Assembly (NCBI GenBank): GCA_041874725.1
Contig: CP097466.1
Coordinates: 2,356,001-2,420,000, forward strand
Source: Duganella sp. BuS-21
Lineage (GTDB): Bacteria; Pseudomonadota; Gammaproteobacteria; Burkholderiales; Burkholderiaceae_D
Reading direction: 5' to 3'
Length of the DNA stretch: 64,000 nucleotides
Shown here piece by piece: positions 1 through 64,000 of the stretch (positions within the stretch are counted from its first letter, which is position 1; each line of letters opens with the position of its first letter). A model generated the notes under the pieces. It was not told the origin of the DNA and did no database searches. It saw nothing but the letters and a program-made list of their open reading frames with translations. Made by a program: the position numbers and the translations under genes.

Positions 1-489
1 GGAGATGAAGTTGACCGCACCGGCCGTGGTGTTCTTGCCGAACAAGGTGCCTTGCGGACCGCGCAGCACTTCGACCCGTTCGATATCGAAGATTTGCGCG
101 CCGCCCAGGTATTGGGCGCCGATATAGACTTCGTCAAAAAACGCGCCGGTCGGCGAGATGGCGTTCAGGTTGAATTCGGAAGTGGAGATGCCGCGCAGCG
201 AGAACTTCGGCTGCGATTCGTCGCCCAGGGTAGACACGCGCAGGTTGGGCACCAGGCGGGCCACTTCGGTGCCGGTGTCGATCTTGGCGTTGGTGAGCGA
301 TTGGGCGTTCATCACGCTCACCGATACCGGCACGTCCTGCAGGCGCTGCTCGCGTTTTTGCGCGGTGACGACCACGGTGTTGACGTCGGCCGCTTCCGCC
401 GGCGCGGCGTCCGGTGCCGCCTGCTGCGCGTGTGCCGACATCGCCAGGCCCAGTGCGGCAACGGTACACATTTCTTTTGTGCTGATCAT
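1..489 (-). CDS. TonB-dependent receptor, N-terminal part (cut by window edge)
   Basis: Reverse strand; the open frame runs off the left edge, so only the first 163 codons are seen. The ATG follows AAGGAG at good spacing. The protein starts with a signal peptide ending near AHAQ, then a TonB-box-like stretch (NTVVVTAQKRE) and a plug domain with QDVPVSVSV, LRGISTSEFN and GTLFGKNTTAGAVNF. This is typical of outer-membrane receptors that take up large or hydrophobic substrates with TonB energy. It lies 32 bp downstream of the acyl-CoA ligase on the same strand, so they are probably co-transcribed. The substrate is unknown; the ligase suggests a fatty-acid-like or other carboxylic compound (inference). 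Confidence 0.93.
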   Translation of the reverse strand, partial: MISTKEMCTVAALGLAMSAHAQQAAPDAAPAEAADVNTVVVTAQKREQRLQDVPVSVSVMNAQSLTNAKIDTGTEVARLVPNLRVSTLGDESQPKFSLRGISTSEFNLNAISPTGAFFDEVYIGAQYLGGAQIFDIERVEVLRGPQGTLFGKNTTAGAVNFIS

Positions 490-521
490 GTTTGTCTCCT
501 TCTTTGTTGTGGTTGTAATTT

Positions 522-2168
522 TTATGTTTTCAGATGCTGGCGAAACTGTTCACGTACACGGTGCTTCAGAATTTTTCCAGTGGGGCCGAGCGGCAGGCTG
601 TCAACGAACACCACATCGTCCGGTATCCACCACTTGGCCACCTTGCCGTCGTAGAGGGCGAGCAGTTCGGCGGGATCGATGTCCGTGCCGGGCTTGCGCA
701 CCACCACCAGTAAAGGACGCTCGTCCCACTTGTCGTGCGCCACGCCGACGCAGGCCGCCAATTGCACCTGCGGGTGCGCCATGGCGATGTTTTCCAGATC
801 GATGGAGCCGATCCATTCGCCGCCGGATTTGATCAAGTCCTTGCTGCGGTCGGTGATTTGCACGTAGCCGTCGCTGCTGATGTGGGCCACGTCGCCGGTG
901 GGGAACCAGCCGTCCTTGACGGCGCTGCCGGGTGGATGGCCGTAGTAGGAATCCACCACCCATTGGCCGCGCACTTGCAGGTGGCCGCAGGTGGCGCCAT
1001 CCCATGCCAGTTCGTTGCCGTCGTCGTCGGCGATGCGGGCGTCCAGGCCGTAGAGCACGTGACCTTGCTTTTGCAGCAGTGCGCGCAGTTCTTCCGGCGG
1101 CAAGGCCGCGTGCTGCGCTTGCGGCGTGCAGACGGTGGCCAGCGGTGACAGTTCCGTCATGCCGAAGGCGTGGATGACCTGCATGCCGTAGTCTTCGCGC
1201 AGGCTGTCCATCAGCGTCGGCGGACAGGCCGAGCCGCCGATGACCACGCGCTTAAACGTGGTAAATCGTTTGCCTTGTTCTCGCACGTGGTTCAACAGGC
1301 CAAGCCAGATGGTGGGCACGCCGGCGGAGAAAGTCACCGCTTCCTGTTCGCACATGGCGTGGAGCGCGGGTCCGCTAAGCGCCGGTCCCGGCAACACCAG
1401 CTTTGCGCCGACCAGTGCAGCGGAGTAGGGCAGGCCCCACGCATTGACGTGGAACATGGGCACCACCGGCAGGATGCAGTCGGCGGCGGACAGGTTGAAG
1501 GCGTCCGGTGCCACCTGCGCGTAGGCGTGCAGCACGGTGGAGCGGTGCGAGTACAGCACGCCCTTGGGATTGCCGGTGGTGCCGGAGGTGTAGCAAAGGC
1601 CTGATGCGGCGTCTTCATCGAAGACGGGCCAGCTCCAGTGGTCGGCGTCCGGCGCCAGCAGCGCTTCGTAGCTGAGTAAATTTGGCATGCCTTCAACGCC
1701 TTGCAGCGCGGCCTCGTCGCCCAGCAGCACATAGCCTTTGATGGCGGGACAGTGCGCAAGCAGCTCGCGCACTTGCGGCGCGAAGGAGCGTTCGAAGAAC
1801 AGGTAGTGACTGCCGGCGTCATTGAGGATGTAGGCCAACTGCTCCGCATGCAGGCGCGGATTGAGCGTGTGGATCACCGCGCCCATGCCGGAGATGCCGT
1901 AGTACAGCTCGAGGTGGCGATAGCCGTTCCAGGCCAACGTGGAGATGCGGTCGCCCATGCGCACATTGAGCCGCTCCAACGCGCGCGCCAGGCCTTGCGA
2001 GCGTTGATGGCAGTCGTGCCAGGTGTAGCGATGCACGTTGCCGTCGTCGCCATGCGACACAATTTCGCGGTCGCCGAAATAGCGGTCGGCGTGGCGCAGC
2101 AGGGAGGAGATCAGCAAGGGCCGGCGCATCATCTGGCCGGGAAGGGGGCTGCGGCTTAATTCGGGCAT
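522..2168 (-). CDS. AMP-forming fatty-acyl-CoA ligase
   Basis: About 548 residues, the usual length for medium/long-chain acyl-CoA synthetases of the ANL superfamily. It activates a carboxylic acid with ATP and joins it to CoA. Core motifs are visible: the P-loop [18 protein letters not shown] near residue 190, GMTELSP (A5), DGWFPTGD and [13 protein letters not shown] (A8), and the C-terminal catalytic lysine in GPTGKILK. I chose the ATG at 2168 because GGAGAC lies just upstream; a GTG six codons earlier lacks this. The gene is divergent from an AraC regulator and followed by a TonB receptor, which suggests an inducible uptake-and-activation unit. The exact acid cannot be told from the sequence. 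Confidence 0.93.
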
Positions 2169-2353
2169 GCGTGTCTCCAGGCACACGCGCAGTGATCGGA
2201 AGGTCTAATTCTTCCTCACTGCGGTGCGCGTTTTCGTTTAGTATTTATTTAGGGTCGAACTTGTTAGGTGTGACTGTAAAGACGGCGCCAAGAACCGTCT
2301 TGCTTCTGAAAGCCAAGTTTTTGACCGATAAAGACAATCTGGAGACGAAGTGT

Positions 2354-3361
2354 ATGGAACAAGCCACCACGGCCGGATCGTGGCTGATTGGTATCTGGGA
2401 GATGCTGCAGACGATAGGCCTTGATCCACAGCCGATCTTTGCACGCGCCGGCATCGCGGAGGAGAGCTTCCGCAATCCGCATCAGCGCATCGCCAGCGAC
2501 AAGCTCAGTATGTTGTGGAATGTGATCACCGAGGTGTCCGGCGACGAATCAGTGTCGCTGGCCGCAGCGGAACAACCACGTCCGGCCACGCTGGATCTGC
2601 TGATGTACACGATGATCACCGCGCCCACCATGGAGGCGGCGCTGCAACGCTTCATCCGCTACATCCGCATCATCAGCGATGCGGCGGTGTTCTCGCTGGA
2701 GCCCGGTGCGGAGGGCGCGCAATGGCTGCGCCTGACCATCAACGGCGGCCAGCTGGCGGTGCCGCGTCAGCGCTGCGAGTTTGTGCTCATCACCATTCTC
2801 AATATCTGCCGCTGGATCGCGAGCAAGCAAATCAATCCGCTGGCGATCGAACTGGCGCATGTGGAGCCCGGCAGCACGCAGATGCATGCGCGGGTGTTTG
2901 GCGGGCCGGTGCGGTTTTGCGCGGCCCACAATGGCTTCCTGTTGTCCGCCGCTGACCTGCATGCGGCGCTGCCGGCGTCGAACGCCGCCTTGTCGGCGCT
3001 GCACGAGCGGTTTGCGGTGGAGTTCCTGGATAAAATGGACCTACAGCGCTTTGCGCCGCGCGTGCGCGAAGTGATCGTCCGCTGCCTGCCGGATGGTTCG
3101 CCGCCGCGCAGCGTGGCGGCAGCGGCGCTGTGCATCAGCGAGCGCACCTTGCAGCGCCGGCTGGAAGATGAAGGGACTTCCTACAACGATCTGCTCGATG
3201 AAACCCGGCGTGACTTGGCGCGTGAATATCTGGCCAAAGAGCAGATGGCGCTGGGCCAGGTTGCGTTCCTGGTCGGCTTTTCCGACCAGAGCACGTTCTG
3301 CCGGGCCTGCCAGCGATGGTTCGGCACCTCGCCGAAGGAATTCCGTAAAAGTCATCAGTAG
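2354..3361 (+). CDS. AraC-family transcriptional regulator
   Basis: 335 residues from the ATG at 2354, preceded by GGAGACGAAG. The N-terminal two thirds resembles the arabinose-binding-like ligand domain (PF12625) of the OruR-type AraC branch. The C-terminus has the paired helix-turn-helix: AAAALCISERTLQRRLEDEG, then VAFLVGFSDQSTFCRACQRW and GTSPKEFR. It is divergent from the acyl-CoA ligase across a 185-bp gap that must hold both promoters, so control of the ligase/receptor pair is the natural inference. The open frame extends upstream to 2171, but that part would run through the promoter region and is not convincing protein. Confidence 0.92.
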   Translation: MEQATTAGSWLIGIWEMLQTIGLDPQPIFARAGIAEESFRNPHQRIASDKLSMLWNVITEVSGDESVSLAAAEQPRPATLDLLMYTMITAPTMEAALQRFIRYIRIISDAAVFSLEPGAEGAQWLRLTINGGQLAVPRQRCEFVLITILNICRWIASKQINPLAIELAHVEPGSTQMHARVFGGPVRFCAAHNGFLLSAADLHAALPASNAALSALHERFAVEFLDKMDLQRFAPRVREVIVRCLPDGSPPRSVAAAALCISERTLQRRLEDEGTSYNDLLDETRRDLAREYLAKEQMALGQVAFLVGFSDQSTFCRACQRWFGTSPKEFRKSHQ

Positions 3362-3365
3362 CGAC

Positions 3366-4394
3366 TTACATTAACACCGGCATGATCAAGTTTGTCAGCA
3401 ATTTTTCGCTCAGAGGGTGGGCGTCGCGGATCTGGAAGTTCGTCGTTGTGATGACGACCACCGCGTCCAATTCCGGCAGCACGAATACTTTGTTGCCCCC
3501 CGAGCCCGACATTCCATAGCTCTTCACAGTGCGGCCATTGACGTTGAAATTTTGCAGCCACCAGAGATAGCCATAGTCCATGCCCTCGCGCGCATTCGCC
3601 TGCGGCTGAACCGATCGCTTGACCCATTCGGCGGGGATCACTTGCTTGCCAGCCCAGCGCCCCTGGTTAAGATATAACTGCCCCAGCTTCAATAAGTCTG
3701 TGCTGCGCAGTTGCAGCCCGCCACCGGTCATCGCTGTGCCTTTGGGCTGAAACTGCCATTTCACTTTCTCGATACCGATCGGCTCGAACAAATTGGCTGC
3801 GGCGAAGTGTTGAACGCTTTGGCCGCTCACCTTTTCAAGCAGGGGGCCGAGCAGGGTGACGCCCGCCGTGCAGTAACTCCAGGCGCGGCCATACGGCGAC
3901 TGCTCCGGCCGCGGCTGCCATTCCGGAAAGCCGCGGACGGGAAGGTCGGCGGCGAAGCGGCTCCAATCTTCGATCAAATACATGCGTTCCTCGTTGCCGC
4001 GCGAGTGCTGGTTGTCGTCGTCGCATTCAAGCAGTGAGCTCATGGTCAATAAATCCTCCACCGTGATTTTGTCCTTACGGGGATCGGCGGCGGCCAGTGG
4101 GTACAATTCCGGGAAATTGGGAAGGACCGGGGTGTCGGCACGTAACAGCTTTTGGTCGATCGCCAGGCCGACCAGCATCCCGGTTATCGTCTTGCCCACC
4201 GAACGTGTATTGCGCAGGCCTTCGGCCCCTTCGACGTCGAAGTAGTGTTCATAGATCAGTTTGCCATGGTGCGCCACCACCACACTGGTAATTTGCTTGA
4301 ATTCGCCGGCTTTGACGGCGCGGGTTAGCGCATCAAGTTCACCTGCGTGAACCGTAGCGCTGAAGGCCAAAAACACGGGGATGTATCGCAACAT
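3366..4394 (-). CDS. Beta-lactamase-fold serine hydrolase, exported
   Basis: 342 residues with a signal peptide of about 17 residues (ending VHA-GEL). It has the SxxK nucleophile motif as SVGK at residues 65-68, a YCT tripeptide near 174 in place of YxN, and GMSGSGGN near the C-terminus in the place of the KTG/HxG box. This fits the class-C-like serine hydrolase/esterase family (PF00144), not a proven beta-lactamase. GGAG sits 7 bases before the ATG. It is convergent with the AraC gene, four bases away. Substrate unknown. Confidence 0.88.
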   Translation of the reverse strand: MLRYIPVFLAFSATVHAGELDALTRAVKAGEFKQITSVVVAHHGKLIYEHYFDVEGAEGLRNTRSVGKTITGMLVGLAIDQKLLRADTPVLPNFPELYPLAAADPRKDKITVEDLLTMSSLLECDDDNQHSRGNEERMYLIEDWSRFAADLPVRGFPEWQPRPEQSPYGRAWSYCTAGVTLLGPLLEKVSGQSVQHFAAANLFEPIGIEKVKWQFQPKGTAMTGGGLQLRSTDLLKLGQLYLNQGRWAGKQVIPAEWVKRSVQPQANAREGMDYGYLWWLQNFNVNGRTVKSYGMSGSGGNKVFVLPELDAVVVITTTNFQIRDAHPLSEKLLTNLIMPVLM

Positions 4395-4534
4395 TGCTTA
4401 CTCCAGGTAAAAGGGAAGTTTGGCCCGGCAAATCAGGCGCAGTGGTTTGAAACATCCGATGACGATAGCGATCATGCGCCGTGTAGGCGATGACTATCCG
4501 ACGAACAGCGGCTGAGGATGGATGAATCGCTGAT

Positions 4535-5125
4535 TTAGCGGGGCCAAGTTGGCATAAAGACGCCGGCCCTAGCGTGAAAACGGTGCGCGAGAAGTTGGCG
4601 GAAGGCTGAACATCGCTTTTCCTCGCCCGGCTTGTGGAAGCGGCGCATCAGCGGGTGGTGGTCGGCGTTGATGGTCAATTGCGTAAACGAGTATTCCGGG
4701 CCTGCTGCGCCTTCCCATTCCCGCCACAGCCCGCCCACCGCAAACATCGACTGATCGGCCATGCCTATGCCCCAGCGCACCGGCTTGCCCGATTCGTAGT
4801 TCGGTTCATAGAAGGCCGTCATCGGCACCAGGCACAACTGCGTTCGCTTCCAGGCGCCTGAGAAGGAGCGCAACTGGCCGACCGTCCCGGCGCGCGCATT
4901 CATCGTGTCGAACGGCCGCACGCCCGGCGCGATCCGGTTGCGCGGCACCATGCCATAACTGGCCAATACGCCTTCGCGCCCGCCATTGACGTTGCGCCGC
5001 ACGATCGGTGCGTTGTAGTCTTTCCAGGACTCGGTTTTCCAGAAGCCCGTGTCGTGCAGGTTGATGATGACGCCCATCACGGCATCGAGCATTTCAGGAT
5101 CGGGCGGGCGGAAATTGACACACAT
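4535..5125 (-). CDS. SRAP (HMCES/YedK-type) protein with an abnormal C-terminus
   Basis: 196 residues. SRAP proteins bind abasic sites in single-stranded DNA and form a stable crosslink through Cys2. Seen here: catalytic MCVNFRP (Cys2), the core Asn in FDTMNARA, the Glu in FYEPNYESGKPVRW, and the conserved His in HHPLMRRFHKPGEEKR. After EEKR, where relatives continue with a hydrophobic strand and about 35 more residues, this frame reads an unrelated short tail (CSAFRQLL...). The two other frames do not restore a convincing family ending either. The 3' end is therefore probably frameshifted or replaced; the active-site residues are intact, but folding is uncertain. Confidence 0.85.
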   Translation of the reverse strand: MCVNFRPPDPEMLDAVMGVIINLHDTGFWKTESWKDYNAPIVRRNVNGGREGVLASYGMVPRNRIAPGVRPFDTMNARAGTVGQLRSFSGAWKRTQLCLVPMTAFYEPNYESGKPVRWGIGMADQSMFAVGGLWREWEGAAGPEYSFTQLTINADHHPLMRRFHKPGEEKRCSAFRQLLAHRFHARAGVFMPTWPR

Positions 5126-5233
5126 GGCTGGTCCGGGGGGCAGATTGATGCTGAATCATAGCAGCGCCATACCACGTGCGCCGAATTGCATCACCTCCCG
5201 TCCCGGATGCTGAGGTGAGCCGCCCGCGCCTAC

Positions 5234-5692
5234 TTACTTCTTGCTGACCTGCCGCGCAGTGTCATGGTACTGCCATAGCACATTGACGATCTTCCATTCA
5301 CTGCGTTGGTTCTTATACAGGTGCATATAGTCGATCCACTCGTCGGCGCTCAGCTTGACGGTGGCCACGCGCTGGTCGACGTCCAGGATCTTGATGTCCA
5401 CCCGTGGCTTGGCGGGGAATTTGCTGCCGTCCTTGTTATAGTTCTTGGCGACCTTGACCATGGCGTCGTAGTCGGTGTTCATCACGAATTCCGAACCATC
5501 TGCCGCCTGCCAGTAGGTGCGCTTGGCTAGCTTGGGGTCCAGCCCGCGTTCCATGCGCGCCGGGTCGGCCTGGTGCTGCGATTCGATGTAGTCGCGCACC
5601 GCAGCTTCGATCAGCTGACTATCACTGACATCGGCGGCCTGCGCCAGCAGCGGTACGGCCGCAAACAGAAGTACCAGAAAGCAGCTTTTCAT
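5234..5692 (-). CDS. Exported NTF2-like / putative lumazine-binding-type protein
   Basis: 152 residues with a signal peptide (MKSCFLVLLFAAVPLLAQA). The mature part looks like the NTF2-like 'putative lumazine-binding' family (PF12893): an N-terminal helix with AAVRDYIESQHQADPARMERGL, a central LAKRTYWQ segment, and C-terminal strands with DEWIDYMHLYKNQRSEWKIVNVLW. Members are small cone-shaped alpha+beta folds, often exported, with no agreed function. AAGGTG precedes the ATG. It stands alone between the SRAP gene and two small membrane-protein genes. Confidence 0.75.
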   Translation of the reverse strand: MKSCFLVLLFAAVPLLAQAADVSDSQLIEAAVRDYIESQHQADPARMERGLDPKLAKRTYWQAADGSEFVMNTDYDAMVKVAKNYNKDGSKFPAKPRVDIKILDVDQRVATVKLSADEWIDYMHLYKNQRSEWKIVNVLWQYHDTARQVSKK

Positions 5693-5784
5693 GAATCACC
5701 TTGTGCAGTAAGTAAGAGGCTCATGAAAACATAAAACCCCACCTCATGCAATCTGTACGACGCCAGATTGCTTCAGGCTTGCGG

Positions 5785-6000
5785 CTAGCTTAACGCACAG
5801 GTGGCGAAGAAAACTACGATTGCGAAGGCAATAAATGCCAGCGCCCCACGGACGAAAAATCGGCCTATCGCGGCGATGGCGATGACAGCTTTATTGGCAG
5901 ACTTTTCTCTTGGTTCTCTCCACTGCTGGACGGCGAAGACCGCAGAGGAAAAGATAAAAATAAGGAACGTCAGTCCCAGCGCCACGACGATTGTTCTCAT
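5785..6000 (-). CDS. Small two-helix membrane protein, unknown
   Basis: 71 residues with two hydrophobic segments (about 4-24 and 50-70) around a charged loop (QQWREPREKSANK). The ATG abuts the stop codon of the upstream gene with no gap, so the two are translationally coupled. I do not recognise a family. It may work with the upstream coiled-coil membrane protein. Confidence 0.6.
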   Translation of the reverse strand: MRTIVVALGLTFLIFIFSSAVFAVQQWREPREKSANKAVIAIAAIGRFFVRGALAFIAFAIVVFFATCALS

Positions 6001-6372
6001 TTATTTCAGCACCAGAACAAGACTTCCGACCGCGATGGAAAGCGATGTCCCTGCGATGATCAGCGACCACATAAGCTGCGTCCGAATCCTGGCGATATTC
6101 GAGACCAGGCTGGCGTTTTGATCCGCCAGCGTTGTGATCAGCTCGGACGCGGACAACATCTGCGAATTCAACGAGGCGATCGATTCCTCGTGCTGCTTGA
6201 TGGCCGTGGCCACGGCGTCGGCGCCCGCATCCAGAACCTGCGGCGGCTTGCCTGCCGACCTATTCGACACCGCCTGCCACAAGCTGCGCGCGCCGCCCGC
6301 CACCTTGGGCGCCGCGCTGATGACGTCCTGCCAAGGAACGGTTTGTAACATTGCGAGCCAGCCGATTGCCAT
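6001..6372 (-). CDS. Coiled-coil protein with C-terminal membrane anchor, unknown
   Basis: 123 residues. The middle is helical and probably coiled-coil (DAVATAIKQHEESIASLN onward), followed by one C-terminal transmembrane segment (about 99-121). An AAGGTAA ribosome site lies 8 bases before the ATG. It is the first gene of a two-gene unit with the small membrane protein. The layout (soluble head, helical stalk, tail anchor) is all that can be said; no family is recognised. Confidence 0.62.
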   Translation of the reverse strand: MAIGWLAMLQTVPWQDVISAAPKVAGGARSLWQAVSNRSAGKPPQVLDAGADAVATAIKQHEESIASLNSQMLSASELITTLADQNASLVSNIARIRTQLMWSLIIAGTSLSIAVGSLVLVLK

Positions 6373-6562
6373 CGTAGATTACCTTTATTGATTTTGGGAA
6401 ATATTATTGTAGAGGCAAGTGGGGTGGAAGTAAACGCAAGGAGAGATTCCCATGCCTGTCGCATTGCAAGGCGCTCGAAGAAATGTTGTCACGCAACATC
6501 AATCGTGCTGGGCTTAACTGTTGTCTTGAGTATAATTTGAGTAGTCACACAAAGGGGATCGC

Positions 6563-8485
6563 ATGAGACGCACGGTCATCGCTTTGGGTTCCCTCGGATT
6601 GTTCATCGCTCTCGGGAACGCAGCGCAAGCACGTCCGGATACGAAGGAATTGGCCGACCTGTCGCTCGAACAATTGAGCGACGTTGTGGTGACGTCCGTG
6701 TCCCGCCAGGAGGAGCGCCTCAGCGATGCGGCCGCTTCGGCATTTGTGATCACCGGCACCGATATCCTCCGCAGCGGCGTGCGTTCGATTCCCGAGGCGC
6801 TGCGCCTGGCGCCCAATCTGCAGGTGGCAAAACTCGATGCGCGTAACTATGCGATCACCGCGCGCGGCTTCAACAGCCCGTTCGAAAACAAGCTGCTGGT
6901 GCTGATCGATGGCCGCAGCATCTATAGCCCGCTGTTCTCCGGCGTGTATTGGGACGCGCAGGATGTGGCGATGGAGGACATCGAACGCATCGAGGTGATC
7001 AGCGGTCCCGGGGCCACCATCTGGGGCGCCAACGCCGTCAACGGCGTGATCAATGTGATTACCAAGCACGCGCGCGACACCCAGGGCGGGCTGGCCTCGG
7101 TGGCGGCCGGCGAGCCGGCGCGCGATGGCATGGCGCGCTACGGCGGCAGCTTCGGCGAGAACGGCCATTACCGGGTGTATGGCAAACACGCGCAGGCGGA
7201 CGAAACCGTCAACGAGCGCGGCGTCGGCACCGTCACCGAGTGGCGCCGCAACCAGGCCGGCTTCCGCGTGGACTGGTTGCGCGGCGGCCTCGCCCTCAGC
7301 GCCTCCGGCGACGCCTACCAGGGCGTGCTGGCGCAGCTGGGCACGCCCGACGTCCTGATCTCCGGCGCGAACGTCCTCAGCCGCATGGAGCGCAGCCTGG
7401 ATGACGGCGGCAGCCTGCGGCTCGATGTGGTGCTCGATCACACCGAGCGCAAGCAGCCGCTGGCGTTCGACCAGACCCTCGATATCCTCGATGTCCAGTT
7501 GCAGCATGGCATGCGGCTCAGCGCGCAGCAGCAGCTGATCTGGGGCGCCGGCTACCGCTACGCCCGCGATCGCGTGGTCAACGGGCCGGCGTTCGGCTTC
7601 TTCCCGGCGCAAGTGAAACTACACTGGGGCAATGTGTTCATGCAGGACGAGATCGCGCTGTCGCCTGGCCTGAAGCTGACGGCCGGCCTGAAATTCGAGC
7701 ACGACAGCTATGTCGGCGGCGAGTACCTGCCCAGCCTGCGCCTGGCGTGGGAGGCCGGCCCGTCCACACTGGTGTGGGGCAGCCTGACCCGCAGCGTGCG
7801 CACGCCGTCGCGCATCGACCACGACCTGTATTCGCCGACGCAGCCGCGCATCGTCAACGGCAAGCCGGTCTACCTGCTGGGCGGCGGCCCGGACTTCGTG
7901 TCCGAGGTGGCGCGCACGGCCGAGCTGGGCTATCGCTTCCAGGCCTCGCCCGCGTGGTCGTATTCCGCCACCGTGTATTTCACCGACTTCGACCGCTTGC
8001 GCACGCTGGAGCCGCAGCCGAGCGGTGCGCCGGCCGCTGCGGTGTTCCGCAATTTCGGCAAGGGCACCCTGCGCGGGATCGAGATGTGGGCCACCTGGCA
8101 ACCGGCGTCGTACTGGCGCATGAACGGCGGCCTGGTGCTGCAGCACCTGCTCACCGGTATCGCGCCCGGCGGCATCAATGCGGCGGGCGAGAGCGGGCTG
8201 GAGACCAATGATCCGGCGCAGCACTGGCTGTTGCGCTCGTCGCTGGACCTGAGCGAACACCTGATGCTGGACCTGCACCTGCGCCATACGGGCGCCTTGC
8301 CGCGTCCCCATGTGCCGTCCTACACCGAGCTGGAGGCGCAGCTGCTGTGGCGTCCGCGCGCCGATATCGAGGTGGCCCTGATCGGCCAGAACCTGCTGCA
8401 CCGCCGCCATGTGGAGTTCGGCGGCGGGACGTCGCGCAGCGCGCTGGAGCGCGGCGTCCAGCTCAAACTGAGTAAACGGTTCTGA
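6563..8485 (+). CDS. TonB-dependent outer-membrane receptor
   Basis: 640 residues. The signal peptide ends at AQA near residue 23. The plug follows with LSLEQLSDVVVTSVSRQEERLSD, LRLAPNLQV, DGRSIYSPLFSGVYWD and the typical IERIEVISGPGATIWGANAVNGVINV. The rest is a beta-barrel ending in LKLSKRF, with the terminal aromatic used for outer-membrane assembly. GGGG lies 6 bases before the ATG. The next genes start 5 bases later (YfiR-like) and then overlap (hybrid kinase), so all three appear to be one operon. The barrel may act as a transporter or as the sensing partner of the kinase; the sequence does not say which. Confidence 0.93.
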   Translation: MRRTVIALGSLGLFIALGNAAQARPDTKELADLSLEQLSDVVVTSVSRQEERLSDAAASAFVITGTDILRSGVRSIPEALRLAPNLQVAKLDARNYAITARGFNSPFENKLLVLIDGRSIYSPLFSGVYWDAQDVAMEDIERIEVISGPGATIWGANAVNGVINVITKHARDTQGGLASVAAGEPARDGMARYGGSFGENGHYRVYGKHAQADETVNERGVGTVTEWRRNQAGFRVDWLRGGLALSASGDAYQGVLAQLGTPDVLISGANVLSRMERSLDDGGSLRLDVVLDHTERKQPLAFDQTLDILDVQLQHGMRLSAQQQLIWGAGYRYARDRVVNGPAFGFFPAQVKLHWGNVFMQDEIALSPGLKLTAGLKFEHDSYVGGEYLPSLRLAWEAGPSTLVWGSLTRSVRTPSRIDHDLYSPTQPRIVNGKPVYLLGGGPDFVSEVARTAELGYRFQASPAWSYSATVYFTDFDRLRTLEPQPSGAPAAAVFRNFGKGTLRGIEMWATWQPASYWRMNGGLVLQHLLTGIAPGGINAAGESGLETNDPAQHWLLRSSLDLSEHLMLDLHLRHTGALPRPHVPSYTELEAQLLWRPRADIEVALIGQNLLHRRHVEFGGGTSRSALERGVQLKLSKRF

Positions 8486-8490
8486 CTGCC

Positions 8491-9096
8491 ATGACGCCTA
8501 TCGGGAAGACACCGCGCCCAGCCGCGCGCCATCGCGTGTTGGCGCTGGCGCGCGCGGTGGCGCTGGCCTGCGGCCTGGCCGCCGTGGCGGCGCCGCTCAC
8601 GCAGGCGGCGGCAGCGTCCGAGGTGGCCAGCGTCGAGCGCAACGTGAAGGCCGCGTTCCTCTACAAATTCCTCAGCTATGTCGAGTACCCGGCGGGCCTG
8701 CTGGCGCCGGACGCGCCGTATGTGATCGGCGTGACCAACGCCGACGATGTCGCCGCCGAACTGGTGCGCATCACCGAGGGCCGCAACGTCAACAACCATC
8801 CGCTGCAGGTGCGCGTGCTGCGCAGTGGCGACAGCGTGGCCGGCCTGCACCTGTTGTTCATCGGCGCCAGCGAGAGCGCGCAGGCGACGTCGTGGCTGCG
8901 CTCGGCCCAGAAGGCCAGCGTGCTGAGCGTGACGGAAACGCCGGACGCCCTGCAGCTGGGCAGCGTGATCAACTTCCGCCTGGTCGACAACCGGGTGCGC
9001 TTCGAGGTGTCGGTCGACGCGGCCGAGAAGAGCAACGTCAAGCTCAGCTCGCGCCTGCTGTCGGTGGCCTACGCGGTGCAGAAAGGTGGTTCGTGA
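8491..9096 (+). CDS. YfiR/HmsC-like periplasmic protein
   Basis: 201 residues with an N-terminal export signal (about 1-41, ending QAAAA). The mature part has the YfiR family start VKAAFLYKFLSYVEYP, the middle LLFIGASES, and the end GSVINFRLVDNRVRFEVSVDAAEKSNVKLSSRLL (family PF13689). In Pseudomonas, YfiR holds down the membrane diguanylate cyclase YfiN from the periplasm. Here the next gene, overlapping its stop by one base, is a hybrid histidine kinase instead, so it most likely controls that kinase (inference). Confidence 0.88.
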   Translation: MTPIGKTPRPAARHRVLALARAVALACGLAAVAAPLTQAAAASEVASVERNVKAAFLYKFLSYVEYPAGLLAPDAPYVIGVTNADDVAAELVRITEGRNVNNHPLQVRVLRSGDSVAGLHLLFIGASESAQATSWLRSAQKASVLSVTETPDALQLGSVINFRLVDNRVRFEVSVDAAEKSNVKLSSRLLSVAYAVQKGGS

Positions 9097-10973
9097 TGCC
9101 CGTGATCCGCGTCCTCACCGTGCGTGCGCGCCTGATCGTCATGGCGCTGGCGACCACCTTTGCCGCGCTGCTGCTGTGCGCCGGCGCGATGCTGGCGTAC
9201 GAGCTGACGACCTTCCGCCAGGCCTGGATCGACGACATGCAAACCCAGGCCGAAATCGTGGCCCAGGCCAGCGCGCCCGCGCTCAATTTCAACGACGCCA
9301 CCGCCGCGCACCAGAACCTGGCCTTGCTGAAAGTGCGGCCGCAGATACTGGCGGGCGCCATCTACGGCGCCGATGGCCGCCTGTTCGCCGCCTACGCCCG
9401 CTCGGCGCAGCAGAGGCCGGTGTTCCGCGACCGCCCTAGCGAGCCCGGCCACCTGATCGACGGCGACCGCCTGATGCTGTACCACGCCATCGCCGACCAG
9501 GGCGAGAAGCTGGGCACGGTGTATCTGGAGGCGCGCTATCCGGGGCGCGAGCGGCTGCTGTCCTACCTCTCGATCCTGGGCGCGGTGATGGTGTGCAGCC
9601 TGTTGCTGGCGGCGGCCGTGGCCAGCCGCTTGCAGCGCGACATCACGCAGCCGCTGGAGGCGGTGACCGCCGTGGCGCGCGAGGTGATGCGGCGGCGCGA
9701 CTTCAGCCTGCGCGTAGCCCAGCACAGCAGCGGCGAAATCGGCACCCTGGTCGACGCCTTCAACGCCATGCTGAGCGAAGTCGACCGGCGCGCCGCCGAC
9801 CTGCAGGAGGCCAACCAGATCCTGGAGCGCGAGATGACGGTACGCCAGCACGCCGAGCAGGCGCTGCTGCTGGCGGACCGGCGCAAGGACGAGTTTCTGG
9901 CGACGTTGGCGCATGAACTGCGCAACCCGCTGGCGCCGATCCGCACCTGCCTGGACATCATGCGCCTCAATCCCGGCGACCTCAACGGCATGGCGCGTTC
10001 GCGCACCATCATGGAGCGCCAGTTGCGCCAGATGATACGGCTGGTGGACGACTTGCTCGACGTCTCGCGCATCAACACCGGCAAGCTGGCGATCCGGCGC
10101 GAGCAGACGCAGCTGCAGGCGGTGGTGGAAGACGCGCTGCAGGCCGTGCGCCAGCTGGTGGAGCTGCACAACCATCAGCTGACGGTGACGATGCCCGAGC
10201 GGCCGATCATGCTGGAAGGCGATCCCACGCGGCTGACGCAGATCCTGTCCAACCTGCTCAACAACGCCGCCAAATACACCCCGCGCGGCGGCGCGATCCG
10301 GCTGACGGTGGCGCTGGAAGCAAGCCAGGTGGTGATCCGGATCAGCGACAGCGGCATCGGCATCGCCCCGGAGATGATCGACGCCATCTTCCAGATGTTC
10401 GTACAGGTCGACGCCTCGCTCGAGCGCAGCACGGCCGGGCTGGGCGTGGGCCTGTCGCTGGCGCGGCGGCTGGCGGAACTGCACGGCGGCAGCCTGGAGG
10501 CGCGCAGCGCCGGCCTGGGCGGCGGCAGCGAATTCATCCTCAAGTTGCCGTTTTCGCGACAACTGCGCCAGGCGCTGGAAGCGGCCGCGTCGCCGATGGG
10601 CGGATCGGGACGCCGGATCCTGCTGGCGGACGACAATATCGACTTCGTCGACAGCATGGGCCAGCTGCTGGCGTCCATGGGGCATACCGTGGTGGTCGGG
10701 CACGACGGCGTCGAGGCGCTGGCGGCGGCGGCCGACTTCGTGCCGGAGTATGCTTTCCTCGACATCGGCATGCCGGGCATGAACGGCTACGACCTGGCGC
10801 GCGCGCTGCGCGCGATGCCGACGCTGCAGCACACCCTGCTGATCGCCATCACCGGCTGGGGCCAGCAGAAAGATCGCGAGACGGCCGCCGAGGCCGGCTT
10901 TGACGTGCATCTGGTCAAGCCGGTGACGATCGAGCAAATCGTCGCCCAGCTGGAGCCCAAGCTGAAGACTTAG
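9096..10973 (+). CDS. Hybrid sensor histidine kinase with CHASE8-like periplasmic domain
   Basis: 625 residues from the ATG that overlaps the previous stop (TGATG). Order: transmembrane segment about 12-35; periplasmic domain about 36-152 resembling the CHASE8 sensor of YfiN-type proteins (LTTFRQAWIDDMQTQAEIVA, ALNFND); second transmembrane segment about 155-178; HAMP; HisKA with AHELRNP (His273); HATPase with NLLNNAAKY, DSGIGIAPE and GLGVGLSLA; and a receiver domain with acidic pocket ADDN (about 511-514), phosphoacceptor Asp556 in FLDIGMPGMNG and Lys in LVKP. A longer frame starts at 8892 but overlaps the YfiR gene. The output regulator is not in this operon. Confidence 0.94.
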   Translation: MPVIRVLTVRARLIVMALATTFAALLLCAGAMLAYELTTFRQAWIDDMQTQAEIVAQASAPALNFNDATAAHQNLALLKVRPQILAGAIYGADGRLFAAYARSAQQRPVFRDRPSEPGHLIDGDRLMLYHAIADQGEKLGTVYLEARYPGRERLLSYLSILGAVMVCSLLLAAAVASRLQRDITQPLEAVTAVAREVMRRRDFSLRVAQHSSGEIGTLVDAFNAMLSEVDRRAADLQEANQILEREMTVRQHAEQALLLADRRKDEFLATLAHELRNPLAPIRTCLDIMRLNPGDLNGMARSRTIMERQLRQMIRLVDDLLDVSRINTGKLAIRREQTQLQAVVEDALQAVRQLVELHNHQLTVTMPERPIMLEGDPTRLTQILSNLLNNAAKYTPRGGAIRLTVALEASQVVIRISDSGIGIAPEMIDAIFQMFVQVDASLERSTAGLGVGLSLARRLAELHGGSLEARSAGLGGGSEFILKLPFSRQLRQALEAAASPMGGSGRRILLADDNIDFVDSMGQLLASMGHTVVVGHDGVEALAAAADFVPEYAFLDIGMPGMNGYDLARALRAMPTLQHTLLIAITGWGQQKDRETAAEAGFDVHLVKPVTIEQIVAQLEPKLKT

Positions 10974-10984
10974 TGTTACTTCGG

Positions 10985-12904
10985 CTAACGAATAAAGCGC
11001 GAGTTCAGCAGGATGGTTTTGGCCTCGGGCACGAAGTAGGTGTCGGGGTAGATGGTGTAACCGGTCCACATGATCGAGTTCGCGGCGTAGCTGTCGCATG
11101 TGGGCAAGCCGCCGTCGCAGCCGGCCGGGTGCGGCACGCCCAGCGTGTGGCCGATCTCATGGGCGCCGCCGCCCGACCAGCGTATCTGGTCGAAACAGTA
11201 GGTCACGCCTTCGTCGGAGACCACGCACGGCGCGCCGCCCATGCCTTCCAGGTCCTGGCGCGGGAACATCGCCAGGCCGATCGCGCCGGCGCCCAGCCGG
11301 CCCGGCGTATCCACCTTGTGCAGGACGTCGGCGTAGACGATCCAGTCGGTGTCGGTGCGCGAGTAGTCGACGCCGCAATAATCGCGCAAGTCTTTGGCCA
11401 CCGTGCTCCAGGTATTCGTGTCGAAATAGGCAGCGGAGGCGCCGGGCAGCTGGCAGATCTTCGGTTCCACCGATTGCACGGTGAAGGTGGGGCCGCCGAG
11501 CTGGCTCTTGAACCATTGCTGCAGGTGCGCCGCCGAGGCCTGCAGCGCGCGCGACCAGCCAGCGTTGTAGGTGCGGTCGGTGGGATAGGCGTAGATGTAC
11601 TGCAATCGATTCGGATTGGCGAGCGGCACGTCGACCACCACAGCGGCCGAGGCCGTAACGCTGCCGGCGGCGCGTACCGCGCATTGGTACCGCAGACCGT
11701 TGCGCAATCCTTCCACCATGACCGGGCTGGCGGCCGCGTGGCCGTAGCGCGTTTCGCCGTTGCCGGTGCAACTGGCGAGGTAGGCCGCTGGCGCGGCGCC
11801 ATTGATGCGCGGCGGCGCGGTGAACGCCAGGAAGGCGCGACCAGCGCTGGAGGTGGCCAGGCCGGTGGCGGTGAGTGCGGTCGGCGCCGCCCAGACGGCG
11901 CCATCAGCCTTGGGCGTGACGCTCACCGCCGCCGATATCGGACCGGCGCCGACGCCATTGCTGGCCCGCACGGCGCAGGTTTGCGCCATGTCGTTCGGCA
12001 GGCCGCTGACGATCACCGGGCTGGTGGGCGCAGTGGCGCTGGTCACCACGCCGTCGCCGATGCAGACGGCGCTGTAGCTGAGCGCGACGCCGGCGCCGCT
12101 CGATGGTCCGGAGAAGGGCAGGATCGCCAGGCCATCGCCGCCGCTGGCGCCCGTGAGCTCGATGGCGCCGGGCGCGCCGGCCGGCGGCGCGGCGGCCAGC
12201 AGCGTCTGTACCAGCGTTTCCAGTAGCGGCGCCTGCGTGGCGGCGTCGGCGCTGGTGGCGACCTGTTGCAGCAGCTGGCGCACCGATTCGTTCGGCGCCA
12301 TCCCGCTGTAGGCGACGATGCGCGCCGGCGTGTCCAGCGCCGTGGTGAAGGACGACGCCAGGTCGGCCTTGACGTCGATGATGGTGATGTCGCTGGTCTG
12401 CGCCCCGGCCATGATGGACAGCGCGGCGCTGCCCCGCGTCACCAGGCCGGCGTTCAACTGCTGCACCCAGTATTCCTTGCCCAAGGTGTCCGGCGCGCGA
12501 TTGAACAGGTTTTTATAGATGGCGGTGACGAAGGTGTCGTTGTCGCCGGGGTAGAGGTCCTGCGATTCCTGGCTGGTGGCGAAGCCGTCGATGGTCTGGC
12601 GGATGACGGGATTGGCGCCATAGGCCTCGCTGAAACCGGCCAAGGTGATGGGCAGGCTGTTGGCGGCGAAGGTTTGCGCGTAATAACTCAAGCCGGCGGG
12701 GTCGGCGGGACGGCCGAAATAGCCGACGTAGATCATTTGCACCAGCCGGTGGTAATCCTTGGCAACGGGCAGCAAGACCGGGCCGGTCGTCAGGCCCATC
12801 CGTTTGGCGGCGGCCGCGGGTGCCGGGCTATCGCCACCGCCGCCGCAGGCGCTGAGCAGAACGAGCGGGAGCAGGATGCCAGCCAGGGTGCGCTTCGATG
12901 CCAT
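10985..12904 (-). CDS. Secreted lipoprotein with DUF4214, Fn3-like repeats and a zincin protease domain
   Basis: 639 residues from the ATG at 12904 (GAGG upstream). Lipobox LLSAC gives a lipid-anchored N-terminus followed by a Gly/Ser linker. Residues about 45-210 match DUF4214 (FGRPADPAGLSYYAQTF, NLFNRAPDTLGKEYW). Two Fn3-like repeats follow, each with a 'VIVSGLPNDMAQTCAVRA' type strand. The C-terminal about 200 residues are a metalloprotease with HEIGHTLGVPH, the extended zinc motif HExxHxxGxxH, and several cysteines that may form disulfides. It is predicted to cut proteins outside the cell. It is convergent with the hybrid kinase operon. Confidence 0.87.
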   Translation of the reverse strand: MASKRTLAGILLPLVLLSACGGGGDSPAPAAAAKRMGLTTGPVLLPVAKDYHRLVQMIYVGYFGRPADPAGLSYYAQTFAANSLPITLAGFSEAYGANPVIRQTIDGFATSQESQDLYPGDNDTFVTAIYKNLFNRAPDTLGKEYWVQQLNAGLVTRGSAALSIMAGAQTSDITIIDVKADLASSFTTALDTPARIVAYSGMAPNESVRQLLQQVATSADAATQAPLLETLVQTLLAAAPPAGAPGAIELTGASGGDGLAILPFSGPSSGAGVALSYSAVCIGDGVVTSATAPTSPVIVSGLPNDMAQTCAVRASNGVGAGPISAAVSVTPKADGAVWAAPTALTATGLATSSAGRAFLAFTAPPRINGAAPAAYLASCTGNGETRYGHAAASPVMVEGLRNGLRYQCAVRAAGSVTASAAVVVDVPLANPNRLQYIYAYPTDRTYNAGWSRALQASAAHLQQWFKSQLGGPTFTVQSVEPKICQLPGASAAYFDTNTWSTVAKDLRDYCGVDYSRTDTDWIVYADVLHKVDTPGRLGAGAIGLAMFPRQDLEGMGGAPCVVSDEGVTYCFDQIRWSGGGAHEIGHTLGVPHPAGCDGGLPTCDSYAANSIMWTGYTIYPDTYFVPEAKTILLNSRFIR

Positions 12905-13036
12905 AGGAACCTCAATGCAGGGTTTGAATGATGCAAGAATAACATTTTCGCCATGACCCGTCATCGCCCGGACGGGTGATCTTTCTCAACCGCCACACCT
13001 CGCGGTATGATGTGAATTCAACTTTTCTTAGAGGGC

Positions 13037-13249
13037 ATGATGGCAAACGATTGGGACTGGAATCCGGAAAAGCAAAAAAGCATCGTGGTGCAGCAGGTCG
13101 ATGCGATTGCGGTGTACACCAATGTGCGCGGCGAGATCGTCATCCGCCAGCAAGGGCAGCAGGGCGAGGACGACGCCATCGTCGCCTTCCCGCGCAGCTA
13201 TGCCGCGACCATCATCGCGGCCCTGAACACCGAGGCCGGCAAGTCCTAG
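13037..13249 (+). CDS. Small hypothetical protein
   Basis: 70 residues. GAGGG precedes two adjacent ATGs (13037 and 13040); the second has slightly better spacing. No signal peptide or membrane segment. The sequence is acidic and beta-rich (KSIVVQQVDAIAVYTNVRGEIVIRQQ), ending in a helix (YAATIIAALNTEAGK). I do not recognise a family. Codon use matches the neighbours and the ribosome site is clear, so it is probably expressed. Confidence 0.65.
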   Translation: MMANDWDWNPEKQKSIVVQQVDAIAVYTNVRGEIVIRQQGQQGEDDAIVAFPRSYAATIIAALNTEAGKS

Positions 13250-13350
13250 GGCAAAAAAGCTTGTGCACGGATTATCGGGAAACGCGGTTTGGACCTTCCG
13301 GAAGCCACTGGGCGCCACGCTGCACTTATGGGCCTGCGTGCCATGCAGTT

Positions 13351-13421
13351 GGCCCTCTCGGGGTGCTCAGGATGAATACTCGTTGGCGGCTCAACAGTTG
13401 TGCGGGTTGGGGTGGTGCCGC
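13351..13421 (-). repeat. Diverged copy (C) of a dispersed intergenic repeat
   Basis: Read on the minus strand it has GCGGCACC, 7 bases, CCCGCACA, as do the copies at 52100 and 63244 with exactly the same spacer. Downstream parts are diverged, with GAGCACCCCGAGAGGG in place of the CAGACCCC core. This is the least well preserved of the three. Confidence 0.5.
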
Positions 13422-13512
13422 GTGCTTTTAATGCTTCCAGCAAGGTCAAGCCCCATGCCCAACCTGTTCCCGGGGTATGATCATGACCATAGATAGTTAG
13501 TTAAAGTAAACG

Positions 13513-13540
13513 ATGGTATCAGGCGCTGGCGCTTTACCAT
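13513..13540. promoter_or_regulatory. Inverted repeat upstream of the STAND regulator
   Basis: ATGGTA and TACCAT flank a GGCGCTGGCGC centre, in an AT-rich stretch about 105 bp before the regulator's start. It could be an operator or simply a hairpin; nothing else supports either reading. Confidence 0.35.
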
Positions 13541-13644
13541 AATTAACCTTTCTTTACTCGTGATGGCGCTCCCACTTCTGGTATGTTGCGCCTTTGCTTG
13601 CGGCCGCTCTAGAATCAAGCCACCATCTTCGACCAGGATTTCCG

Positions 13645-16512
13645 ATGTACACCGGCAGCGATCATGCGATGTCACCCCGGGATCGGGAATACACCTTTGC
13701 TTCCTTCCGTTTCATCCCCTCCCTACACCTGTTGTTGCTTCACGATGCGCCGCTGCGGCTGGGCGGGCGCGCGCTCGACATCCTGACCGTCCTGATCGAA
13801 CGCGCCGGTGAACTGGTGACCAAAAAGGAGTTGATCGCCGCCGCCTGGCCCAACAGCGTGGTCGAGGACAGCAACCTCAAGGTCCACGTTGCCGCGCTGC
13901 GGCGCGCGCTGGAATCGGGCATGGAGGGGAACGCCCATATCGCCACAGTCAGCGGACGCGGCTATCGCTTCGTGGCGCCCGTCAGTTGCCGCCAGGGCGA
14001 TGCAGCGCTTGCCACGACGCCGGGTGCGGCCTTGCCGGTGCATCAGTTGCCGGCGCCGGTGACGCGCATGCTGGGCCGGGCGCCGGCCGTCACCGCGTTG
14101 TTGCAGATGCTGGGGCAGCATCGCCTGGTCAGCATCGTCGGACCGGGCGGCATCGGCAAGACCACGCTGGTGGTGGCGCTGGCCGAGGCGTGCCATCAGC
14201 AAACCGGCTCGGAGCTCTGCTTTGTCGATCTCAGTCCCGTGTCCGATGCCCGCTTTGTCGCCAGTGCGCTGGCCTCGGCGCTTGGCCTGGCCGCCAACAC
14301 CGACGACGGCGGGCAGGCACTGATCGCCGGACTGCGCGGACGCCGCCTGCTGCTGGTGCTCGATAGCTGCGAACACGTGGTGGAGACGGCGGCGGTGCTG
14401 GCGGCGCGCATCGTCAGTGGTGCGCCGGGCGTGACGGTGCTGGCCACCAGCCGCGAGCCGCTGCGCGCGGCCGGCGAGCTGGTGCATCGCCTGGCGCCGC
14501 TCGACTATCCGCCCACGGCCGGCGCGGCGATCACGGCGCACCAGGCGCTGGCGTTTCCGGCGGTCCAGCTGTTCGCCGAGCGCGCGGCGGAATGCCTGGA
14601 GGGCTACCGGTTGTCCGATGCCGACGCGTCGGCCGTGGCGGAGATTTGCCGCCGTCTGGAAGGCAATGCGCTGGCCATCGAATTGGCGGCCATGCGCATC
14701 GACGCCTTCGGCGCGCGGGAACTGGCGGCGCGCCTCGACGATCGCTTCCGGCTGCTCAAGCGCGGACGCCGCAGCGCCCAGCCGCGCCACTCCACACTGG
14801 CCGCCGCGCTCGACTGGAGCTATGCATTCCTGCCGCCGGACGAAGCCGCGCTGCTGCGCCAGCTGTCGCTGTTTGCCGGCGCCTTCACGCTCGACGCCGC
14901 CATCGGCCTGTGCGCCGTCGCGCCCGCCGATACGGGCATGCTGGTGGACGCGCTGGCCAACCTGGTCGCCAAGTCCATGCTGTCGGCCGATGTCGGCGGC
15001 GCCGTGGTGACCTACCGCCTGCTCGACACCACCAAGGCCTATGCGTTGGACAAGCTGGACCAGTGCGGCGAGATGGACGCCATGCGGCGGCGTCACGCGG
15101 AGTTTCATCGCCAGGCGCTGACTGCCGCGACGCTGGCAGGCGGGCAACTGTCTGCTGCCGACTGGCTGGCCGCGCATGGCCGCAGCCTCGACGACGTGCG
15201 TCACGCACTGGCCTGGGCCTACGCGCCGGCCGGTGATGTAGAACTCGGCGTGGCGCTGACGGTGGCGGCGATCCCGCTGTGGATGCAACTGTCGCTGCTG
15301 GAAGAATGCCGCCTCGGCGTCGAGCGCGCCCTGGCCGGCGCGCACGCAGCCGGCGACGAAATGCAACTGCGCGCGGCCTTGGGCGCGGCCATCCTGTATG
15401 CACGCGGACCGGTGGCGGAAACCATGCAGGCCTGGACCCGGGTGCTGGCGCTGGCCGAGCAGCTCGACGACCAGGACTACCGGCTGCGCGCCATGTGGGG
15501 CATGGCGGTCTACAGCAGTTACGCCGGCGACGACGATGCGGTGCTGGCACTGGGCGACCAGGTGCGCAGCATCGCCGCCAGTGGCAGTGGCGCGCACTTC
15601 GCCGCGTTCAGCCTGGAGCGCCTGATCGCCACGGCCTTGCATTACGGCGGCGAGCAGACGGCCGCGCGCTGCCGGCTGGAGCAGTTGCTGGCGCAGTCGG
15701 TCCCGCCTGTACAGCGACTGGCGATGGCGGGTTTTCACCTGGACCAGCGCAGTGCGCTGCTCGGCACGCTGGCCAATGTGCTGTGGCTGCAAGGCTACCC
15801 GGACCAGGCGATGCGCACCATCAACGCCGCGCTGGCGGAGGTACGCGCGGCCGATCACGCGCCGTCGCTGCTGCATGTGCTGGCCCACGCCGCCTTTCCG
15901 GTGATGCTGCACCTTGGCGACCATGCGGCCGCCGAGCGTCTGCTGGATGAGTTGTCGGGCCAGCTCGACAAGCTGGCCTTGCCGCTGTGGGATTCGCTGT
16001 TGCGCTGCCTGCGCGCCGTGCTGCAGGTGCGGCGCGGCGACGCCGCCGGCGTGCCGCTGCTGTGCGCGGCGCTCGATGAACGGCGCGCCAGCCAGTTTCA
16101 TCTGCGCGTGAACAGCTACCAGGGAACGCTGGCGGCGGCCCTGGGGAAACAGGGCCGTCGCAGCGAGGGATTGCTGGTGGTCGACCAGGCCTTGGCATCG
16201 TGCGAACGCGGCCTTGAGCGCTGGTATCACGCCGAGCTATTGCGGATCAAGGGCGAGCTGCTGGAGCCGGAGCAGCCTGCTGCTGCCGCACAGCTTTACC
16301 GTCAGGCGCTGGCGGTGGCGCGCCGGCAGGATGCGCTGTCGTGGCAGCTGCGTGCGGCGATGAGCCTGGCGCAGTCGGCCCCGCCCGGCCCGGAGGTCGC
16401 GGCGGCACGCCAGCTGCTGGCGTCGGTGTACCAGCGTTTTGGCGACGGGTACGACAGTGCCGACCTGCGCCAGGCCCAGGCCCTGCTGCAAAGTCAAGCC
16501 AGCGCAGGATAG
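13645..16512 (+). CDS. Winged-helix / STAND-ATPase transcriptional regulator
   Basis: 955 residues from the ATG at 13645 (AGGA at 6 bases). Residues about 17-113 are an OmpR-type winged helix (LTVLIERAGELVTKKELIAAAWP, then LRRALESG, ending GRGYRFVAPV). An NB-ARC-like ATPase follows: Walker A GPGGIGKTT at about 166-173, Walker B LLLVLDSCEH, and VLATSREPL. The remaining 500 or so residues are alanine-rich helical repeats of TPR type, probably the signal-sensing part. Such proteins are usually one-component regulators that oligomerise with ATP. The 3' end overlaps the convergent reductase gene by 19 bp. Target genes unknown. Confidence 0.88.
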   Translation: MYTGSDHAMSPRDREYTFASFRFIPSLHLLLLHDAPLRLGGRALDILTVLIERAGELVTKKELIAAAWPNSVVEDSNLKVHVAALRRALESGMEGNAHIATVSGRGYRFVAPVSCRQGDAALATTPGAALPVHQLPAPVTRMLGRAPAVTALLQMLGQHRLVSIVGPGGIGKTTLVVALAEACHQQTGSELCFVDLSPVSDARFVASALASALGLAANTDDGGQALIAGLRGRRLLLVLDSCEHVVETAAVLAARIVSGAPGVTVLATSREPLRAAGELVHRLAPLDYPPTAGAAITAHQALAFPAVQLFAERAAECLEGYRLSDADASAVAEICRRLEGNALAIELAAMRIDAFGARELAARLDDRFRLLKRGRRSAQPRHSTLAAALDWSYAFLPPDEAALLRQLSLFAGAFTLDAAIGLCAVAPADTGMLVDALANLVAKSMLSADVGGAVVTYRLLDTTKAYALDKLDQCGEMDAMRRRHAEFHRQALTAATLAGGQLSAADWLAAHGRSLDDVRHALAWAYAPAGDVELGVALTVAAIPLWMQLSLLEECRLGVERALAGAHAAGDEMQLRAALGAAILYARGPVAETMQAWTRVLALAEQLDDQDYRLRAMWGMAVYSSYAGDDDAVLALGDQVRSIAASGSGAHFAAFSLERLIATALHYGGEQTAARCRLEQLLAQSVPPVQRLAMAGFHLDQRSALLGTLANVLWLQGYPDQAMRTINAALAEVRAADHAPSLLHVLAHAAFPVMLHLGDHAAAERLLDELSGQLDKLALPLWDSLLRCLRAVLQVRRGDAAGVPLLCAALDERRASQFHLRVNSYQGTLAAALGKQGRRSEGLLVVDQALASCERGLERWYHAELLRIKGELLEPEQPAAAAQLYRQALAVARRQDALSWQLRAAMSLAQSAPPGPEVAAARQLLASVYQRFGDGYDSADLRQAQALLQSQASAG

Positions 16513-17591
16513 TCGGTGTAGCCTGCCGCGCCGCCGCCGTAGAAGGTGGCATGATCGGCCTCCGCCAGCGGTGCATCGCGGCGCAGGCGCTGCACCAGGT
16601 CCGGGTTGGCGATGAAGGGACGGCCGAAGGCGATCATGTCGGCGTGGCCCGAGGCGACGGCTTCCATGGCCATCTCGCGGTCGTAGCTGTTGTTGGCGAT
16701 GTAGCGGCCGCCGAACTTGGCGTGCAGGCGCATGAAGTCGAAATCGCCGGCGCCGTTGTCGCCGCGCGTCTGGCCTTCCACGCAGTGCAGATAGGCCAGG
16801 TCGAGCTTGCCCAGCTGTTCGGCCAGGTAGAAGTAGGTGGCTTGCGGATCGCTGTCGAGCGGCGTGTCGCCGACCGCGCGGGTGATCGGCGACAGGCGCA
16901 CGCCGACGCGGCCGGCGCCCCAGATCTCGGCCACAGCGGTCACCACTTCGATCGGCAGGCGGGTGCGGTTCTTGACCGGGCCGCCGTACTGGTCGGTGCG
17001 CTGGTTGGTGCTGTCGCGGATAAATTGCTCCAGCAGGTAGCAGTTGGCCGCGTGGATCTCGACGCCGTCGAAGCCGGCTTCGCGCGCGCAGCGCGCGGCA
17101 TGGCGGTAGTCGGCCAGAAGGCGCGCAATTTCGTCGGTTTCCAATGCGCGCGGCATCGAAGGGCGTTCGACGGTCTGGCTTTCCAGGAACACCTGCTCGC
17201 CGGCCTGGATGGCCGAGGGCGCCACCGGTGCGGCACCGTTTTCCTGCAGCGATACGTGCGACATGCGGCCGACGTGCCACAGCTGGCAGACGATCTTGCC
17301 GCCGGCTTCATGGACCGCATCGGTGATCTTGCGCCATGCCGCAATGTGGGTGCGGGTGTAAATGCCGGGCGTGAAGGCGTAGCCGCGACCCTCGCGCGAG
17401 ATATTGGTGGCTTCGCTGATGATCAGCCCGGCCGAGGCGCGCTGGCGATAGTACTCGACGGCGAGCGGCGAGTGCACGCCGTCCATGTCGGCGCGCGAGC
17501 GGGTCAGCGGCGCCATGACGATGCGGTTGGCGACTTCGATGTCGCCGATGCTCAGCGGCGCAAACAGATTGGGTAGGACGTTGGTGGACAT
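16494..17591 (-). CDS. Alkene reductase, old yellow enzyme family (NemA-like)
   Basis: 365 residues, the normal length for FMN-dependent ene-reductases that use NAD(P)H to reduce electron-poor double bonds or nitro esters. Visible: N-terminal LFAPLSIGDIEVANRIVMAPLTRSRA (FMN site), the substrate-binding pair in HAANCYLLEQF, the family stretch NQRTDQYGG, and FMN-phosphate binding GRPFIANPDLV. Most relatives have HGANGYLL; here both glycines are changed (HAANCYLL), but the His and Asn are kept. Three phased GTTA repeats lie upstream. The 3' end overlaps the regulator gene on the other strand. Confidence 0.93.
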   Translation of the reverse strand: MSTNVLPNLFAPLSIGDIEVANRIVMAPLTRSRADMDGVHSPLAVEYYRQRASAGLIISEATNISREGRGYAFTPGIYTRTHIAAWRKITDAVHEAGGKIVCQLWHVGRMSHVSLQENGAAPVAPSAIQAGEQVFLESQTVERPSMPRALETDEIARLLADYRHAARCAREAGFDGVEIHAANCYLLEQFIRDSTNQRTDQYGGPVKNRTRLPIEVVTAVAEIWGAGRVGVRLSPITRAVGDTPLDSDPQATYFYLAEQLGKLDLAYLHCVEGQTRGDNGAGDFDFMRLHAKFGGRYIANNSYDREMAMEAVASGHADMIAFGRPFIANPDLVQRLRRDAPLAEADHATFYGGGAAGYTDYPALA

Positions 17592-17650
17592 GATTGCTTC
17601 CGTAAAAATTGGTGATGAAGCAGGTTAGCACCGCGCCTTTTGGATCAATA

Positions 17651-17680
17651 GTTAATCCTGGTTAATTGGGGTTAGGCGCC
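17651..17680. promoter_or_regulatory. Three 10-bp-phased direct repeats upstream of the ene-reductase
   Basis: GTTAATCCTG, GTTAATTGGG and GTTAGGCGCC follow each other at exactly 10 bp, one helical turn, about 60 bp before the reductase start. This spacing fits a regulator binding along one face of DNA. No regulator gene is adjacent. Confidence 0.4.
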
Positions 17681-17726
17681 GCGCTGTGGTATTATTTATT
17701 GATTAGGGGTCCTATTTATATCGATC

Positions 17727-17990
17727 ATGAACTGCATTGCTCTGTATCACGTTGGATTTGAAGATCTCGGCACTTTTGCAGCGCCGCTGGAGGCGCGCGG
17801 GTACCGGATCACGTATCAGCACGCGGGCACGCCGCTGACCGAGGCGCAGTGGCGCGATACCGAACTGGTGGTCGTGCTGGGCGGGCCGATCGGGGTGAAC
17901 GACACGGCGCTGTATCCGTGGTTGACCGGCCATGCGCTGGAGTTGCAGCAGACCGGCGTCGACCTGTATCGCCTGCGCCTGCGGGAGTGA
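17727..17990 (+). pseudogene. N-terminal fragment of a class-I glutamine amidotransferase
   Basis: 87 residues. The first 65 or so match the start of GATase-1 family proteins (LEARGYRITYQHAG, ELVVVLGGPIGVNDTALYPWL). Full-length relatives then continue for another 150 residues with the nucleophile GxCLG(A/H)Q. Here the frame ends with an unrelated tail (DLYRLRLRE) and no catalytic Cys-His-Glu follows in any frame before the next gene. It is best read as a decayed remnant; expression as a non-catalytic small protein cannot be excluded. Confidence 0.75.
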
Positions 17991-18067
17991 GCAGTCAACA
18001 GTGTTTAACCTGAAACGATATCGCATTTACACTAGGCTTGACCCTATTGGCTAGAGGATGCGACGAC

Positions 18068-18709
18068 ATGAACGACCTTTGCGATATCAGTCTTTCCCGA
18101 CGTAGTTTGCTGATTGCGGGCGCGCTGTCCGCCACGGCGACGACGGTTCCCTTGACGGCCGATGCGCAGCCCACGCCGGCACCCGCGCCGGCGCCGCCAT
18201 CGACCGCCAAATTCACGTTCCAGGTCAACGGCAAGCCGCACACGCTGGAGGTCGACACCCGCACCACCCTGCTCGACGCGCTGCGCGAACATCTTCACCT
18301 CAACGGCACCAAGAAGGGCTGCGATCATGGCCAGTGCGGCGCCTGCACGGTGCTGGTGAATGGCCGCCGCATCAATTCCTGCCTGTCGCTGGCAGTGATG
18401 CACGAGGGCGACAAGATCACCACCATCGAAGGCCTGGGCACGCCTGAGCAACTCCATCCGATGCAGGCCGCCTTCATCAAGCACGACGGCTACCAATGCG
18501 GCTACTGTACGCCGGGGCAGATCTGTTCGGCGGTGGCGGTGCTCGATGAAATCAAGCAGGGCATTCCAAGCCACGTCAGCGCCGACCTCAACGCCAAGCC
18601 GCTGCTGAACGCGGCTGAAATGCGTGAGCGCATGAGCGGCAACATCTGTCGCTGTGGCGCGTATTCCAACATCATCGATGCGATGACCGAAGTGGCGGGG
18701 CGCGTATGA
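18068..18709 (+). CDS. paoA: Periplasmic aldehyde oxidoreductase, 2Fe-2S subunit
   Basis: 213 residues from the ATG at 18068 (AGAGGA about 9 bases upstream). A twin-arginine signal is present ([15 protein letters not shown]), so the folded complex is exported by Tat. Two [2Fe-2S] clusters are indicated by [13 protein letters not shown] with a later Cys, and by [11 protein letters not shown] with CRCG. This matches E. coli PaoA (YagT), which passes electrons between the molybdenum and FAD subunits while aromatic and other aldehydes are oxidised. The next gene overlaps its stop by four bases. A dedicated PaoD chaperone gene is not in the window. Confidence 0.92.
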
Positions 18710-19659
18710 GGGCCTTTACTTACCAGCGCGCCCAATCGCCCGCCGAAGCGGCCGCTGCGGCCATGCGCACGCCTGGCGCCAGGTTTATCGCCGGCGGCAC
18801 CAATCTGCTCGACCTGATGAAGCTGGAGATTGAAACGCCCCAGCACCTGATCGACGTCAACGGCCTCGCACTCGACAAGATTGAAGGATTGCCCGGTGGC
18901 GGCCTGCGCATCGGCGCCCTGGTGCGCAATACCGACCTGGCCGCCGACACGCGCGTGCGGCGTGATTATGCCGTGCTGTCACGCGCCTTGTTGTCAGGCG
19001 CCTCCGCGCAACTGCGCAACAAGGCCACCACCGCCGGCAATTTGCTACAACGCACGCGCTGCCCGTACTTTTACGACACCAACCAGCCCTGCAACAAGCG
19101 TCAACCCGGCAGCGGCTGTTCTGCCATCGGCGGCCATAGCCGCAACCACGCCATCCTGGGCGCCAGCGAGGCCTGCATCGCCACCCATCCCAGCGACATG
19201 GCGGTGGCCATGGCCTTGCTCGACGCCACCGTGGAAACCGTGAAGCCCGATGGCGCCACGCGCACCATCCCGATCGCCGATTTCCACCGGCTGCCGGGCA
19301 ACACGCCGCACATCGAACACGCGCTGGCGCAAGGCGAGCTGATCACTGGCGTCACACTGCCCAAGCCCATCGGTGGCGTGCATGTCTACCGCAAGGTGCG
19401 CGACCGTGCCTCGTATGCCTTCGCGCTGATTTCCGTAGCGGCCGTCGTACTGCCTGACGGCAGCGGACGCGTGGCGCTGGGCGGCGTGGCACACAAGCCG
19501 TGGCGCATACCGGCCGCCGACGCCAGCATGGTGCGCGGCGCGCAAGCCGTCGCCGAGCCGTTGCTGGCCGGCGCCCGGACCAGCGCGGAAAATGCGTTCA
19601 AGGTGCCGCTGGTGCAGCGCACGCTTGCCGCCGTACTGGCCGATGCGAAGAAAGGCTGA
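18706..19659 (+). CDS. paoB: Aldehyde oxidoreductase, FAD-binding subunit
   Basis: 317 residues, ATG overlapping the previous stop (ATGA). FAD-binding motif [13 protein letters not shown] near residue 27 and a second FAD loop at [13 protein letters not shown] cysteine-rich insert ([22 protein letters not shown]) agrees with the extra [4Fe-4S] cluster known in PaoB of E. coli. It has no signal of its own and is presumably carried across the membrane with the Tat-tagged small subunit. Confidence 0.92.
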
Positions 19660-19664
19660 TCCAG

Positions 19665-21848
19665 ATGAAATTCACTACGCCAGCGACCACCAATCCGATT
19701 GACCAGCTGAAGGTCATCGGTCACGCCACCGACCGCATCGACGGCCCGTTCAAGACCACCGGCACCGCGCCCTATGCCTACGAGCGCGAGGCGGCTTACG
19801 GCTACGTGGTCGGCGCCGCCATCGCCAAGGGCCGCATCCAGTCCATCGATATCGAACTGGCCCGGCGCTCGCCCGGCGTGCTGGCGGTGGTGACTGCCGA
19901 CAACGCCGGCAAGCTAAGCAAGGGCAACTTCAACACCGCCAATCTATTGGCCGGACCGGAGGTCCAGCACTATCACCAGGCGCTTGCGCTGGTGGTGGCG
20001 CAAACCTTCGAGCAGGCGCGCTCGGCCGCGCAGTTGGTGCGCGTGCAGTACACGGCCGAGAAGGGCGCTTACGACCTGGCCAAGGCCAAGGACTCGGCCA
20101 AGCCGCACAAGGACAAGGAAAACGCCGACAAGAAAGTCGGTGATTTCGGCACGGCCTACAGCGCCGCACCGGTGCGGCTGGACGCCAACTACAGCACGCC
20201 CGACCAGTCGCACGCGATGATGGAGCCGCACGCCTCGGTGGCCGAATGGAAGGGTGACAAGCTGACCCTGTGGACTGCCAACCAGATGATCAACTGGGGC
20301 AAGGGCGACCTGGCCAAGACGCTGGGCATCCCCGAAGCAAACGTGCGGCTGGTCTCGCCCTACATCGGCGGCGGCTTCGGCGGCAAGTTGTTCCTGCGCG
20401 CCGAGGCGGTGCTGGCGGCGCTGGGCGCCAAGGCGGCGGGCCGGCCGGTCAAGGTGGCCTTGCAGCGGCCACTGATGATCAACAACACCACGCACCGTCC
20501 CGCGACCATGCAGCGCATCCGCATCGGCGCCAGCCGCGAGGGCAAGATCAATGCGATTGCGCACGAGAGCTGGTCCGGCGACCTGGCGGACGGCAAGCCG
20601 GAAACCGCCGTCCAGCAAACCCAGCTGCTGTATGCCGGCGCCAACCGCTTGACCAAGATGCGACTGGCCGTGCTCGATCTGCCCGAGGGCAATGCCATGC
20701 GTGCGCCGGGCGAAGCGCCGGGCCTGATGGCGCTGGAAATCGCCATGGATGAAATGGCCGAGAAGCTGAAGATGGACCCCATCACCTTCCGCATCATCAA
20801 CGACACCACGGTCGATCCGGCCAAGCGCGACCGCAAGTTCTCGCAGCGGCGCTTGGTCGATTGCCTGCGCACCGGCGCCCAGCGTTTCGGCTGGGACAAG
20901 CGCAATCCGCAGCCCGGCAAGACGCGCGATGGCCGCTGGCTGATCGGCATCGGCATGGCTGCTGCCTTCCGCAACAACCTGGTGCAGAAGTCGGCGGCGC
21001 GGGTGCGGCTGGACAAGCAGGGCATCGTGACAGTGGAAACCGACATGACCGACATCGGTACCGGCAGCTACACCATCATCGCGCAGACCGCCGCCGAGAT
21101 GATGGGCGTGCCGCTCAAGCAGGTGGTGGTCAAGCTCGGCGATTCGGACTTTCCCGTGTCGGCCGGTTCCGGCGGGCAGTGGGGCGCCAACAGCTCGACG
21201 GCCGGCGTGTACGCCGCTTGCGTCAAGCTGCGCGAACTGGCGGCGCAAAAGCTGGGACTCGATCAGCGTGTGGCCGAATTCGCCAACAACGCGGTCAGCG
21301 CGGACGGCCGTAGCTTGCCGCTGTCGCAAGCGGCCGCCGACGGCGAACTGGTGGGCGAAGACATGATGGAATACGGCGATCTCGACAAGAAGTTCCAGCA
21401 ATCGACCTTCGGCGCGCATTTCGTGGAAGTCGGCGTGGACGCGGCCACCGGCGAAACCCGTGTACGGCGCATGCTGGCCGTGTGCGCGGCCGGGCGCATA
21501 CTCAATCCCAAGTCGGCGCGCAGCCAGGTGATCGGCGCGATGACGATGGGCGTGGGCGCGGCGCTGATGGAACACCTGGTGATCGACCAGCGCGGCGGTT
21601 TCTTCGTCAATCACGACCTGGCCAGCTACGAGGTGCCGGTGCATGCCGACATTCCGCATCAGGAAGTCATTTTCCTCGACGAGACCGATCCGATTTCGTC
21701 GCCGATGAAGGCCAAGGGCGTGGGAGAGCTCGGCATTTGCGGCGTGGGTGCGGCGATTGCGAACGCCGTCTACAACGCCACCGGCGTGCGGGTGCGCGAC
21801 TATCCGATCACGCTCGACAAACTGATCGCGAAAATGCCGGATTTCTGA
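19665..21848 (+). CDS. paoC: Aldehyde oxidoreductase, molybdenum-cofactor subunit
   Basis: 727 residues from the ATG at 19665, five bases after paoB. Typical xanthine-oxidase-family landmarks: GGGFGGK near the cofactor, RAPGEAPG, GQWGANSSTAG, and the catalytic glutamate in KGVGELGICG near the C-terminus. It oxidises aldehydes to acids using molybdopterin-cytosine-dinucleotide-type cofactor in the PaoC branch. The longer frame from 19500 overlaps paoB and is not used. Substrate range cannot be read from the sequence. Confidence 0.93.
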   Translation: MKFTTPATTNPIDQLKVIGHATDRIDGPFKTTGTAPYAYEREAAYGYVVGAAIAKGRIQSIDIELARRSPGVLAVVTADNAGKLSKGNFNTANLLAGPEVQHYHQALALVVAQTFEQARSAAQLVRVQYTAEKGAYDLAKAKDSAKPHKDKENADKKVGDFGTAYSAAPVRLDANYSTPDQSHAMMEPHASVAEWKGDKLTLWTANQMINWGKGDLAKTLGIPEANVRLVSPYIGGGFGGKLFLRAEAVLAALGAKAAGRPVKVALQRPLMINNTTHRPATMQRIRIGASREGKINAIAHESWSGDLADGKPETAVQQTQLLYAGANRLTKMRLAVLDLPEGNAMRAPGEAPGLMALEIAMDEMAEKLKMDPITFRIINDTTVDPAKRDRKFSQRRLVDCLRTGAQRFGWDKRNPQPGKTRDGRWLIGIGMAAAFRNNLVQKSAARVRLDKQGIVTVETDMTDIGTGSYTIIAQTAAEMMGVPLKQVVVKLGDSDFPVSAGSGGQWGANSSTAGVYAACVKLRELAAQKLGLDQRVAEFANNAVSADGRSLPLSQAAADGELVGEDMMEYGDLDKKFQQSTFGAHFVEVGVDAATGETRVRRMLAVCAAGRILNPKSARSQVIGAMTMGVGAALMEHLVIDQRGGFFVNHDLASYEVPVHADIPHQEVIFLDETDPISSPMKAKGVGELGICGVGAAIANAVYNATGVRVRDYPITLDKLIAKMPDF

Positions 21849-21888
21849 GTTGGTGCGCGGCATGACCGAGCAATAGCTTTTCACCCGC

Positions 21889-23028
21889 TCAGGCCTTGGC
21901 GGCTTGCGCCGCGAACCACGGCGTCATGCGGCGGATCGCTTCGGCGATTTCGGCGGTGGAGACGGCAAAGCTGAAACGGATGAAGTGTTTGCCGTCCACC
22001 GGATCGAAATCGATGCCCGGTGCGCTGGCTATGCCTGTGTCTTCCAGCAGGCGCTTGCAGAAGGTCAGGCTGTCGTCGGTCAGGTGGGCGATGCTGGCGT
22101 AGATGTAGAACGCGCCGTCGGGCGGCGCCACCGTGGTCAGGCCCAGCGCGGGCAGGGCGGCCAGTAGCAGGCGACGGTTTTCGCGGTAGACGTCGATGTG
22201 GGCGTCGAGTTCAGCGAGCGCGTCGAAGGCGGCCAGTCCGGCGTGCTGGCTCAGCGACGGCGCGGTCAGGAACAGATTGCCGCAATATGCTTGTGCGCGC
22301 TCGACGTGATCCTGCGGCGCCAGCAGCCAGCCCAGGCGCCATCCGGCCATGCTGAAATACTTGGAGAAGCTGCTGACCACCTGCGCCTGCGGTGCGTAGG
22401 CGAGGATGGTCTGCGCCGGTTCCACATAGCTGAGGCCGTGATAAATCTCGTCCGAGATGATGCGTATGCCGCGTGCGCGGCACACTTCGGCGATGGCTTG
22501 CAGTTCCTCGGCCTTGATCAGCGTGCCGGTCGGATTGGCCGGGCTGGCGATGATGACGCCGTGCGGCGCCGGCTCCACGGCGGCCAGTGCGGCGGCGGTG
22601 AGCTGGAAGCCGACTTCCGCGCCGCAGGCGATTTCCACCGGCGTCATGTGCAGCGCCTTGAGCGTGTTGCGGTAGGCCACATAGCCGGGCCGCGCCATGG
22701 CGATGCGGTCGCCCGGCGCGAACATGGCGCTGAGCGCCAGCACCAGCGCCGGCGAGGCGCCGCAGGTCAGGATGAACCGGTCTGCCTCCACTTGAACGCC
22801 ATAGCGTTCCTGGTAGAACCGCGCCAGCCGCTCCTTCAGCGGTGCGCTTTCCCAATAGCCCATGCTTTCTGCGTCCAGCACGGCGTGCGCCCTGGCGATG
22901 GCGGTCTTGGGTGCGGCGGTCGAGGGCTGGCCGAACTCCATGTGGATGATGGAACGGCCCTGCGCCTTGAGGGCGTGGGCCAGCTTGCTGATGGCAATGG
23001 CGTGGAAGGGTTCAAGTTGGGCGTTCAT
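21889..23028 (-). CDS. PLP-dependent aminotransferase, class I/II
   Basis: 379 residues. Fold-type I landmarks: ILTCGASPALVLAL, ASPANPTGTL (substrate carboxylate and PLP ring), DEIYHGLSY, the PLP lysine in SSFSKYFSMAGWRLGW, and RFSFAVS near the end. It transfers amino groups between an amino acid and a 2-oxo acid; the exact pair is not clear. The ATG at 23028 has no Shine-Dalgarno sequence, and a perfect TATAAT ends six bases upstream, so the mRNA may be leaderless. It is divergent from the DUF748 gene. Confidence 0.88.
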   Translation of the reverse strand: MNAQLEPFHAIAISKLAHALKAQGRSIIHMEFGQPSTAAPKTAIARAHAVLDAESMGYWESAPLKERLARFYQERYGVQVEADRFILTCGASPALVLALSAMFAPGDRIAMARPGYVAYRNTLKALHMTPVEIACGAEVGFQLTAAALAAVEPAPHGVIIASPANPTGTLIKAEELQAIAEVCRARGIRIISDEIYHGLSYVEPAQTILAYAPQAQVVSSFSKYFSMAGWRLGWLLAPQDHVERAQAYCGNLFLTAPSLSQHAGLAAFDALAELDAHIDVYRENRRLLLAALPALGLTTVAPPDGAFYIYASIAHLTDDSLTFCKRLLEDTGIASAPGIDFDPVDGKHFIRFSFAVSTAEIAEAIRRMTPWFAAQAAKA

Positions 23029-23034
23029 GCATGG

Positions 23035-23040
23035 ATTATA
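23035..23040 (-). promoter_or_regulatory. Consensus -10 box TATAAT very close to the aminotransferase start
   Basis: On the minus strand TATAAT is followed by six bases and the ATG. A transcript starting at the normal distance from this box would begin at or within a base of the start codon. The -35 region is a T-rich stretch without a strong match. Confidence 0.55.
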
Positions 23041-23079
23041 CTGTTGTCTGTAACATAAAAAAAGCAAAGGTTGGCCGGT

Positions 23080-26000
23080 ATGACGATACGATGGAAGCGG
23101 TGGGCAATAGGCGCGGCGAGCGCGGTCGGGGTGTATGCGGTGGCAGGCTTTTGGCTGGTGCCCAGCGTCATCAGGAACCAGCTTCCCAAGTATGCCGAGA
23201 CCGAACTGGAGCGCAAGGCCGGTATCGGCGAGCTGAGCTTCAATCCGTTCACGCTGCGGCTGGAAGCGCGCGATGTGCGCTTTACCGAGGCCAACGATGC
23301 GCCGCTGTTCGCGGTCGGCGCGCTGGCGGTGGAGATGCAGTGGCGCTCGCTATTCCGTCGCGCCTGGAGTTTTGCCGAGATCCGCATCACCGAACCGTCG
23401 GTGCAACTGGCGATCGCCAAGGATGGCAAGTTCAATATCGCCGAGTTGCTGGCGACGCTGGACAAACACAAGAAGGAAGACAGCAAGGGCGGCATGCCGC
23501 GTCTGGTGATCGAACATTTTGTGCTGGATGGCGGCAAGGTGGCGATGCACGATCAGCGCGCCGGCTATAACGATACCTTTACGCCGATCACGTTTGCGCT
23601 GAATAACCTGAGCACGCTGCCGGATGAGAATGGCGATTACACCTTGAGCGCGGACGCCGGGCTCGGTGGCAAGCTGCGCTGGACGGGCGTGGCGGCGGTG
23701 AATCCGATGGCCGGTAGTGGCTTGCTGACGCTGGAAAATGTGGCGTTGCCGGGTGTGGCGACGTATCTGCAGTCGTTTTCGCGGATTGTGGTGGCGGACG
23801 GCAAGTTGTCGGCCCAGTTGCCGTACAAGTTTGTTTATCAGGATGGGCGTTTGGACGCCAGCCTGGCTGGCGCTGGTTTGACGCTGAGTGATTTGTCGCT
23901 GAAGCGGGGCATCGATGCGCCGTTTGTGAAGTTGAAGCAGTTGGCGGTCAGCGCTGTGGGCGTGGATTTGTTGAAGCGGTCGGTGCTGGTGGGTAGTTTG
24001 CAGTTGAACGGTGGTGCTTTGGCTGTGCGGCGCGATGCACGTGGTGAGCTGGATGTGGCTGGTTTGATGCTGCCGGCGCCGGCGCCGGCGCCGACAAGCA
24101 AGCCGCAGCCTGCGCCGGCTGTTGCCGCTGCGCCGTCTGCGCCATGGAAGCTGCAGTTCAAGCAGATCGGCCTGGATGCGGTGTCGCTGTCGTATGTGGA
24201 TGAGACGGTGAGTCCGGTGCTCAAGGTGAGCGCCAACAACGCCAAGCTGAAGCTGGGCTTGCAGATGGATGGTGACAAGCTCAATCTCGACGCCGCCTCG
24301 TTTGCCATGGATGAGGTGACGATGGGCAGCGGCGCCCTCGCGCCGCTCAGGTTGGCGCGGATAGGATTTGATGAGGCGTCGCTGGATCTGTCGGCGCGCA
24401 TCGCCAGCGTGGGACGTTTGTATGCGGACGGCGGCCAGTTGGACCTGTCGCGGGATGCGAAAGGGCAGTTCCTGTTCATGTCGGCGATGCCCGGCAGCGG
24501 TGCGGCCAATCCGAGCGCGCGGCCGGCGACGCCTGCGCGCGGCGAGGCGTCTTGGAAGGCTGAGGTCAAGTCGGTCGAACTGAGCAAGTTCGGCGCGCGC
24601 TATGACGATGCGGCCACCGGCATCAAGGTCAATCTGCATGACTTCAACCTGAAAGTGCGCGATGCCAGCACCGATCTGAAACAGCCGCTGGCTTTCGATG
24701 GCGGCGTCAGCCTGCGCGAAGGCGGGCAGTTGACGGCCAAGGGTAAGGTCGTACCATCCAGCGGCGCTGTCGATACCGAACTGAAGTTGAGCAAGCTGGC
24801 GTTGGCGCCGGTACAGCCGTTGCTGGGCAAGTATGTCAAGCTGAAAATCGCCGATGGTGCGATCAATGCGCAAGGTCGTTTGCGCACCGGCGCGGGCGGC
24901 AGCAAAGCCGATCCGGCCATGCGTTACGACGGCTGGTTTGAAGTCGCCCAGCTTTCGCTGAATGAACTCGACAACGACCACTTTGCGCACTGGAAGTCGG
25001 TTCGAGCCGACAAGGTCGCCCTCAGCCTCAGGCCAGATCTGCTGGATGTGGCGGAATTGCGCGTGGTCGAGCCGAATGCGATTCTGATGATCGAAAACGA
25101 CCGCAGCATGAATGCGCAGCGCCTGCTGGTGGAGCCGCCGGCCGCTGCTCCGGGCGCGCCGGAGGCCGCCGCGCCCGCCGCCGCTGCCAGCGAACCTTTC
25201 CCCATCCGCATGCGCCGCGTGCGCGTTGAGAACGGCAAGCTGGACTTCACCGATCTCAGCCTGCGCCCGCAATTCGCCGCCAAGATCTATGAACTGAACG
25301 GCGTGATCACCGGCCTCTCATCCAGGCGCGACGCACGCAGCCAGATCGAACTGGACGGCCGCGTGGACGACTACGGCATGGCCCGCGTGCGCGGCCAATT
25401 GAATCCTTTCGTCCCCGCCGATAACACCGACCTGAATGTGTTGTTCAAAAACGTCGACATGGTGTCGGCCTCGCCGTACAGCATGAAATTCGCCGGCTAC
25501 AAAATCGCCGAAGGCAAGATCTCGCTCGACCTGCAATACAAAGTGCGCAACAACCAGCTCGAAGGCAACAACCAGATCGTGCTGGACAAGCTCACACTCG
25601 GCGAGCGCATCGACAGCCCCGACGCGCTCAAGCTGCCACTGGAACTTGCGCTGGCTATCCTCAAGGACAGCAACGGTCGCATCGACCTCGGCATCCCCGT
25701 GTCCGGCAATATGAACGATCCAAGCTTCAGCTATGGCGCCGTAGTGTGGAAGGCGCTGGGCAACATCATGACCAAAATCGTGACCTCGCCATTCCGCGCG
25801 CTGGGTAATCTGTTCGGCGTGAGCGGCGACAAGCTGGAAGCGGTGGAGTTCGACGCCGGCAGCGACGCCGTGCTGCCGCCCGAGCGTGAAAAGCTGCAAC
25901 AGATCGCCAAGATCCTGGCCAGGAAGCCTGAACTGAAACTCGCCGTGCCCGGTGCATACAACGAAGCCAACGACGGCGCAGCCTTGCGCGCGCAAGCATT

Positions 26001-26478
26001 GCGCCGCCTGGTGCTGGCTCGCGCCGAGATTAAGCTGGCGGCCAACGAGCAGCCCGGCCCGCTCGATATCGGCCAACGCAAAGTGCGCGGCGCATTGCGC
26101 GACCTGTACGCCGAACGCTTCGGCGCGGCCGAGCTGGAGCAACAGAAGCAGGCCGCCGAAGGCACGGCCGTCGCCGATCCTGCGGCGGCCGGCAAGAAGC
26201 TGCCGGTCCTGCAACGTCTGGGCAAGATGGTGCAAGGCGAACCGCAAGTGGCGGACGCTACGGCTTTCTACGACCAGCTGCGCGAACGCCTGGAAAAAAA
26301 CCAGCCGCTGGACAAAGACGCCCTGCCGCAGCTGGGTTCCCGTCGCGCCGCAGCCGTGATGGTGGTGCTGAAGGAGGCCGGCACCGCACCTGGCGCCGCC
26401 ACCGCCGGCTCGCCGGCCGCCGCCGATAACGATGCCGGCAAGCCGGTCGCGCTGAAGCTGGAATTGTCGGCGAAATAG
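23080..26478 (+). CDS. DUF748 family envelope protein with OmpA-like C-terminus
   Basis: About 1132 residues from the ATG at 23080 (AAAGG upstream). One N-terminal transmembrane segment (about 8-28), then a long AsmA/DUF748-type repeat fold rich in strands (FTLRLEARDVRFTEAND and later copies), proline/alanine linkers (PAPAPAPT), a second DUF748 core around FPIRMRRVRVENGKLDFTDLS, and an OmpA-like end (AVEFDAGSDAVLPPEREKLQQIA). Related proteins form bridge-like structures between inner and outer membrane and are linked to lipid transport. That role here is inference. The middle third uses noticeably more TTG and GTG codons than the ends. Confidence 0.88.
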   Translation: MTIRWKRWAIGAASAVGVYAVAGFWLVPSVIRNQLPKYAETELERKAGIGELSFNPFTLRLEARDVRFTEANDAPLFAVGALAVEMQWRSLFRRAWSFAEIRITEPSVQLAIAKDGKFNIAELLATLDKHKKEDSKGGMPRLVIEHFVLDGGKVAMHDQRAGYNDTFTPITFALNNLSTLPDENGDYTLSADAGLGGKLRWTGVAAVNPMAGSGLLTLENVALPGVATYLQSFSRIVVADGKLSAQLPYKFVYQDGRLDASLAGAGLTLSDLSLKRGIDAPFVKLKQLAVSAVGVDLLKRSVLVGSLQLNGGALAVRRDARGELDVAGLMLPAPAPAPTSKPQPAPAVAAAPSAPWKLQFKQIGLDAVSLSYVDETVSPVLKVSANNAKLKLGLQMDGDKLNLDAASFAMDEVTMGSGALAPLRLARIGFDEASLDLSARIASVGRLYADGGQLDLSRDAKGQFLFMSAMPGSGAANPSARPATPARGEASWKAEVKSVELSKFGARYDDAATGIKVNLHDFNLKVRDASTDLKQPLAFDGGVSLREGGQLTAKGKVVPSSGAVDTELKLSKLALAPVQPLLGKYVKLKIADGAINAQGRLRTGAGGSKADPAMRYDGWFEVAQLSLNELDNDHFAHWKSVRADKVALSLRPDLLDVAELRVVEPNAILMIENDRSMNAQRLLVEPPAAAPGAPEAAAPAAAASEPFPIRMRRVRVENGKLDFTDLSLRPQFAAKIYELNGVITGLSSRRDARSQIELDGRVDDYGMARVRGQLNPFVPADNTDLNVLFKNVDMVSASPYSMKFAGYKIAEGKISLDLQYKVRNNQLEGNNQIVLDKLTLGERIDSPDALKLPLELALAILKDSNGRIDLGIPVSGNMNDPSFSYGAVVWKALGNIMTKIVTSPFRALGNLFGVSGDKLEAVEFDAGSDAVLPPEREKLQQIAKILARKPELKLAVPGAYNEANDGAALRAQALRRLVLARAEIKLAANEQPGPLDIGQRKVRGALRDLYAERFGAAELEQQKQAAEGTAVADPAAAGKKLPVLQRLGKMVQGEPQVADATAFYDQLRERLEKNQPLDKDALPQLGSRRAAAVMVVLKEAGTAPGAATAGSPAAADNDAGKPVALKLELSAK

Positions 26479-26479
26479 C

Positions 26480-27334
26480 ATGGACCAGGAAAAAATCAAA
26501 CTGGCGGGAAATCCTTGGGCCGCCGGTTTGGCGCTGCTGTGCAGCCAGTTGTCGCTGAATGCCGGCGCGGCCATCGCCAAACAATTGTTTCCCAAGATAG
26601 GCGTGGAAGGCGTGACGGCCTATCGCGTCGGCATCTCGGCGTTGGTGATGCTGCTGATGTTCCGTCCGTGGCGCACGCCGCTGACCAGGAAGCAGGCACT
26701 CAACGTCGCCATTTACGGCGTGGTGATCGGCGTGATGAACCTGCTGATCTACCGCGCCTTCAGCCGCATCCCGATGGGCATCGCGGTGGCGATCGAGGTG
26801 GCGGGGCCGTTGACGGTGGCCGTGCTGTCCGCGCATCGCCCGCGCGATTTCGTGGCGGTGTGCCTGGCGGTGGTCGGCTTGTACTTCTTGCTGCCTATCC
26901 ATGGCGCGGTTGACCAGCTTGATCCGCTGGGTGTCGCCTATGCGGCCGGTGCGGCGGTGTGCTGGGCTTTGTACATCGTGTTCGGCAAGCGCGTCTCGAC
27001 CATGTCGGGCGGGCAGTCGGTGGCGTGGGGCATGTTGGCGGCATCGCTGTTCATCGTGCCGATTGGCATCGGCCATGCCGGCGCTTTGCTGCTGACGCCG
27101 TCGTATCTGCTGATCGGCGCGGCGATCGCCGTGATGTCGAGCGCGCTGCCGTACACGCTGGAGATGCTGTCGATGCGCACGCTGTCCTCGCGCACCTTCA
27201 GCATGTTCAGCAGCGCCGCGCCGGCGCTCAGCGCCCTGGTCGGCATGGCGGTGCTGGGGGAACACCTGACGCCGACCCAATGGCTGGCCATCGCCGCCAT
27301 CGTGGCCGCCTCGGCGCTGACCTCATTGCGCTAG
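26480..27334 (+). CDS. rhtA: EamA/RhtA-type threonine-homoserine exporter
   Basis: 284 residues with about ten hydrophobic segments in two five-helix halves. It matches RhtA-type exporters: QLSLNAGAAIAKQLFPKIGVEGVTAYRVG at the start, LIYRAFSRIPMGIAVAIEVAGPL, AVCWALYIVFGKR, and SALPYTLEMLSMRTL with LGEHLT near the end. It exports amino acids such as threonine and homoserine. The ATG is one base after the DUF748 stop, so translation may be coupled. The exact substrate is not proven. Confidence 0.87.
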   Translation: MDQEKIKLAGNPWAAGLALLCSQLSLNAGAAIAKQLFPKIGVEGVTAYRVGISALVMLLMFRPWRTPLTRKQALNVAIYGVVIGVMNLLIYRAFSRIPMGIAVAIEVAGPLTVAVLSAHRPRDFVAVCLAVVGLYFLLPIHGAVDQLDPLGVAYAAGAAVCWALYIVFGKRVSTMSGGQSVAWGMLAASLFIVPIGIGHAGALLLTPSYLLIGAAIAVMSSALPYTLEMLSMRTLSSRTFSMFSSAAPALSALVGMAVLGEHLTPTQWLAIAAIVAASALTSLR

Positions 27335-27398
27335 CCAGCCCGTTGTTGCTTTTGCAAGCGGTTCGTGGCAGCATGGCTTCTTCGCCAAGGAGATCTTT

Positions 27399-27716
27399 AT
27401 GCAAATCGATCGCGCTCAACCAGCTATTGCCGCCGCTGCTGTCACGCTGGTGCTGTGGATATTTGGCGTGGCGGCTTTCCTGCCGCCGCTGTCCCACTAC
27501 ACGCTGCAATCGCTGCCGCTGATTATCGTCGCCGGCATCGGCATCTTTATTTGCCTGGTGCTGCACCTGGTGTTCATCGGCATCGCCGCCAAGCGCCTCG
27601 GTCGCTCGCCGGTGCTGTGGGTGCTGGTCGCCCTGTGCACTTTGCCGCTTGCTTCTATCATCGGCCTGATTTTGTTCGAGTGGTTCAGCGAGCAGGCCAA
27701 GGAAGCCGCCGCTTAA
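27399..27716 (+). CDS. Small three-helix membrane protein, unknown
   Basis: 105 residues with three hydrophobic segments (about 9-29, 37-61, 71-93) and a short charged tail. AAGGAG precedes the ATG. No family recognised. It stands between the exporter and the alanine aminotransferase gene. Confidence 0.68.
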
Positions 27717-27736
27717 AATTCTTGCCAGACATGGAC

Positions 27737-27758
27737 GGGATCGTCTAGTATCGATCCC
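27737..27758. other. 7-bp hairpin between small membrane gene and alaC
   Basis: GGGATCG and CGATCCC flank an 8-base loop. No T-run follows. It may help end the upstream transcript or shape the alaC leader; weak evidence. Confidence 0.3.
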
Positions 27759-27813
27759 GATGCCTCTGCATCGACGTCGCTCGGACGGTTCCGGGCGCTT
27801 ACGTGGACTACGC

Positions 27814-29013
27814 ATGACTGACACCCAAACTCCGCGCAGCTTTGCGCGTATCGATCGCCTGCCCCCCTACGTTTTCAATGTCACCGCCGAGCTCAAGCTG
27901 GCGGCGCGCCGTCGCGGCGAAGATATCATCGACATGTCGATGGGGAATCCCGACGGCGCCACGCCGCCGCACATCGTGAGCAAGCTGGTCGACACGGTAC
28001 AACGCCCGGACACGCACGGCTACTCGGCCTCCAAAGGCATACCGCGCCTGCGCCGCGCCATCTCCAAGTGGTACAAGACGCGCTACGACGTCGAGTTCGA
28101 TCCGGACTCGGAAGCCATCGTCACCATCGGCTCCAAGGAAGGCCTGGCGCATTTGATGCTGGCCACGCTGGACCGGGGCGACACCGTGCTGGTGCCTAAT
28201 CCAAGCTACCCGATCCACATCTGGGGCGCGGTGATCGCGGGCGCGAATATCCGCTCCGTGCGCATGACGCCGGGCGTGGATTTCTTCGACGAACTGGAAC
28301 GCGCGGTGCGCGAGAGCTATCCGAAACCGAAGATGATGATCCTCGGCTTTCCGTCGAATCCAACCGCGCAGTGCGTGGAGCTGGAGTTCTTCGAACGCGT
28401 GGTGGCGCTGGCCAAACAGCACAACATCCTGGTGGTGCACGACCTCGCATATGCCGACATCGTCTTCGATGGATGGACAGCGCCTTCCATCATGCAGGTG
28501 CCGGGCGCGCGCGAGGTGGCGGTGGAATTCTTCACGCTGTCCAAGAGTTATAACATGGCCGGCTGGCGCGTCGGCTTCATGGTCGGCAACAAGGAACTGG
28601 TGGCGGCGCTGGCGCGCATCAAGAGCTATCACGACTACGGCAGCTTCACGCCGGTGCAGGTGGCGGCGATTGCCGCGCTGGAAGGCGATCAGTCCTGCGT
28701 CAGCGACATCTGCGCGCAATACCAGGCCCGCCGCGACGTGTTGCACAAAGGCTTGTGCGAAGCGGGCTGGCCGGTGGAGAAGCCCAAGGCCTCGATGTAC
28801 ATCTGGGCGCGCATTCCTGAAGCGTATCGCCATCTCGGTTCGCTGGAGTTCGCCAAGCTGCTGCTGGCCGAGGCCAAGGTGTGCGTCTCGCCGGGCATCG
28901 GTTTCGGCGAGTATGGCGATGAGTATGTGCGCTTCGCGCTGATCGAGAACGAGGCGCGCATCCGCCAGGGCCTGCGTGGCATCAAAGCCATGTTGCGCAA
29001 GACTTCCGCGTAA
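27814..29013 (+). CDS. alaC: Alanine-type aminotransferase AlaC
   Basis: 399 residues from the ATG at 27814. Strong match to the AlaC branch: [47 protein letters not shown], the PLP lysine in [15 protein letters not shown], and [20 protein letters not shown]. AlaC moves amino groups between glutamate and pyruvate to make alanine. A frame starting at 27760 adds 18 residues of non-family sequence. A stem-loop follows the stop. Confidence 0.92.
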
Positions 29014-29030
29014 ATCCGTCAGAAGTTTAA

Positions 29031-29058
29031 GCCGCATCAAACCCTGGTTTGATGCGGC
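29031..29058 (+). terminator. Perfect 13-bp hairpin after alaC
   Basis: GCCGCATCAAACC pairs with GGTTTGATGCGGC around a CT centre. There is no T-run after it, so it is either a weak terminator or an mRNA-protecting structure. Confidence 0.55.
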
Positions 29059-29099
29059 GGCTACCGTAGCTCTGAGAACCCTTCATCGGAGCTGACATC

Positions 29100-29633
29100 A
29101 TGTCCCAACTTCGCACCGGAGCCAGCGCGCGGCGTCTGCTTACCGCTGTCCAAAAACTTGAACGCAAGCTTGCCACGGCCGGGCTGCCGCGCTTTGTGGC
29201 GCGCTTGCCCGTATGCTGGCTGTGCTGGCACTACTGCCGCATGCTGGATCAGAAAATCGCGCGCATCCGTAGAATCGCCGGCAAGTATGAAAGCTGGGGG
29301 CCGACCATCCGCGAGCTCTCGCCGCACAAGCAGGAACAGCTGGAAATGCTGGACCTCGATCGCAGCATGCGCACCGACATCGAATACACCAAGGTCACCA
29401 TGTTCGAGCTGCGCGATTACTGCGTCGACATCGGCCGCCTGTTCGAGCAGCTGGGCTACGAGTCGGCCGGCCTGAAGCGGCGGCAGGCTGCGCTGATCGA
29501 GGTGCTGGAGGCGTCCTGCGCCGCAGCGACCCGCATGCAGGAAGCCTTGACGCGCCATGATGACGCCGTGCTGGCGCGGCTGCGGGCTGATGCGGATGCC
29601 ACAGCGGCGGCGCGCTTGCCGCGTCTGGCTTAG
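29100..29633 (+). CDS. Hypothetical helical protein
   Basis: 177 residues, basic, mostly helical, with no signal peptide. A Trp/Cys-rich stretch (ARLPVCWLCWHYCRMLD) lies at about 35-51, followed by likely coiled-coil. GGAG lies about 10 bases upstream. No family recognised. Its last four bases overlap the stop of the convergent dehydrogenase gene. Confidence 0.62.
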   Translation: MSQLRTGASARRLLTAVQKLERKLATAGLPRFVARLPVCWLCWHYCRMLDQKIARIRRIAGKYESWGPTIRELSPHKQEQLEMLDLDRSMRTDIEYTKVTMFELRDYCVDIGRLFEQLGYESAGLKRRQAALIEVLEASCAAATRMQEALTRHDDAVLARLRADADATAAARLPRLA

Positions 29634-30646
29634 AAACCTTCCAGCACAATCTTGCCCTTGGCGCGGTTGCTCTCGATCAAGGCGTGAGCGCGCTTGAGGT
29701 TGGCGGCATTGATCTTGCCGTAGCGTTCGGCGAGCGTGGTCTTGACGGCGCCCGTTTCCACCAGCTTGGCCACGTCGTTCAGCAACTGGTGCTGTTGCTG
29801 CATGTCGTCGGTCTGGAACATCGAGCGGGTGTACATGAACTCCCAGTGCAGCGACACGCTCTTGCGCTTCAGCGTGCGCACGTCGATGGCGGTGGGATCG
29901 TCGATCAGTGCGATCTTGCCTTGCGGCGCCACCAGCTCGCTGATGGCCGCCCAGTGGTGGTCGGTCTGGTTCAGCGCGGCGACGTAGTTGACCGGCGGCA
30001 GGCCGAGGCGGGCGATCTCTTCGTTCAACGGCTTGCTATGGTCGATCACATGGTGCGCGCCCAATTGCTTGATCCACTCGCCGGTTTCCGGACGCGAGGC
30101 GGTGCCGATGATGGTCAGGCCGGTCAGCTGACGCGCCAGCTGCACCAGGATCGAACCGACACCGCCGGCCGCGCCGATCACCAGCAACGACTTGCCGGCC
30201 GCGGCGCCGGCGTCACGACTCACTTCCAGGCGGTCGAACAACAGCTCCCATGCGGTGATGGTGGTCAGCGGTAGTGCGGCGGCCTGGGCGAAATCGATGT
30301 TGTTCGGTTTGTGGCCGACGATGCGTTCATCCACCAGATGGAATTCGCTGTTGGTGCCGGCGCGGGTCAGGTCGCCCGCGTACCAGACTTCATCGCCCGG
30401 TTTGAACAGGGTCACGTCCGGCCCCACGGCCGTGACCACGCCGGCGGCGTCCCAGCCGATCACTTTGGCCTCGCCTTCGGCGGGGGAGACGTTGCGGCGG
30501 ATCTTGGTGTCCACCGGGTTGACGGAGATGGCGCGCACTTCGACCAGCAGGTCGCGACCGGCGGCTTGCGGTGCAGGCAGTTCGATGTCGATCAGGGCGT
30601 CGGCGTGATCGATGGGCAGGGACTGGCGGTAGGCGATGGCGTGCAT
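29630..30646 (-). CDS. Zinc-type alcohol dehydrogenase / quinone oxidoreductase family protein
   Basis: 338 residues from the ATG at 30646 (GGAG at 8 bases). MDR superfamily: GroES-like N-terminus (AISVNPVDTKIRRNVSP, IGWDAAGVVTAVGPDV), then the Rossmann site VIGAAGGVGSILVQLAR and GAHHVIDHSKPL. Sequence style matches the 'zinc-binding alcohol dehydrogenase family' subfamily TIGR02817, which lacks the full set of structural zinc cysteines and resembles NADPH quinone reductases. It is divergent from a LysR gene over 99 bp, the usual arrangement for a regulator and its target. Confidence 0.9.
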   Translation of the reverse strand: MHAIAYRQSLPIDHADALIDIELPAPQAAGRDLLVEVRAISVNPVDTKIRRNVSPAEGEAKVIGWDAAGVVTAVGPDVTLFKPGDEVWYAGDLTRAGTNSEFHLVDERIVGHKPNNIDFAQAAALPLTTITAWELLFDRLEVSRDAGAAAGKSLLVIGAAGGVGSILVQLARQLTGLTIIGTASRPETGEWIKQLGAHHVIDHSKPLNEEIARLGLPPVNYVAALNQTDHHWAAISELVAPQGKIALIDDPTAIDVRTLKRKSVSLHWEFMYTRSMFQTDDMQQQHQLLNDVAKLVETGAVKTTLAERYGKINAANLKRAHALIESNRAKGKIVLEGF

Positions 30647-30745
30647 GGAAACGCTCCGAAATAGTTGGGATGGAGGTATGATCATTTATTTCGTGGCGCT
30701 GAAAAAGAGGCCGTGCGCCGAAACACTTTCAAAGAATTGAAGAAA

Positions 30746-31651
30746 ATGCTGCGTTTAGATGATTTGACCGTGTTTGTCCGTACCGCCGACCGGGGCAGCT
30801 TGTCCGCCGCCGCGCGCGAGCTGGAGATTTCGCCGGCGTTGGCCAGTGCCGCCGTCAAGCGGCTGGAAGGTGAACTGAAGTTGCGGCTGTTTGCCCGCAC
30901 CACGCGCTCGCTGCGCTTGACGGAAGAGGGCGAGCTTTACCTGCGCCATGCGCGCGAAGCGCTGCGCTTGCTCAAAGAAGGCCATGATACGCTGATGCAG
31001 GGACAGGAAACGCTGGGCGGCACGCTGAAAATCTCCATGCCCTCGGATCTGGGACGGAATATGGTGCTGGCTTGGCTCGATGAATTCCAGACGCTGTATC
31101 CGAAGGTCGGCTTCCAGCTCAGCATCAGCGACCGGGTGTCGGATATGTACCGGCAGCCGGTGGACATCGCCATACGCTATGGCGTGCAGGAAGACTCCAG
31201 CCTGATTGCCTTTCCGCTGGCGCCGGAAAACCGTCGCGTGTTGGTGGCCGCGCCGGACTACATCAAGCAGCACGGCAAGCTCAATACGCTGGAGGATCTG
31301 TCACGCCACAACTGCCTGCGCTTCATGCTGGACGAGGTGATCCATGACCGCTGGAGTTTCTATCCCGCTGCGGAGCCGGAGGCGAAGCCCGTGGTCATTC
31401 ACGTCAACGGCAACCGCAGCGTGGACGATGCCGACGTGGTGCGGCGCTGGGCCGTGGCAGGACTGGGCATCGCCTACAAGTCGCGGCTGGACCTGAGCGC
31501 GGATATCCGTGCCGGCCGCCTGCAAGTGCTGCTGCCTGATGTGCTGGGCGAGCGCACGGCCTTGAATATGCTGTGCATGCACCGCTCGCAGATTACGCCG
31601 ACGGTGCTGCAACTGCGGGATTTCCTGCGTGCGCAGTGTGAAAAAGCTTAA
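30746..31651 (+). CDS. LysR-family transcriptional regulator
   Basis: 301 residues from the ATG at 30746. The N-terminal helix-turn-helix is clear (FVRTADRGSLSAAARELEIS, then ALASAAVKRLEGELKLRLF, then TRSLRLTEEG). The rest is a periplasmic-binding-like effector domain (GGTLKISMPSDLGRN, YPKVGFQLSISDRVSDM). It probably controls the divergent dehydrogenase gene and itself. The frame upstream to 30665 is not family-like. Effector unknown, perhaps a quinone or aldehyde (inference). Confidence 0.92.
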   Translation: MLRLDDLTVFVRTADRGSLSAAARELEISPALASAAVKRLEGELKLRLFARTTRSLRLTEEGELYLRHAREALRLLKEGHDTLMQGQETLGGTLKISMPSDLGRNMVLAWLDEFQTLYPKVGFQLSISDRVSDMYRQPVDIAIRYGVQEDSSLIAFPLAPENRRVLVAAPDYIKQHGKLNTLEDLSRHNCLRFMLDEVIHDRWSFYPAAEPEAKPVVIHVNGNRSVDDADVVRRWAVAGLGIAYKSRLDLSADIRAGRLQVLLPDVLGERTALNMLCMHRSQITPTVLQLRDFLRAQCEKA

Positions 31652-31858
31652 GCTTCGCTGAAACGCCCTGCGCGACTATGGCGCGGCAGAAAAATGCGTT
31701 TATTATCATCTGGCAAAACTACTGCGGTGTTGGTGGCTGACTAGCGTCCGATGTTTGTCGGCTTGCCAGTTGCCACACCCAGGTGAGGAGCGCTAGCGAG
31801 GCGGCGGCATCTGCCGGCCTGTCATGCGACTGGGTAGGGCAACTGGCACCGGCAACCA

Positions 31859-32089
31859 TTAGTGCGCCTTCGACTTCGACAGGATCAGCAGCCAGCGGCG
31901 GAACAGCAGCACTTCCAGGTGCCCTGCTTGTACGCCGGTGTCGCATTCCATGATCGGGTTCACGGCGTAGAAACGCTTGCGGAAGTCACGGCACACCATC
32001 ATTTCGCGTTTGCCCATACGAACCATGAAAGACGTAGGCAGGTATTCCAGACCGAAACGGGAACCATAGCTGCTGTTCAGAGTGCTCAT
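31859..32089 (-). CDS. Small basic protein under tandem LexA-type boxes
   Basis: 76 residues, basic, with no signal peptide; AGGA lies 8 bases before the ATG. The protein (SSYGSRFGLEYLPTSFMV..., GKREMMVCRDFRKRFYAVNP, ending RRWLLILSKSK) is not one I recognise. Two perfect CTGT-N8-ACAG boxes lie 57-92 bp upstream in the gap shared with the PAP2 operon, and the nearer one overlaps a likely -35. It is therefore a candidate SOS-response gene; possible roles include a division or repair factor, but that is speculation. Upstream of the gene (31652-31858) I see nothing coding. Confidence 0.72.
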   Translation of the reverse strand: MSTLNSSYGSRFGLEYLPTSFMVRMGKREMMVCRDFRKRFYAVNPIMECDTGVQAGHLEVLLFRRWLLILSKSKAH

Positions 32090-32146
32090 GACAATTCCTT
32101 TTTTGTTGGAGAGGTGTTTAACGAGGAGTTCAGAATAGCATAACTA

Positions 32147-32181
32147 CTGTATGAATACACAGGTACTGTGCAAATACACAG
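32147..32181. promoter_or_regulatory. Two tandem LexA (SOS) boxes
   Basis: CTGTATGAATACACAG (32147-32162) and CTGTGCAAATACACAG (32166-32181) both fit the LexA consensus CTGT-N8-ACAG, 19 bp apart, and the second is flanked by TA on both sides. They sit between the 76-residue gene and the PAP2 operon, so either or both could be repressed by LexA and induced by DNA damage. Confidence 0.8.
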
Positions 32182-32244
32182 TAAATTTGTCGTTTTGATG
32201 TTTTTGCCGGAATTTAATCGGCGGTCCATGAAGGAGGGCCAACT

Positions 32245-32943
32245 ATTAGCAAATTGCTTAATTTCGTGGAGGCAAGGTTGTCTCCGGGCGGGGAATTCGG
32301 GCTGCACCTGACGGTGGGCATGGCCTTGCTGCTGGCTGCGGGGCTGGTATTCCATGAGTTGGCCGAGGCTGTGATGGGGCAGGAAGCCATCACGGTGCTC
32401 GACCTGCAAGTGGCGCACTGGTTCAACGCCAACGCCTTCGAACCGCTGACCGGCTTCATGCACGCGATCTCGACTATGCATTCGGTGGCGGGCATGGCGC
32501 TGCTGCTGGGCTCACTGGCGCTCTACCTGTGGCGCCAGCAGGCATACTATTGGCTGCTGGCGCTGATGATCGCGGTGCCGGGCGGGATGGTGCTGAATGT
32601 CGTGCTCAAGCACATATTCCAGCGTACGCGACCGGTGTTCGAGGAACCGCTGGTGACGCTGGCGACTTACAGTTTCCCCAGCGGCCACACCACGGCGGCG
32701 ACTTGCTTCTACGGCATGCTGGTCAGCTACCTGGTGATCGCGCGGCCGGCGTGGAGTGTGCGCTTGGGAACGGTGAGCTTCTGCCTGACAATGGTATTGT
32801 TGGTGGCATTCAGCCGCGTCTATCTGGGCGCGCATTATGTCAGCGACGTGCTGGCGGGCATGGCCGAAAGCGTGGCCTGGCTGTCCGTCTGCATCACTGG
32901 CGTTTCCACTCTGCGCCGTCGGCGAGAAGGTAAAACAGTATAA
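32245..32943 (+). CDS. PAP2-family lipid phosphatase, probable ATT start
   Basis: About 232 residues. PAP2 phosphatase signature in three parts: KHIFQRTRPVF, PSGHTTAA, and SRVYLGAHYVSDVLAG, with about six hydrophobic segments. It removes phosphate from lipids such as phosphatidate or undecaprenyl pyrophosphate. No ATG is in range. A strong AAGGAGGG lies 7 bases before an ATT at 32245, which gives (M)SKLLNFVEARLSPGGE, a start that looks right for the family; the alternatives are TTG at 32254 and GTG at 32266, both too far from the ribosome site. First gene of a lipid operon. Confidence 0.88.
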   Translation: MSKLLNFVEARLSPGGEFGLHLTVGMALLLAAGLVFHELAEAVMGQEAITVLDLQVAHWFNANAFEPLTGFMHAISTMHSVAGMALLLGSLALYLWRQQAYYWLLALMIAVPGGMVLNVVLKHIFQRTRPVFEEPLVTLATYSFPSGHTTAATCFYGMLVSYLVIARPAWSVRLGTVSFCLTMVLLVAFSRVYLGAHYVSDVLAGMAESVAWLSVCITGVSTLRRRREGKTV

Positions 32944-32948
32944 ACCGT

Positions 32949-33839
32949 ATGGATAAAATCGTCGTCATCGTCAACGCCAGTGCCGGCCTCGGTTATTGCG
33001 GCGGCTGGACCACCGCGCTGGAGCAGAAGTTCCGCGCACAAGGCGTGGAGGCCGACATTACGCTGGCCAAAAGCGGCGAGGAAATGATCGCGCGCGCCGA
33101 GCGTGCCGTGAAGGAGGGCGCGCCGCTGGTGGTGGCGGGCGGTGGCGACGGCACCATCAACGCCGTGGCCTCGGTGCTGGTCGATACGCCGACGCGTCTC
33201 GGCGTGCTACCGCTGGGCACGCTCAATCACTTCGCCAAGGACTTGAAGATCCCGCTGGATCTGGACCAGGCCGTGGCCAACGCGGTGCACGGCGTGCCGG
33301 CGCGGGTCGATGTGGGCGAAGTCAACGGCCGCATTTTTCTGAACAACTCCAGCCTCGGCATTTATCCGGACCTGGTGCGCGACCGCGAACAGCAGCAGCG
33401 CCATCTGGGACGAGGCAAGTGGCCGGCGTTCGGCTGGGCGCTGTTTACCGTGCTGCGGCGCTTTCCCTTCCTTAGCGTGCGGCTCAAGATCAACGACGAC
33501 GAGCACCTGCGGCGCACGCCCTTCGTCTTCATCGGCAACAACGAATACCTGCAAGGGCTGACGCTGGGCGCACGCGAGCGGCTCGACAGCGGCCAGTTGT
33601 GCCTGTACGTGGCGCAAAAGCCCACGCGGCTCGGCCTGCTGCGCTACGCCTTGCATGCGCTGTTCGGCAAGCTGGAAGCGGCGCGTGATTTCGATGTGCT
33701 GTCGTCGTCGTCGCTGACCATCGAAACGCGGCACCAGCGCCTGCGGGTCGCCACCGACGGGGAGGTAACAGTCATGAGCCCGCCACTATATTATCGCTCA
33801 AGGGCATCGTCGTTGAGCGTGATCGTCCCGGTCGCCTAG
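32949..33839 (+). CDS. Diacylglycerol-kinase-family lipid kinase
   Basis: 296 residues. Catalytic domain with VVAGGGDGTINAVASVL (ATP/phosphate loop), GTLNHFAKDL, and a C-terminal beta-sandwich ending in the IETRHQRLRVATDGE strand. Relatives phosphorylate diacylglycerol or similar lipids. It starts five bases after the PAP2 gene, so the two form a kinase/phosphatase pair acting on lipid phosphates. The lipid substrate cannot be told. Confidence 0.9.
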   Translation: MDKIVVIVNASAGLGYCGGWTTALEQKFRAQGVEADITLAKSGEEMIARAERAVKEGAPLVVAGGGDGTINAVASVLVDTPTRLGVLPLGTLNHFAKDLKIPLDLDQAVANAVHGVPARVDVGEVNGRIFLNNSSLGIYPDLVRDREQQQRHLGRGKWPAFGWALFTVLRRFPFLSVRLKINDDEHLRRTPFVFIGNNEYLQGLTLGARERLDSGQLCLYVAQKPTRLGLLRYALHALFGKLEAARDFDVLSSSSLTIETRHQRLRVATDGEVTVMSPPLYYRSRASSLSVIVPVA

Positions 33840-33848
33840 GAGAACAGC

Positions 33849-34667
33849 ATGCGCACCATCGTCCATTTATCGGATTTGCATTTCGGCCGGGTCGATCAGG
33901 ACCTGCTGCGGCCCCTGCAGGAGTTGGTGGCGCGCCTGGCGCCGCATGTGGTGGTGGTGTCGGGCGACCTGACGCAGCGCGCCAAGACCGAGGAATTCAA
34001 GGCCGCGCGCGCGTGGCTGGACACCTTGCCGGGGCCGCAGATCGTGGTGCCGGGCAACCACGACATTCCCTTGTACAACGTCGCCAGCCGCTTCCTCACG
34101 CCGCTGCGCAAGTACACGCGCTATGTCACGCTGGATTTGGCGCCGGAGTATGTGGATGATGAGATCGTCGTCCTTGGCATCAACACGGCGCGCTCGCTGA
34201 CGTTCAAGGATGGACGGGTCAACCAGGAGCAACTGGCGCAGATGCGCCAGCGCATGCAGGCCGTGGGTGAAAACCATACACGCATCATCGTCACCCACCA
34301 CCCGTTCGACCTGCCCGATCATTTCGATGAGGACGACCTGGTGGACCGCGCGCCGATGGCGATGCAGGCGTTTGCCGAATGCGGCGTGGACTTGCTGCTG
34401 GCAGGCCACTTGCATTCCAGCCACGCCGGCAACAGCGCGCACCGCTACAAGATAGAAGGCTACGCGGCGCTGGTGGTACAAGCCGGCACGGCGACCTCGA
34501 CACGTGGGCGCGGCGAATCGAACTCCTTCAACGTGCTACGGGTAGCACCGGACGACATCGAGGTCGACCGCTACAGCTGGATCGTAGGCACGGCCAGTTT
34601 CGAGTGCGTGCACACCGAATGCTTCCGCCGCAGCGGCGACGCCTGGTCGCTCGCCGCCGAGGCTTAA
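33849..34667 (+). CDS. Calcineurin-type metallophosphoesterase
   Basis: 272 residues. All metal-binding blocks are present: HLSDLHFG, VVSGDLTQRA, VPGNHDIPLYN, THHPFDLP and LAGHLHSSHAG. It resembles class-III cyclic-nucleotide phosphodiesterases (CpdA-like) and UDP-diacylglucosamine-type hydrolases. It follows the lipid kinase by 9 bases, so a lipid or nucleotide-lipid substrate is plausible (inference). Convergent with the phospholipase-D-like gene. Confidence 0.9.
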   Translation: MRTIVHLSDLHFGRVDQDLLRPLQELVARLAPHVVVVSGDLTQRAKTEEFKAARAWLDTLPGPQIVVPGNHDIPLYNVASRFLTPLRKYTRYVTLDLAPEYVDDEIVVLGINTARSLTFKDGRVNQEQLAQMRQRMQAVGENHTRIIVTHHPFDLPDHFDEDDLVDRAPMAMQAFAECGVDLLLAGHLHSSHAGNSAHRYKIEGYAALVVQAGTATSTRGRGESNSFNVLRVAPDDIEVDRYSWIVGTASFECVHTECFRRSGDAWSLAAEA

Positions 34668-34674
34668 GCTCAGA

Positions 34675-36066
34675 TTACAGCCAGTAGTTCATCAGACGGG
34701 CGGCCCATTCTTTCATACGGTCGGCCAGCGGCCGATTGCGCCAGTCGTCCAGCGTGATCAGCTTGGAGTCACGCATGTCTTCCTGGAAAGCGCGCTCCAT
34801 TTCGTTGCCGAACGCTTCGCCCATGATGATCACGTTGATTTCACTGTTGTGCAGGAAGCTGCGGGTGTCGATGTTGGTCGAGCCTACCGTCGACCAGTTG
34901 CCATCAATGACGGCGGTCTTGGCGTGCAGCACGGCCAGTTTGAGCTGGTAGATGTTTACGCCCGCCGACAGCAGGTCGTCATAGAAGCCATGGCCGGCGT
35001 GGAACACCAGGCCGCTGTCGGAGACCCCTGGCAGCACGATCTTGACGTCCACGCCGCGCTTCGCGGCCGCGATCAACGCGTCCACCGTCTGGCGGTCGGG
35101 CACGAAGTAAGCCGAGGTGATGTGGATCGATTTCTTCGCTTCCTGGATCGCCAGCGCATAGGCTTTGTAGATCTCGAATTTTCCGCCGGGCTCGCTACCC
35201 AGCACGCGCACCACCTTGTCGCCGGCGATCACCGCCGCCGGGAAGTAGTCCGCCTCCCGCAGGTCGTCCTTGTCCTGCGTGGCCCAGTTGCGGATGAACA
35301 GCCACTGGAAGGCATGCACCGCCGGTCCTTCGATCTTGATGTGGGTATCGCGCCAGCCGACCTGCGATTTGTCGGTCGGACGGGAAGCCGAACGGAACAA
35401 GGAGCTCTTGGCGTAGGTGGCGCTGATGTTGATGCCGCCCGTGAATGCCGTCTTGCCGTCGACGATCAGCACCTTGCGATGGTTGCGGCTGTTGAGCTTC
35501 CAGCCGTCGCCGCTGACCTTGGCCGGATTGACCGGGTTGAATTCCACCAGCCGGATGCCGGCCTTGCGCATGCGCTCGAAGAATTCGGCCGGCACGCCGA
35601 TGGTGCCGACGCTGTCGTACAGCACGTTGACGGTGACGCCTTCCTGCTGCTTGAGAATCAGCGCATCGGCGAACTTGAGTCCCAATTCGTCCTGGTCGAA
35701 GATGTAGGTTTCAAGGTTGATGCTGTTGCGCGCGCCGTTGATGGCCTTGAGCATTTCCGTCATGGTCTGCGGACCGTCGAACAGCAAGGTGGTTTTGTTG
35801 CCGGCGATGAGCGGCACGCCGGTCGCCGCTTCCTCCAGCGCCGCTTGCTGCTGCATGTCGAGCGTGCCCTTGGACCAGCGCTTGGACAGCAGCGACTTGG
35901 CGCGGGCGTCGCTGAGTTCGCCCTTGGCGCCCCTGACGGTGGGTGCGCCTCCGGTGTCGAGCTTGTCGCCGAGTGCGGTGACGTTGGGCAGGGACGCGCA
36001 GGCACCGAGCAAACCCCAGCACATTAACACCAGGGGGAGCCAGCTACGCATGTGCAACAGTTTCAT
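34675..36066 (-). CDS. Phospholipase-D / cardiolipin-synthase-like lipoprotein
   Basis: 463 residues. Lipobox LLGACASLP at the N-terminus, then two HKD motifs, HRKVLIVDG with FTGG and HAKTAVIDGNWSTVGSTN. Cardiolipin synthases join or cleave phospholipids through a phospho-histidine; a lipid-anchored form would act at the membrane surface. It overlaps the stop of Gcr by four bases (ATGA), so both are one operon. Confidence 0.9.
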   Translation of the reverse strand: MKLLHMRSWLPLVLMCWGLLGACASLPNVTALGDKLDTGGAPTVRGAKGELSDARAKSLLSKRWSKGTLDMQQQAALEEAATGVPLIAGNKTTLLFDGPQTMTEMLKAINGARNSINLETYIFDQDELGLKFADALILKQQEGVTVNVLYDSVGTIGVPAEFFERMRKAGIRLVEFNPVNPAKVSGDGWKLNSRNHRKVLIVDGKTAFTGGINISATYAKSSLFRSASRPTDKSQVGWRDTHIKIEGPAVHAFQWLFIRNWATQDKDDLREADYFPAAVIAGDKVVRVLGSEPGGKFEIYKAYALAIQEAKKSIHITSAYFVPDRQTVDALIAAAKRGVDVKIVLPGVSDSGLVFHAGHGFYDDLLSAGVNIYQLKLAVLHAKTAVIDGNWSTVGSTNIDTRSFLHNSEINVIIMGEAFGNEMERAFQEDMRDSKLITLDDWRNRPLADRMKEWAARLMNYWL

Positions 36067-38060
36067 CGGATTGCCTTTTCAGTAGGTACCTCATCCTCAT
36101 TCGAACCGAAGAAAAATGACATCGGTCCTTGCCGGAAGCGCCGGCCCATCGCTTTGACCAACTGCCAGCCCTGCTTGAAGCGCACCTGGCGCGAGCGCAG
36201 CGCCACCCACAGCGCCAGCCCGAAACTGACCAGTAGATTGACTGTCCCGATGGAAAGGAATCCTGCCACCGAGGTCACAATAAGTTCCCAGCCGACATTG
36301 TGATCGAGTCCAACAATTGCTGTCGCAAAGTTGGCTGAGGAGAAGGTGACGTGCCGGATGTCCAACGGAATTCCCAGCACGAAGCCGAGGAAGGGCATCA
36401 CGCCGAGCAGGATGCCGAAGCCGAAATTCCCCATCAGTCCGCCGAGATTGTTCTCCAGGTAGGCGCCCAGCCGGTCCAGGCGCGGCTGTCCCAGCAGCCA
36501 GCGCAGGCCGCGTAGCTGCGCGACGCGCTGGCCCCAGCGCGTGTACAGCGCCTTGTTGTCGTAGTAGCCGGAAATCAGGCCGGCCACGAACAGGCAGACG
36601 CCGGCAATGGCGGCGTAGATCAGCGCCGGCCCGTGGATGGGATCGATGTCCTGTAGCAGGTGCATGGCCTTCTCGGGCGACACCAGGTGGTGGCCCGTCA
36701 TCAGCGGCCAGGCCATGGCGATCAGCCAGGCGGTTGGAATCGCCACCATCAGGTTGCCCAGCACCGCCATGTTCTGCGTGCGGATGACCTTGTTGCATAG
36801 CTCGGCCATGCTGTCGATGTCGATATTGCGGCCGTCGCGGGAATGCAGGCCGGCGGCGATGCGCGAGGCGGTCATGGCCGGCTGCTTGGTGGCCACCGTG
36901 AAGTGCAGCAAATGGATGAGCACAAAACCGAGCGAGTAGTTCATGCTGAACAGGAAGGCTTCCACCAGCGGCGCGGTGCGCAGGTAAGACATCAGGATCT
37001 TGCACAGTGCCATGAAGCCGATCACCAGCCCGGCGCCGGCCGCCTGCACGAACATGCGGCCCAGCTCGCGGCGGTTGTCGGCCACGTAGTGCTCGCCGGT
37101 GTGGCTGGCGTTCTCGGTGACGTTGCGCGCCAGCAGGTTGATGTTATCGCTGAGCAGGTCGCTCACCATGTATTTGTTGTTGTGCGCCGCGATCAGTTCC
37201 AGCGTCAGCGCCACGGCGGCGCTGCGGTGGGCGGCGTCTTCCTGTTCATCGACCAGGAACAGCAGCTTGCGCATGCGGTCCAGGCTTTGCGTCAGCGACA
37301 CCAGCAGGTAGGTGAGGGCGATGCTGGTGCCCTGGCTCAGCGCTTTCTTGCGGATCTTGGCGATGACGGCGTCGCACTGGTCCAGCATCACCAGCAGGTG
37401 GCGGGCGTCTTCGATCTCGACTTCGTCACCGGCCAGCTTGCGGTGGTAGGCGTCGAGATAGGCGTTGACCTCGAAGTTCTGCACCATGAACGGCGATTCG
37501 TAGGTCTCCATCTCGGTGTGGAAGTTGGTCAGGCGCGGCTCCAGCCCGATCGCGCAGACGCGATAGGACAGGGTGCGGATCGCGTCCAGCAGGCCGGGCA
37601 GCATCAGCTTGCTGCCGTGCTCGGGAGCGCCGTCGGCATGTTGTACCACGTCCAGCAGAGCCAGCCAGTCGTCGGCCGGCACCTGGCTGATCCAGATGTA
37701 GTCGGTGCGCTGGTAGACCACCTGGTCGAGCGCCTCACTCAGGTAGTCGTTGCCCAGCGCAGGCGGCAATATGCGATGGGCGATACGGGTCTTTAATTCA
37801 GAGAAGAAGCCGTCGTTGGACAGCACGCCGATCTCGGTGTAGAGGCTGGCGTGGCGACGTGCGGCGATGATGTTGCGCGCGTACTGACGCAGCGCCAAGG
37901 CATGCGCCGGATTGCCTTTCAGTAGCTGGCACAAGGTCCGCACCTTGGCCGTGGCGCTGGCGCCATCGTGCGCACGCTTGGGGCGCAGGGTGGCGAACAG
38001 CTCGACCAACAAGCCGATGTCGTCGCGCTCCGCGTTGATTTTTTCAAGGATTTCTAACAT
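36063..38060 (-). CDS. Gcr/PF10136 'site-specific recombinase' family membrane protein
   Basis: 665 residues. The C-terminal half has six or more hydrophobic segments, with the N-terminal part soluble and helical. It belongs to PF10136 (named site-specific recombinase, Gcr), common in Burkholderiales. No integrase or resolvase catalytic residues are visible, so the recombinase label is doubtful and a transport or envelope role is as likely. It shares the operon with the phospholipase-D-like gene, and a copy of the 16-bp palindrome is 34 bp upstream. Confidence 0.85.
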   Translation of the reverse strand: MLEILEKINAERDDIGLLVELFATLRPKRAHDGASATAKVRTLCQLLKGNPAHALALRQYARNIIAARRHASLYTEIGVLSNDGFFSELKTRIAHRILPPALGNDYLSEALDQVVYQRTDYIWISQVPADDWLALLDVVQHADGAPEHGSKLMLPGLLDAIRTLSYRVCAIGLEPRLTNFHTEMETYESPFMVQNFEVNAYLDAYHRKLAGDEVEIEDARHLLVMLDQCDAVIAKIRKKALSQGTSIALTYLLVSLTQSLDRMRKLLFLVDEQEDAAHRSAAVALTLELIAAHNNKYMVSDLLSDNINLLARNVTENASHTGEHYVADNRRELGRMFVQAAGAGLVIGFMALCKILMSYLRTAPLVEAFLFSMNYSLGFVLIHLLHFTVATKQPAMTASRIAAGLHSRDGRNIDIDSMAELCNKVIRTQNMAVLGNLMVAIPTAWLIAMAWPLMTGHHLVSPEKAMHLLQDIDPIHGPALIYAAIAGVCLFVAGLISGYYDNKALYTRWGQRVAQLRGLRWLLGQPRLDRLGAYLENNLGGLMGNFGFGILLGVMPFLGFVLGIPLDIRHVTFSSANFATAIVGLDHNVGWELIVTSVAGFLSIGTVNLLVSFGLALWVALRSRQVRFKQGWQLVKAMGRRFRQGPMSFFFGSNEDEVPTEKAIR

Positions 38061-38093
38061 GGGCGCAGTATACCGAGAGCTGTCCTGCTTGTA

Positions 38094-38109
38094 TGTACGT
38101 CAGCGAACA
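38094..38109. promoter_or_regulatory. Shared 16-bp palindrome, site 1
   Basis: TGTACGTCAGCGAACA, between Gcr and the porin. A weaker second match (centred on the core CGCTAGCG) lies at about 38130-38145. Confidence 0.6.
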
Positions 38110-38214
38110 CAGTTTTCCGGTTTGCAATTCAGCGCTAGCGTGATGATGCGCACAGAGCGGACCTCCGGGACCGCCTACACTGGTGTCAACCATCGCAATC
38201 GCCTATCCGCCATC

Positions 38215-39285
38215 ATGAAACCTGTACTCGCTACGTTTGCTTTGATCGCCCCGCTGGCCGCCATGGCCCAGACGGAGGTGTATGGCACACTCGATGCCGG
38301 CGTGGTGGCTGAACGCGGTTGCCATAAGGAGTGCGCCAACGTCAAGCTCGACAGCGGCATCGCCAGCGCTTCACGCCTGGGTGTGCGCGGACGTGAAGAT
38401 ATCGGCAACGGCACGTCGGCGGTCTACGCGCTGGAAGCCGGCATCCTCAACGATACCGGCGCCTCCGACCAGAACGGCCGGCTGTTCGGCCGTCAGGCCT
38501 ATGTCGGACTGGACGGGCCGCTCGGGTTGGTGACGATGGGCCGTCAGTACAACCTCGTGTATGAAACCTTGACCGACGTGGCCGATCCTTTCCACGGCGG
38601 CATGGCGGGTAGCGCCGCCAACCTGGTCGGCTACACCACCAAGCGCTACGACAATACGGTCAAGTATAAGTCGCCGCGCTCGCGCAGCGGTCTGGTGGGA
38701 TCGGTGATCTATGCCTTCGGCGAGTCGCCGTTCAACAGCCGGGTCAATCGCGCGTATGGCGCCACGCTGGGCTTTGAGAAGGGCAGGTTCAATCTGAGCC
38801 TGACGCATCAACGCAAGGAGAATATGCTGGACGCCACCGGCTCGACGCCGCCCGTCGATCAATCGGCGCGCAACTCGTTGGTGGCGGCCAATTTCGACTT
38901 TGGCCGCTGGGTCGGTTACGCGGCCTACGGCCACAGCCGGGGCGATGCCGGCACGCAGTGGGATGAAACCAATCCTTACGGCGCGGTGGCGCAGCGCTAT
39001 CCGTCCACCAAAAGCCGCGACGTGCTGGTCGGCGTGGCCGTGCCGATGGGCGGAGCCACGACCTTGCTGGCTTCCTATATCCGCAAGGACGATCAGGGCC
39101 TGGCCGATCTCGACGCCGGCCAGCTCGCCATCGGCGCCAGCTATGCGATGTCGAAGCGCACCAATATGTACGCCTCCTTCGCCAAAATCCAGAACCGCAA
39201 CGGCGCCAGCTACACCGTTGGCAATGCCAGCAATCGCGGCAACGGCGACCGCGCCATCAATCTCGGCCTGCGCCACTCCTTCTGA
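38215..39285 (+). CDS. Gram-negative porin (Porin_4 type)
   Basis: 356 residues from the ATG at 38215. Signal peptide ends at AMA-QTE, then the typical start VYGTLDAGVV, SRLGVRGREDIGNGTSAVYALE, GLVTMGRQYNLVYE, and a beta-barrel ending in LGLRHSF. Trimeric porins of this family let small molecules diffuse through the outer membrane. The frame from 37912 runs into the Gcr gene's 5' end and is not real protein. Confidence 0.92.
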   Translation: MKPVLATFALIAPLAAMAQTEVYGTLDAGVVAERGCHKECANVKLDSGIASASRLGVRGREDIGNGTSAVYALEAGILNDTGASDQNGRLFGRQAYVGLDGPLGLVTMGRQYNLVYETLTDVADPFHGGMAGSAANLVGYTTKRYDNTVKYKSPRSRSGLVGSVIYAFGESPFNSRVNRAYGATLGFEKGRFNLSLTHQRKENMLDATGSTPPVDQSARNSLVAANFDFGRWVGYAAYGHSRGDAGTQWDETNPYGAVAQRYPSTKSRDVLVGVAVPMGGATTLLASYIRKDDQGLADLDAGQLAIGASYAMSKRTNMYASFAKIQNRNGASYTVGNASNRGNGDRAINLGLRHSF

Positions 39286-39298
39286 TTACGCCTGAAAT

Positions 39299-39835
39299 TT
39301 ATTTGGGCTTGGCCGGGCAGGTCGCGCTCAGCCAGCGCCCGCTCGATTCGACCGTGGCGGTTTGCGGACCCGCGCCGCTGTGCTTGATTACATTCATGGT
39401 CATGGTGTAGGCGCTGTCGCTGCTGAAGCGGATCTGGCCCTTGCCGCTGGATGCCGGATCGGTGCAGGTGAAGGCGAGGTTCAGTCCGCCTGGCACCTGT
39501 TCCTGCGTGGCGCTGCACTTGCCTTGCTGATTGAGCGGTAGCTCCTTGCGCGCAGCCATCTCCGGCGTCACGCAGGCGGTGAGGGCGATGCCACCGTCGC
39601 CGCTGGCCTTGGGCATGGAGACGCCATTGCGCGCCATCAGCGCTTCCATTTGCGCGCGCTGCTCGGGCGGCATGGCTGCCAGTTGCGCCATCGCCATGCT
39701 CATGGCCTGGTCGGTTTGGGCGTTGCCGGTCTTGACCTTGTTATGGAGTTCCCACAGGCCGGGCTTGATGGACGGGGATTGTGCGGAGGTGGGTACAGCA
39801 GCCAGGATGGCCAGCGTGAGCAATAGACGTTTCAT
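39299..39835 (-). CDS. DUF3617 family exported protein
   Basis: 178 residues from the ATG at 39835 (GGGAGGAC upstream). Signal peptide MKRLLLTLAILAAVPTSAQ, then the DUF3617 start IKPGLWELHNKVK, a Met/Gln-rich helical middle, and C-terminal strands with several Cys (LTACVTPEMA, KCSATQ, FTCTDP). Function unknown. Convergent with the porin. Confidence 0.8.
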   Translation of the reverse strand: MKRLLLTLAILAAVPTSAQSPSIKPGLWELHNKVKTGNAQTDQAMSMAMAQLAAMPPEQRAQMEALMARNGVSMPKASGDGGIALTACVTPEMAARKELPLNQQGKCSATQEQVPGGLNLAFTCTDPASSGKGQIRFSSDSAYTMTMNVIKHSGAGPQTATVESSGRWLSATCPAKPK

Positions 39836-39913
39836 GTGTCCTCCCGAAAACGACCAGCATAAACGAAAACGGCGCCCTAGGCGCCGTTCACGTTCATCCA
39901 ACTGCGAAGATGG

Positions 39914-40060
39914 CTAGACGCCGCGTCCGCTAATCAGACGCAGCAGTACCATGATGATGGCGACTACCAGCAGGATGTGGATGAAGCCGCCAATGGTGTA
40001 GGACGTTACCAGGCCCAGCAGCCACAGGATGAGCAGAACTACAGCGATGGTGTAAAGCAT
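39914..40060 (-). CDS. Lmo0937-type 48-residue membrane protein
   Basis: Translated by hand from the reverse strand: 48 residues starting MLYTIAVVLLILWLLGLV, with a second hydrophobic segment and a short basic tail (RLISGRGV). This is the lmo0937/DUF5670 family of tiny stress-linked membrane proteins. GGAG lies 6 bases before the ATG. The shared palindrome is 56 bp upstream. Confidence 0.85.
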   Translation of the reverse strand: MLYTIAVVLLILWLLGLVTSYTIGGFIHILLVVAIIMVLLRLISGRGV

Positions 40061-40115
40061 GATTATCTCCTCGGGTTGTGTTGAATCTATTATCGGTAAT
40101 ACTTGCTTTGCGTTC

Positions 40116-40131
40116 TGTACGCTAACGTACC
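40116..40131. promoter_or_regulatory. Shared 16-bp palindrome, site 2
   Basis: TGTACGCTAACGTACC, 56 bp before the lmo0937-type gene. Confidence 0.65.
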
Positions 40132-40138
40132 TTGCGCT

Positions 40139-40741
40139 TTAGTCGGCCGAACGCAGCTGGCCTTGGACGACGCGCACCGCGTCGCCGGAGCGCCACGATG
40201 GTTGGGTCGTATGGTGGAAGGTGCGCTTGCTGCCGTTATCCATGCGCACCACGATGTCCCAGGTGTGCGTGGTCTTCATATTGCCTTCGATATGATTGCC
40301 GGCGACCGCGCCGCCGACCGCCCCGACCACCGTGGCGGCTTGGCGGCCATGGCCGCTGCCGACCTGGTTGCCCAGCAGGCCACCCAGCACCGCGCCGCCT
40401 ACCGCGCCGACGCCGCTGCTTTGCGGACGGTGTTCAACCGAGCGCACCGATTCCACCACGCCGCAGCTGGTGCAGGGCGCCTGGCGGGCGACCGGTTCCG
40501 ACATCTGGCCCTGCCCCCGGCCTTGCTGCGCCACCGCAGGTTCGGCAGAGGTGGGCGTCAGCGCTGCCGACGAGGACGTCGATGCCGTCGGCGGCATGCC
40601 GCTCACTTGGGTGGGAACGGTGGCGTTGGAGCTTGGCAGCCAGCCCAGCAGCGCTGCGCTGCCTACGCCGCAGAACAAGACGACGGCGACGGCGGCGATG
40701 ACCATAACGGGATGGGTGCCTGACTTGTGTTGGGTGTCCAT
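40139..40741 (-). CDS. Glycine-zipper 2TM protein with N-terminal membrane anchor
   Basis: 200 residues. N-terminal transmembrane segment (about 13-33), Ser/Thr/Pro linker, then a glycine-zipper 2TM region (VGAVGGAVLGGLLGNQVGSG, and VVGAVGGAVAGNHIEGN), then a C-terminal strand domain with WDIVVRMDNGSKRTFH. Similar to outer-membrane proteins such as PcpY/SlyB. AGGA precedes the ATG. A palindrome copy lies 76 bp upstream, shared with the divergent Crp/Fnr gene. Confidence 0.85.
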   Translation of the reverse strand: MDTQHKSGTHPVMVIAAVAVVLFCGVGSAALLGWLPSSNATVPTQVSGMPPTASTSSSAALTPTSAEPAVAQQGRGQGQMSEPVARQAPCTSCGVVESVRSVEHRPQSSGVGAVGGAVLGGLLGNQVGSGHGRQAATVVGAVGGAVAGNHIEGNMKTTHTWDIVVRMDNGSKRTFHHTTQPSWRSGDAVRVVQGQLRSAD

Positions 40742-40816
40742 GAGGGAATCCTTTTTTGTTGTTGATTGAGATGAAGCATTTCAAACGATATTTTCCTAGA
40801 GGACATCTATTTCTTC

Positions 40817-40832
40817 CGTGCGTCATCGTACA
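40817..40832. promoter_or_regulatory. Shared 16-bp palindrome, site 3 (Crp/Fnr gene promoter)
   Basis: CGTGCGTCATCGTACA, 34 bp before the likely start of the Crp/Fnr regulator and 76 bp before the divergent glycine-zipper gene. Its position suggests autoregulation. Confidence 0.65.
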
Positions 40833-40866
40833 TACAGGGCAAATAATTGCCCTTACTCTTGGTTGC

Positions 40867-41583
40867 ATGCATACCTCCAGCCTACATACCACCGACGACC
40901 GCGCGCTGCCCCGCCTGGCGAACAACCGCCTGTTGGCCAGCCTGCCGGACGACGACCAGCTCCAGCTCGCGGAAAAATGCGAAACGGTCCGTGTGGAAAA
41001 CGGCCAGTTGCTGTCGGAGCCGGGCGAGGAAATCCGCTATGTATATTTCCCTATCGATTGCCTGATCTCGTTGCTCGGTGTGGCGGAAGGCCGCATGACG
41101 CTGGAGATCGGTTCGCTGGGACGCGAGGGCATGCTTGGCGCGTCGGTGGTGCTGGGGCACGAACTGGCGCAGGTGAGGGCGGTGGTGCAGCGTTCGGGCC
41201 GTGTTTATCGTCTGGCCGTCGGCGACTTCGTCACCGAGTTTTATCGCATGGAATCGCTGCGCCGCCTGGTCCATCGTTACACCGACGGCATGCTGGCGCA
41301 AGCCATCCAGATCGCTGTGTGCAGCCGCTTCCATGTACTGGAGGCGCGTCTGGCGCGTTCGCTGCTGATCACGCGCGACCGCCTGCGATCGGACAAATTT
41401 CACCTTACCCACGAGTTTCTCGCCCATGCCCTGGGCGTGCGCCGGGTAGGCGTCACCAAGGCAGCCAGTGCGCTGCAACAGCAAAAGCTGATCACCTACA
41501 GCCGCGGCAATATCGAGATCCTCGATTCGACGGGACTGGAAGCCGTCTCCTGTCATTGCTACGATCTGTTCAAGGAAAAGTAA
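40867..41583 (+). CDS. Crp/Fnr-family transcriptional regulator
   Basis: 238 residues from the ATG at 40867; upstream starts in the same frame would run through the palindrome. N-terminal cyclic-nucleotide-binding-type barrel (ENGQLLSEPGEEIRYVYFPIDCLISLL, EIGSLGREGMLG) without the usual cAMP-phosphate arginine motif, a dimer helix, and a C-terminal winged helix (FLAHALGVRRVGVTKAASALQQQKLI). It belongs to the Crp/Fnr branch found with stress genes in Proteobacteria. It probably binds the palindrome repeated in this window (inference). No Fe-S cysteines are seen. Confidence 0.9.
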   Translation: MHTSSLHTTDDRALPRLANNRLLASLPDDDQLQLAEKCETVRVENGQLLSEPGEEIRYVYFPIDCLISLLGVAEGRMTLEIGSLGREGMLGASVVLGHELAQVRAVVQRSGRVYRLAVGDFVTEFYRMESLRRLVHRYTDGMLAQAIQIAVCSRFHVLEARLARSLLITRDRLRSDKFHLTHEFLAHALGVRRVGVTKAASALQQQKLITYSRGNIEILDSTGLEAVSCHCYDLFKEK

Positions 41584-41667
41584 AGCGCTGTAACGCGCTC
41601 GCCTGCAGTCGGCCTCGCTTTGCCTTTTGTCATACGACGGCGAGTGCTATCGCGGCAAACTGGGCGG

Positions 41668-42786
41668 ATGCCGAACATCGCTCATCCCGCGCATCCCGCG
41701 CATCCCGCTCGTTATGACCTGCCATGGAAAGCTGCGTTGACGCATGCTTTCCACCCCTTCATGGATTTCTACTTTCCCGACTTCAGCACCCACATCGATT
41801 GGACGCAGCGGCCGCGTTTCCGGGACAAGGAGCTGGCAGGGATAGTTATCAGCACCACGCCGGACGTGATGGTGGCAGACAAGCTGGTCGAGGTATCCAT
41901 GCGCGACGGCGCCGAGGAGCGCATACTAGTCCACATTGAAATCCAGGCGCAGCGAGACGCGGCGTTGGCGCGGCGCGTGCACGATTACAACTACCACATC
42001 GGCAAGACCTATGGCCAACCGGTGGCCAGCCTGGTGCTGCTGGCCGATGCCGAGCCCAACTGGCGGCCCAGTCGCTTCTATCAGCAGATGCGGGGCACGG
42101 CAAGGAGATTTTCGTTCGCGACCGCCAAGCTGCTCGATTACGCCGATACCGATGCGCTGGAAGCGTCGCACCATCCGTTTGCCTGGGTAACGCTGGTCCA
42201 CCTGTGCACCCAGCAGGCGCATCATGATCCCGATGCGCTCTGCGCGGCCAAGTTGCACTTGACCCGATTATTGTTCAAGCATCGCTGGAAGCGCAGGCGC
42301 ATAATTGTACTATTCAATGTGATCAACTGGATGATGGCCTTGCCTGAGCCGCATCAGCGGCGCTACTGGCAGGCCGTTCTCCGCATGGAGAAGGAGCACG
42401 AAATGAAATTGCTCAACCCATTGGAGCAAATGTTCCTCGAAGATGGCATAAAAAAGGGCCTGGAGATGGGCGTGGAAACAGGCATGGAAAAGGGCCTGCA
42501 GAAAGGCCTTGAGAAAGGCCGTCGCGAGGGCTTGCAGCAGGGACTTGAACAAGGACTCGAGCAAGGAATTGAGCAAGGACTCGAGCAAGGACTCGCCCGC
42601 GGGCGCGTGGAGGGGGCGGCCGCGCTACTGGAACGATTGCTGGTCCAGCGTTTCGGGCCATTGCCGAAGACTGTACGCAGCAAGCTCGCCAAGGCCAGTG
42701 TGGGCCAAGTGGAAGCCTGGAGTGACGCGCTGCCGGCGGCCCAGACTCTGAAGCAGGTCTTTGCGACGACCACAGCAATCCGTTAA
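41668..42786 (+). CDS. Rpn/PD-(D/E)XK-type nuclease-family protein
   Basis: 372 residues from the ATG at 41668. The N-terminal part matches Rpn-family (recombination-promoting nuclease, 'putative transposase') proteins: DFYFPDF, ADKLVEV, and LVHIEIQAQRD, which carries the PD-(D/E)XK-like E-x-Q. The C-terminal region is a run of Gly-Leu-Glu-Gln/Lys four-residue repeats (about 265-310), then a DUF4351-like end. It starts with a 9-bp DNA repeat coding AHP three times. Relatives nick DNA and are sometimes linked to anti-phage defence or recombination; not a mobile element by itself. Confidence 0.8.
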   Translation: MPNIAHPAHPAHPARYDLPWKAALTHAFHPFMDFYFPDFSTHIDWTQRPRFRDKELAGIVISTTPDVMVADKLVEVSMRDGAEERILVHIEIQAQRDAALARRVHDYNYHIGKTYGQPVASLVLLADAEPNWRPSRFYQQMRGTARRFSFATAKLLDYADTDALEASHHPFAWVTLVHLCTQQAHHDPDALCAAKLHLTRLLFKHRWKRRRIIVLFNVINWMMALPEPHQRRYWQAVLRMEKEHEMKLLNPLEQMFLEDGIKKGLEMGVETGMEKGLQKGLEKGRREGLQQGLEQGLEQGIEQGLEQGLARGRVEGAAALLERLLVQRFGPLPKTVRSKLAKASVGQVEAWSDALPAAQTLKQVFATTTAIR

Positions 42787-42800
42787 GCGTCAATAGATCA

Positions 42801-42838
42801 TCAAAAAAAATGCCGCCCAGTCTTAGCTGAACGGCATT
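42801..42838 (-). terminator. Rho-independent terminator for the glycine-zipper lipoprotein
   Basis: On the minus strand AATGCCGTTCAG and CTGGGCGGCATT flank a short loop (CTAAGA), with two G-T pairs, and a run of eight T follows. It lies 40 bp after that gene's stop. Confidence 0.8.
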
Positions 42839-42877
42839 CGACTCTCAGGTCGGTCTTTTAGCTGACGCGTCAGGCGA

Positions 42878-43102
42878 TCAACGTGGTGGCTTTTGCACCT
42901 GGTTGCCGATCACGCCGCCAACGGCCGCGCCGCCCACTGCGCCGACTGCGCTGCCGCCGGTCAGGACCGAGCCGGCCACCGCACCCACGCCCGCGCCGAT
43001 GGCGGTGTTCTTGTCCTGACCCGACATGTTGGCACATGCGCTCAGACCGACGGTGGCTGCCACGACGGCGGCCGTTGCTGCGATACGCTTGATGTTGTTC
43101 AT
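42878..43102 (-). CDS. Glycine-zipper lipoprotein
   Basis: 74 residues. Signal with lipobox GLSAC near residue 23, then a glycine zipper (IGAGVGAVAGSVLTGGS, VGGAAVGGVIGNQVQ). This is the small outer-membrane lipoprotein type often raised under envelope stress. A terminator follows. A weak palindrome copy lies about 80 bp upstream. Confidence 0.88.
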   Translation of the reverse strand: MNNIKRIAATAAVVAATVGLSACANMSGQDKNTAIGAGVGAVAGSVLTGGSAVGAVGGAAVGGVIGNQVQKPPR

Positions 43103-43182
43103 GGTTTTCTCCTGTGGCAGGCGAGGCGCGGTATTGCGCCTCAACCAATGACTACAGCTTACGCAACGGTGTCTCCCACTTC

Positions 43183-43198
43183 CGTTCGCCACCACACA
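43183..43198. promoter_or_regulatory. Shared palindrome, weak site 4
   Basis: CGTTCGCCACCACACA has one clear mismatch in the right half (CACACA for CGCACA). Lies upstream of the glycine-zipper lipoprotein, at the end of the AsmA gene. Confidence 0.35.
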
Positions 43199-43209
43199 CA
43201 GCTCTCGAA

Positions 43210-45195
43210 TCAGCGCGGGCGCGGTGCGCTGGGCTTGCCGCCGCCTTGGGCGATCAAGGCCTGGCAGCCCGAGGTCTCGCGCGGAGCTGTGCTCATCAGC
43301 GGCACGATGGCGGCCACCGGCGCCACTGCCGCCAAGGCCAGGGCGCCGCCTGCGCGCAGGGCCAGCGTGCCCCTGTCGATGCTGATCTCGGCTTGCTTGA
43401 AAGTGCCGCGCAGATAGATGGGCGCGCGCAGCGACAGCACGCGCATGCTCTTGGCGTCCGGCCGCAGCACCAGGTCGAGTTTCTCGTTGCCGAGGTTGAC
43501 AGTGCCACCGATGTCGATGCGGGCATCGGCCGTGTCCACCACGAACAAACGCGTCTTCATCAGGCCGTTGGTGACGGCAAAATCGGTCACCATGCAGTTG
43601 AGCTTGACCTGCTTGTCGCCCGAAATCTTGGTCAGCACCACGCTGCCGATGTTCAGGCCCATGGCTTCCAGCAGCAGCTTGCTGACGCTGCCCTGGTTGA
43701 CCACGCCCTTCAGCTCGCCGCTCGAGGAACCGAGCAGGCTGGCCACCGAATTGCCGGTGGCCGACAGCGAGACGCCGGCGTTGACTTCACCGACTGTTGC
43801 CTGCATGCCGTCGATGCCGGGGAACAGCTGCTTGAGCTGCAGCTTGCTGGCATCGGCCTTCAGTTCGGCGCGGATGGCGTGCGGATTGATCTTGCCGCTG
43901 CCGTCGAGCATGATGGTGGAGGTGAAGCGGCCGCCGGCGATGTCGAAATTCAGCGGCGTCAGCGCCAGCACGCCGTCCTTCATGTGGATCTGCGTATCCA
44001 GATTATGGATCGGCAGGTCCTTGTCGCGCGTGATGCGCGCGGCCTTGAAGTTGACGTCGGCGTCGATCGCGGTCCAGCGTTCGGTGCGGAAGGTTTCCAC
44101 CGGCAGCACGCGGTTGCCCGGCTGTAGCGCGTCAGCGCCGCGCGCTTCCTTGCTGGCCTTGGAATCGGCGCCGATCAACGGGCCGAGGTCGGACACCTGC
44201 AGCAGCTTCGATTGCACGTTCCCGCTCAGCAGCGGGCGCGCTTGGGCCTGGCCGCTCTTGAAGTCGAGCTTGCCGGCGATGTCGCTCTGGCCGACCTTGC
44301 CGGTGAACTGGTCGTAGACCCAGTGGCTGGCGTGCTGGCCCAGGTTGCCGGTCAAATGGCCCTCGGTGACGAAGGGCGGCGTTTCCGGCAGCAGCACACC
44401 GGTCAGGCCGTACAGCCGCGCCATGCTCGGACCGGACAGCTTGAGCCGCATGTCGAGCGCCGTCAGCGCCGCCGGCTTGGTCAGCGTGCCGTCGAAGCTG
44501 ATGCTGGTGCCGCCGACGTTGAGGTGGGCCGCAAGCGGGTAGGGCGCGGTCTGCTGCTGCAGCGACAGCACCGCGCCGGCCTTGCCGCCGCCGCTGACGT
44601 CCTGCTGGTTCCATTTGCCGCGCAACTGCCAGGTCACGCCGTAGCGAGGGTCGTCGATGGTGTCGATGGTAGCGCTGGCGTCGAGGTGAGCCATGGCGTC
44701 GATGTAGTGCACCGTGCCTTTGGCGAACACCACGCGGCGCACCTCCAGCGTCCACACCGAGGGCTGGTCGTGGTGCTTGAAGTTCCAGTTGTGGCGGCCG
44801 TCGGCGTCGCGCTGCAGCAGCAGGGCAGGATTGTCGAAGCGCAGTTCCGGCACCACGATGCGCTGGCGCAGCAGCGGCAACAGCTCGATGGCAAACGCGA
44901 ACTGGCCGACGCTGGCCATCTCGGCCGGCGCCTGCATGCCGCGCGGATTGCCGATATGAACGTCGCGCGCCACCAGATGCGGCTGCGGCAGCCAGCTGTC
45001 CTGTCGACGCCAGTCCAGCGCGAGTGGGCCGCGAACCTCGAACGGGCGGTCGATCGCCGCACCGATCTTGTCGTTGAGCCACGGCCGCGCCCGCTCCCAG
45101 TCCACCGTGCTGAGCGCGACAATGGCGGCGACTGGCGCCGCCAGCACGATGGCGCTGGCGGCCAGGGCAATACGGGTACGACGCGGGAGGGCCAT
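43210..45195 (-). CDS. AsmA-family envelope protein
   Basis: 661 residues. N-terminal transmembrane segment (about 8-28), then AsmA-type repeats: VDWERARPWLNDKIGAAIDRPFEVRGPL, NPRGMQAPAEMASVGQFAFAIELLPLL and IVVPELRFDNP, with the C-terminal core NFDIAGGRFTSTIMLDGSGKI. These proteins form grooved bridges thought to move phospholipids to the outer membrane. AAGG precedes the ATG. It is divergent from the DUF4398 lipoprotein over a gap holding a palindrome copy. Confidence 0.88.
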   Translation of the reverse strand: MALPRRTRIALAASAIVLAAPVAAIVALSTVDWERARPWLNDKIGAAIDRPFEVRGPLALDWRRQDSWLPQPHLVARDVHIGNPRGMQAPAEMASVGQFAFAIELLPLLRQRIVVPELRFDNPALLLQRDADGRHNWNFKHHDQPSVWTLEVRRVVFAKGTVHYIDAMAHLDASATIDTIDDPRYGVTWQLRGKWNQQDVSGGGKAGAVLSLQQQTAPYPLAAHLNVGGTSISFDGTLTKPAALTALDMRLKLSGPSMARLYGLTGVLLPETPPFVTEGHLTGNLGQHASHWVYDQFTGKVGQSDIAGKLDFKSGQAQARPLLSGNVQSKLLQVSDLGPLIGADSKASKEARGADALQPGNRVLPVETFRTERWTAIDADVNFKAARITRDKDLPIHNLDTQIHMKDGVLALTPLNFDIAGGRFTSTIMLDGSGKINPHAIRAELKADASKLQLKQLFPGIDGMQATVGEVNAGVSLSATGNSVASLLGSSSGELKGVVNQGSVSKLLLEAMGLNIGSVVLTKISGDKQVKLNCMVTDFAVTNGLMKTRLFVVDTADARIDIGGTVNLGNEKLDLVLRPDAKSMRVLSLRAPIYLRGTFKQAEISIDRGTLALRAGGALALAAVAPVAAIVPLMSTAPRETSGCQALIAQGGGKPSAPRPR

Positions 45196-45241
45196 GGCAA
45201 ACCTTATCTTGATAGTTGCATCATTCTACACATTCCCCTTT

Positions 45242-45257
45242 TGTGCGTCACCGTACT
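45242..45257. promoter_or_regulatory. Shared 16-bp palindrome, site 5
   Basis: TGTGCGTCACCGTACT, between AsmA (46 bp away) and the DUF4398 lipoprotein gene (61 bp away). Confidence 0.65.
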
Positions 45258-45318
45258 GATGGCAACGCGACATGCGTTTATAACTACGCTCATCCCACCA
45301 AACTTGAGGAGAAAAATA

Positions 45319-45708
45319 ATGAGGAACTTAAACACCCAATGGCAGATGATGGCTGGTATCGCATTGTTGGTCGGCCTGAGCGGCTGCGCCAGCGACAAAA
45401 CCCCGGCCACGGCCGGCGTTGCCGTCTCCCGTGAAGCGATCGCCGCCGCCACCAGTGCCGGCGCCGCCGATCTGGCGCCGGCAGAAATGCAATCGGCGCG
45501 CGAAAAGCTGATGCGCGCCAATCAGGCGCTGGCCGCCAAGGATTACAAAACCGCCCAGGACCTGGCGGTGCAAGCGCAGGCCGATGCCCAGCTGGCGCAA
45601 AGCAAGGCCAATTCGGCCAAGGCCACCACCGCAGCCGACGAGCTGCAACAAAATATCCGTCTGCTGCGCGAAGAACTGCAGCGCGCCAACGCCACCAGCC
45701 AACAATAA
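45319..45708 (+). CDS. DUF4398 lipoprotein
   Basis: 129 residues from the ATG at 45319 (GAGGAG upstream). Lipobox GLSGCAS, then the DUF4398 helical region (DLAPAEMQSAREKLMRANQALA, KDYKTAQDLAVQAQADAQLA) and coiled-coil to the end. It is followed 24 bp later by an OmpA protein with a similar helical region, so the pair probably works together in the periplasm. Function not established. Confidence 0.88.
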   Translation: MRNLNTQWQMMAGIALLVGLSGCASDKTPATAGVAVSREAIAAATSAGAADLAPAEMQSAREKLMRANQALAAKDYKTAQDLAVQAQADAQLAQSKANSAKATTAADELQQNIRLLREELQRANATSQQ

Positions 45709-45732
45709 GTACTTAACTACATGGAGCCCATT

Positions 45733-46647
45733 ATGAAAAAATTCATTCTTCTGCCAGCCGCTTTTGCCGTCTCCGTCATGTTCGCCGCTTGCAGCACCAC
45801 GCCGACCACCACCGGTCAGCTGGATCAGGCGCGTAGCGACTTCGCCGTCGCCCAAAGCAATCCATCCGTGGCCGCCAACGCGCCGCTGGAATTCAAGGCC
45901 GCCGCCGACGCGCTGGACCGCGCCAACGCTGCCGCCGCGAAAAAGGAAAGCCTGGACGAGATCGACAAGCTGGCCTACGTGGCCAAGCAAAAGATCGCCA
46001 CCGCGCAGGAAGTCGCCAAAGGCAAGCAGGCGGAATCCGAAGTGGCCAACGCCGCCCGTCAGCGCGATGAAGTGCGCCTGCAGGCTCGTACCGCCGAAGC
46101 AAACAATGCCCGCGCCAGCGCTGACCGCGCCCGTACCGCAGCTGAACAAGCCAAGGCCGACGCCGACGCCGCCCGTGCGCAAGCCGACGCCGCCACCAAT
46201 TCGGCGCGCGATGAAGCCGCCAAAAACGCCGCTCTGCAACAGCAACTGGCCGATCTGCAGGCCAAGCAGACCGAACGCGGCATCATCATCACCCTGAGCG
46301 ATGTGCTGTTCAATGTCGACCGCGCCGAACTGAGCGCCGAAGGCCAGCGCACCGCGCAAAAAATCGCCGACGTGCTGATGCAGGAACCGCAAAGCGTGGT
46401 GCTGGTGGAAGGCTTCACCGACAGCACCGGCACCTCGAACCACAACCTGGAGCTGTCGCAGCGCCGCGCCGAATCGGTGCGCGCCGCCCTGATCGGCATG
46501 GGCGTGCCGGCCGCCAAGGTGGCCACGCGCGGCTATGGCGAAGCGTATCCGGTTGCCAGCAACTCGGACGCCGGCAGCCGCCAGCTCAACCGTCGTGTGG
46601 AGATCGTGCTGTCGCAGAACGGCGCACCGATCGCCAACCGCCGCTAA
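45733..46647 (+). CDS. DUF4398-OmpA lipoprotein
   Basis: 304 residues from the ATG at 45733 (GGAG at 6 bases). Lipobox MFAACST, a DUF4398-like helical and coiled-coil region with many Ala/Lys/Arg (about 30-180), and a C-terminal OmpA domain (GIIITLSDVLFNVDRAELSAEG, EGFTDSTGTSNHNLELSQRRAESVRAAL, TRGYGEAYPVASN) that binds peptidoglycan. It would tie the outer membrane to the cell wall. Operon with the previous gene. Confidence 0.92.
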   Translation: MKKFILLPAAFAVSVMFAACSTTPTTTGQLDQARSDFAVAQSNPSVAANAPLEFKAAADALDRANAAAAKKESLDEIDKLAYVAKQKIATAQEVAKGKQAESEVANAARQRDEVRLQARTAEANNARASADRARTAAEQAKADADAARAQADAATNSARDEAAKNAALQQQLADLQAKQTERGIIITLSDVLFNVDRAELSAEGQRTAQKIADVLMQEPQSVVLVEGFTDSTGTSNHNLELSQRRAESVRAALIGMGVPAAKVATRGYGEAYPVASNSDAGSRQLNRRVEIVLSQNGAPIANRR

Positions 46648-46672
46648 CTTTCTCACCCAATAAGGACTGACC

Positions 46673-47218
46673 ATGGCTGAATCTACCCTAACCCATCCGG
46701 CAGGCATCGATGTCGAAGCCATACGCGCCGCTGCCCGCAACCTGGAAGACGGTCCCGTCACGGCCGGCTACCAGGGCGACCGCGAGGCCGTCATCAAGCT
46801 GCTGAACGAGGCGTTGGCCACCGAACTGGTGTGCATCCTGCGCTACAAGCGGCACTACTACACGGTCTCGGGCCGCGAGAACGCCAGCATCAAGGCCGAG
46901 TTCCTCGAACACGCCAACGAGGAACAGGAACACGCCGACTGGCTGGCCGAACGCATCGTCCAGTTGAACGGCGATCCTGATTTCAATCCGGCAACATTGC
47001 TCGCACGTAGCCATGCCGAGTATGATGCGTCGGAGGACGTACAATCGATGGTGCGCGCTAATCTGATCGCCGAGCGGGTCGCCATCGAGTCCTACCGTCA
47101 GATGATTGCGCAAATCGGTGACACCGATCCGACCACGCGCCATCTTTTGATCAAGATCATGGCGATCGAAGAAGAACACGCGGACGATATGCGTGATCTG
47201 ATGGACGTACACGGTTGA
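46673..47218 (+). CDS. Ferritin-like (bacterioferritin-family) protein
   Basis: 181 residues. Four-helix ferritin fold with di-iron-type ligands: ELVCILRYKRH, EHANEEQEHADW, ERVAIESYRQM and EEEHADDMRD. AAGGA precedes the ATG. It matches the ferritin-like Dps/bacterioferritin-related group common in stress regions and may hold iron or protect against peroxide. No haem-binding Met of classic bacterioferritin is obvious. Confidence 0.87.
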   Translation: MAESTLTHPAGIDVEAIRAAARNLEDGPVTAGYQGDREAVIKLLNEALATELVCILRYKRHYYTVSGRENASIKAEFLEHANEEQEHADWLAERIVQLNGDPDFNPATLLARSHAEYDASEDVQSMVRANLIAERVAIESYRQMIAQIGDTDPTTRHLLIKIMAIEEEHADDMRDLMDVHG

Positions 47219-47299
47219 CAGGGTTTAAACAAGCCGGCGTCGAGCCGGCCGCATTTGCTGTACAGTTTTCACATCAACCACCATAACAGGAGCTTCATC

Positions 47300-47602
47300 A
47301 TGCTGGAACAAAACATCAGTACCGTGAATAACGACGTGAAAACTCTGGTCAAAGATGCCCAGGCATTGTTTACCGCCGCCACCGCCCTGACCGGCGAAAA
47401 AGCCGACGAACTGCGCGGCCGCGGCATGCGTGCGTTGGACAGCGCACTGGCCAAGGCGCACGACGCCCAGGTCAGTGCCTTGGCCGCGACCAAGGAAGCG
47501 GCGCAGCACGCCGATGAGTACGTCAAGGAAAACCCATGGCGTTCGATTGCGGCGGCAGCCGGCATCGGCCTGCTGATCGGCGTGATCATCGGTCGCAAGT
47601 AA
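47300..47602 (+). CDS. DUF883 (YqjD/ElaB-type) protein
   Basis: 100 residues from the ATG at 47300 (AGGAG upstream). DUF883 features: helical N-terminus (VKTLVKDAQALFTAATALTGEKA), then YVKENPWRSIAAAAGIGLLIGVIIGRK, a single C-terminal transmembrane segment. E. coli relatives bind ribosomes and sit in the inner membrane in stationary phase. It starts a three-gene unit with the next two genes. Confidence 0.9.
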   Translation: MLEQNISTVNNDVKTLVKDAQALFTAATALTGEKADELRGRGMRALDSALAKAHDAQVSALAATKEAAQHADEYVKENPWRSIAAAAGIGLLIGVIIGRK

Positions 47603-47608
47603 GCTACC

Positions 47609-47992
47609 GTGGCGCACGAAGAAGGTACTCGTCCGCCCGGGTTGATCGCGTCGCTGGGTCTGGTGACCCGCAACGCGATCGGCCTGCTGCTTAACCGGCT
47701 TGAACTGGCCGCGTTGGAGCTGGCAGAGGTGCGCGACCGCCTGCTGCAGCTGGTGCTGGTGTTCGCGCTGGCCGTGCTGTTGGGCGGCTTTGCGCTGATC
47801 TATGCCTCGGTCACCATCGTCTATCTGGCCTGGGCGGTCATCGGCTGGCTCATCCTGCCGATCATCACCGGGGTGTTTCTGCTGATCGCCATCGGCCTCA
47901 TTGTCTATGCGCGCAGCCTGCTACGCGGCGGCAAGCTTTCGCTGCCGGCGACCATGGCCGAACTCAAGTCCGACCGCGACATGCTGTTGTAA
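47609..47992 (+). CDS. Holin-like YqjE-type membrane protein
   Basis: 127 residues, GTG start seven bases after DUF883. Matches PF07332 (phage holin family, YqjE): LGLVTRNAIGLLLNRLELAALELAEVRDRL, then two transmembrane segments. DUF883-YqjE pairing is standard in Proteobacteria and has nothing to do with a prophage. Confidence 0.87.
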   Translation: MAHEEGTRPPGLIASLGLVTRNAIGLLLNRLELAALELAEVRDRLLQLVLVFALAVLLGGFALIYASVTIVYLAWAVIGWLILPIITGVFLLIAIGLIVYARSLLRGGKLSLPATMAELKSDRDMLL

Positions 47993-48001
47993 GGAGAAGC
48001 C

Positions 48002-48388
48002 ATGAGCAAACACGAAGAAGCGGCCGCGCTGGCGGCCGAAAAGCTGAAGGTGATCCGCGAAGGCGAGCTGTACCGCATCAAGCTGGTGCACTCGAAGGCG
48101 CTGGTCGGCCAGGCCCTGCATCCTGACGCCTTGTTCCATGGCGCGGTCGACCATGCGGTGGGTCTGGCCCGAGCCCGCATGGGCGGTTTGCTGCAGCCGG
48201 GTGGCGTCAGCGGCTTGAACGTCAAGGCGCTGCTGCCGTATGCGAAGTCGCTGATGCCGTATGCTTTGACGGTAGGCTCGTTCATCGCGCGCAGGCGCCT
48301 GATCAAGCCGGTGCTGGCCTTGGCGCTGGTGGCGGGTGCAGGCGTGGCCTGGATGATGCGGCGCAGAGCCGCAGCGGAGCAGGAGTAA
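48002..48388 (+). CDS. Third gene of the DUF883 operon, YqjK-position membrane protein
   Basis: 128 residues, GGAG before the ATG, nine bases after YqjE. The N-terminal part is helical and charged; residues 104-122 form a transmembrane segment ending in Arg residues (MMRRRAAAEQE). I do not recognise a named domain; its place matches YqjK in E. coli, but the sequence is longer. A hairpin follows. Confidence 0.7.
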   Translation: MSKHEEAAALAAEKLKVIREGELYRIKLVHSKALVGQALHPDALFHGAVDHAVGLARARMGGLLQPGGVSGLNVKALLPYAKSLMPYALTVGSFIARRRLIKPVLALALVAGAGVAWMMRRRAAAEQE

Positions 48389-48390
48389 AA

Positions 48391-48414
48391 CAAGGGCCGC
48401 GGATGCGGCCCTTG
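48391..48414 (-). terminator. 10-bp hairpin between convergent genes
   Basis: CAAGGGCCGC and GCGGCCCTTG around GGAT. On the minus strand TTTT follows, so it ends the exported-protein gene and may slow the DUF883 operon from the other side. Confidence 0.7.
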
Positions 48415-48415
48415 C

Positions 48416-48769
48416 TCATTGTTGGCGTGGTTGTTGGCTTTGTTGCTGACTTTGTACCAGCAACTGGGGCATGTTGGCCAGGTCGCGCTGATAGGTCGCT
48501 TGCGCTTCCTTGATGCAGGCGCCGCGTTCTGCGCCTGGGCCTTTCTGGCAAGCCTGCTTGGCTTCGGCCAGCGCTGCGCCGATTTCCTTGCGCAGCGTGC
48601 GCTCCTGCTGGGCCTTGGTGGTGTCCGGCTGGGTCCAGCGCGCCGGCTCTCCCTTGGCGATTTCCTGCTGCTGCAACTGGATATTTTGCGGTGGCGTGGT
48701 GTCTTGCGCGTGGGCGGTGCAGAGCGCCGCCCACGCCATCATCACGCCCGTGATGCTGTGACGAACCAT
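48416..48769 (-). CDS. Exported helical protein, unknown
   Basis: 117 residues. Signal peptide ends at AHA-QDT. The mature part is helical with two Cys spaced like a disulfide (AKQACQKGPGAERGACIKEA) and a Gln-rich tail (QSQQQSQQPRQQ). No family recognised; periplasmic by the signal. Confidence 0.65.
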   Translation of the reverse strand: MVRHSITGVMMAWAALCTAHAQDTTPPQNIQLQQQEIAKGEPARWTQPDTTKAQQERTLRKEIGAALAEAKQACQKGPGAERGACIKEAQATYQRDLANMPQLLVQSQQQSQQPRQQ

Positions 48770-48784
48770 GATGTTCTCCCTCGT

Positions 48785-48937
48785 TTAGAGCCTGCCGGTC
48801 AGCAGCATGATCAGCAGTATGACGACGATCAGACCGGTGATGCCGCTCGGGGCGTAGCCCCAGTTGCGGCTGTGCGGCCAGGTCGGCAGTGCGCCGATCA
48901 AGGCCAGGACCAGAATAATCAGAATGATGGTACCCAT
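48785..48937 (-). CDS. DUF3309 small membrane protein
   Basis: Hand-translated from the reverse strand: 50 residues, starting MGTIILIILVLALIGALPTW, then the signature PHSRNWGYAPSG, and a second hydrophobic helix. This is DUF3309 (PF11752), a short two-helix membrane protein common near stress genes. GGAGAA precedes the ATG. Confidence 0.88.
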   Translation of the reverse strand: MGTIILIILVLALIGALPTWPHSRNWGYAPSGITGLIVVILLIMLLTGRL

Positions 48938-48993
48938 ATTGTTCTCCTTTTAGTGGCTGTAATAAATGATGTGGACTGGTCCCGGATGAGGCA

Positions 48994-49437
48994 TTAATAG
49001 CGATACAGGCGGCCGTCGATCAGGCGCACGCGGTTGCCCACGCGCAGGTCGTAGACGCTGTCCTGCTGGATGATGCGGGTATCGCCGTTGTTCATGCGCA
49101 CGGTGATTTGATATTCTTCCTTGCCGGCGTTGCGGTTGTTCTCGACGTTGTTGCCAACGACTGCACCACCGACGGCGCCGGCCACGGTGGCGGCGGTGCG
49201 GCCGCTGCCCGAGCCAACCTGGTTACCCAGCAGACCGCCGATCAGGCCGCCGGTGATGGCGCCGGCGCCGGAGCTGCCGCGCGCTTGCATGACCTGGATC
49301 GAATCGATGGTGCCGTAAGTAGAAGCGTCATTGCTGATATAGCCGATTTGCTGAGGCTGCTGGCTGGTGCTGGCGCAGCCGCTCAGCACGGCAACGCCGG
49401 CGAAGACTGCGGCGGCAAGGGTAGTTGAGCGTTTCAT
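48994..49437 (-). CDS. Glycine-zipper 2TM lipoprotein (SlyB-like)
   Basis: 147 residues from the ATG at 49437. Lipobox LSGCAS, then a 2TM glycine zipper (GAITGGLIGGLLGNQVGSG, AGAVGGAVVGNNVENN) and a C-terminal strand domain (YQITVRMNNGDTRIIQQ, GNRVRLIDGRLYR). It belongs with SlyB/PcpY-type outer-membrane lipoproteins that stabilise the outer membrane under stress. The shared palindrome lies 54 bp upstream. Confidence 0.9.
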   Translation of the reverse strand: MKRSTTLAAAVFAGVAVLSGCASTSQQPQQIGYISNDASTYGTIDSIQVMQARGSSGAGAITGGLIGGLLGNQVGSGSGRTAATVAGAVGGAVVGNNVENNRNAGKEEYQITVRMNNGDTRIIQQDSVYDLRVGNRVRLIDGRLYRY

Positions 49438-49491
49438 TTTATCCTCCTGGAAAAGTGTGATACCAGCATAGACACTTAACGCCGGGCGATC

Positions 49492-49507
49492 TGTGCGCTT
49501 ACGCACT
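49492..49507. promoter_or_regulatory. Shared 16-bp palindrome, site 6
   Basis: TGTGCGCTTACGCACT, upstream of the SlyB-like gene. It is 47 bp from site 7, so the divergent pair has two sites. Confidence 0.65.
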
Positions 49508-49538
49508 GTGTCGCAGGCAACAAGGTCGTTGAGCTTTT

Positions 49539-49554
49539 AGTACGCTAGCGTACA
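49539..49554. promoter_or_regulatory. Shared 16-bp palindrome, site 7
   Basis: AGTACGCTAGCGTACA, a perfect inverted repeat through its inner 14 bases, about 108 bp before the BON gene. Confidence 0.7.
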
Positions 49555-49662
49555 GAGCGCGCTCTGGATTCAGCGTCTAATGGCACATCGGTAGCAGAGA
49601 CGTCATCACTTAAACGTCCCGCTGGCTGACAAACTCATTTTTTCAAACCAAGGAGAATCGCC

Positions 49663-49977
49663 ATGAAAATCGCACATAAAATCGCTACTGCCCTGTTCAC
49701 TGTTTCGCTGCTGGGCGCCATGACCGGCTGCGCATCGACCTCGACCAAAGAAGGCACCGGCGAATTTGTCGACGATTCCGTCATCACCACCAAAGTCAAA
49801 GCCAGCATCTTCAACGAGCCTACCCTGAAGTCGACCGAAATCAACGTCGAAACCTTCAAAGGCACCGTGCAGCTGAGCGGCTTCGTGGCCCAACCTGAAG
49901 ACATCGCCAAAGCCGGCCAGGTTGCCCGCGGCGTCAAGGGCGTCACTTCCGTGAAGAACGACATTCGCGTCAAGTAA
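49663..49977 (+). CDS. BON-domain lipoprotein (OsmY-like)
   Basis: 104 residues with lipobox LGAMTGCAS. One BON domain: DDSVITTKVKASIFNEPTLKS, INVETFKGTVQLSGFV and VKGVTSVKNDIRVK. BON proteins bind phospholipid membranes and are osmotically induced in E. coli. AAGGAG precedes the ATG; a terminator follows. Confidence 0.92.
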   Translation: MKIAHKIATALFTVSLLGAMTGCASTSTKEGTGEFVDDSVITTKVKASIFNEPTLKSTEINVETFKGTVQLSGFVAQPEDIAKAGQVARGVKGVTSVKNDIRVK

Positions 49978-50001
49978 GCTTTCGCGCTAGCCAGTAGCCC
50001 C

Positions 50002-50033
50002 GCCGGCGCCAACCACGCGCCGGCATTTTTTTT
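50002..50033 (+). terminator. Rho-independent terminator after BON gene
   Basis: GCCGGCGC and GCGCCGGC with a 7-base loop, then A and a run of eight or more T. Confidence 0.88.
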
Positions 50034-50043
50034 GTGAGTCATC

Positions 50044-51174
50044 ATGAACCTACCTGCCGAGGACCTTGATGCTCCTCGTATTCCTTTACATGTCCACGCG
50101 CGCGGCCTCGCGCTCGGCGTCATCGCAACCGTCGCCTTCCTGTACGCCCTGCAATGGTCGCGCAATTTCCTTGTGCCCGTGCTGCTCGGCATCCTGCTCA
50201 CCTATACCCTGAGTCCGCTGGTGTGCCTGCTGGAGCGATGGCGCCTACCGCGCCTGATCGGCGCCACGCTGGTGATTGCCGCCATCCTTGGCGGCTCGGT
50301 GCTGGTGGTGGATAAAGTGCAGGGCGAATTCCAATCAATCGTCGATGAATTGCCGACGGCCGGACATAAGCTGTCGCGCCTGCTCTCCGACCGCCTGCAC
50401 GGCGGCGGACCAAGCGCTATACAGCGTATTCAGGACGTCGCTGCCGAACTGCAGCAGGCCACCGCCGGCGCGCAGGAAAAGCGTGCGGCACGCCGCGCCA
50501 CGCCGCCGCCGACCACGTCGGAAAGCTTCCCGGTCATGAACTGGATCTGGGCCGGCTCCATGGGTGTGATGGGCTTCCTGAGCCAGGCCACCATGGTGAT
50601 TTTCCTGGTATTCTTTTTGCTTCTGTCGGGCGACACCTTCAAGCGCAAGCTGGTTAAGCTGACCGGGCCTTCGCTGACCAAGAAACGGATTACCGTCCAC
50701 ATCCTGGAAGACATCAACGTCTCGATCCAGAAATATATGCTGATGCTGTTGGTGACCAATGTCGCGCTGGCGCTGCTGATGTGGGTGGCCTTGCGCTGGA
50801 TCGGCCTGGAGAATGCCGGCGCCTGGGCCATCGTGGCCGGCCTGCTGCACCTGATGCCGTACTTCGGTCCGCTGCTGATCATGGTGGCGACCGGCGTGGT
50901 GGCCTTCCTGCAGTTCGAATCCTTGCAGATGAGCTTGCTGGTGATGGGCGTGTCGCTGGCCGTCGCCACCCTGATCGGCACCGTGGTGGCGACCTGGATG
51001 ACGGGCCGCTTTGCGCGCATGAACGCGGCCGCCGTGTTCGTCAGTCTGCTGTTCTGGGGCTGGCTGTGGGGCGTGTGGGGCTTGCTGCTCGGCGTCCCCC
51101 TGACGGTGATCGTCAAGGTGGTGGCCGAGCGAGTTGAAGGGATGGAAGTGGTGGCCGAGCTACTGGGTGAGTGA
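50044..51174 (+). CDS. AI-2E family transporter
   Basis: 376 residues with about eight transmembrane segments and a soluble insert (about 100-165). Matches the AI-2E transporter family (PF01594): QWSRNFLVPVLLGILLTYTLSPLV near the start, AGLLHLMPYFGPLLI, and FWGWLWGVWGLLLGVPLTVIVK near the end. Members export autoinducer-2-like molecules, indole or ions; the substrate here is unknown. The last 15 bases overlap the convergent BrkB gene. Confidence 0.92.
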   Translation: MNLPAEDLDAPRIPLHVHARGLALGVIATVAFLYALQWSRNFLVPVLLGILLTYTLSPLVCLLERWRLPRLIGATLVIAAILGGSVLVVDKVQGEFQSIVDELPTAGHKLSRLLSDRLHGGGPSAIQRIQDVAAELQQATAGAQEKRAARRATPPPTTSESFPVMNWIWAGSMGVMGFLSQATMVIFLVFFLLLSGDTFKRKLVKLTGPSLTKKRITVHILEDINVSIQKYMLMLLVTNVALALLMWVALRWIGLENAGAWAIVAGLLHLMPYFGPLLIMVATGVVAFLQFESLQMSLLVMGVSLAVATLIGTVVATWMTGRFARMNAAAVFVSLLFWGWLWGVWGLLLGVPLTVIVKVVAERVEGMEVVAELLGE

Positions 51175-52023
51175 GCTGGTGCGCAAGCTGCCCAGCTGCA
51201 AAGCATATTGACGCGCAAACTCGGCGCCGAAGAAGAAGATCTGCGCCGAGTAATACACCCACAGCAGCAGGGCGATCATTGAGCCGGCGGCGCCAAAGCT
51301 GCTGGCCACGCCGCTGTTGCCGATATAGGCGCCGATCGCATATTTCCCCAACGTGAACAAGGCGGCCGTTCCCAGCGCGCCGATGGTCACGTCATGCCAC
51401 GACAATTTGATCCGAGGCAGCATCTTGAAGATCACGCCAAACAGCGCGGCGATCACCAGAAAACTGATGGCCAGGTTCAGCGCCGACAGGATCATCCCCG
51501 CTTCACCCCACAGGCTTCCCCAGTATTTCTCCAGCAGCGTCAGCACGGCGCTGACCACCAGCGACACCATCAACAGGAAAGCCAGCACCAGCACCATGCC
51601 GAACGACAGCAGGCGGGTGCGGATCACGTTCCAGAACGTGCCCTTGGTCAGCGGCGGGACTTGCCAGATGGCGTCCAGGCTGTCTTTGAGTTCGGCAAAT
51701 ACGGTGGTGGCGCCGAACAGCAGCAGGGCGCTGGCGATCAAGGTGGCCAGCCGGCCTTCCTCCTTGTTCTTCGCCCCGGCCAGCACCAGCTGGATCGCTT
51801 CCGCGCCTTGCGTGCCGACCAGGCCGCGCAGCTGGGCAAATAGTTCACCCTGCGCCGCCTGCGGCCCGTAAAACCAGCCGGCAATCGCCAGCACCAGCAC
51901 CAGGATCGGCGCCAGCGAAAACAGCGTGTAGAACGCCAGCGCCGCGCCCATGCTGCCGCCGCGATGCTCGAACCATTCGGAAATGGCGCACTTGAATACA
52001 GAGAGTAAGGTTTTTGTCTTCAT
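51160..52023 (-). CDS. YihY/BrkB-family membrane protein
   Basis: 287 residues with six transmembrane segments. Family features: GAALAFYTLFSLAPILVL, LKDSLDAIWQVPP, LPRIKLSWHDVTIGALGTAALF and YYSAQIFFFGAEFAR. Once called RNase BN in error; now regarded as an inner-membrane transporter-like protein (virulence factor BrkB family). Real function unsettled. Confidence 0.92.
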   Translation of the reverse strand: MKTKTLLSVFKCAISEWFEHRGGSMGAALAFYTLFSLAPILVLVLAIAGWFYGPQAAQGELFAQLRGLVGTQGAEAIQLVLAGAKNKEEGRLATLIASALLLFGATTVFAELKDSLDAIWQVPPLTKGTFWNVIRTRLLSFGMVLVLAFLLMVSLVVSAVLTLLEKYWGSLWGEAGMILSALNLAISFLVIAALFGVIFKMLPRIKLSWHDVTIGALGTAALFTLGKYAIGAYIGNSGVASSFGAAGSMIALLLWVYYSAQIFFFGAEFARQYALQLGSLRTSSLTQ

Positions 52024-52099
52024 GGAAAAGGGTCATCACGGATTTACGGGAATAGATTTGGCATGATGGGCTTGATGTTGCTTGGCGCTTTGAAAGCCG

Positions 52100-52179
52100 G
52101 CGGCACCAAGCCACCCCGCACACCGCTGCGGCCAGGGTCAGACCCCGAGGGGGCTGACCCTCCCCCCCCCCGAGGTGGC
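52100..52179 (+). repeat. Dispersed intergenic repeat, copy A
   Basis: GCGGCACC, 7 bases, CCCGCACA, 1 base, CGCTGCGGC, then GGGTCAGACCCC and a GGGCTGACCCT partner that can fold back on it, ending GGTGGC. Copy B at 63244 has the same blocks in the same order and spacing. Confidence 0.75.
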
Positions 52180-52211
52180 CCCTCGCAGCAGTTTTCATCC
52201 GCGAACAAGCC

Positions 52212-52242
52212 AAAAAAAAACCCCGCAACCGAAGTTGCGGGG
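52212..52242 (-). terminator. Rho-independent terminator after OmpA gene
   Basis: On the minus strand CCCCGCAAC and GTTGCGGGG around TTCG, followed by nine T. It lies 14 bp after the stop. Confidence 0.9.
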
Positions 52243-52256
52243 CGATTCATTGCTGT

Positions 52257-53297
52257 TTAAGGAACGCGACGTTCGATGGTGATTTGTTCCACCTCTACGC
52301 GACGGTTAGGTTCCAGGCACTTGATCAGGTCAGCGCGTTTTTTGTCGTTGCACTCAACCACAGGGCTCGACTCGCCTTTGCCGACGGCGTTCAGGCGGTT
52401 GGCGGCAACACCTTTGGCGACCAGGTAGTCCTTGACCGCATTGGCGCGGCGCTCGGACAGTTTCTGGTTGTACTTGTCGCTGCCCAGACGGTCGGCGTGA
52501 CCGGAGATGGTGACGTCGCTGATGCCGCTGTTGGTGTTCAGCACGGTGGCGATGTCGTCCAGCTTAGGCTGGTTCGGGTTCAGCTTGGCGCTGTCAAACG
52601 TGAACAGCTCGGTGGCCGACATCGTCACTTTTTCAAAGCGCGCCGGCGCTGGTGGCGGCGGTGCTGGTGGTGCTGGTGGCGGTGGTGGTTCCACAGCGGC
52701 TACGGGGGCTGGCGGCGGCGCCGGTGGGGTTGGACGCGGTGGCGCGTTGAACGCGATGTTCAGGCCCACGGTCGCATAGTAGTTGTTGCTCTTGCTGTTA
52801 GGGAAGACGCCGTCACGGATGAAACCGTGCACATTGCGCAGGTCCGCTTGCAGGGCGACGCGTTCGCTCAGGTCGGCCTGGAAGCCCAGGCCGGCGCTCA
52901 GGTAAGGCGAGTTCTTGCGGCGTTCGATATTGCCGACCAGATTGGCCTTGTCGCGTTCAACACCGGCGCCGATCAGCAGGAAAGGACGGAACGATTTACG
53001 GGAGAGCATCAGCAGACCGTCCACGCCCAGCGTGTTTTGCTGGTAGCGCTGGCCGTTTTCGTCGCTGCTGGCGTAGGTCGTGCCCACTTGCACGTCCCAG
53101 TTCTGGTTCACGGCTTTACCGAATTTCAGGCCGCCGCCGTAACCGCGCTTGTCCACGCCGAAGTCGGAATCAGGCTTGATACCGTTCACGCTAGGCTGGA
53201 TGTACCACGATGGGTTGATGACCGCATCTTGGGCCATGGCGGAGAACGACGCACAGAGGACTGCAGCGGCGAGGGCGATTTTTTTTGATTTATTCAC
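52257..53297 (-). CDS. OmpA-family outer-membrane protein
   Basis: 346 residues from a GTG at 53297 (GGGAG at 8 bases); the longer frame upstream runs into the promoter. Signal peptide ends AMA-QDA. N-terminal barrel domain (SWYIQPSVNG, GYGGGLKFGKAVNQNW, YATVGLNIAF), a Pro/Ala-rich linker, and an OmpA peptidoglycan-binding domain (ISGHADRLGSDKYNQKLSERRANAVKDYL). Major structural porin-like protein. Palindrome sites lie upstream. Confidence 0.93.
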   Translation of the reverse strand: MNKSKKIALAAAVLCASFSAMAQDAVINPSWYIQPSVNGIKPDSDFGVDKRGYGGGLKFGKAVNQNWDVQVGTTYASSDENGQRYQQNTLGVDGLLMLSRKSFRPFLLIGAGVERDKANLVGNIERRKNSPYLSAGLGFQADLSERVALQADLRNVHGFIRDGVFPNSKSNNYYATVGLNIAFNAPPRPTPPAPPPAPVAAVEPPPPPAPPAPPPPAPARFEKVTMSATELFTFDSAKLNPNQPKLDDIATVLNTNSGISDVTISGHADRLGSDKYNQKLSERRANAVKDYLVAKGVAANRLNAVGKGESSPVVECNDKKRADLIKCLEPNRRVEVEQITIERRVP

Positions 53298-53392
53298 AGG
53301 TAAGCTCCCGAATTGTTTGAAAATGTTTCGATGCCAGCAATGTTGTTGCACCGCTGATGGACCGAAGATTAGGCAAGTTGGTTCTTTCTCAC

Positions 53393-53408
53393 CGTTCGCT
53401 AGCGCACA
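53393..53408. promoter_or_regulatory. Shared 16-bp palindrome, site 8
   Basis: CGTTCGCTAGCGCACA, 95 bp before the OmpA start. Confidence 0.65.
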
Positions 53409-53498
53409 CAAGTTTGACCTGTCTCAAAACGGTCACATTTGCTGAAAACTTATTTGGATGACATTTGTCCCATCGTAAGGACATAGATGCCTCAATAA

Positions 53499-53514
53499 TG
53501 TTCGTTGCCGCACA
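53499..53514. promoter_or_regulatory. Shared 16-bp palindrome, site 9
   Basis: TGTTCGTTGCCGCACA, 64 bp before the winged-helix gene; 106 bp from site 8 in the same divergent gap. Confidence 0.6.
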
Positions 53515-53578
53515 GACTGCGGCCGCACATGCGGGCATTCTTGGGCATAAGGCATACCCAATCTTAAGGAGTGATCCC

Positions 53579-54205
53579 ATGCACGCAGTCAGCAAACAAC
53601 AAACCCTGGTCCAAAACGAGATGAAAGCCTCGCCAGAGATGCAGGCGACGACAGCGCGCCTGACCATGGTCGATCGTTCGACCCCGGCCCCACTGGACCG
53701 CAAGCCAGCCCTGTCGATGGCGTCCATCGAACGTGTGCGCTCGACTTCGGCCACCCTGCGCCGCATCGAAAACATGCAAAAGCTGATCGCCGAGTTGACC
53801 CAGCACGAAATGCTGGCCGACGAGATCGCCTGGTTCCTGAAATTTTCGCCGTCCGGCGCCCGTAAATATATCCGCGACCTGCGCGAGGCCGGCGTGATCG
53901 AGCTGTCGCGCTATGTCGAAGGCACGGCCACCTATCTGGGTAAGGCGGTGTATCAGCTGACTCCCGACCCGGAGCGCATTGCCGCCTTCCTGGCCGCCAT
54001 CGCCCAGCCGAAACGCGAAGGTGCGCCGCCACGCAAGGAACGTCCAGGCCTGCGCGAACAAGCCATGTCGGGCAGCGGCCGCCACTTCCATATTCTGGCC
54101 GACGATACGCACTATGCGATTCGCGTCAATCGCGGCCCGGTGATGCGCGATCCGCTGGTGGCTGCACTGTTCGGTACGCCGGCTTCGCAGCAAAAAGCAG
54201 AGTAA
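53579..54205 (+). CDS. Winged-helix-like regulator, unknown family
   Basis: 208 residues from the ATG at 53579 (AAGGAG at 7 bases). Residues about 80-145 look like a winged helix (KLIAELTQHEMLADEIAWFLKFS, ARKYIRDLREAGVIELSRYVE, AVYQLTPDPERI), with a basic C-terminal tail (RHFHILADDTHYAIRVNRG). I do not know a named family for the whole protein. It is divergent from OmpA with a palindrome copy in its promoter region, so it may be part of the stress response. Confidence 0.7.
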   Translation: MHAVSKQQTLVQNEMKASPEMQATTARLTMVDRSTPAPLDRKPALSMASIERVRSTSATLRRIENMQKLIAELTQHEMLADEIAWFLKFSPSGARKYIRDLREAGVIELSRYVEGTATYLGKAVYQLTPDPERIAAFLAAIAQPKREGAPPRKERPGLREQAMSGSGRHFHILADDTHYAIRVNRGPVMRDPLVAALFGTPASQQKAE

Positions 54206-54296
54206 GCGTCCCGCCGCAGGGGTATGATGTTTGCATATTGAAATGTAAACAAGCAACCCCAACTACTCCGTCAAGACATACAACGGACAGCGGCAT

Positions 54297-55172
54297 ATGG
54301 AAGCTTTGATCTGGATAGGCCTGACGGCGCTGCTGATTGCAGCGCCATTTTTCTTGCCGCGCTGGCGCCTGCGGCGCGTGCTGGCGCGGCCGTTGCCGCC
54401 CCAGGCGGAGGCCGTGTTGCAGCGGAACATACCCGTCTACACACGCATGAGCCCGGATCTACAGCGGCAGCTGCGGCACATGGTGGTGCAGTTCCTGCAT
54501 CAAAAGAAATTCGTCGGCTGCGAAGGACTGGAGGTGACCGATGAAATGGCCGTCACCATCGCCGGGCAGGCTTGCCTGCTGTTGCTGAACCGCCCCAGCA
54601 AGGTCTATCCGGCCTTGCACACCATCCTGGTCTACCCCAGCGAATTCGTGGCGCAGCGCGCCGAAGTAGGGCCGGGCGGCGTAGTCACGCCGGGCCGCCA
54701 GAGCATGCTGGGCGAATCGTGGGACGATGGCCGCGTGGTGCTGTCCTGGGACAATGTCCAGCGCGGCGCCGCCGACTGGACCGACGGCCACAACGTGGTC
54801 CTGCACGAATTCGCCCATCAGCTCGACAGCGAATCGGGCCGCGCCAACGGCGCCCCCTACCTGGGCAATCCGGCCAGCTACCGCGAATGGTCGGAAGTGC
54901 TGTCGCGCGACTTTCAAAACCTGCGCATGAATGCCATGTACCGCCAGCAGACGGTAATGGACCCCTACGGCGCTACCAACCCGGCGGAATTCTTTGCCGT
55001 GGCGACCGAAACCTTCTTCGAAAAACCGTACCAGATGGCCGAGCACCACGCCGAGCTGTACGCGGAATTCCTCAAATACTACCGCGTCGATCCGCGCGAA
55101 TGGATGACGCCACCTGCGCCGCCTCCGCCAGTGCAAGAAGCGCCGCCTTACGGCTATGTCGCCGGCTGGTAA
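54297..55172 (+). CDS. mtfA: MtfA-family zinc peptidase (M90)
   Basis: 291 residues. N-terminal transmembrane segment (about 5-21), then the MtfA zinc protease with HEFAHQLD (His170, Glu171, His174) and a downstream acidic ligand in FFAVATETFFEKP. E. coli MtfA binds and inactivates the Mlc repressor and is an aminopeptidase. Here the N-terminal membrane helix makes it membrane-bound, as in many Proteobacteria outside the enterics. A Pro-rich tail follows. Convergent with the signalling operon. Confidence 0.9.
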   Translation: MEALIWIGLTALLIAAPFFLPRWRLRRVLARPLPPQAEAVLQRNIPVYTRMSPDLQRQLRHMVVQFLHQKKFVGCEGLEVTDEMAVTIAGQACLLLLNRPSKVYPALHTILVYPSEFVAQRAEVGPGGVVTPGRQSMLGESWDDGRVVLSWDNVQRGAADWTDGHNVVLHEFAHQLDSESGRANGAPYLGNPASYREWSEVLSRDFQNLRMNAMYRQQTVMDPYGATNPAEFFAVATETFFEKPYQMAEHHAELYAEFLKYYRVDPREWMTPPAPPPPVQEAPPYGYVAGW

Positions 55173-55177
55173 GACGG

Positions 55178-55674
55178 CTACAAGATAATTGAGCCGTCGT
55201 CGCTGCGCTTGACGTGCAGCAGGCCCGGCTCCTCCTGTTCCAGCCGGCGCGCCTCGAGTTCCTGCGCACTCGGGCTGCGGCCGGCCTCGGCCAGCAGGCG
55301 CTGGCGTTCGTCCAGCGCCTGCAGCATGTTTTGCTCCAGCTCCGACTGCTGCCACGGCTTGGAGATGAAGCGGAACACCTGGGCCTCGTTGATGGCGGTC
55401 ATGGCGGTCTGGAAATCGGTGGAGGCGCTCAGCATGATGCGCACCGTGGTCGGGGCGACGTCCTTGAGCGCCTGCAGGAACTCGCCGCCGCTCATTTCCG
55501 GCATCATGAAATCCGACACCACCAGGTCGAACTCGCACACGCAGATGCGGTTCAACGCCTCGAACGGGTTGGTGAAGGTTTCGATCTGGGCCCCGGCCAG
55601 CGGCTTGCTTTGGCGCAGCGCGCGCTGCAGGGCGCTCAGCATATTCGGTTCATCGTCCACCAGCAGTATGCGGC

Positions 55675-55678
<4 letters not shown>
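55178..55678 (-). CDS. Response-regulator receiver protein
   Basis: 166 residues, a single receiver domain with acidic pair VDDE, phosphoacceptor Asp56 in VVSDFMMPEMSGG, the conserved Thr/Ser in MLSAS and Lys in FRFISKPWQ, followed by a helical tail (LQALDERQRLLAEAG). No DNA-binding output. It overlaps the end of the histidine kinase gene by four bases (ATGA), so they are a pair; it may pass phosphate on or bind another protein. Confidence 0.93.
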
Positions 55679-57051
<1,373 letters not shown>

Positions 57052-57072
57052 GGCTGGCCCCTGATTGATGAC

Positions 57073-57879
57073 TCAGTTGATTAAAATCTGGCACATATCG
57101 TTTACCGTCAGCGTGCAGTGCTCGGTCAGCTGGCGGCGTTGTTCGTCGTCGAAGGCCAGCGTGGCCCAGGTCGACTCCTTGTCATCGGCCGGGCCGGCCA
57201 GCAGATGTGCCAACCCCACCGCCAGCGCCAGTCCGGTGGCATCGGCGCGGTGCTGCTGGCTGATGGCGTCCTGTATCGCCAGCGGAAATTTCCAGTGCGC
57301 CGCCAGCGCCCGGCCGGCCTCGGTGTGGTCGACGCCGAACACGGCCAGCTCCGCCTCCGCCAGGCTGGCGTCCTGGTGGACCTTGCGCCACAGCGGCACG
57401 GCGGCATATTCCTCGGGGAAGCGGGTGGCCAGCACCAGCGTGCCGAGGTTGTGCAGCAGGCCGGTGGTAAACGCGGCGTCCGGGCTTTGCCGCAGGTGGC
57501 GCGCCAGCGCGCGCGCCCACACGGCGGTGGCGATGGCGTGGCGCCAGAAGGCGTCGAAGTCGAGCGGCGTGCCGGGCGCCTTGGGCACGGCGCCGATGAC
57601 GCCGCAGGCCGTCACCAGCGTGCGCACGCTGTGCAGGCCCAGCACCGACATCGCCTGCGGGATGCTGATCACTTTGGATGGCATGCCGTAGAACGAGGAA
57701 TTGGCCAGCCTCAGCGTCTTGGCGGTCAGGGCCTGGTCGAGCGCGAGGCGGCCGGCCAGGTAGTTCAGGTCGATATCGTCTACGTCCTCCATGCTGGATA
57801 GCAGTTCGGCCACCACCGCCGGCAGCGAGGGCAGATCGTGCACGCGGCGCACCACTTCCTCGAGCGCGACCGGGCTCAT
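57073..57879 (-). CDS. HDOD-domain signalling protein
   Basis: 268 residues from the ATG at 57879, overlapping the upstream stop by four bases. HDOD fold: VHDLPSLPAVVAELLSSM, LTAKTLRLANSSFYGMPSK, ISIPQAMSVLGLHSVRTLV, FTTGLLHNLGTLVLA and GVDHTEAGRALAAHW. HDOD lacks the HD metal residues and is a non-catalytic protein-interaction domain linked to c-di-GMP and motility signalling. Confidence 0.93.
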   Translation of the reverse strand: MSPVALEEVVRRVHDLPSLPAVVAELLSSMEDVDDIDLNYLAGRLALDQALTAKTLRLANSSFYGMPSKVISIPQAMSVLGLHSVRTLVTACGVIGAVPKAPGTPLDFDAFWRHAIATAVWARALARHLRQSPDAAFTTGLLHNLGTLVLATRFPEEYAAVPLWRKVHQDASLAEAELAVFGVDHTEAGRALAAHWKFPLAIQDAISQQHRADATGLALAVGLAHLLAGPADDKESTWATLAFDDEQRRQLTEHCTLTVNDMCQILIN

Positions 57880-59378
57880 GTCGCGTCTCCCGCCAGGCTG
57901 AAGGTCAGCAGGCTGCCGCGCGAGGCCGAATGCCGGCCCATGGCATAGGCGTGCACGGCGTAGCGCCGGCCTGCGATGTCGACCTGGCGGCCGGCGGCCG
58001 GCGCCGCCGCTGTGGTGTCGAACAATTGCGGCAGCACGGCGCGCGCCTGGTTGCCGAGCAGGGCGCCGCTGTGCGCGAACAACTGGCCGGCGGCGCCGTT
58101 GATGAAGGCGATCATGCCATCGTCGTCCAGGCCGATCACCGCCAGCGGCAGCTGCTGCAAGACTTCGCGCGCGATGCCGAGGCTGATCTCGTCGCGGTCG
58201 ATCTGGCGCTGCATCTGGTGCAGCAGCTGCTCCATGCGGCGGTTGGCGCCGGCCAGTTCGTGGTTGGCATTGCGCACCTCCATGTTCAGGCGCGCGTTGT
58301 CGTCGGCAATTTCCTTGAGGCGGAAGGCGTCGGCCAAATGGCCCCGCAACTGCGCATCGTTCCACGGCTTGGTGAGGAATTTGTAGATTGCACCCTCGTT
58401 GACGGCCTCGGTGACCGATTGCAGTTCGGTGTAGCCGGACAGCATGATGCGGAGGGTGTCCGGCCGCAGGATGCGTGCGCGGCGCAGGAAGTCGGCGCCG
58501 CTCAGTCCGGGCATGCGCTGGTCGGAGATGATGACGTCGACCGGCTGCTGCGCCAGCATCTCCAGCGCCTGCTCGCCGCAGTCGGCGCTCAGGATGTGGT
58601 AGCCGTCCGGCCGCAGCAAGCGCTTGAGCGCCGACAGGATATTGGCCTCGTCGTCCACCAGCAGCAGGCAGCGGCGCCGCGTCGGGTTGCGCAGCAGCTG
58701 CGGTGGCAGCCGCCGGTCCTCGCGCAGCAGGGCGCCAACGTCGACGGCAGACAGCGGCGCCGCGTACAGGTCGCCCTGCACCAGGTCGCACAGGTTGGTG
58801 CGCAGGAAGGCGCACTGTGCTTCGGTGTGCACGCCGTCGGCGGCGATGCGGATGCCGAGATGGTGGGCCATGGCGATCAAGGCCTGGCACCGTGCGGCGG
58901 CAGCGGCGTCGTCGGCCACGCTGCGCACGCGCGCGGCGTCGAGCTTGACGTAGTCGAAGGGATAGCGCAGGAGATGGGTCAGGCAGGCCGGGCCGGCGCC
59001 GAAGTGGTCCAGCGTGAGGCAGGCGCCCAGCTGCTTGAAGAAATCCAGCGCGCGGTCGCTGGCGTCAGGATCGCGGCTGAGGGTCGCCTCGTCGAGTTCC
59101 AGCGTCAGCGCGGCGGGCTGGACATTGCATTGTTCGAGCACGGCCGCCACCTCGTGGCCGAAGGCCGGATCGTGCAGTTGTGCCGACCCGACGTTGATGG
59201 TCACCTGCAGATCGCCGCCGGCCAGCACGCCGCCTTGCCACAGCTGGCGGTCGGCGCAGGAGCGGCGCAGCAGCGGCAGGCTGCCGGAACCCGGCGACAG
59301 CATCTCCAATCCGGCGACCGCGCCATTGCGCAAATCGACCAGCGGCTGGTATCGCGGCGGCGTCTCATCGAACTCCAT
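57876..59378 (-). CDS. Degenerate EAL - receiver - PAS-like hybrid protein
   Basis: 500 residues. About 1-225: EAL-type barrel with replaced catalytic motifs (GLEML for E-A-L, ELDEATL for E-x-x-E-S, LDHFGAG for DDFGTG, AADGVHTE for AEGVET); it is probably a c-di-GMP binder or a dead enzyme. About 240-360: receiver with VDDE, the Asp in VIISDQRMPGLSG and the Lys in FLTKPWN. About 365-410: coiled-coil. About 415-495: a PAS-like domain (LPLAVIGLDDDGMIAFINGAAGQLF). AGGA precedes the ATG. First gene of the operon. Confidence 0.88.
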   Translation of the reverse strand: MEFDETPPRYQPLVDLRNGAVAGLEMLSPGSGSLPLLRRSCADRQLWQGGVLAGGDLQVTINVGSAQLHDPAFGHEVAAVLEQCNVQPAALTLELDEATLSRDPDASDRALDFFKQLGACLTLDHFGAGPACLTHLLRYPFDYVKLDAARVRSVADDAAAAARCQALIAMAHHLGIRIAADGVHTEAQCAFLRTNLCDLVQGDLYAAPLSAVDVGALLREDRRLPPQLLRNPTRRRCLLLVDDEANILSALKRLLRPDGYHILSADCGEQALEMLAQQPVDVIISDQRMPGLSGADFLRRARILRPDTLRIMLSGYTELQSVTEAVNEGAIYKFLTKPWNDAQLRGHLADAFRLKEIADDNARLNMEVRNANHELAGANRRMEQLLHQMQRQIDRDEISLGIAREVLQQLPLAVIGLDDDGMIAFINGAAGQLFAHSGALLGNQARAVLPQLFDTTAAAPAAGRQVDIAGRRYAVHAYAMGRHSASRGSLLTFSLAGDAT

Positions 59379-59445
59379 CAGGCGTTCCTATCGAAATGGA
59401 AGCTTGCTGCTCGAAAATACTATCGACTGATTATACGGCCAAACA

Positions 59446-59461
59446 TGTGCGGGAGCGAACG
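59446..59461. promoter_or_regulatory. Shared 16-bp palindrome, site 10
   Basis: TGTGCGGGAGCGAACG, 56 bp before the glycine-zipper stress protein; the last base differs from the consensus. Confidence 0.5.
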
Positions 59462-59517
59462 GAAGCCGGCGGACAGGCGGGCCACACTGCGGCTAACCAT
59501 GAACACAGGAGAACATC

Positions 59518-60075
59518 ATGAGCAACATCATTGCGGGACATTTCCAGTTGCAGGATGAAATCGCCAACGCGCGGCTGGCCTTGCTGGACGCCGGCTTCGG
59601 GGCGGCGCGCATCAGTTCCTTCTATGTCAATCCGCCCGGCCAGCACGATGTGTACGAGCTGGGCGGGGACCATGACAAATCGCCGGGCGCCAAGGAAAGC
59701 GATGAAGGCGTGGTCAAGGGCGGCGCCGCCGGCGCGGTGGCGGGCGCGGTGGTCGGCGCGGCCACCATGCCCGTGACCGGGCCGATCGGTCCGGTGGTGG
59801 GCGCGCTGGTGGGCGCCCACGTCGGTTCGCTGTACAGCCTGCACAAGATGAAGGAGGCCGGCGAGCCGGACGAGGACGGCAGCAATGTGCGCGCGCCGCG
59901 CAAGGCCGGCATGATGATCGCGGTGGCGGTCGACGACCAGGCGCAGGAGCAGCGCGCGCTGGGCGTGCTGCTGCGCCTGGGGGCGCGCGAGATTGAGCGC
60001 GCGGAAGGCCAGATCACGGCAGGCGACTGGCGCGATTTCGATCCGAATTCGCTGCCCGAATTGATCGCCGGCTAA
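59518..60075 (+). CDS. Glycine-zipper stress-type protein
   Basis: 185 residues. N-terminal strand-helix unit (FQLQDEIANARLALLDAGFGAARISSFYVNPPG), a long glycine zipper (VVKGGAAGAVAGAVVGAATM, VTGPIGPVVGALVGAHVGSL), and a C-terminal half that repeats the N-terminal fold (MMIAVAVDDQAQEQRALGVLLRLGAREIERAEG). This two-ferredoxin-like-plus-zipper layout recurs in Burkholderiales stress proteins; function unknown. AGGAG precedes the ATG. Confidence 0.82.
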   Translation: MSNIIAGHFQLQDEIANARLALLDAGFGAARISSFYVNPPGQHDVYELGGDHDKSPGAKESDEGVVKGGAAGAVAGAVVGAATMPVTGPIGPVVGALVGAHVGSLYSLHKMKEAGEPDEDGSNVRAPRKAGMMIAVAVDDQAQEQRALGVLLRLGAREIERAEGQITAGDWRDFDPNSLPELIAG

Positions 60076-60076
60076 T

Positions 60077-60105
60077 CGTCGGCTGACCGTCGGCTGACCG
60101 TCGGC
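60077..60105 (+). repeat. 11-bp tandem repeat after the glycine-zipper gene
   Basis: CGTCGGCTGAC occurs twice and then in part (CGTCGGC) directly after the stop codon. No role is apparent. Confidence 0.6.
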
Positions 60106-60244
60106 GGTCCGCACTCCGGCAACAGTGTCGGCTTGCTATCCCTCTTTTGGGCCATGCTGTTGCATATCGGCGACGATCTCAGCGCGCTGAGCAATTTTCG
60201 GTATGATAGTCGCTAGACACCCAACCGAAGAGCGGGAGGCGGCA

Positions 60245-60601
60245 ATGACACAGGCATGGCTAGTGCTCACTGGTCCTGACGGACGTGATGTGGCTGCGCC
60301 GTCCGAGGCCCAGCTGGCGGCGGCGCTGGCCGACGTCTACGGCAGCAAGGCGCCGGTTTCCGACGACGGCCCCGGCAGCGCCGTGCTGCGCTTCGGTTAC
60401 GACGACGGCTTGATGTACGAAATGGAAGTGTCGTCCGGCGGCGCGGTGCGCTTCGCCGAATGGTCGGACCGCGATTGCGAAATCGCGCTGGCCTCACCGC
60501 GCACCATGACCGTGCCGGCGCAATCCGACGCCTTGCAGCTGTGGCGCCTGATGGCGCAGCGGCAGGTGGCCAAGATCCGCAACCAGCCGTGGCGCGACTG
60601 A
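60245..60601 (+). CDS. Hypothetical protein
   Basis: 118 residues from the ATG at 60245 (GGGAGG at 6 bases). Soluble, alpha+beta, with a likely C-terminal helix (ALQLWRLMAQRQVAKIRNQPW). No family recognised. The upstream frame to 60203 lacks a ribosome site. Confidence 0.65.
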   Translation: MTQAWLVLTGPDGRDVAAPSEAQLAAALADVYGSKAPVSDDGPGSAVLRFGYDDGLMYEMEVSSGGAVRFAEWSDRDCEIALASPRTMTVPAQSDALQLWRLMAQRQVAKIRNQPWRD

Positions 60602-60622
60602 TAGCGACTTGAGCCTGCCGCG

Positions 60623-61003
60623 CTAGCGCCGGCCCCGTTCCAGCCGCGTCTGGCACTGGATGCAACAGCGCGCCTCGGGGCAGGCCGCCAGCCGCGAGTA
60701 GCCTGTCGGCTCGCCACAACTTTCACATAATCCATAACTCGCATCGTCGAACCTGGCCAATGCATGGCGCACCAGGTCGAGCCGGCGTGCCGTAAGCGTG
60801 GCCGCCTCATGCACGGCGCTATGCAGCGCGCGCTGGCTGGCGTTGTCGGCGGGGGACGCTTCGGCCACGTGCGGCAGCGGCAGGCGCAGGTCGGTGGTGC
60901 GGTCGAGATCGTCCGCAAGTTGGCTCAGCAGGGCGGCGTGCGCCTGCGTCAGGCGTTCCTGCAGCTCGTGCCACTGTTGATCGTTCAAACCGTTCGCGCC
61001 CAT
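60623..61003 (-). CDS. DksA/TraR-family zinc-finger protein
   Basis: 126 residues from the ATG at 61003 (GGGAG at 8 bases); an ATG ten codons earlier has no ribosome site. N-terminal coiled-coil (ELQERLTQAHAALLSQLADDLDR), then a C4 zinc finger, LCESCGEPTGYSRLAACPEARCCIQC, the DksA/TraR signature. Such proteins enter the secondary channel of RNA polymerase and tune transcription with ppGpp. It lacks the DxxDxA tip of true DksA, so it is a DksA-like rather than DksA. Confidence 0.85.
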   Translation of the reverse strand: MGANGLNDQQWHELQERLTQAHAALLSQLADDLDRTTDLRLPLPHVAEASPADNASQRALHSAVHEAATLTARRLDLVRHALARFDDASYGLCESCGEPTGYSRLAACPEARCCIQCQTRLERGRR

Positions 61004-61079
61004 GCCTGTGCTCCCACTTTTCTCCTCTGGCATTGGACCCGCTGCACGCCGATTGGTTCTGCGCCATGGCTGCAGCGGG

Positions 61080-61505
61080 CTACAGCGCCTCGATGTGGTG
61101 CTTGAGTTTTTCCAGCGGCTGCAGCACCTTGTCCGGCTTGCCGGTGGCGACGGCCGCGCCCAGCGAAATCAGCTCGGCGGCGAAGTCCACCAGGTCCTTG
61201 ATGCGCTCGATCTTGTCGATCTTTTCCTGCGCGCGTGCGGTCACTTCCAGCAATTGCTGCTGCTGCGCGGCGAGGCCGCCGGCGGCCAACACGGCGGCGT
61301 CCAGGTACAGGCTGTTGGCGCGCTGGCGCAGCGCCACTTCGTTCTCAAACAGCGCCTGCGCCACGCCCTGCGAAATGCCGGGGATGCCGCCTTCCGGCGC
61401 CGGCTTGCGGATGGCGCGCATCAGGCGTTGATGCAGGGCCTCGGCGCAGGCGGACAAATGGTCGGCCAGCGTTTCGAACGCGGCTTGTTTATGCGGATCT
61501 GTCAT
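61080..61505 (-). CDS. Hypothetical helical protein
   Basis: 141 residues, helical, soluble, with a hydrophobic stretch (DFAAELISLGAAVATGKPDKV) that is too short and mixed for a sure membrane helix. AAGGAG precedes the ATG. It lies 9 bp after the lipoprotein gene, so the two form an operon. No family recognised. Confidence 0.65.
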   Translation of the reverse strand: MTDPHKQAAFETLADHLSACAEALHQRLMRAIRKPAPEGGIPGISQGVAQALFENEVALRQRANSLYLDAAVLAAGGLAAQQQQLLEVTARAQEKIDKIERIKDLVDFAAELISLGAAVATGKPDKVLQPLEKLKHHIEAL

Positions 61506-61514
61506 GGCTGCTCC

Positions 61515-62285
61515 TTACGGTTTTGCGGAGATTTGCGCCACCAGCGCGCGGTGCTGCTGCTCGATCGCGTCCAGGTTCTTGCGCGCCAGCGTATAGCGCA
61601 GACCGACCAGGCGGAACTCGGCCTGCTTCTGTTGCTGCTGTGCTTTGGCGAGCGCGATCAGCAGCTTGTCGTGCTTGGGATCACGGAAGGGGATTTCCGA
61701 TTCCAGCATGCCGATGACGATTTTCTCTTCGTTCTCGCTGGTCTTGTCATACAGGCGCAGCAGGGTACGCATGGCGTCCAGCAGATCCTGTACCGGTTGC
61801 TGGCCTTCGCGCAGGATGTCGTTGACGGCGTTCTCCTGCAGCGGCCGGGTGAGGCCGCGCGCGATCAGGCGCGTGAGGCCGGCAAAGGCGTTGACGTGGC
61901 GGTCGTCCAGGCCGGAATCGGGCCAGGCCTTGATGCCGGTGCCGATGTTCTTCACCTGGTCTTCCAGGTCGTAGCGGTTGTCGCCGGCCAGCTTGCCCAG
62001 CGTCTGCATATAGGCCTGCAGGCCGTACTGCAGCTTGACGAAATCGTCGCAGGCTTGCTGGCGGCGGGCGTCGATCTGCTGCGCGCGGGCGTCGGCCTCG
62101 GGCGAGAGGAACGGCTGCTCGCGCTGGTAGGTCTGGCGGTAGCGCTCCGTCAGTTCGTGATAGGCGCCGAGCTTGGGCGCCTGGTCGGCCAAGGCGCGCA
62201 CCTCGGCCATGCGCGGGGTGCTGCTGGCGCAGCCGGTGAGGATGGCCAGCAGGCCGACGATCAGGAACAGGCGGGACAGTTTCAT
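61515..62285 (-). CDS. Lipoprotein of unknown function
   Basis: 256 residues from the ATG at 62285 (GGAG at 5 bases; a GTG two codons earlier is less likely). Lipobox LLAILTGCAS. The mature part is almost all helix with coiled-coil (YHELTERYRQTYQREQPFL..., and LARKNLDAIEQQHRALVAQI). Operon with the downstream helical gene; the two products may interact at the membrane. Confidence 0.75.
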   Translation of the reverse strand: MKLSRLFLIVGLLAILTGCASSTPRMAEVRALADQAPKLGAYHELTERYRQTYQREQPFLSPEADARAQQIDARRQQACDDFVKLQYGLQAYMQTLGKLAGDNRYDLEDQVKNIGTGIKAWPDSGLDDRHVNAFAGLTRLIARGLTRPLQENAVNDILREGQQPVQDLLDAMRTLLRLYDKTSENEEKIVIGMLESEIPFRDPKHDKLLIALAKAQQQQKQAEFRLVGLRYTLARKNLDAIEQQHRALVAQISAKP

Positions 62286-62362
62286 GGGCACTCCGCAGTG
62301 AGGGAAACGCTAGGGTCGATTGTTGCCGCTGGTGAAGATTTTGGTGTTGCGCGGGCGCAAGA

Positions 62363-63142
62363 TTATGTGGTCAGCGTCTTGCGCCAGTCGAGGCCGGCAT
62401 TGGTGTCGCCGGCCGGGTTGTACTCGCAGCCGAGCCAGCCGTTGTAGCCGATGCGGTCGAGGAAGGCGAACAGGTGGCCGTAGTTGATCTCGCCGCTGCC
62501 CGGCTCGTGGCGGCCCGGCGTGTCGGCGATCTGGATGTGCTTGATCTGCGCCAGGTTGGCCGCGATCGTGTTGCACAGTTCACCTTCCATGCGCTGCATG
62601 TGATAGACGTCGTATTGCAAGAACAGATTGGGGCAGGCCGCTTCCTCGATGATCTGCAGCGCCTGGCTGCTGCGGATGAGGAAGTAGCCGGGCATGTCGT
62701 AGTGGTTGATCGGCTCGATCAGGACGTTGATGCCGGCGGACCCGCATTGCTGGGCGGCGTAGCGCAGGTTGTCGAGGTAGGTGGCGCGCGCGAGTTCTGG
62801 CGCCAGACCGGCGGGCAGCTTGCCGGCCATGCAGTGGACCTGGCCGACGTCAAGCGCCTTGGCGTAGTGCAGGGCGGTGGCCACGCCGGCGCGGAATTGC
62901 TCCACGCTTGTCGGATCGCAGGCCATGCCACGTTCGCCGGCGTTCCAGTCGCCCGCCGGCAGGTTGAACAGCACCAATTTGAGCTGATGCGCGCGCAGCC
63001 GTTCGGCGATCTGCGCCGCCTCGTAGGGATAGGGGAACAGGAACTCGACGGCCTCGAAGCCGGCCTGGCGGGCCAGGGCAAAACGCTCGAGGAAGGGGGC
63101 GTCGGTGTACAGCATCGACAGGTTGGCGGCGAACTTGGGCAT
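62363..63142 (-). CDS. hyi: Hydroxypyruvate isomerase family protein (Hyi/OtnI)
   Basis: 259 residues, TIM-barrel of the AP-endonuclease-2 fold. Matches the hydroxypyruvate isomerase/2-oxo-tetronate isomerase group: PKFAANLSMLYTD, FEAVEFLFPYP, LFNLPAGDW, VLIEPINHYDMPGYFL, YDVYHMQRMEG, HIQIADTPGRHEPGSGEINY and GCEYNPAGDT (metal and catalytic Glu residues kept). It interconverts hydroxypyruvate and tartronate semialdehyde, or related sugar acids. No glyoxylate-pathway genes are next to it. Confidence 0.88.
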   Translation of the reverse strand: MPKFAANLSMLYTDAPFLERFALARQAGFEAVEFLFPYPYEAAQIAERLRAHQLKLVLFNLPAGDWNAGERGMACDPTSVEQFRAGVATALHYAKALDVGQVHCMAGKLPAGLAPELARATYLDNLRYAAQQCGSAGINVLIEPINHYDMPGYFLIRSSQALQIIEEAACPNLFLQYDVYHMQRMEGELCNTIAANLAQIKHIQIADTPGRHEPGSGEINYGHLFAFLDRIGYNGWLGCEYNPAGDTNAGLDWRKTLTT

Positions 63143-63243
63143 GGACGTTTAGCGGGTGTGGTGGATGCGCTATCCTAATCCAGAACGCGGTTGGGCGATG
63201 CACGAAAATGCGGGGTGGACGTTGCCGGCCGGGTTGGTAGCGT

Positions 63244-63322
63244 GCGGCACCGTTGGAACCCGCACATCGCTGCGGCTCAGGTTCAGACCCCGTCGGGCTC
63301 CGACCCTTCCGTTCGGGGTGGC
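63244..63322 (+). repeat. Dispersed intergenic repeat, copy B
   Basis: GCGGCACC, 7 bases, CCCGCACA, 1 base, CGCTGCGGC, GGTTCAGACCCC, GGGCTCCGACCCT and GGTGGC, the same block order as copy A. It lies between the isomerase and helicase genes. Confidence 0.75.
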
Positions 63323-63363
63323 AATGACAGCAAAGCTGTTGGGCGCCGCATACCGCGATGAAG

Positions 63364-63389
63364 CAAAAAAAAGCCATCCGAAGATGGCT
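63364..63389 (-). terminator. Rho-independent terminator after helicase gene
   Basis: On the minus strand AGCCATC and GATGGCT with loop TTCG, then at least seven T. It lies just after the helicase stop. Confidence 0.9.
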
Positions 63390-63395
63390 GTGATT

Positions 63396-64000
63396 TTAGC
63401 GGCCGCGACCGCCGGAGCGGTGCTGGGCTGCGGAGCGCGGAGCACCGCCGCCGCCACCACCGCCGTTGCCACGTGGAGCGCCACCGCCGCCGTTGCCGCC
63501 AGCCGAGCGCGGCTTGCCGGCCGCACCAGCACCAGCACCAGCCGGCTTGTTGCGCGGAGCGCCACGGCCACCACCACCGCCGCCACCATTACGGTGACCG
63601 CCGGCGCCGCTGCGCAGCTGGATAGGCTGGGCGCGGGCGTTCAGGTCCGGCTCGAAGCCAGGAATCACTTCACGCGGCAGAGTCTGCTTGATCAGCTTCT
63701 CGATGTCTTTCAACATGTCGTGCTCGTCCACGCACACCAGCGACACGGCTTCGCCGGTGGCGCCGGCGCGGCCGGTGCGGCCGATGCGGTGCACATAGTC
63801 TTCCGGCACGTTCGGCAGATCGTAGTTGACCACGTGCGGCAGCTGGTCGATGTCGATGCCGCGCGCGGCGATGTCGGTGGCGACCAGCACTTGCAGCTTG
63901 TTGTCCTTGAACTCGGCCAGCGCCTTGGTGCGCGCCGACTGGCTCTTGTTGCCGTGGATGGCCATGGCGCCGATGCCGTCTTTTTCCAGCTGTTCGACCA
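63396..64000 (-). CDS. DEAD-box RNA helicase, C-terminal part (cut by window edge)
   Basis: Reverse strand, open at the right edge; about 200 residues seen. Helicase motifs IV-VI are clear: [24 protein letters not shown] and [16 protein letters not shown]. The rest is a low-complexity RNA-binding tail rich in Gly, Arg and Pro ([15 protein letters not shown] and similar), which fits RhlE-type helicases involved in ribosome and RNA turnover at low temperature. The ATG at 63965 in this frame is inside the helicase core, not the real start. Confidence 0.93.

Follow-up and report, generated by a model that had tools for sequence, protein, structure and literature searches.

The island and its palindromic box

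The window analysed here is a 64,000-nucleotide stretch of the genome of Duganella sp. BuS-21, a soil bacterium. Between positions 38094 and 59461 it carries clustered genes for cell-envelope and stress proteins, a gene for a Crp/Fnr-type regulator of 238 aa (40867..41583, + strand; recognition helix GVRRVGVTKAAS; identified through Pfam HTH_Crp_2 and a fold search) and repeated copies of a 16-bp palindrome, TGTnCG-N4-CGnACA. A preliminary description of this DNA had listed ten such sites, and all ten have the sequences that it gave for them. The palindrome is without mismatch at two (38094 and 53499); at 7 further sites there is one mismatch, always an outermost base. The 8-base core GTnCG-N4-CGnAC is exact at 9 sites, and 43183, already described as weaker, retains 7 of the 8 core bases. 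The palindrome extends to ~20 bp through flanking T and A (TnTGTnCG-N4-CGnACAnA), and its middle is pyrimidine-purine.

These 9 exact cores are the only ones in the window, every one within 38094-59461. A simple purpose-written gene caller places 9/9 in intergenic DNA, in accord with the earlier statement that the strong sites occupy gaps between genes. The genome-wide count of 174 exact cores predicts ~0.55 in 21.4 kb, versus the 9 observed (Poisson P ~7e-9, for a region picked before computing). When 2 mismatches are allowed, 63 sites are found in the window versus a shuffle mean of 43, and 1 of 100 shuffles reached 63. The loose pattern exceeds chance modestly, the exact core exceeds it by far, and the palindrome of this region is real.

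Predicted promoter architecture

At every box, a -10-like hexamer begins exactly 21 bp past the end of the 16-bp sequence. This fixed spacing is the strongest feature of the locus and was overlooked in the preliminary description. For the window boxes, the mean -10 score is 4.05 at spacing 21 versus 1.02-2.8 at 25 other spacings. Because the hexamer starts 21 bp beyond the box, the box centre should lie at -41.5 (counting from a start placed by the hexamer), which is where Crp/Fnr activators bind at class II promoters. About a dozen promoters of the 21-kb island have this arrangement.

The box at 40817..40832 (8/8 core bases) is common to two divergent promoters. The regulator's own promoter has TACTCT at 40854..40859 (+ strand), 21 bp from the box and kept in 72/78 orthologues, and that of a glycine-zipper gene has GAAAAT at 40790..40795 (- strand), also at 21 bp and kept in 54/69. 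Five boxes face minus-strand genes. Those of the lmo0937-type gene (40116..40131; -10 GATAAT, 40089-40094) and of a glycine-zipper gene (49492..49507; TATGCT, 49465-49470) have their promoters in 67/78 and 64/66 orthologues, respectively, and the weak 7/8 box of another glycine-zipper gene (43183..43198; TAAGCT, 43156-43161) in 35/47. The OmpA gene has its box at 53393..53408 and TAATCT at 53366-53371, again with 21-bp spacing. The box at 38094..38109 has a good -10, TATACT at 38067-38072, that points to the SpecificRecomb gene (36063-38060, minus strand), an arrangement found in 38/65 orthologues, compared with as many as 26 at another spacing. A porin had earlier been named among the targets; it is probably not one, since the -10 faces SpecificRecomb and a box promoter faces the porin in just 2/29 porin orthologues.

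On the plus strand, the box at 45242..45257 (-10 TATAAC, 45279-45284) precedes a run of DUF4398, OmpA, ferritin-like and DUF883 genes. It is the DUF4398 promoter in 71/74 orthologues, compared with as many as 65 at another spacing, and possibly also serves AsmA on the minus strand (24/64). The BON-domain gene has its box at 49539..49554 and TCTAAT at 49576-49581 (31/75); conservation is weak at this promoter and at that of AsmA. The box at 53499..53514 is followed at 21 bp by CATTCT (53536-53541) and belongs to a 208-aa gene starting at 53579, whose product looks regulator-like by eye and is without a family match. Finally, the box at 59446..59461 lies between an EAL/receiver-domain gene (minus) and a glycine-zipper gene (plus) and has two -10s, GATAGT at 59419-59424 (-) and CACACT at 59483-59488 (+).

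Distribution in the genome

Beyond the island there is no clear sign that the bare box is a promoter element. The exact core has 174 matches in the genome versus 238 for a reversed control, and 800 kb of the same genome yielded 25 boxes, of which only one or two form promoters of the 21-bp type. Six of the 25 are intergenic (24%, versus 15% non-coding DNA) and 19 lie inside genes. By the test set in the preliminary description, its idea would be refuted if boxes were at least as frequent within genes as in promoters across the genome; beyond the island, the bare box comes near to this, whereas the island itself is enriched. What stands of the proposed regulon is mainly the local island, together with about seven plausible promoters dispersed elsewhere.

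The frequency of the loose pattern and of the bare core, and the many boxes within genes, are what chance palindromes or a dispersed repeat family would produce, but that origin is scarcely credible for the island: density, intergenic placement and phasing are beyond chance and already refute it. In addition, spacer positions 19-34 carry at most 0.12 bits per base; the spacers have almost no common sequence, so the box is not a copied repeat.

Conservation in relatives

The arrangement recurs in 80 loci of other Oxalobacteraceae, which were retrieved by regulator protein, not by motif. Here 465/574 boxes have their -10 at spacing 21 versus 10-80 at other spacings, and with similar boxes removed the figures are 146/198 versus 2-26. 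In 77/79 testable loci the gene of the regulator itself has a box upstream, and the -10 elements on both sides of that box are conserved among orthologues. Among distant relatives, 31/67 boxes have spacing 21 (0-7 at others). Thus an operator centred at -41.5 together with a -10 element is found in the window, in the 80 loci and in distant relatives, the starts being placed by the hexamer throughout.

Counts of the bare box across 120 genomes were set aside as uninformative, because background swamps them. Profile matches discriminate better: at least 4 are present in 17/41 genomes with a strong regulator match versus 1/79 without (zero in 10/41 of the former, at least 1 in 19/79 of the latter). 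A Fisher test across tabulated loci gave 10/15 versus 0/12 (P 4e-4); no helix could be read for 6 of the 12 rows that lack a box, with L224 (the window), L251 (which overlaps L228) and L232 (helix unread; one box) omitted.

Palindromes are bound by many regulators, and a dimer of another family might occupy this one at -41.5, the Crp/Fnr gene being nearby by accident. This is very improbable, given the co-occurrence of box and regulator over the order, the position of the box upstream of the regulator gene, and a length and placement that fit class II Crp/Fnr sites. The earlier assignment of the palindrome to a Crp/Fnr dimer is strongly supported by the fixed -41.5 placement, by the boxes upstream of regulator orthologues and by the order-wide co-occurrence.

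The regulator and its paralogues

The C-terminal Crp-type winged helix-turn-helix of the regulator is readily recognised (HTH_Crp_2, PF13545; 50.4 bits versus a cut-off of 27), and its recognition helix is unchanged in those orthologue sequences that were read among the 80 loci. The predicted model (mean pLDDT 71) has the N-terminal beta-barrel sensor domain and long dimer helix of the superfamily; the best 50 Foldseek matches listed are all Crp/Fnr-type (best E 3e-13, TM-score just ~0.5). The closest sequence match among solved structures is a Crp/Fnr protein (E 1e-4). Pfam finds no cyclic-nucleotide domain (PF00027) in the window protein and many among the listed orthologues match it. A phage origin was considered and rejected (no match among 50,697 phage records). 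NCBIfam has no model naming this regulator group, and source annotations are general ('Crp/Fnr family', 'CRP-like cAMP-binding protein').

The regulator gene had been called the only Crp/Fnr gene of the window, which is correct; the genome holds 10 HTH_Crp_2 proteins above the Pfam cut-off. The box might be read mainly by paralogues with VRREGVT or VRREGIT helices (L022, L024, L025), the window gene being their target or competitor. Several other genomes do have boxes ahead of VRREGVT regulators (L116, L117, L207, L214, L220), and boxes lie near relatives from other families and orders that have a VRRxG[VI]T helix; in the genome itself, L024 has a full box ~0.6 kb away and L025 a box directly before it that keeps 7 of 8 core bases. 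However, among ten Crp-type loci inspected in the genome only the window locus has a full box with flanking -10s directly upstream, the island surrounds this gene, and the constancy of its helix argues in the same direction; a reading mainly by paralogues is unlikely.

Comparison with known systems

E. coli CRP at class II promoters shares with the window regulator the fold, a 16-bp two-fold operator starting TGT and the centre at -41.5. Of the CRP helix residues R180, E181 and R185, R180 is kept, E181 is replaced by V194 and R185 by K198. A link between the E181-to-V change and the unconserved fourth base of the box was dropped, because VRREGVT proteins adjoin the same box. The two also differ in that Pfam recognises no cyclic-nucleotide domain in the window protein. 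The CRP consensus is given in PMC5449483 as TGTGA-N6-TCACA; the box has CG at half-site bases 5-6 where CRP has GA at bases 4-5, and TGTGA or TCACA occurs in frame in 0/10 boxes.

Regulators of the FNR/FixK type share the superfamily, class II use and, as written, the N4 separating the half-sites. Their operator is TTGAT-N4-ATCAA, and FNR has an N-terminal cysteine cluster for its Fe-S centre. The boxes are unlike that operator, and the window protein has no cysteine in its first 30 residues. RedB of Rhodobacter capsulatus also represents a newly described Crp/Fnr subgroup with its own motif; as described in PMC9603854, this motif is an AT-rich 12-mer without palindromic symmetry, and its 115 ChIP peaks are scattered, in contrast to a palindrome with CG steps in a mainly local island. 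A literature search (mostly open papers; spelling variants of Crp/Fnr may escape it) found, among the papers listed, no recognisable report of this box or of a regulator with this helix. The superfamily target motifs of Matsui et al. 2013 (as cited in PMC12531629) may already contain a similar motif.

Proposed mechanism and implications

The sequence evidence is best read as that of an autoregulated Crp/Fnr-type class II activator of an envelope and stress island, with the palindrome as its operator, and this is probably correct. The regulator (40867-41583) would bind the box as a dimer via its VRRVGVTK helix and contact RNA polymerase beside the sigma factor. One shared box would raise expression of the regulator's own gene and of the divergent glycine-zipper gene. 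Envelope-protecting glycine-zipper, OmpA, BON/OsmY-like and lmo0937-type proteins, perhaps AsmA, and also the ferritin-like and DUF883 genes that follow DUF4398 behind its promoter, would likewise be switched on, presumably in response to stress of an envelope, osmotic or stationary-phase type. The box may also be bound by close paralogues, since boxes adjoin VRRxG[VI]T relatives in other families.

A broader proposal is more tentative, with chances slightly short of even: that an unnamed large Crp/Fnr branch, marked by the VRRxG[VI]T helix in several Pseudomonadota groups, reads TGTnCG-N4-CGnACA and autoregulates, and in Burkholderiales is a dedicated envelope/general-stress activator with class II promoters gathered in an island around its gene and a few dispersed targets, such as LigD-type ligase, PRC-barrel and RcnB-family genes.

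A widespread regulator group thereby gains a predicted DNA-binding box, a candidate regulon and an exact spacing rule for promoters. Recognition helix and inner half-site both differ from those of CRP, a clean case for study of how recognition codes change. The box and its 21-bp rule allow promoters to be predicted for the poorly understood glycine-zipper, BON and lmo0937-type envelope proteins, and the predicted promoters let one ask which stress these proteins answer.

Operator sites and promoter geometry

All ten sites of the palindrome TGTnCG-N4-CGnACA (the box) listed in the preliminary description are present, nine with an exact core (GTnCG-N4-CGnAC) and one, at 43183, matching seven of its eight fixed bases. 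These nine are the only exact cores in the 64-kb window; all lie inside 38094-59461 (the island) and all are intergenic according to a simple gene-calling script. The genome, a single contig of 6.49 Mb, has 174 exact cores, from which ~0.55 would be expected in the 21.4 kb island (P for nine or more ~7e-9, computed after the fact). A two-mismatch pattern yields 63 matches in the window versus 43 by shuffling, which is unconvincing alone.

Every site has, on one strand or both, a -10-like hexamer that starts exactly 21 bp past the box. (These are TATACT, GATAAT, TAAGCT, TATAAC, TATGCT, TCTAAT, TAATCT and CATTCT at one site each, TACTCT and GAAAAT on the two sides of 40817, and CACACT and GATAGT on the two sides of 59446.) The spacing was spotted by eye and scored afterwards, with the better strand used at each spacing: mean hexamer score is 4.05 at 21 bp vs 1.02-2.8 at the other 25 spacings, with single-site exceptions at 45242 (better at spacing 13) and 59446 (better at spacing 10). 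Counting back from the -10 hexamer places the box centre at -41.5, where CRP and FNR sit at the class II promoters that they activate. Judged by sequence, the box sites are a real predicted operator set with class II geometry.

At the SpecificRecomb promoter (-10 at 38067-38072) the inferred start coincides with the ATG at 38060, and the mRNA would be leaderless. Elsewhere in the window, gene 41761-42786 has successive EQGLEQG-like repeats and matches DUF4351 below threshold, as Rpn-type nuclease genes do. At 52130-52170, in an intergenic gap, a GC-rich element occurs in repeated form (GGGTCAGACCCC / GGGGCTGACCC), with a tract of C behind it.

Conservation in related genomes

Eighty loci (1.52 Mb; Duganella, Rugamonas, Janthinobacterium, Pseudoduganella, Massilia and a few others), chosen by similarity of the regulator protein and not by the box, contain 574 core boxes. 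Nine control patterns, permuted or re-spaced, give 22-63 matches there, and two CG-rich controls give 141 and 147. At 21 bp, 465 of the 574 boxes have a good -10 (a score of at least 3.4 on the better strand); at other spacings between 10 and 35 the number is 10-80. These loci are syntenic with the window and only partly independent; removal of boxes with similar surroundings leaves 198, 146 of them with a -10 at 21 bp vs 2-26 at other spacings. In the averaged promoter, built from boxes selected for that -10, TnTGTnCG and CGnACAGA flank a pyrimidine-purine middle, and a consensus-free spacer leads on to TAnnnTG. Boxes cluster at -2 to 0, +1, +3 and +7 to +9 kb relative to the regulator.

The window regulator is a Crp/Fnr-type protein (40867..41583, forward strand). 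In 77 of 79 testable loci a box lies near the matched start of the regulator gene, in an interval reaching from 220 bp before it to 60 bp into the gene; L051 and L092 have none in that interval, L090 being too short to count. When the 77 are aligned on this box, both -10s are conserved, TAnnCT on the regulator side and GAnAAT on the divergent side, and most other flanking columns do not stand out (conservation of the box columns is partly by construction, since rows were picked with them). With both facing -10s conserved, a single predicted operator seems to be common to two back-to-back class II promoters. In the window, at 40854-40867, transcription of the regulator gene would begin ~1 nt ahead of its putative ATG, while in many other genera 100-200 bp separate the box from the matched regulator start.

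Orthologues of 26 window genes in the 80 loci were scored for a box (at least 7/8 bases) within 300 bp upstream and a gene-facing -10 at 21 bp. Such a promoter precedes 72/78 orthologues of the regulator, 71/74 of DUF4398 (another spacing gives 65), 64/66 of glycine-zipper 49437, 67/78 of the lmo0937-type gene, 54/69 of glycine-zipper 40741, 35/47 of glycine-zipper 43102, 38/65 of SpecificRecomb (another spacing gives 26), 31/75 of BON, 24/64 of AsmA (another spacing gives 19) and 2/29 of the porin. Among 14 control genes that have no box in the window the count is zero for ten, 1/74 for one and 15/56 for one (39299-39835), with two lacking orthologues for counting; loose boxes scored without the -10 rule are not uncommon upstream of controls (23/74 and 13/17, for example). 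For OmpA (53297) and the gene at 53579, which lie past the fetched flanks, 0 orthologues entered the counts; the genes flanking 59446 were outside the set of 26. The 208-aa product of 53579-54205, behind a box, looks by eye only like a small helix-turn-helix regulator and has no Pfam or NCBIfam match.

Extent of the proposed regulon

The Crp/Fnr-centred regulon suggested in the preliminary description would be mainly local, an island rather than a genome-wide set. A sample of 800 kb of this genome, taken as forty 20-kb stretches at even intervals, has 25 core boxes. Six of these are intergenic, against a non-coding share of 15%, and a -10 at 21 bp accompanies a single one (two including a borderline score). 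A 45-position profile trained on 40 promoters from other genomes places 7 of its 11 best own-genome matches inside the island. Synteny of the training loci favours island matches here, and scoring covered only 150 of the 2268 candidates from the first look. Seven of 15 sites inspected outside the window are plausible promoters, preceding genes for an Ala/Lys-rich secreted protein, a crystallin/glycine-zipper protein, a PRC-barrel protein, a LigD-type DNA ligase, an RcnB-family protein and two response regulators, one near the Crp-type paralogue L024. At L149 (G000:C1:2965414) the box promoter lies 33 bp ahead of the LigD-type ATP-dependent DNA ligase gene, hinting at a link of the regulon to DNA repair.

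The probable cognate regulator

The genome encodes 10 HTH_Crp_2 proteins above cut-off. The helix LGVRRVGVTKAAS is identical across the 80 sequences read from orthologue loci; paralogue helices are VRRESIT, VRREGVT or VRREGIT, with two classical ones of the SRET and LETVSR kinds. Across 120 genomes of the order, at least four profile matches occur in 17/41 that match the regulator strongly (E below 1e-20) vs 1/79 of the rest, and at least one in 31/41 vs 19/79; this tally was made by hand under strict filters with thresholds set after viewing the lists, and regulator-bearing genomes tend to be larger. Among matches listed with E up to 0.03, 52/52 fall in the 41 regulator genomes, four in the window's own.

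At 39 loci of relatives whose regulators are mostly 34-54% identical (one 67%), 31/67 boxes have a -10 at 21 bp vs 0-7 at other spacings; VRREGVT regulators also have upstream boxes, and at several loci no box was found. In a phylum-wide sample, 27/199 genomes have a regulator match at E up to 1e-30, and, when loci are sorted post hoc by helix, the fetched flanks contain a core box in 10/15 of the VRRxG[VI]T type vs 0/12 others. The box, as these sequences have it, thus accompanies the VRRxG[VI]T branch and may be common to paralogues. The probable reading is that the window regulator acts as the activator, either by itself or together with close paralogues. RpoS is present as well, so a stress role of this regulator need not be exclusive.

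The closest database protein to the window regulator besides the window's own copy is 98% identical (Duganella sp. PWIR1), which makes a Duganella source very probable. The DNA-binding domain is the only Pfam match of the window protein; many orthologues also match a cyclic-nucleotide domain. A structure model (mean pLDDT 71) has CRP, GlxR and FNR structures as first matches, with TM-scores near 0.5. All 36 aligned orthologues keep the C-terminal CxCY (41551-41583; C229, C231, Y232), possibly a redox or metal site.

In gapless comparison to the SRETVTR paralogue L020, the R180 of CRP is kept in the window regulator, and E181 and R185 are replaced by V194 and K198. A recent survey describes base-contact residues as largely conserved across the family (PMC12531629), a rule from which the VRRxG[VI]T branch seems to depart. 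Two VRRESVT regulators, at L212 and L213, have an upstream 7/8 variant box, TGTnAG...CGTACA, with a perfect TATAAT at 21 bp, and in these a change of helix may be coupled to a change of half-site.
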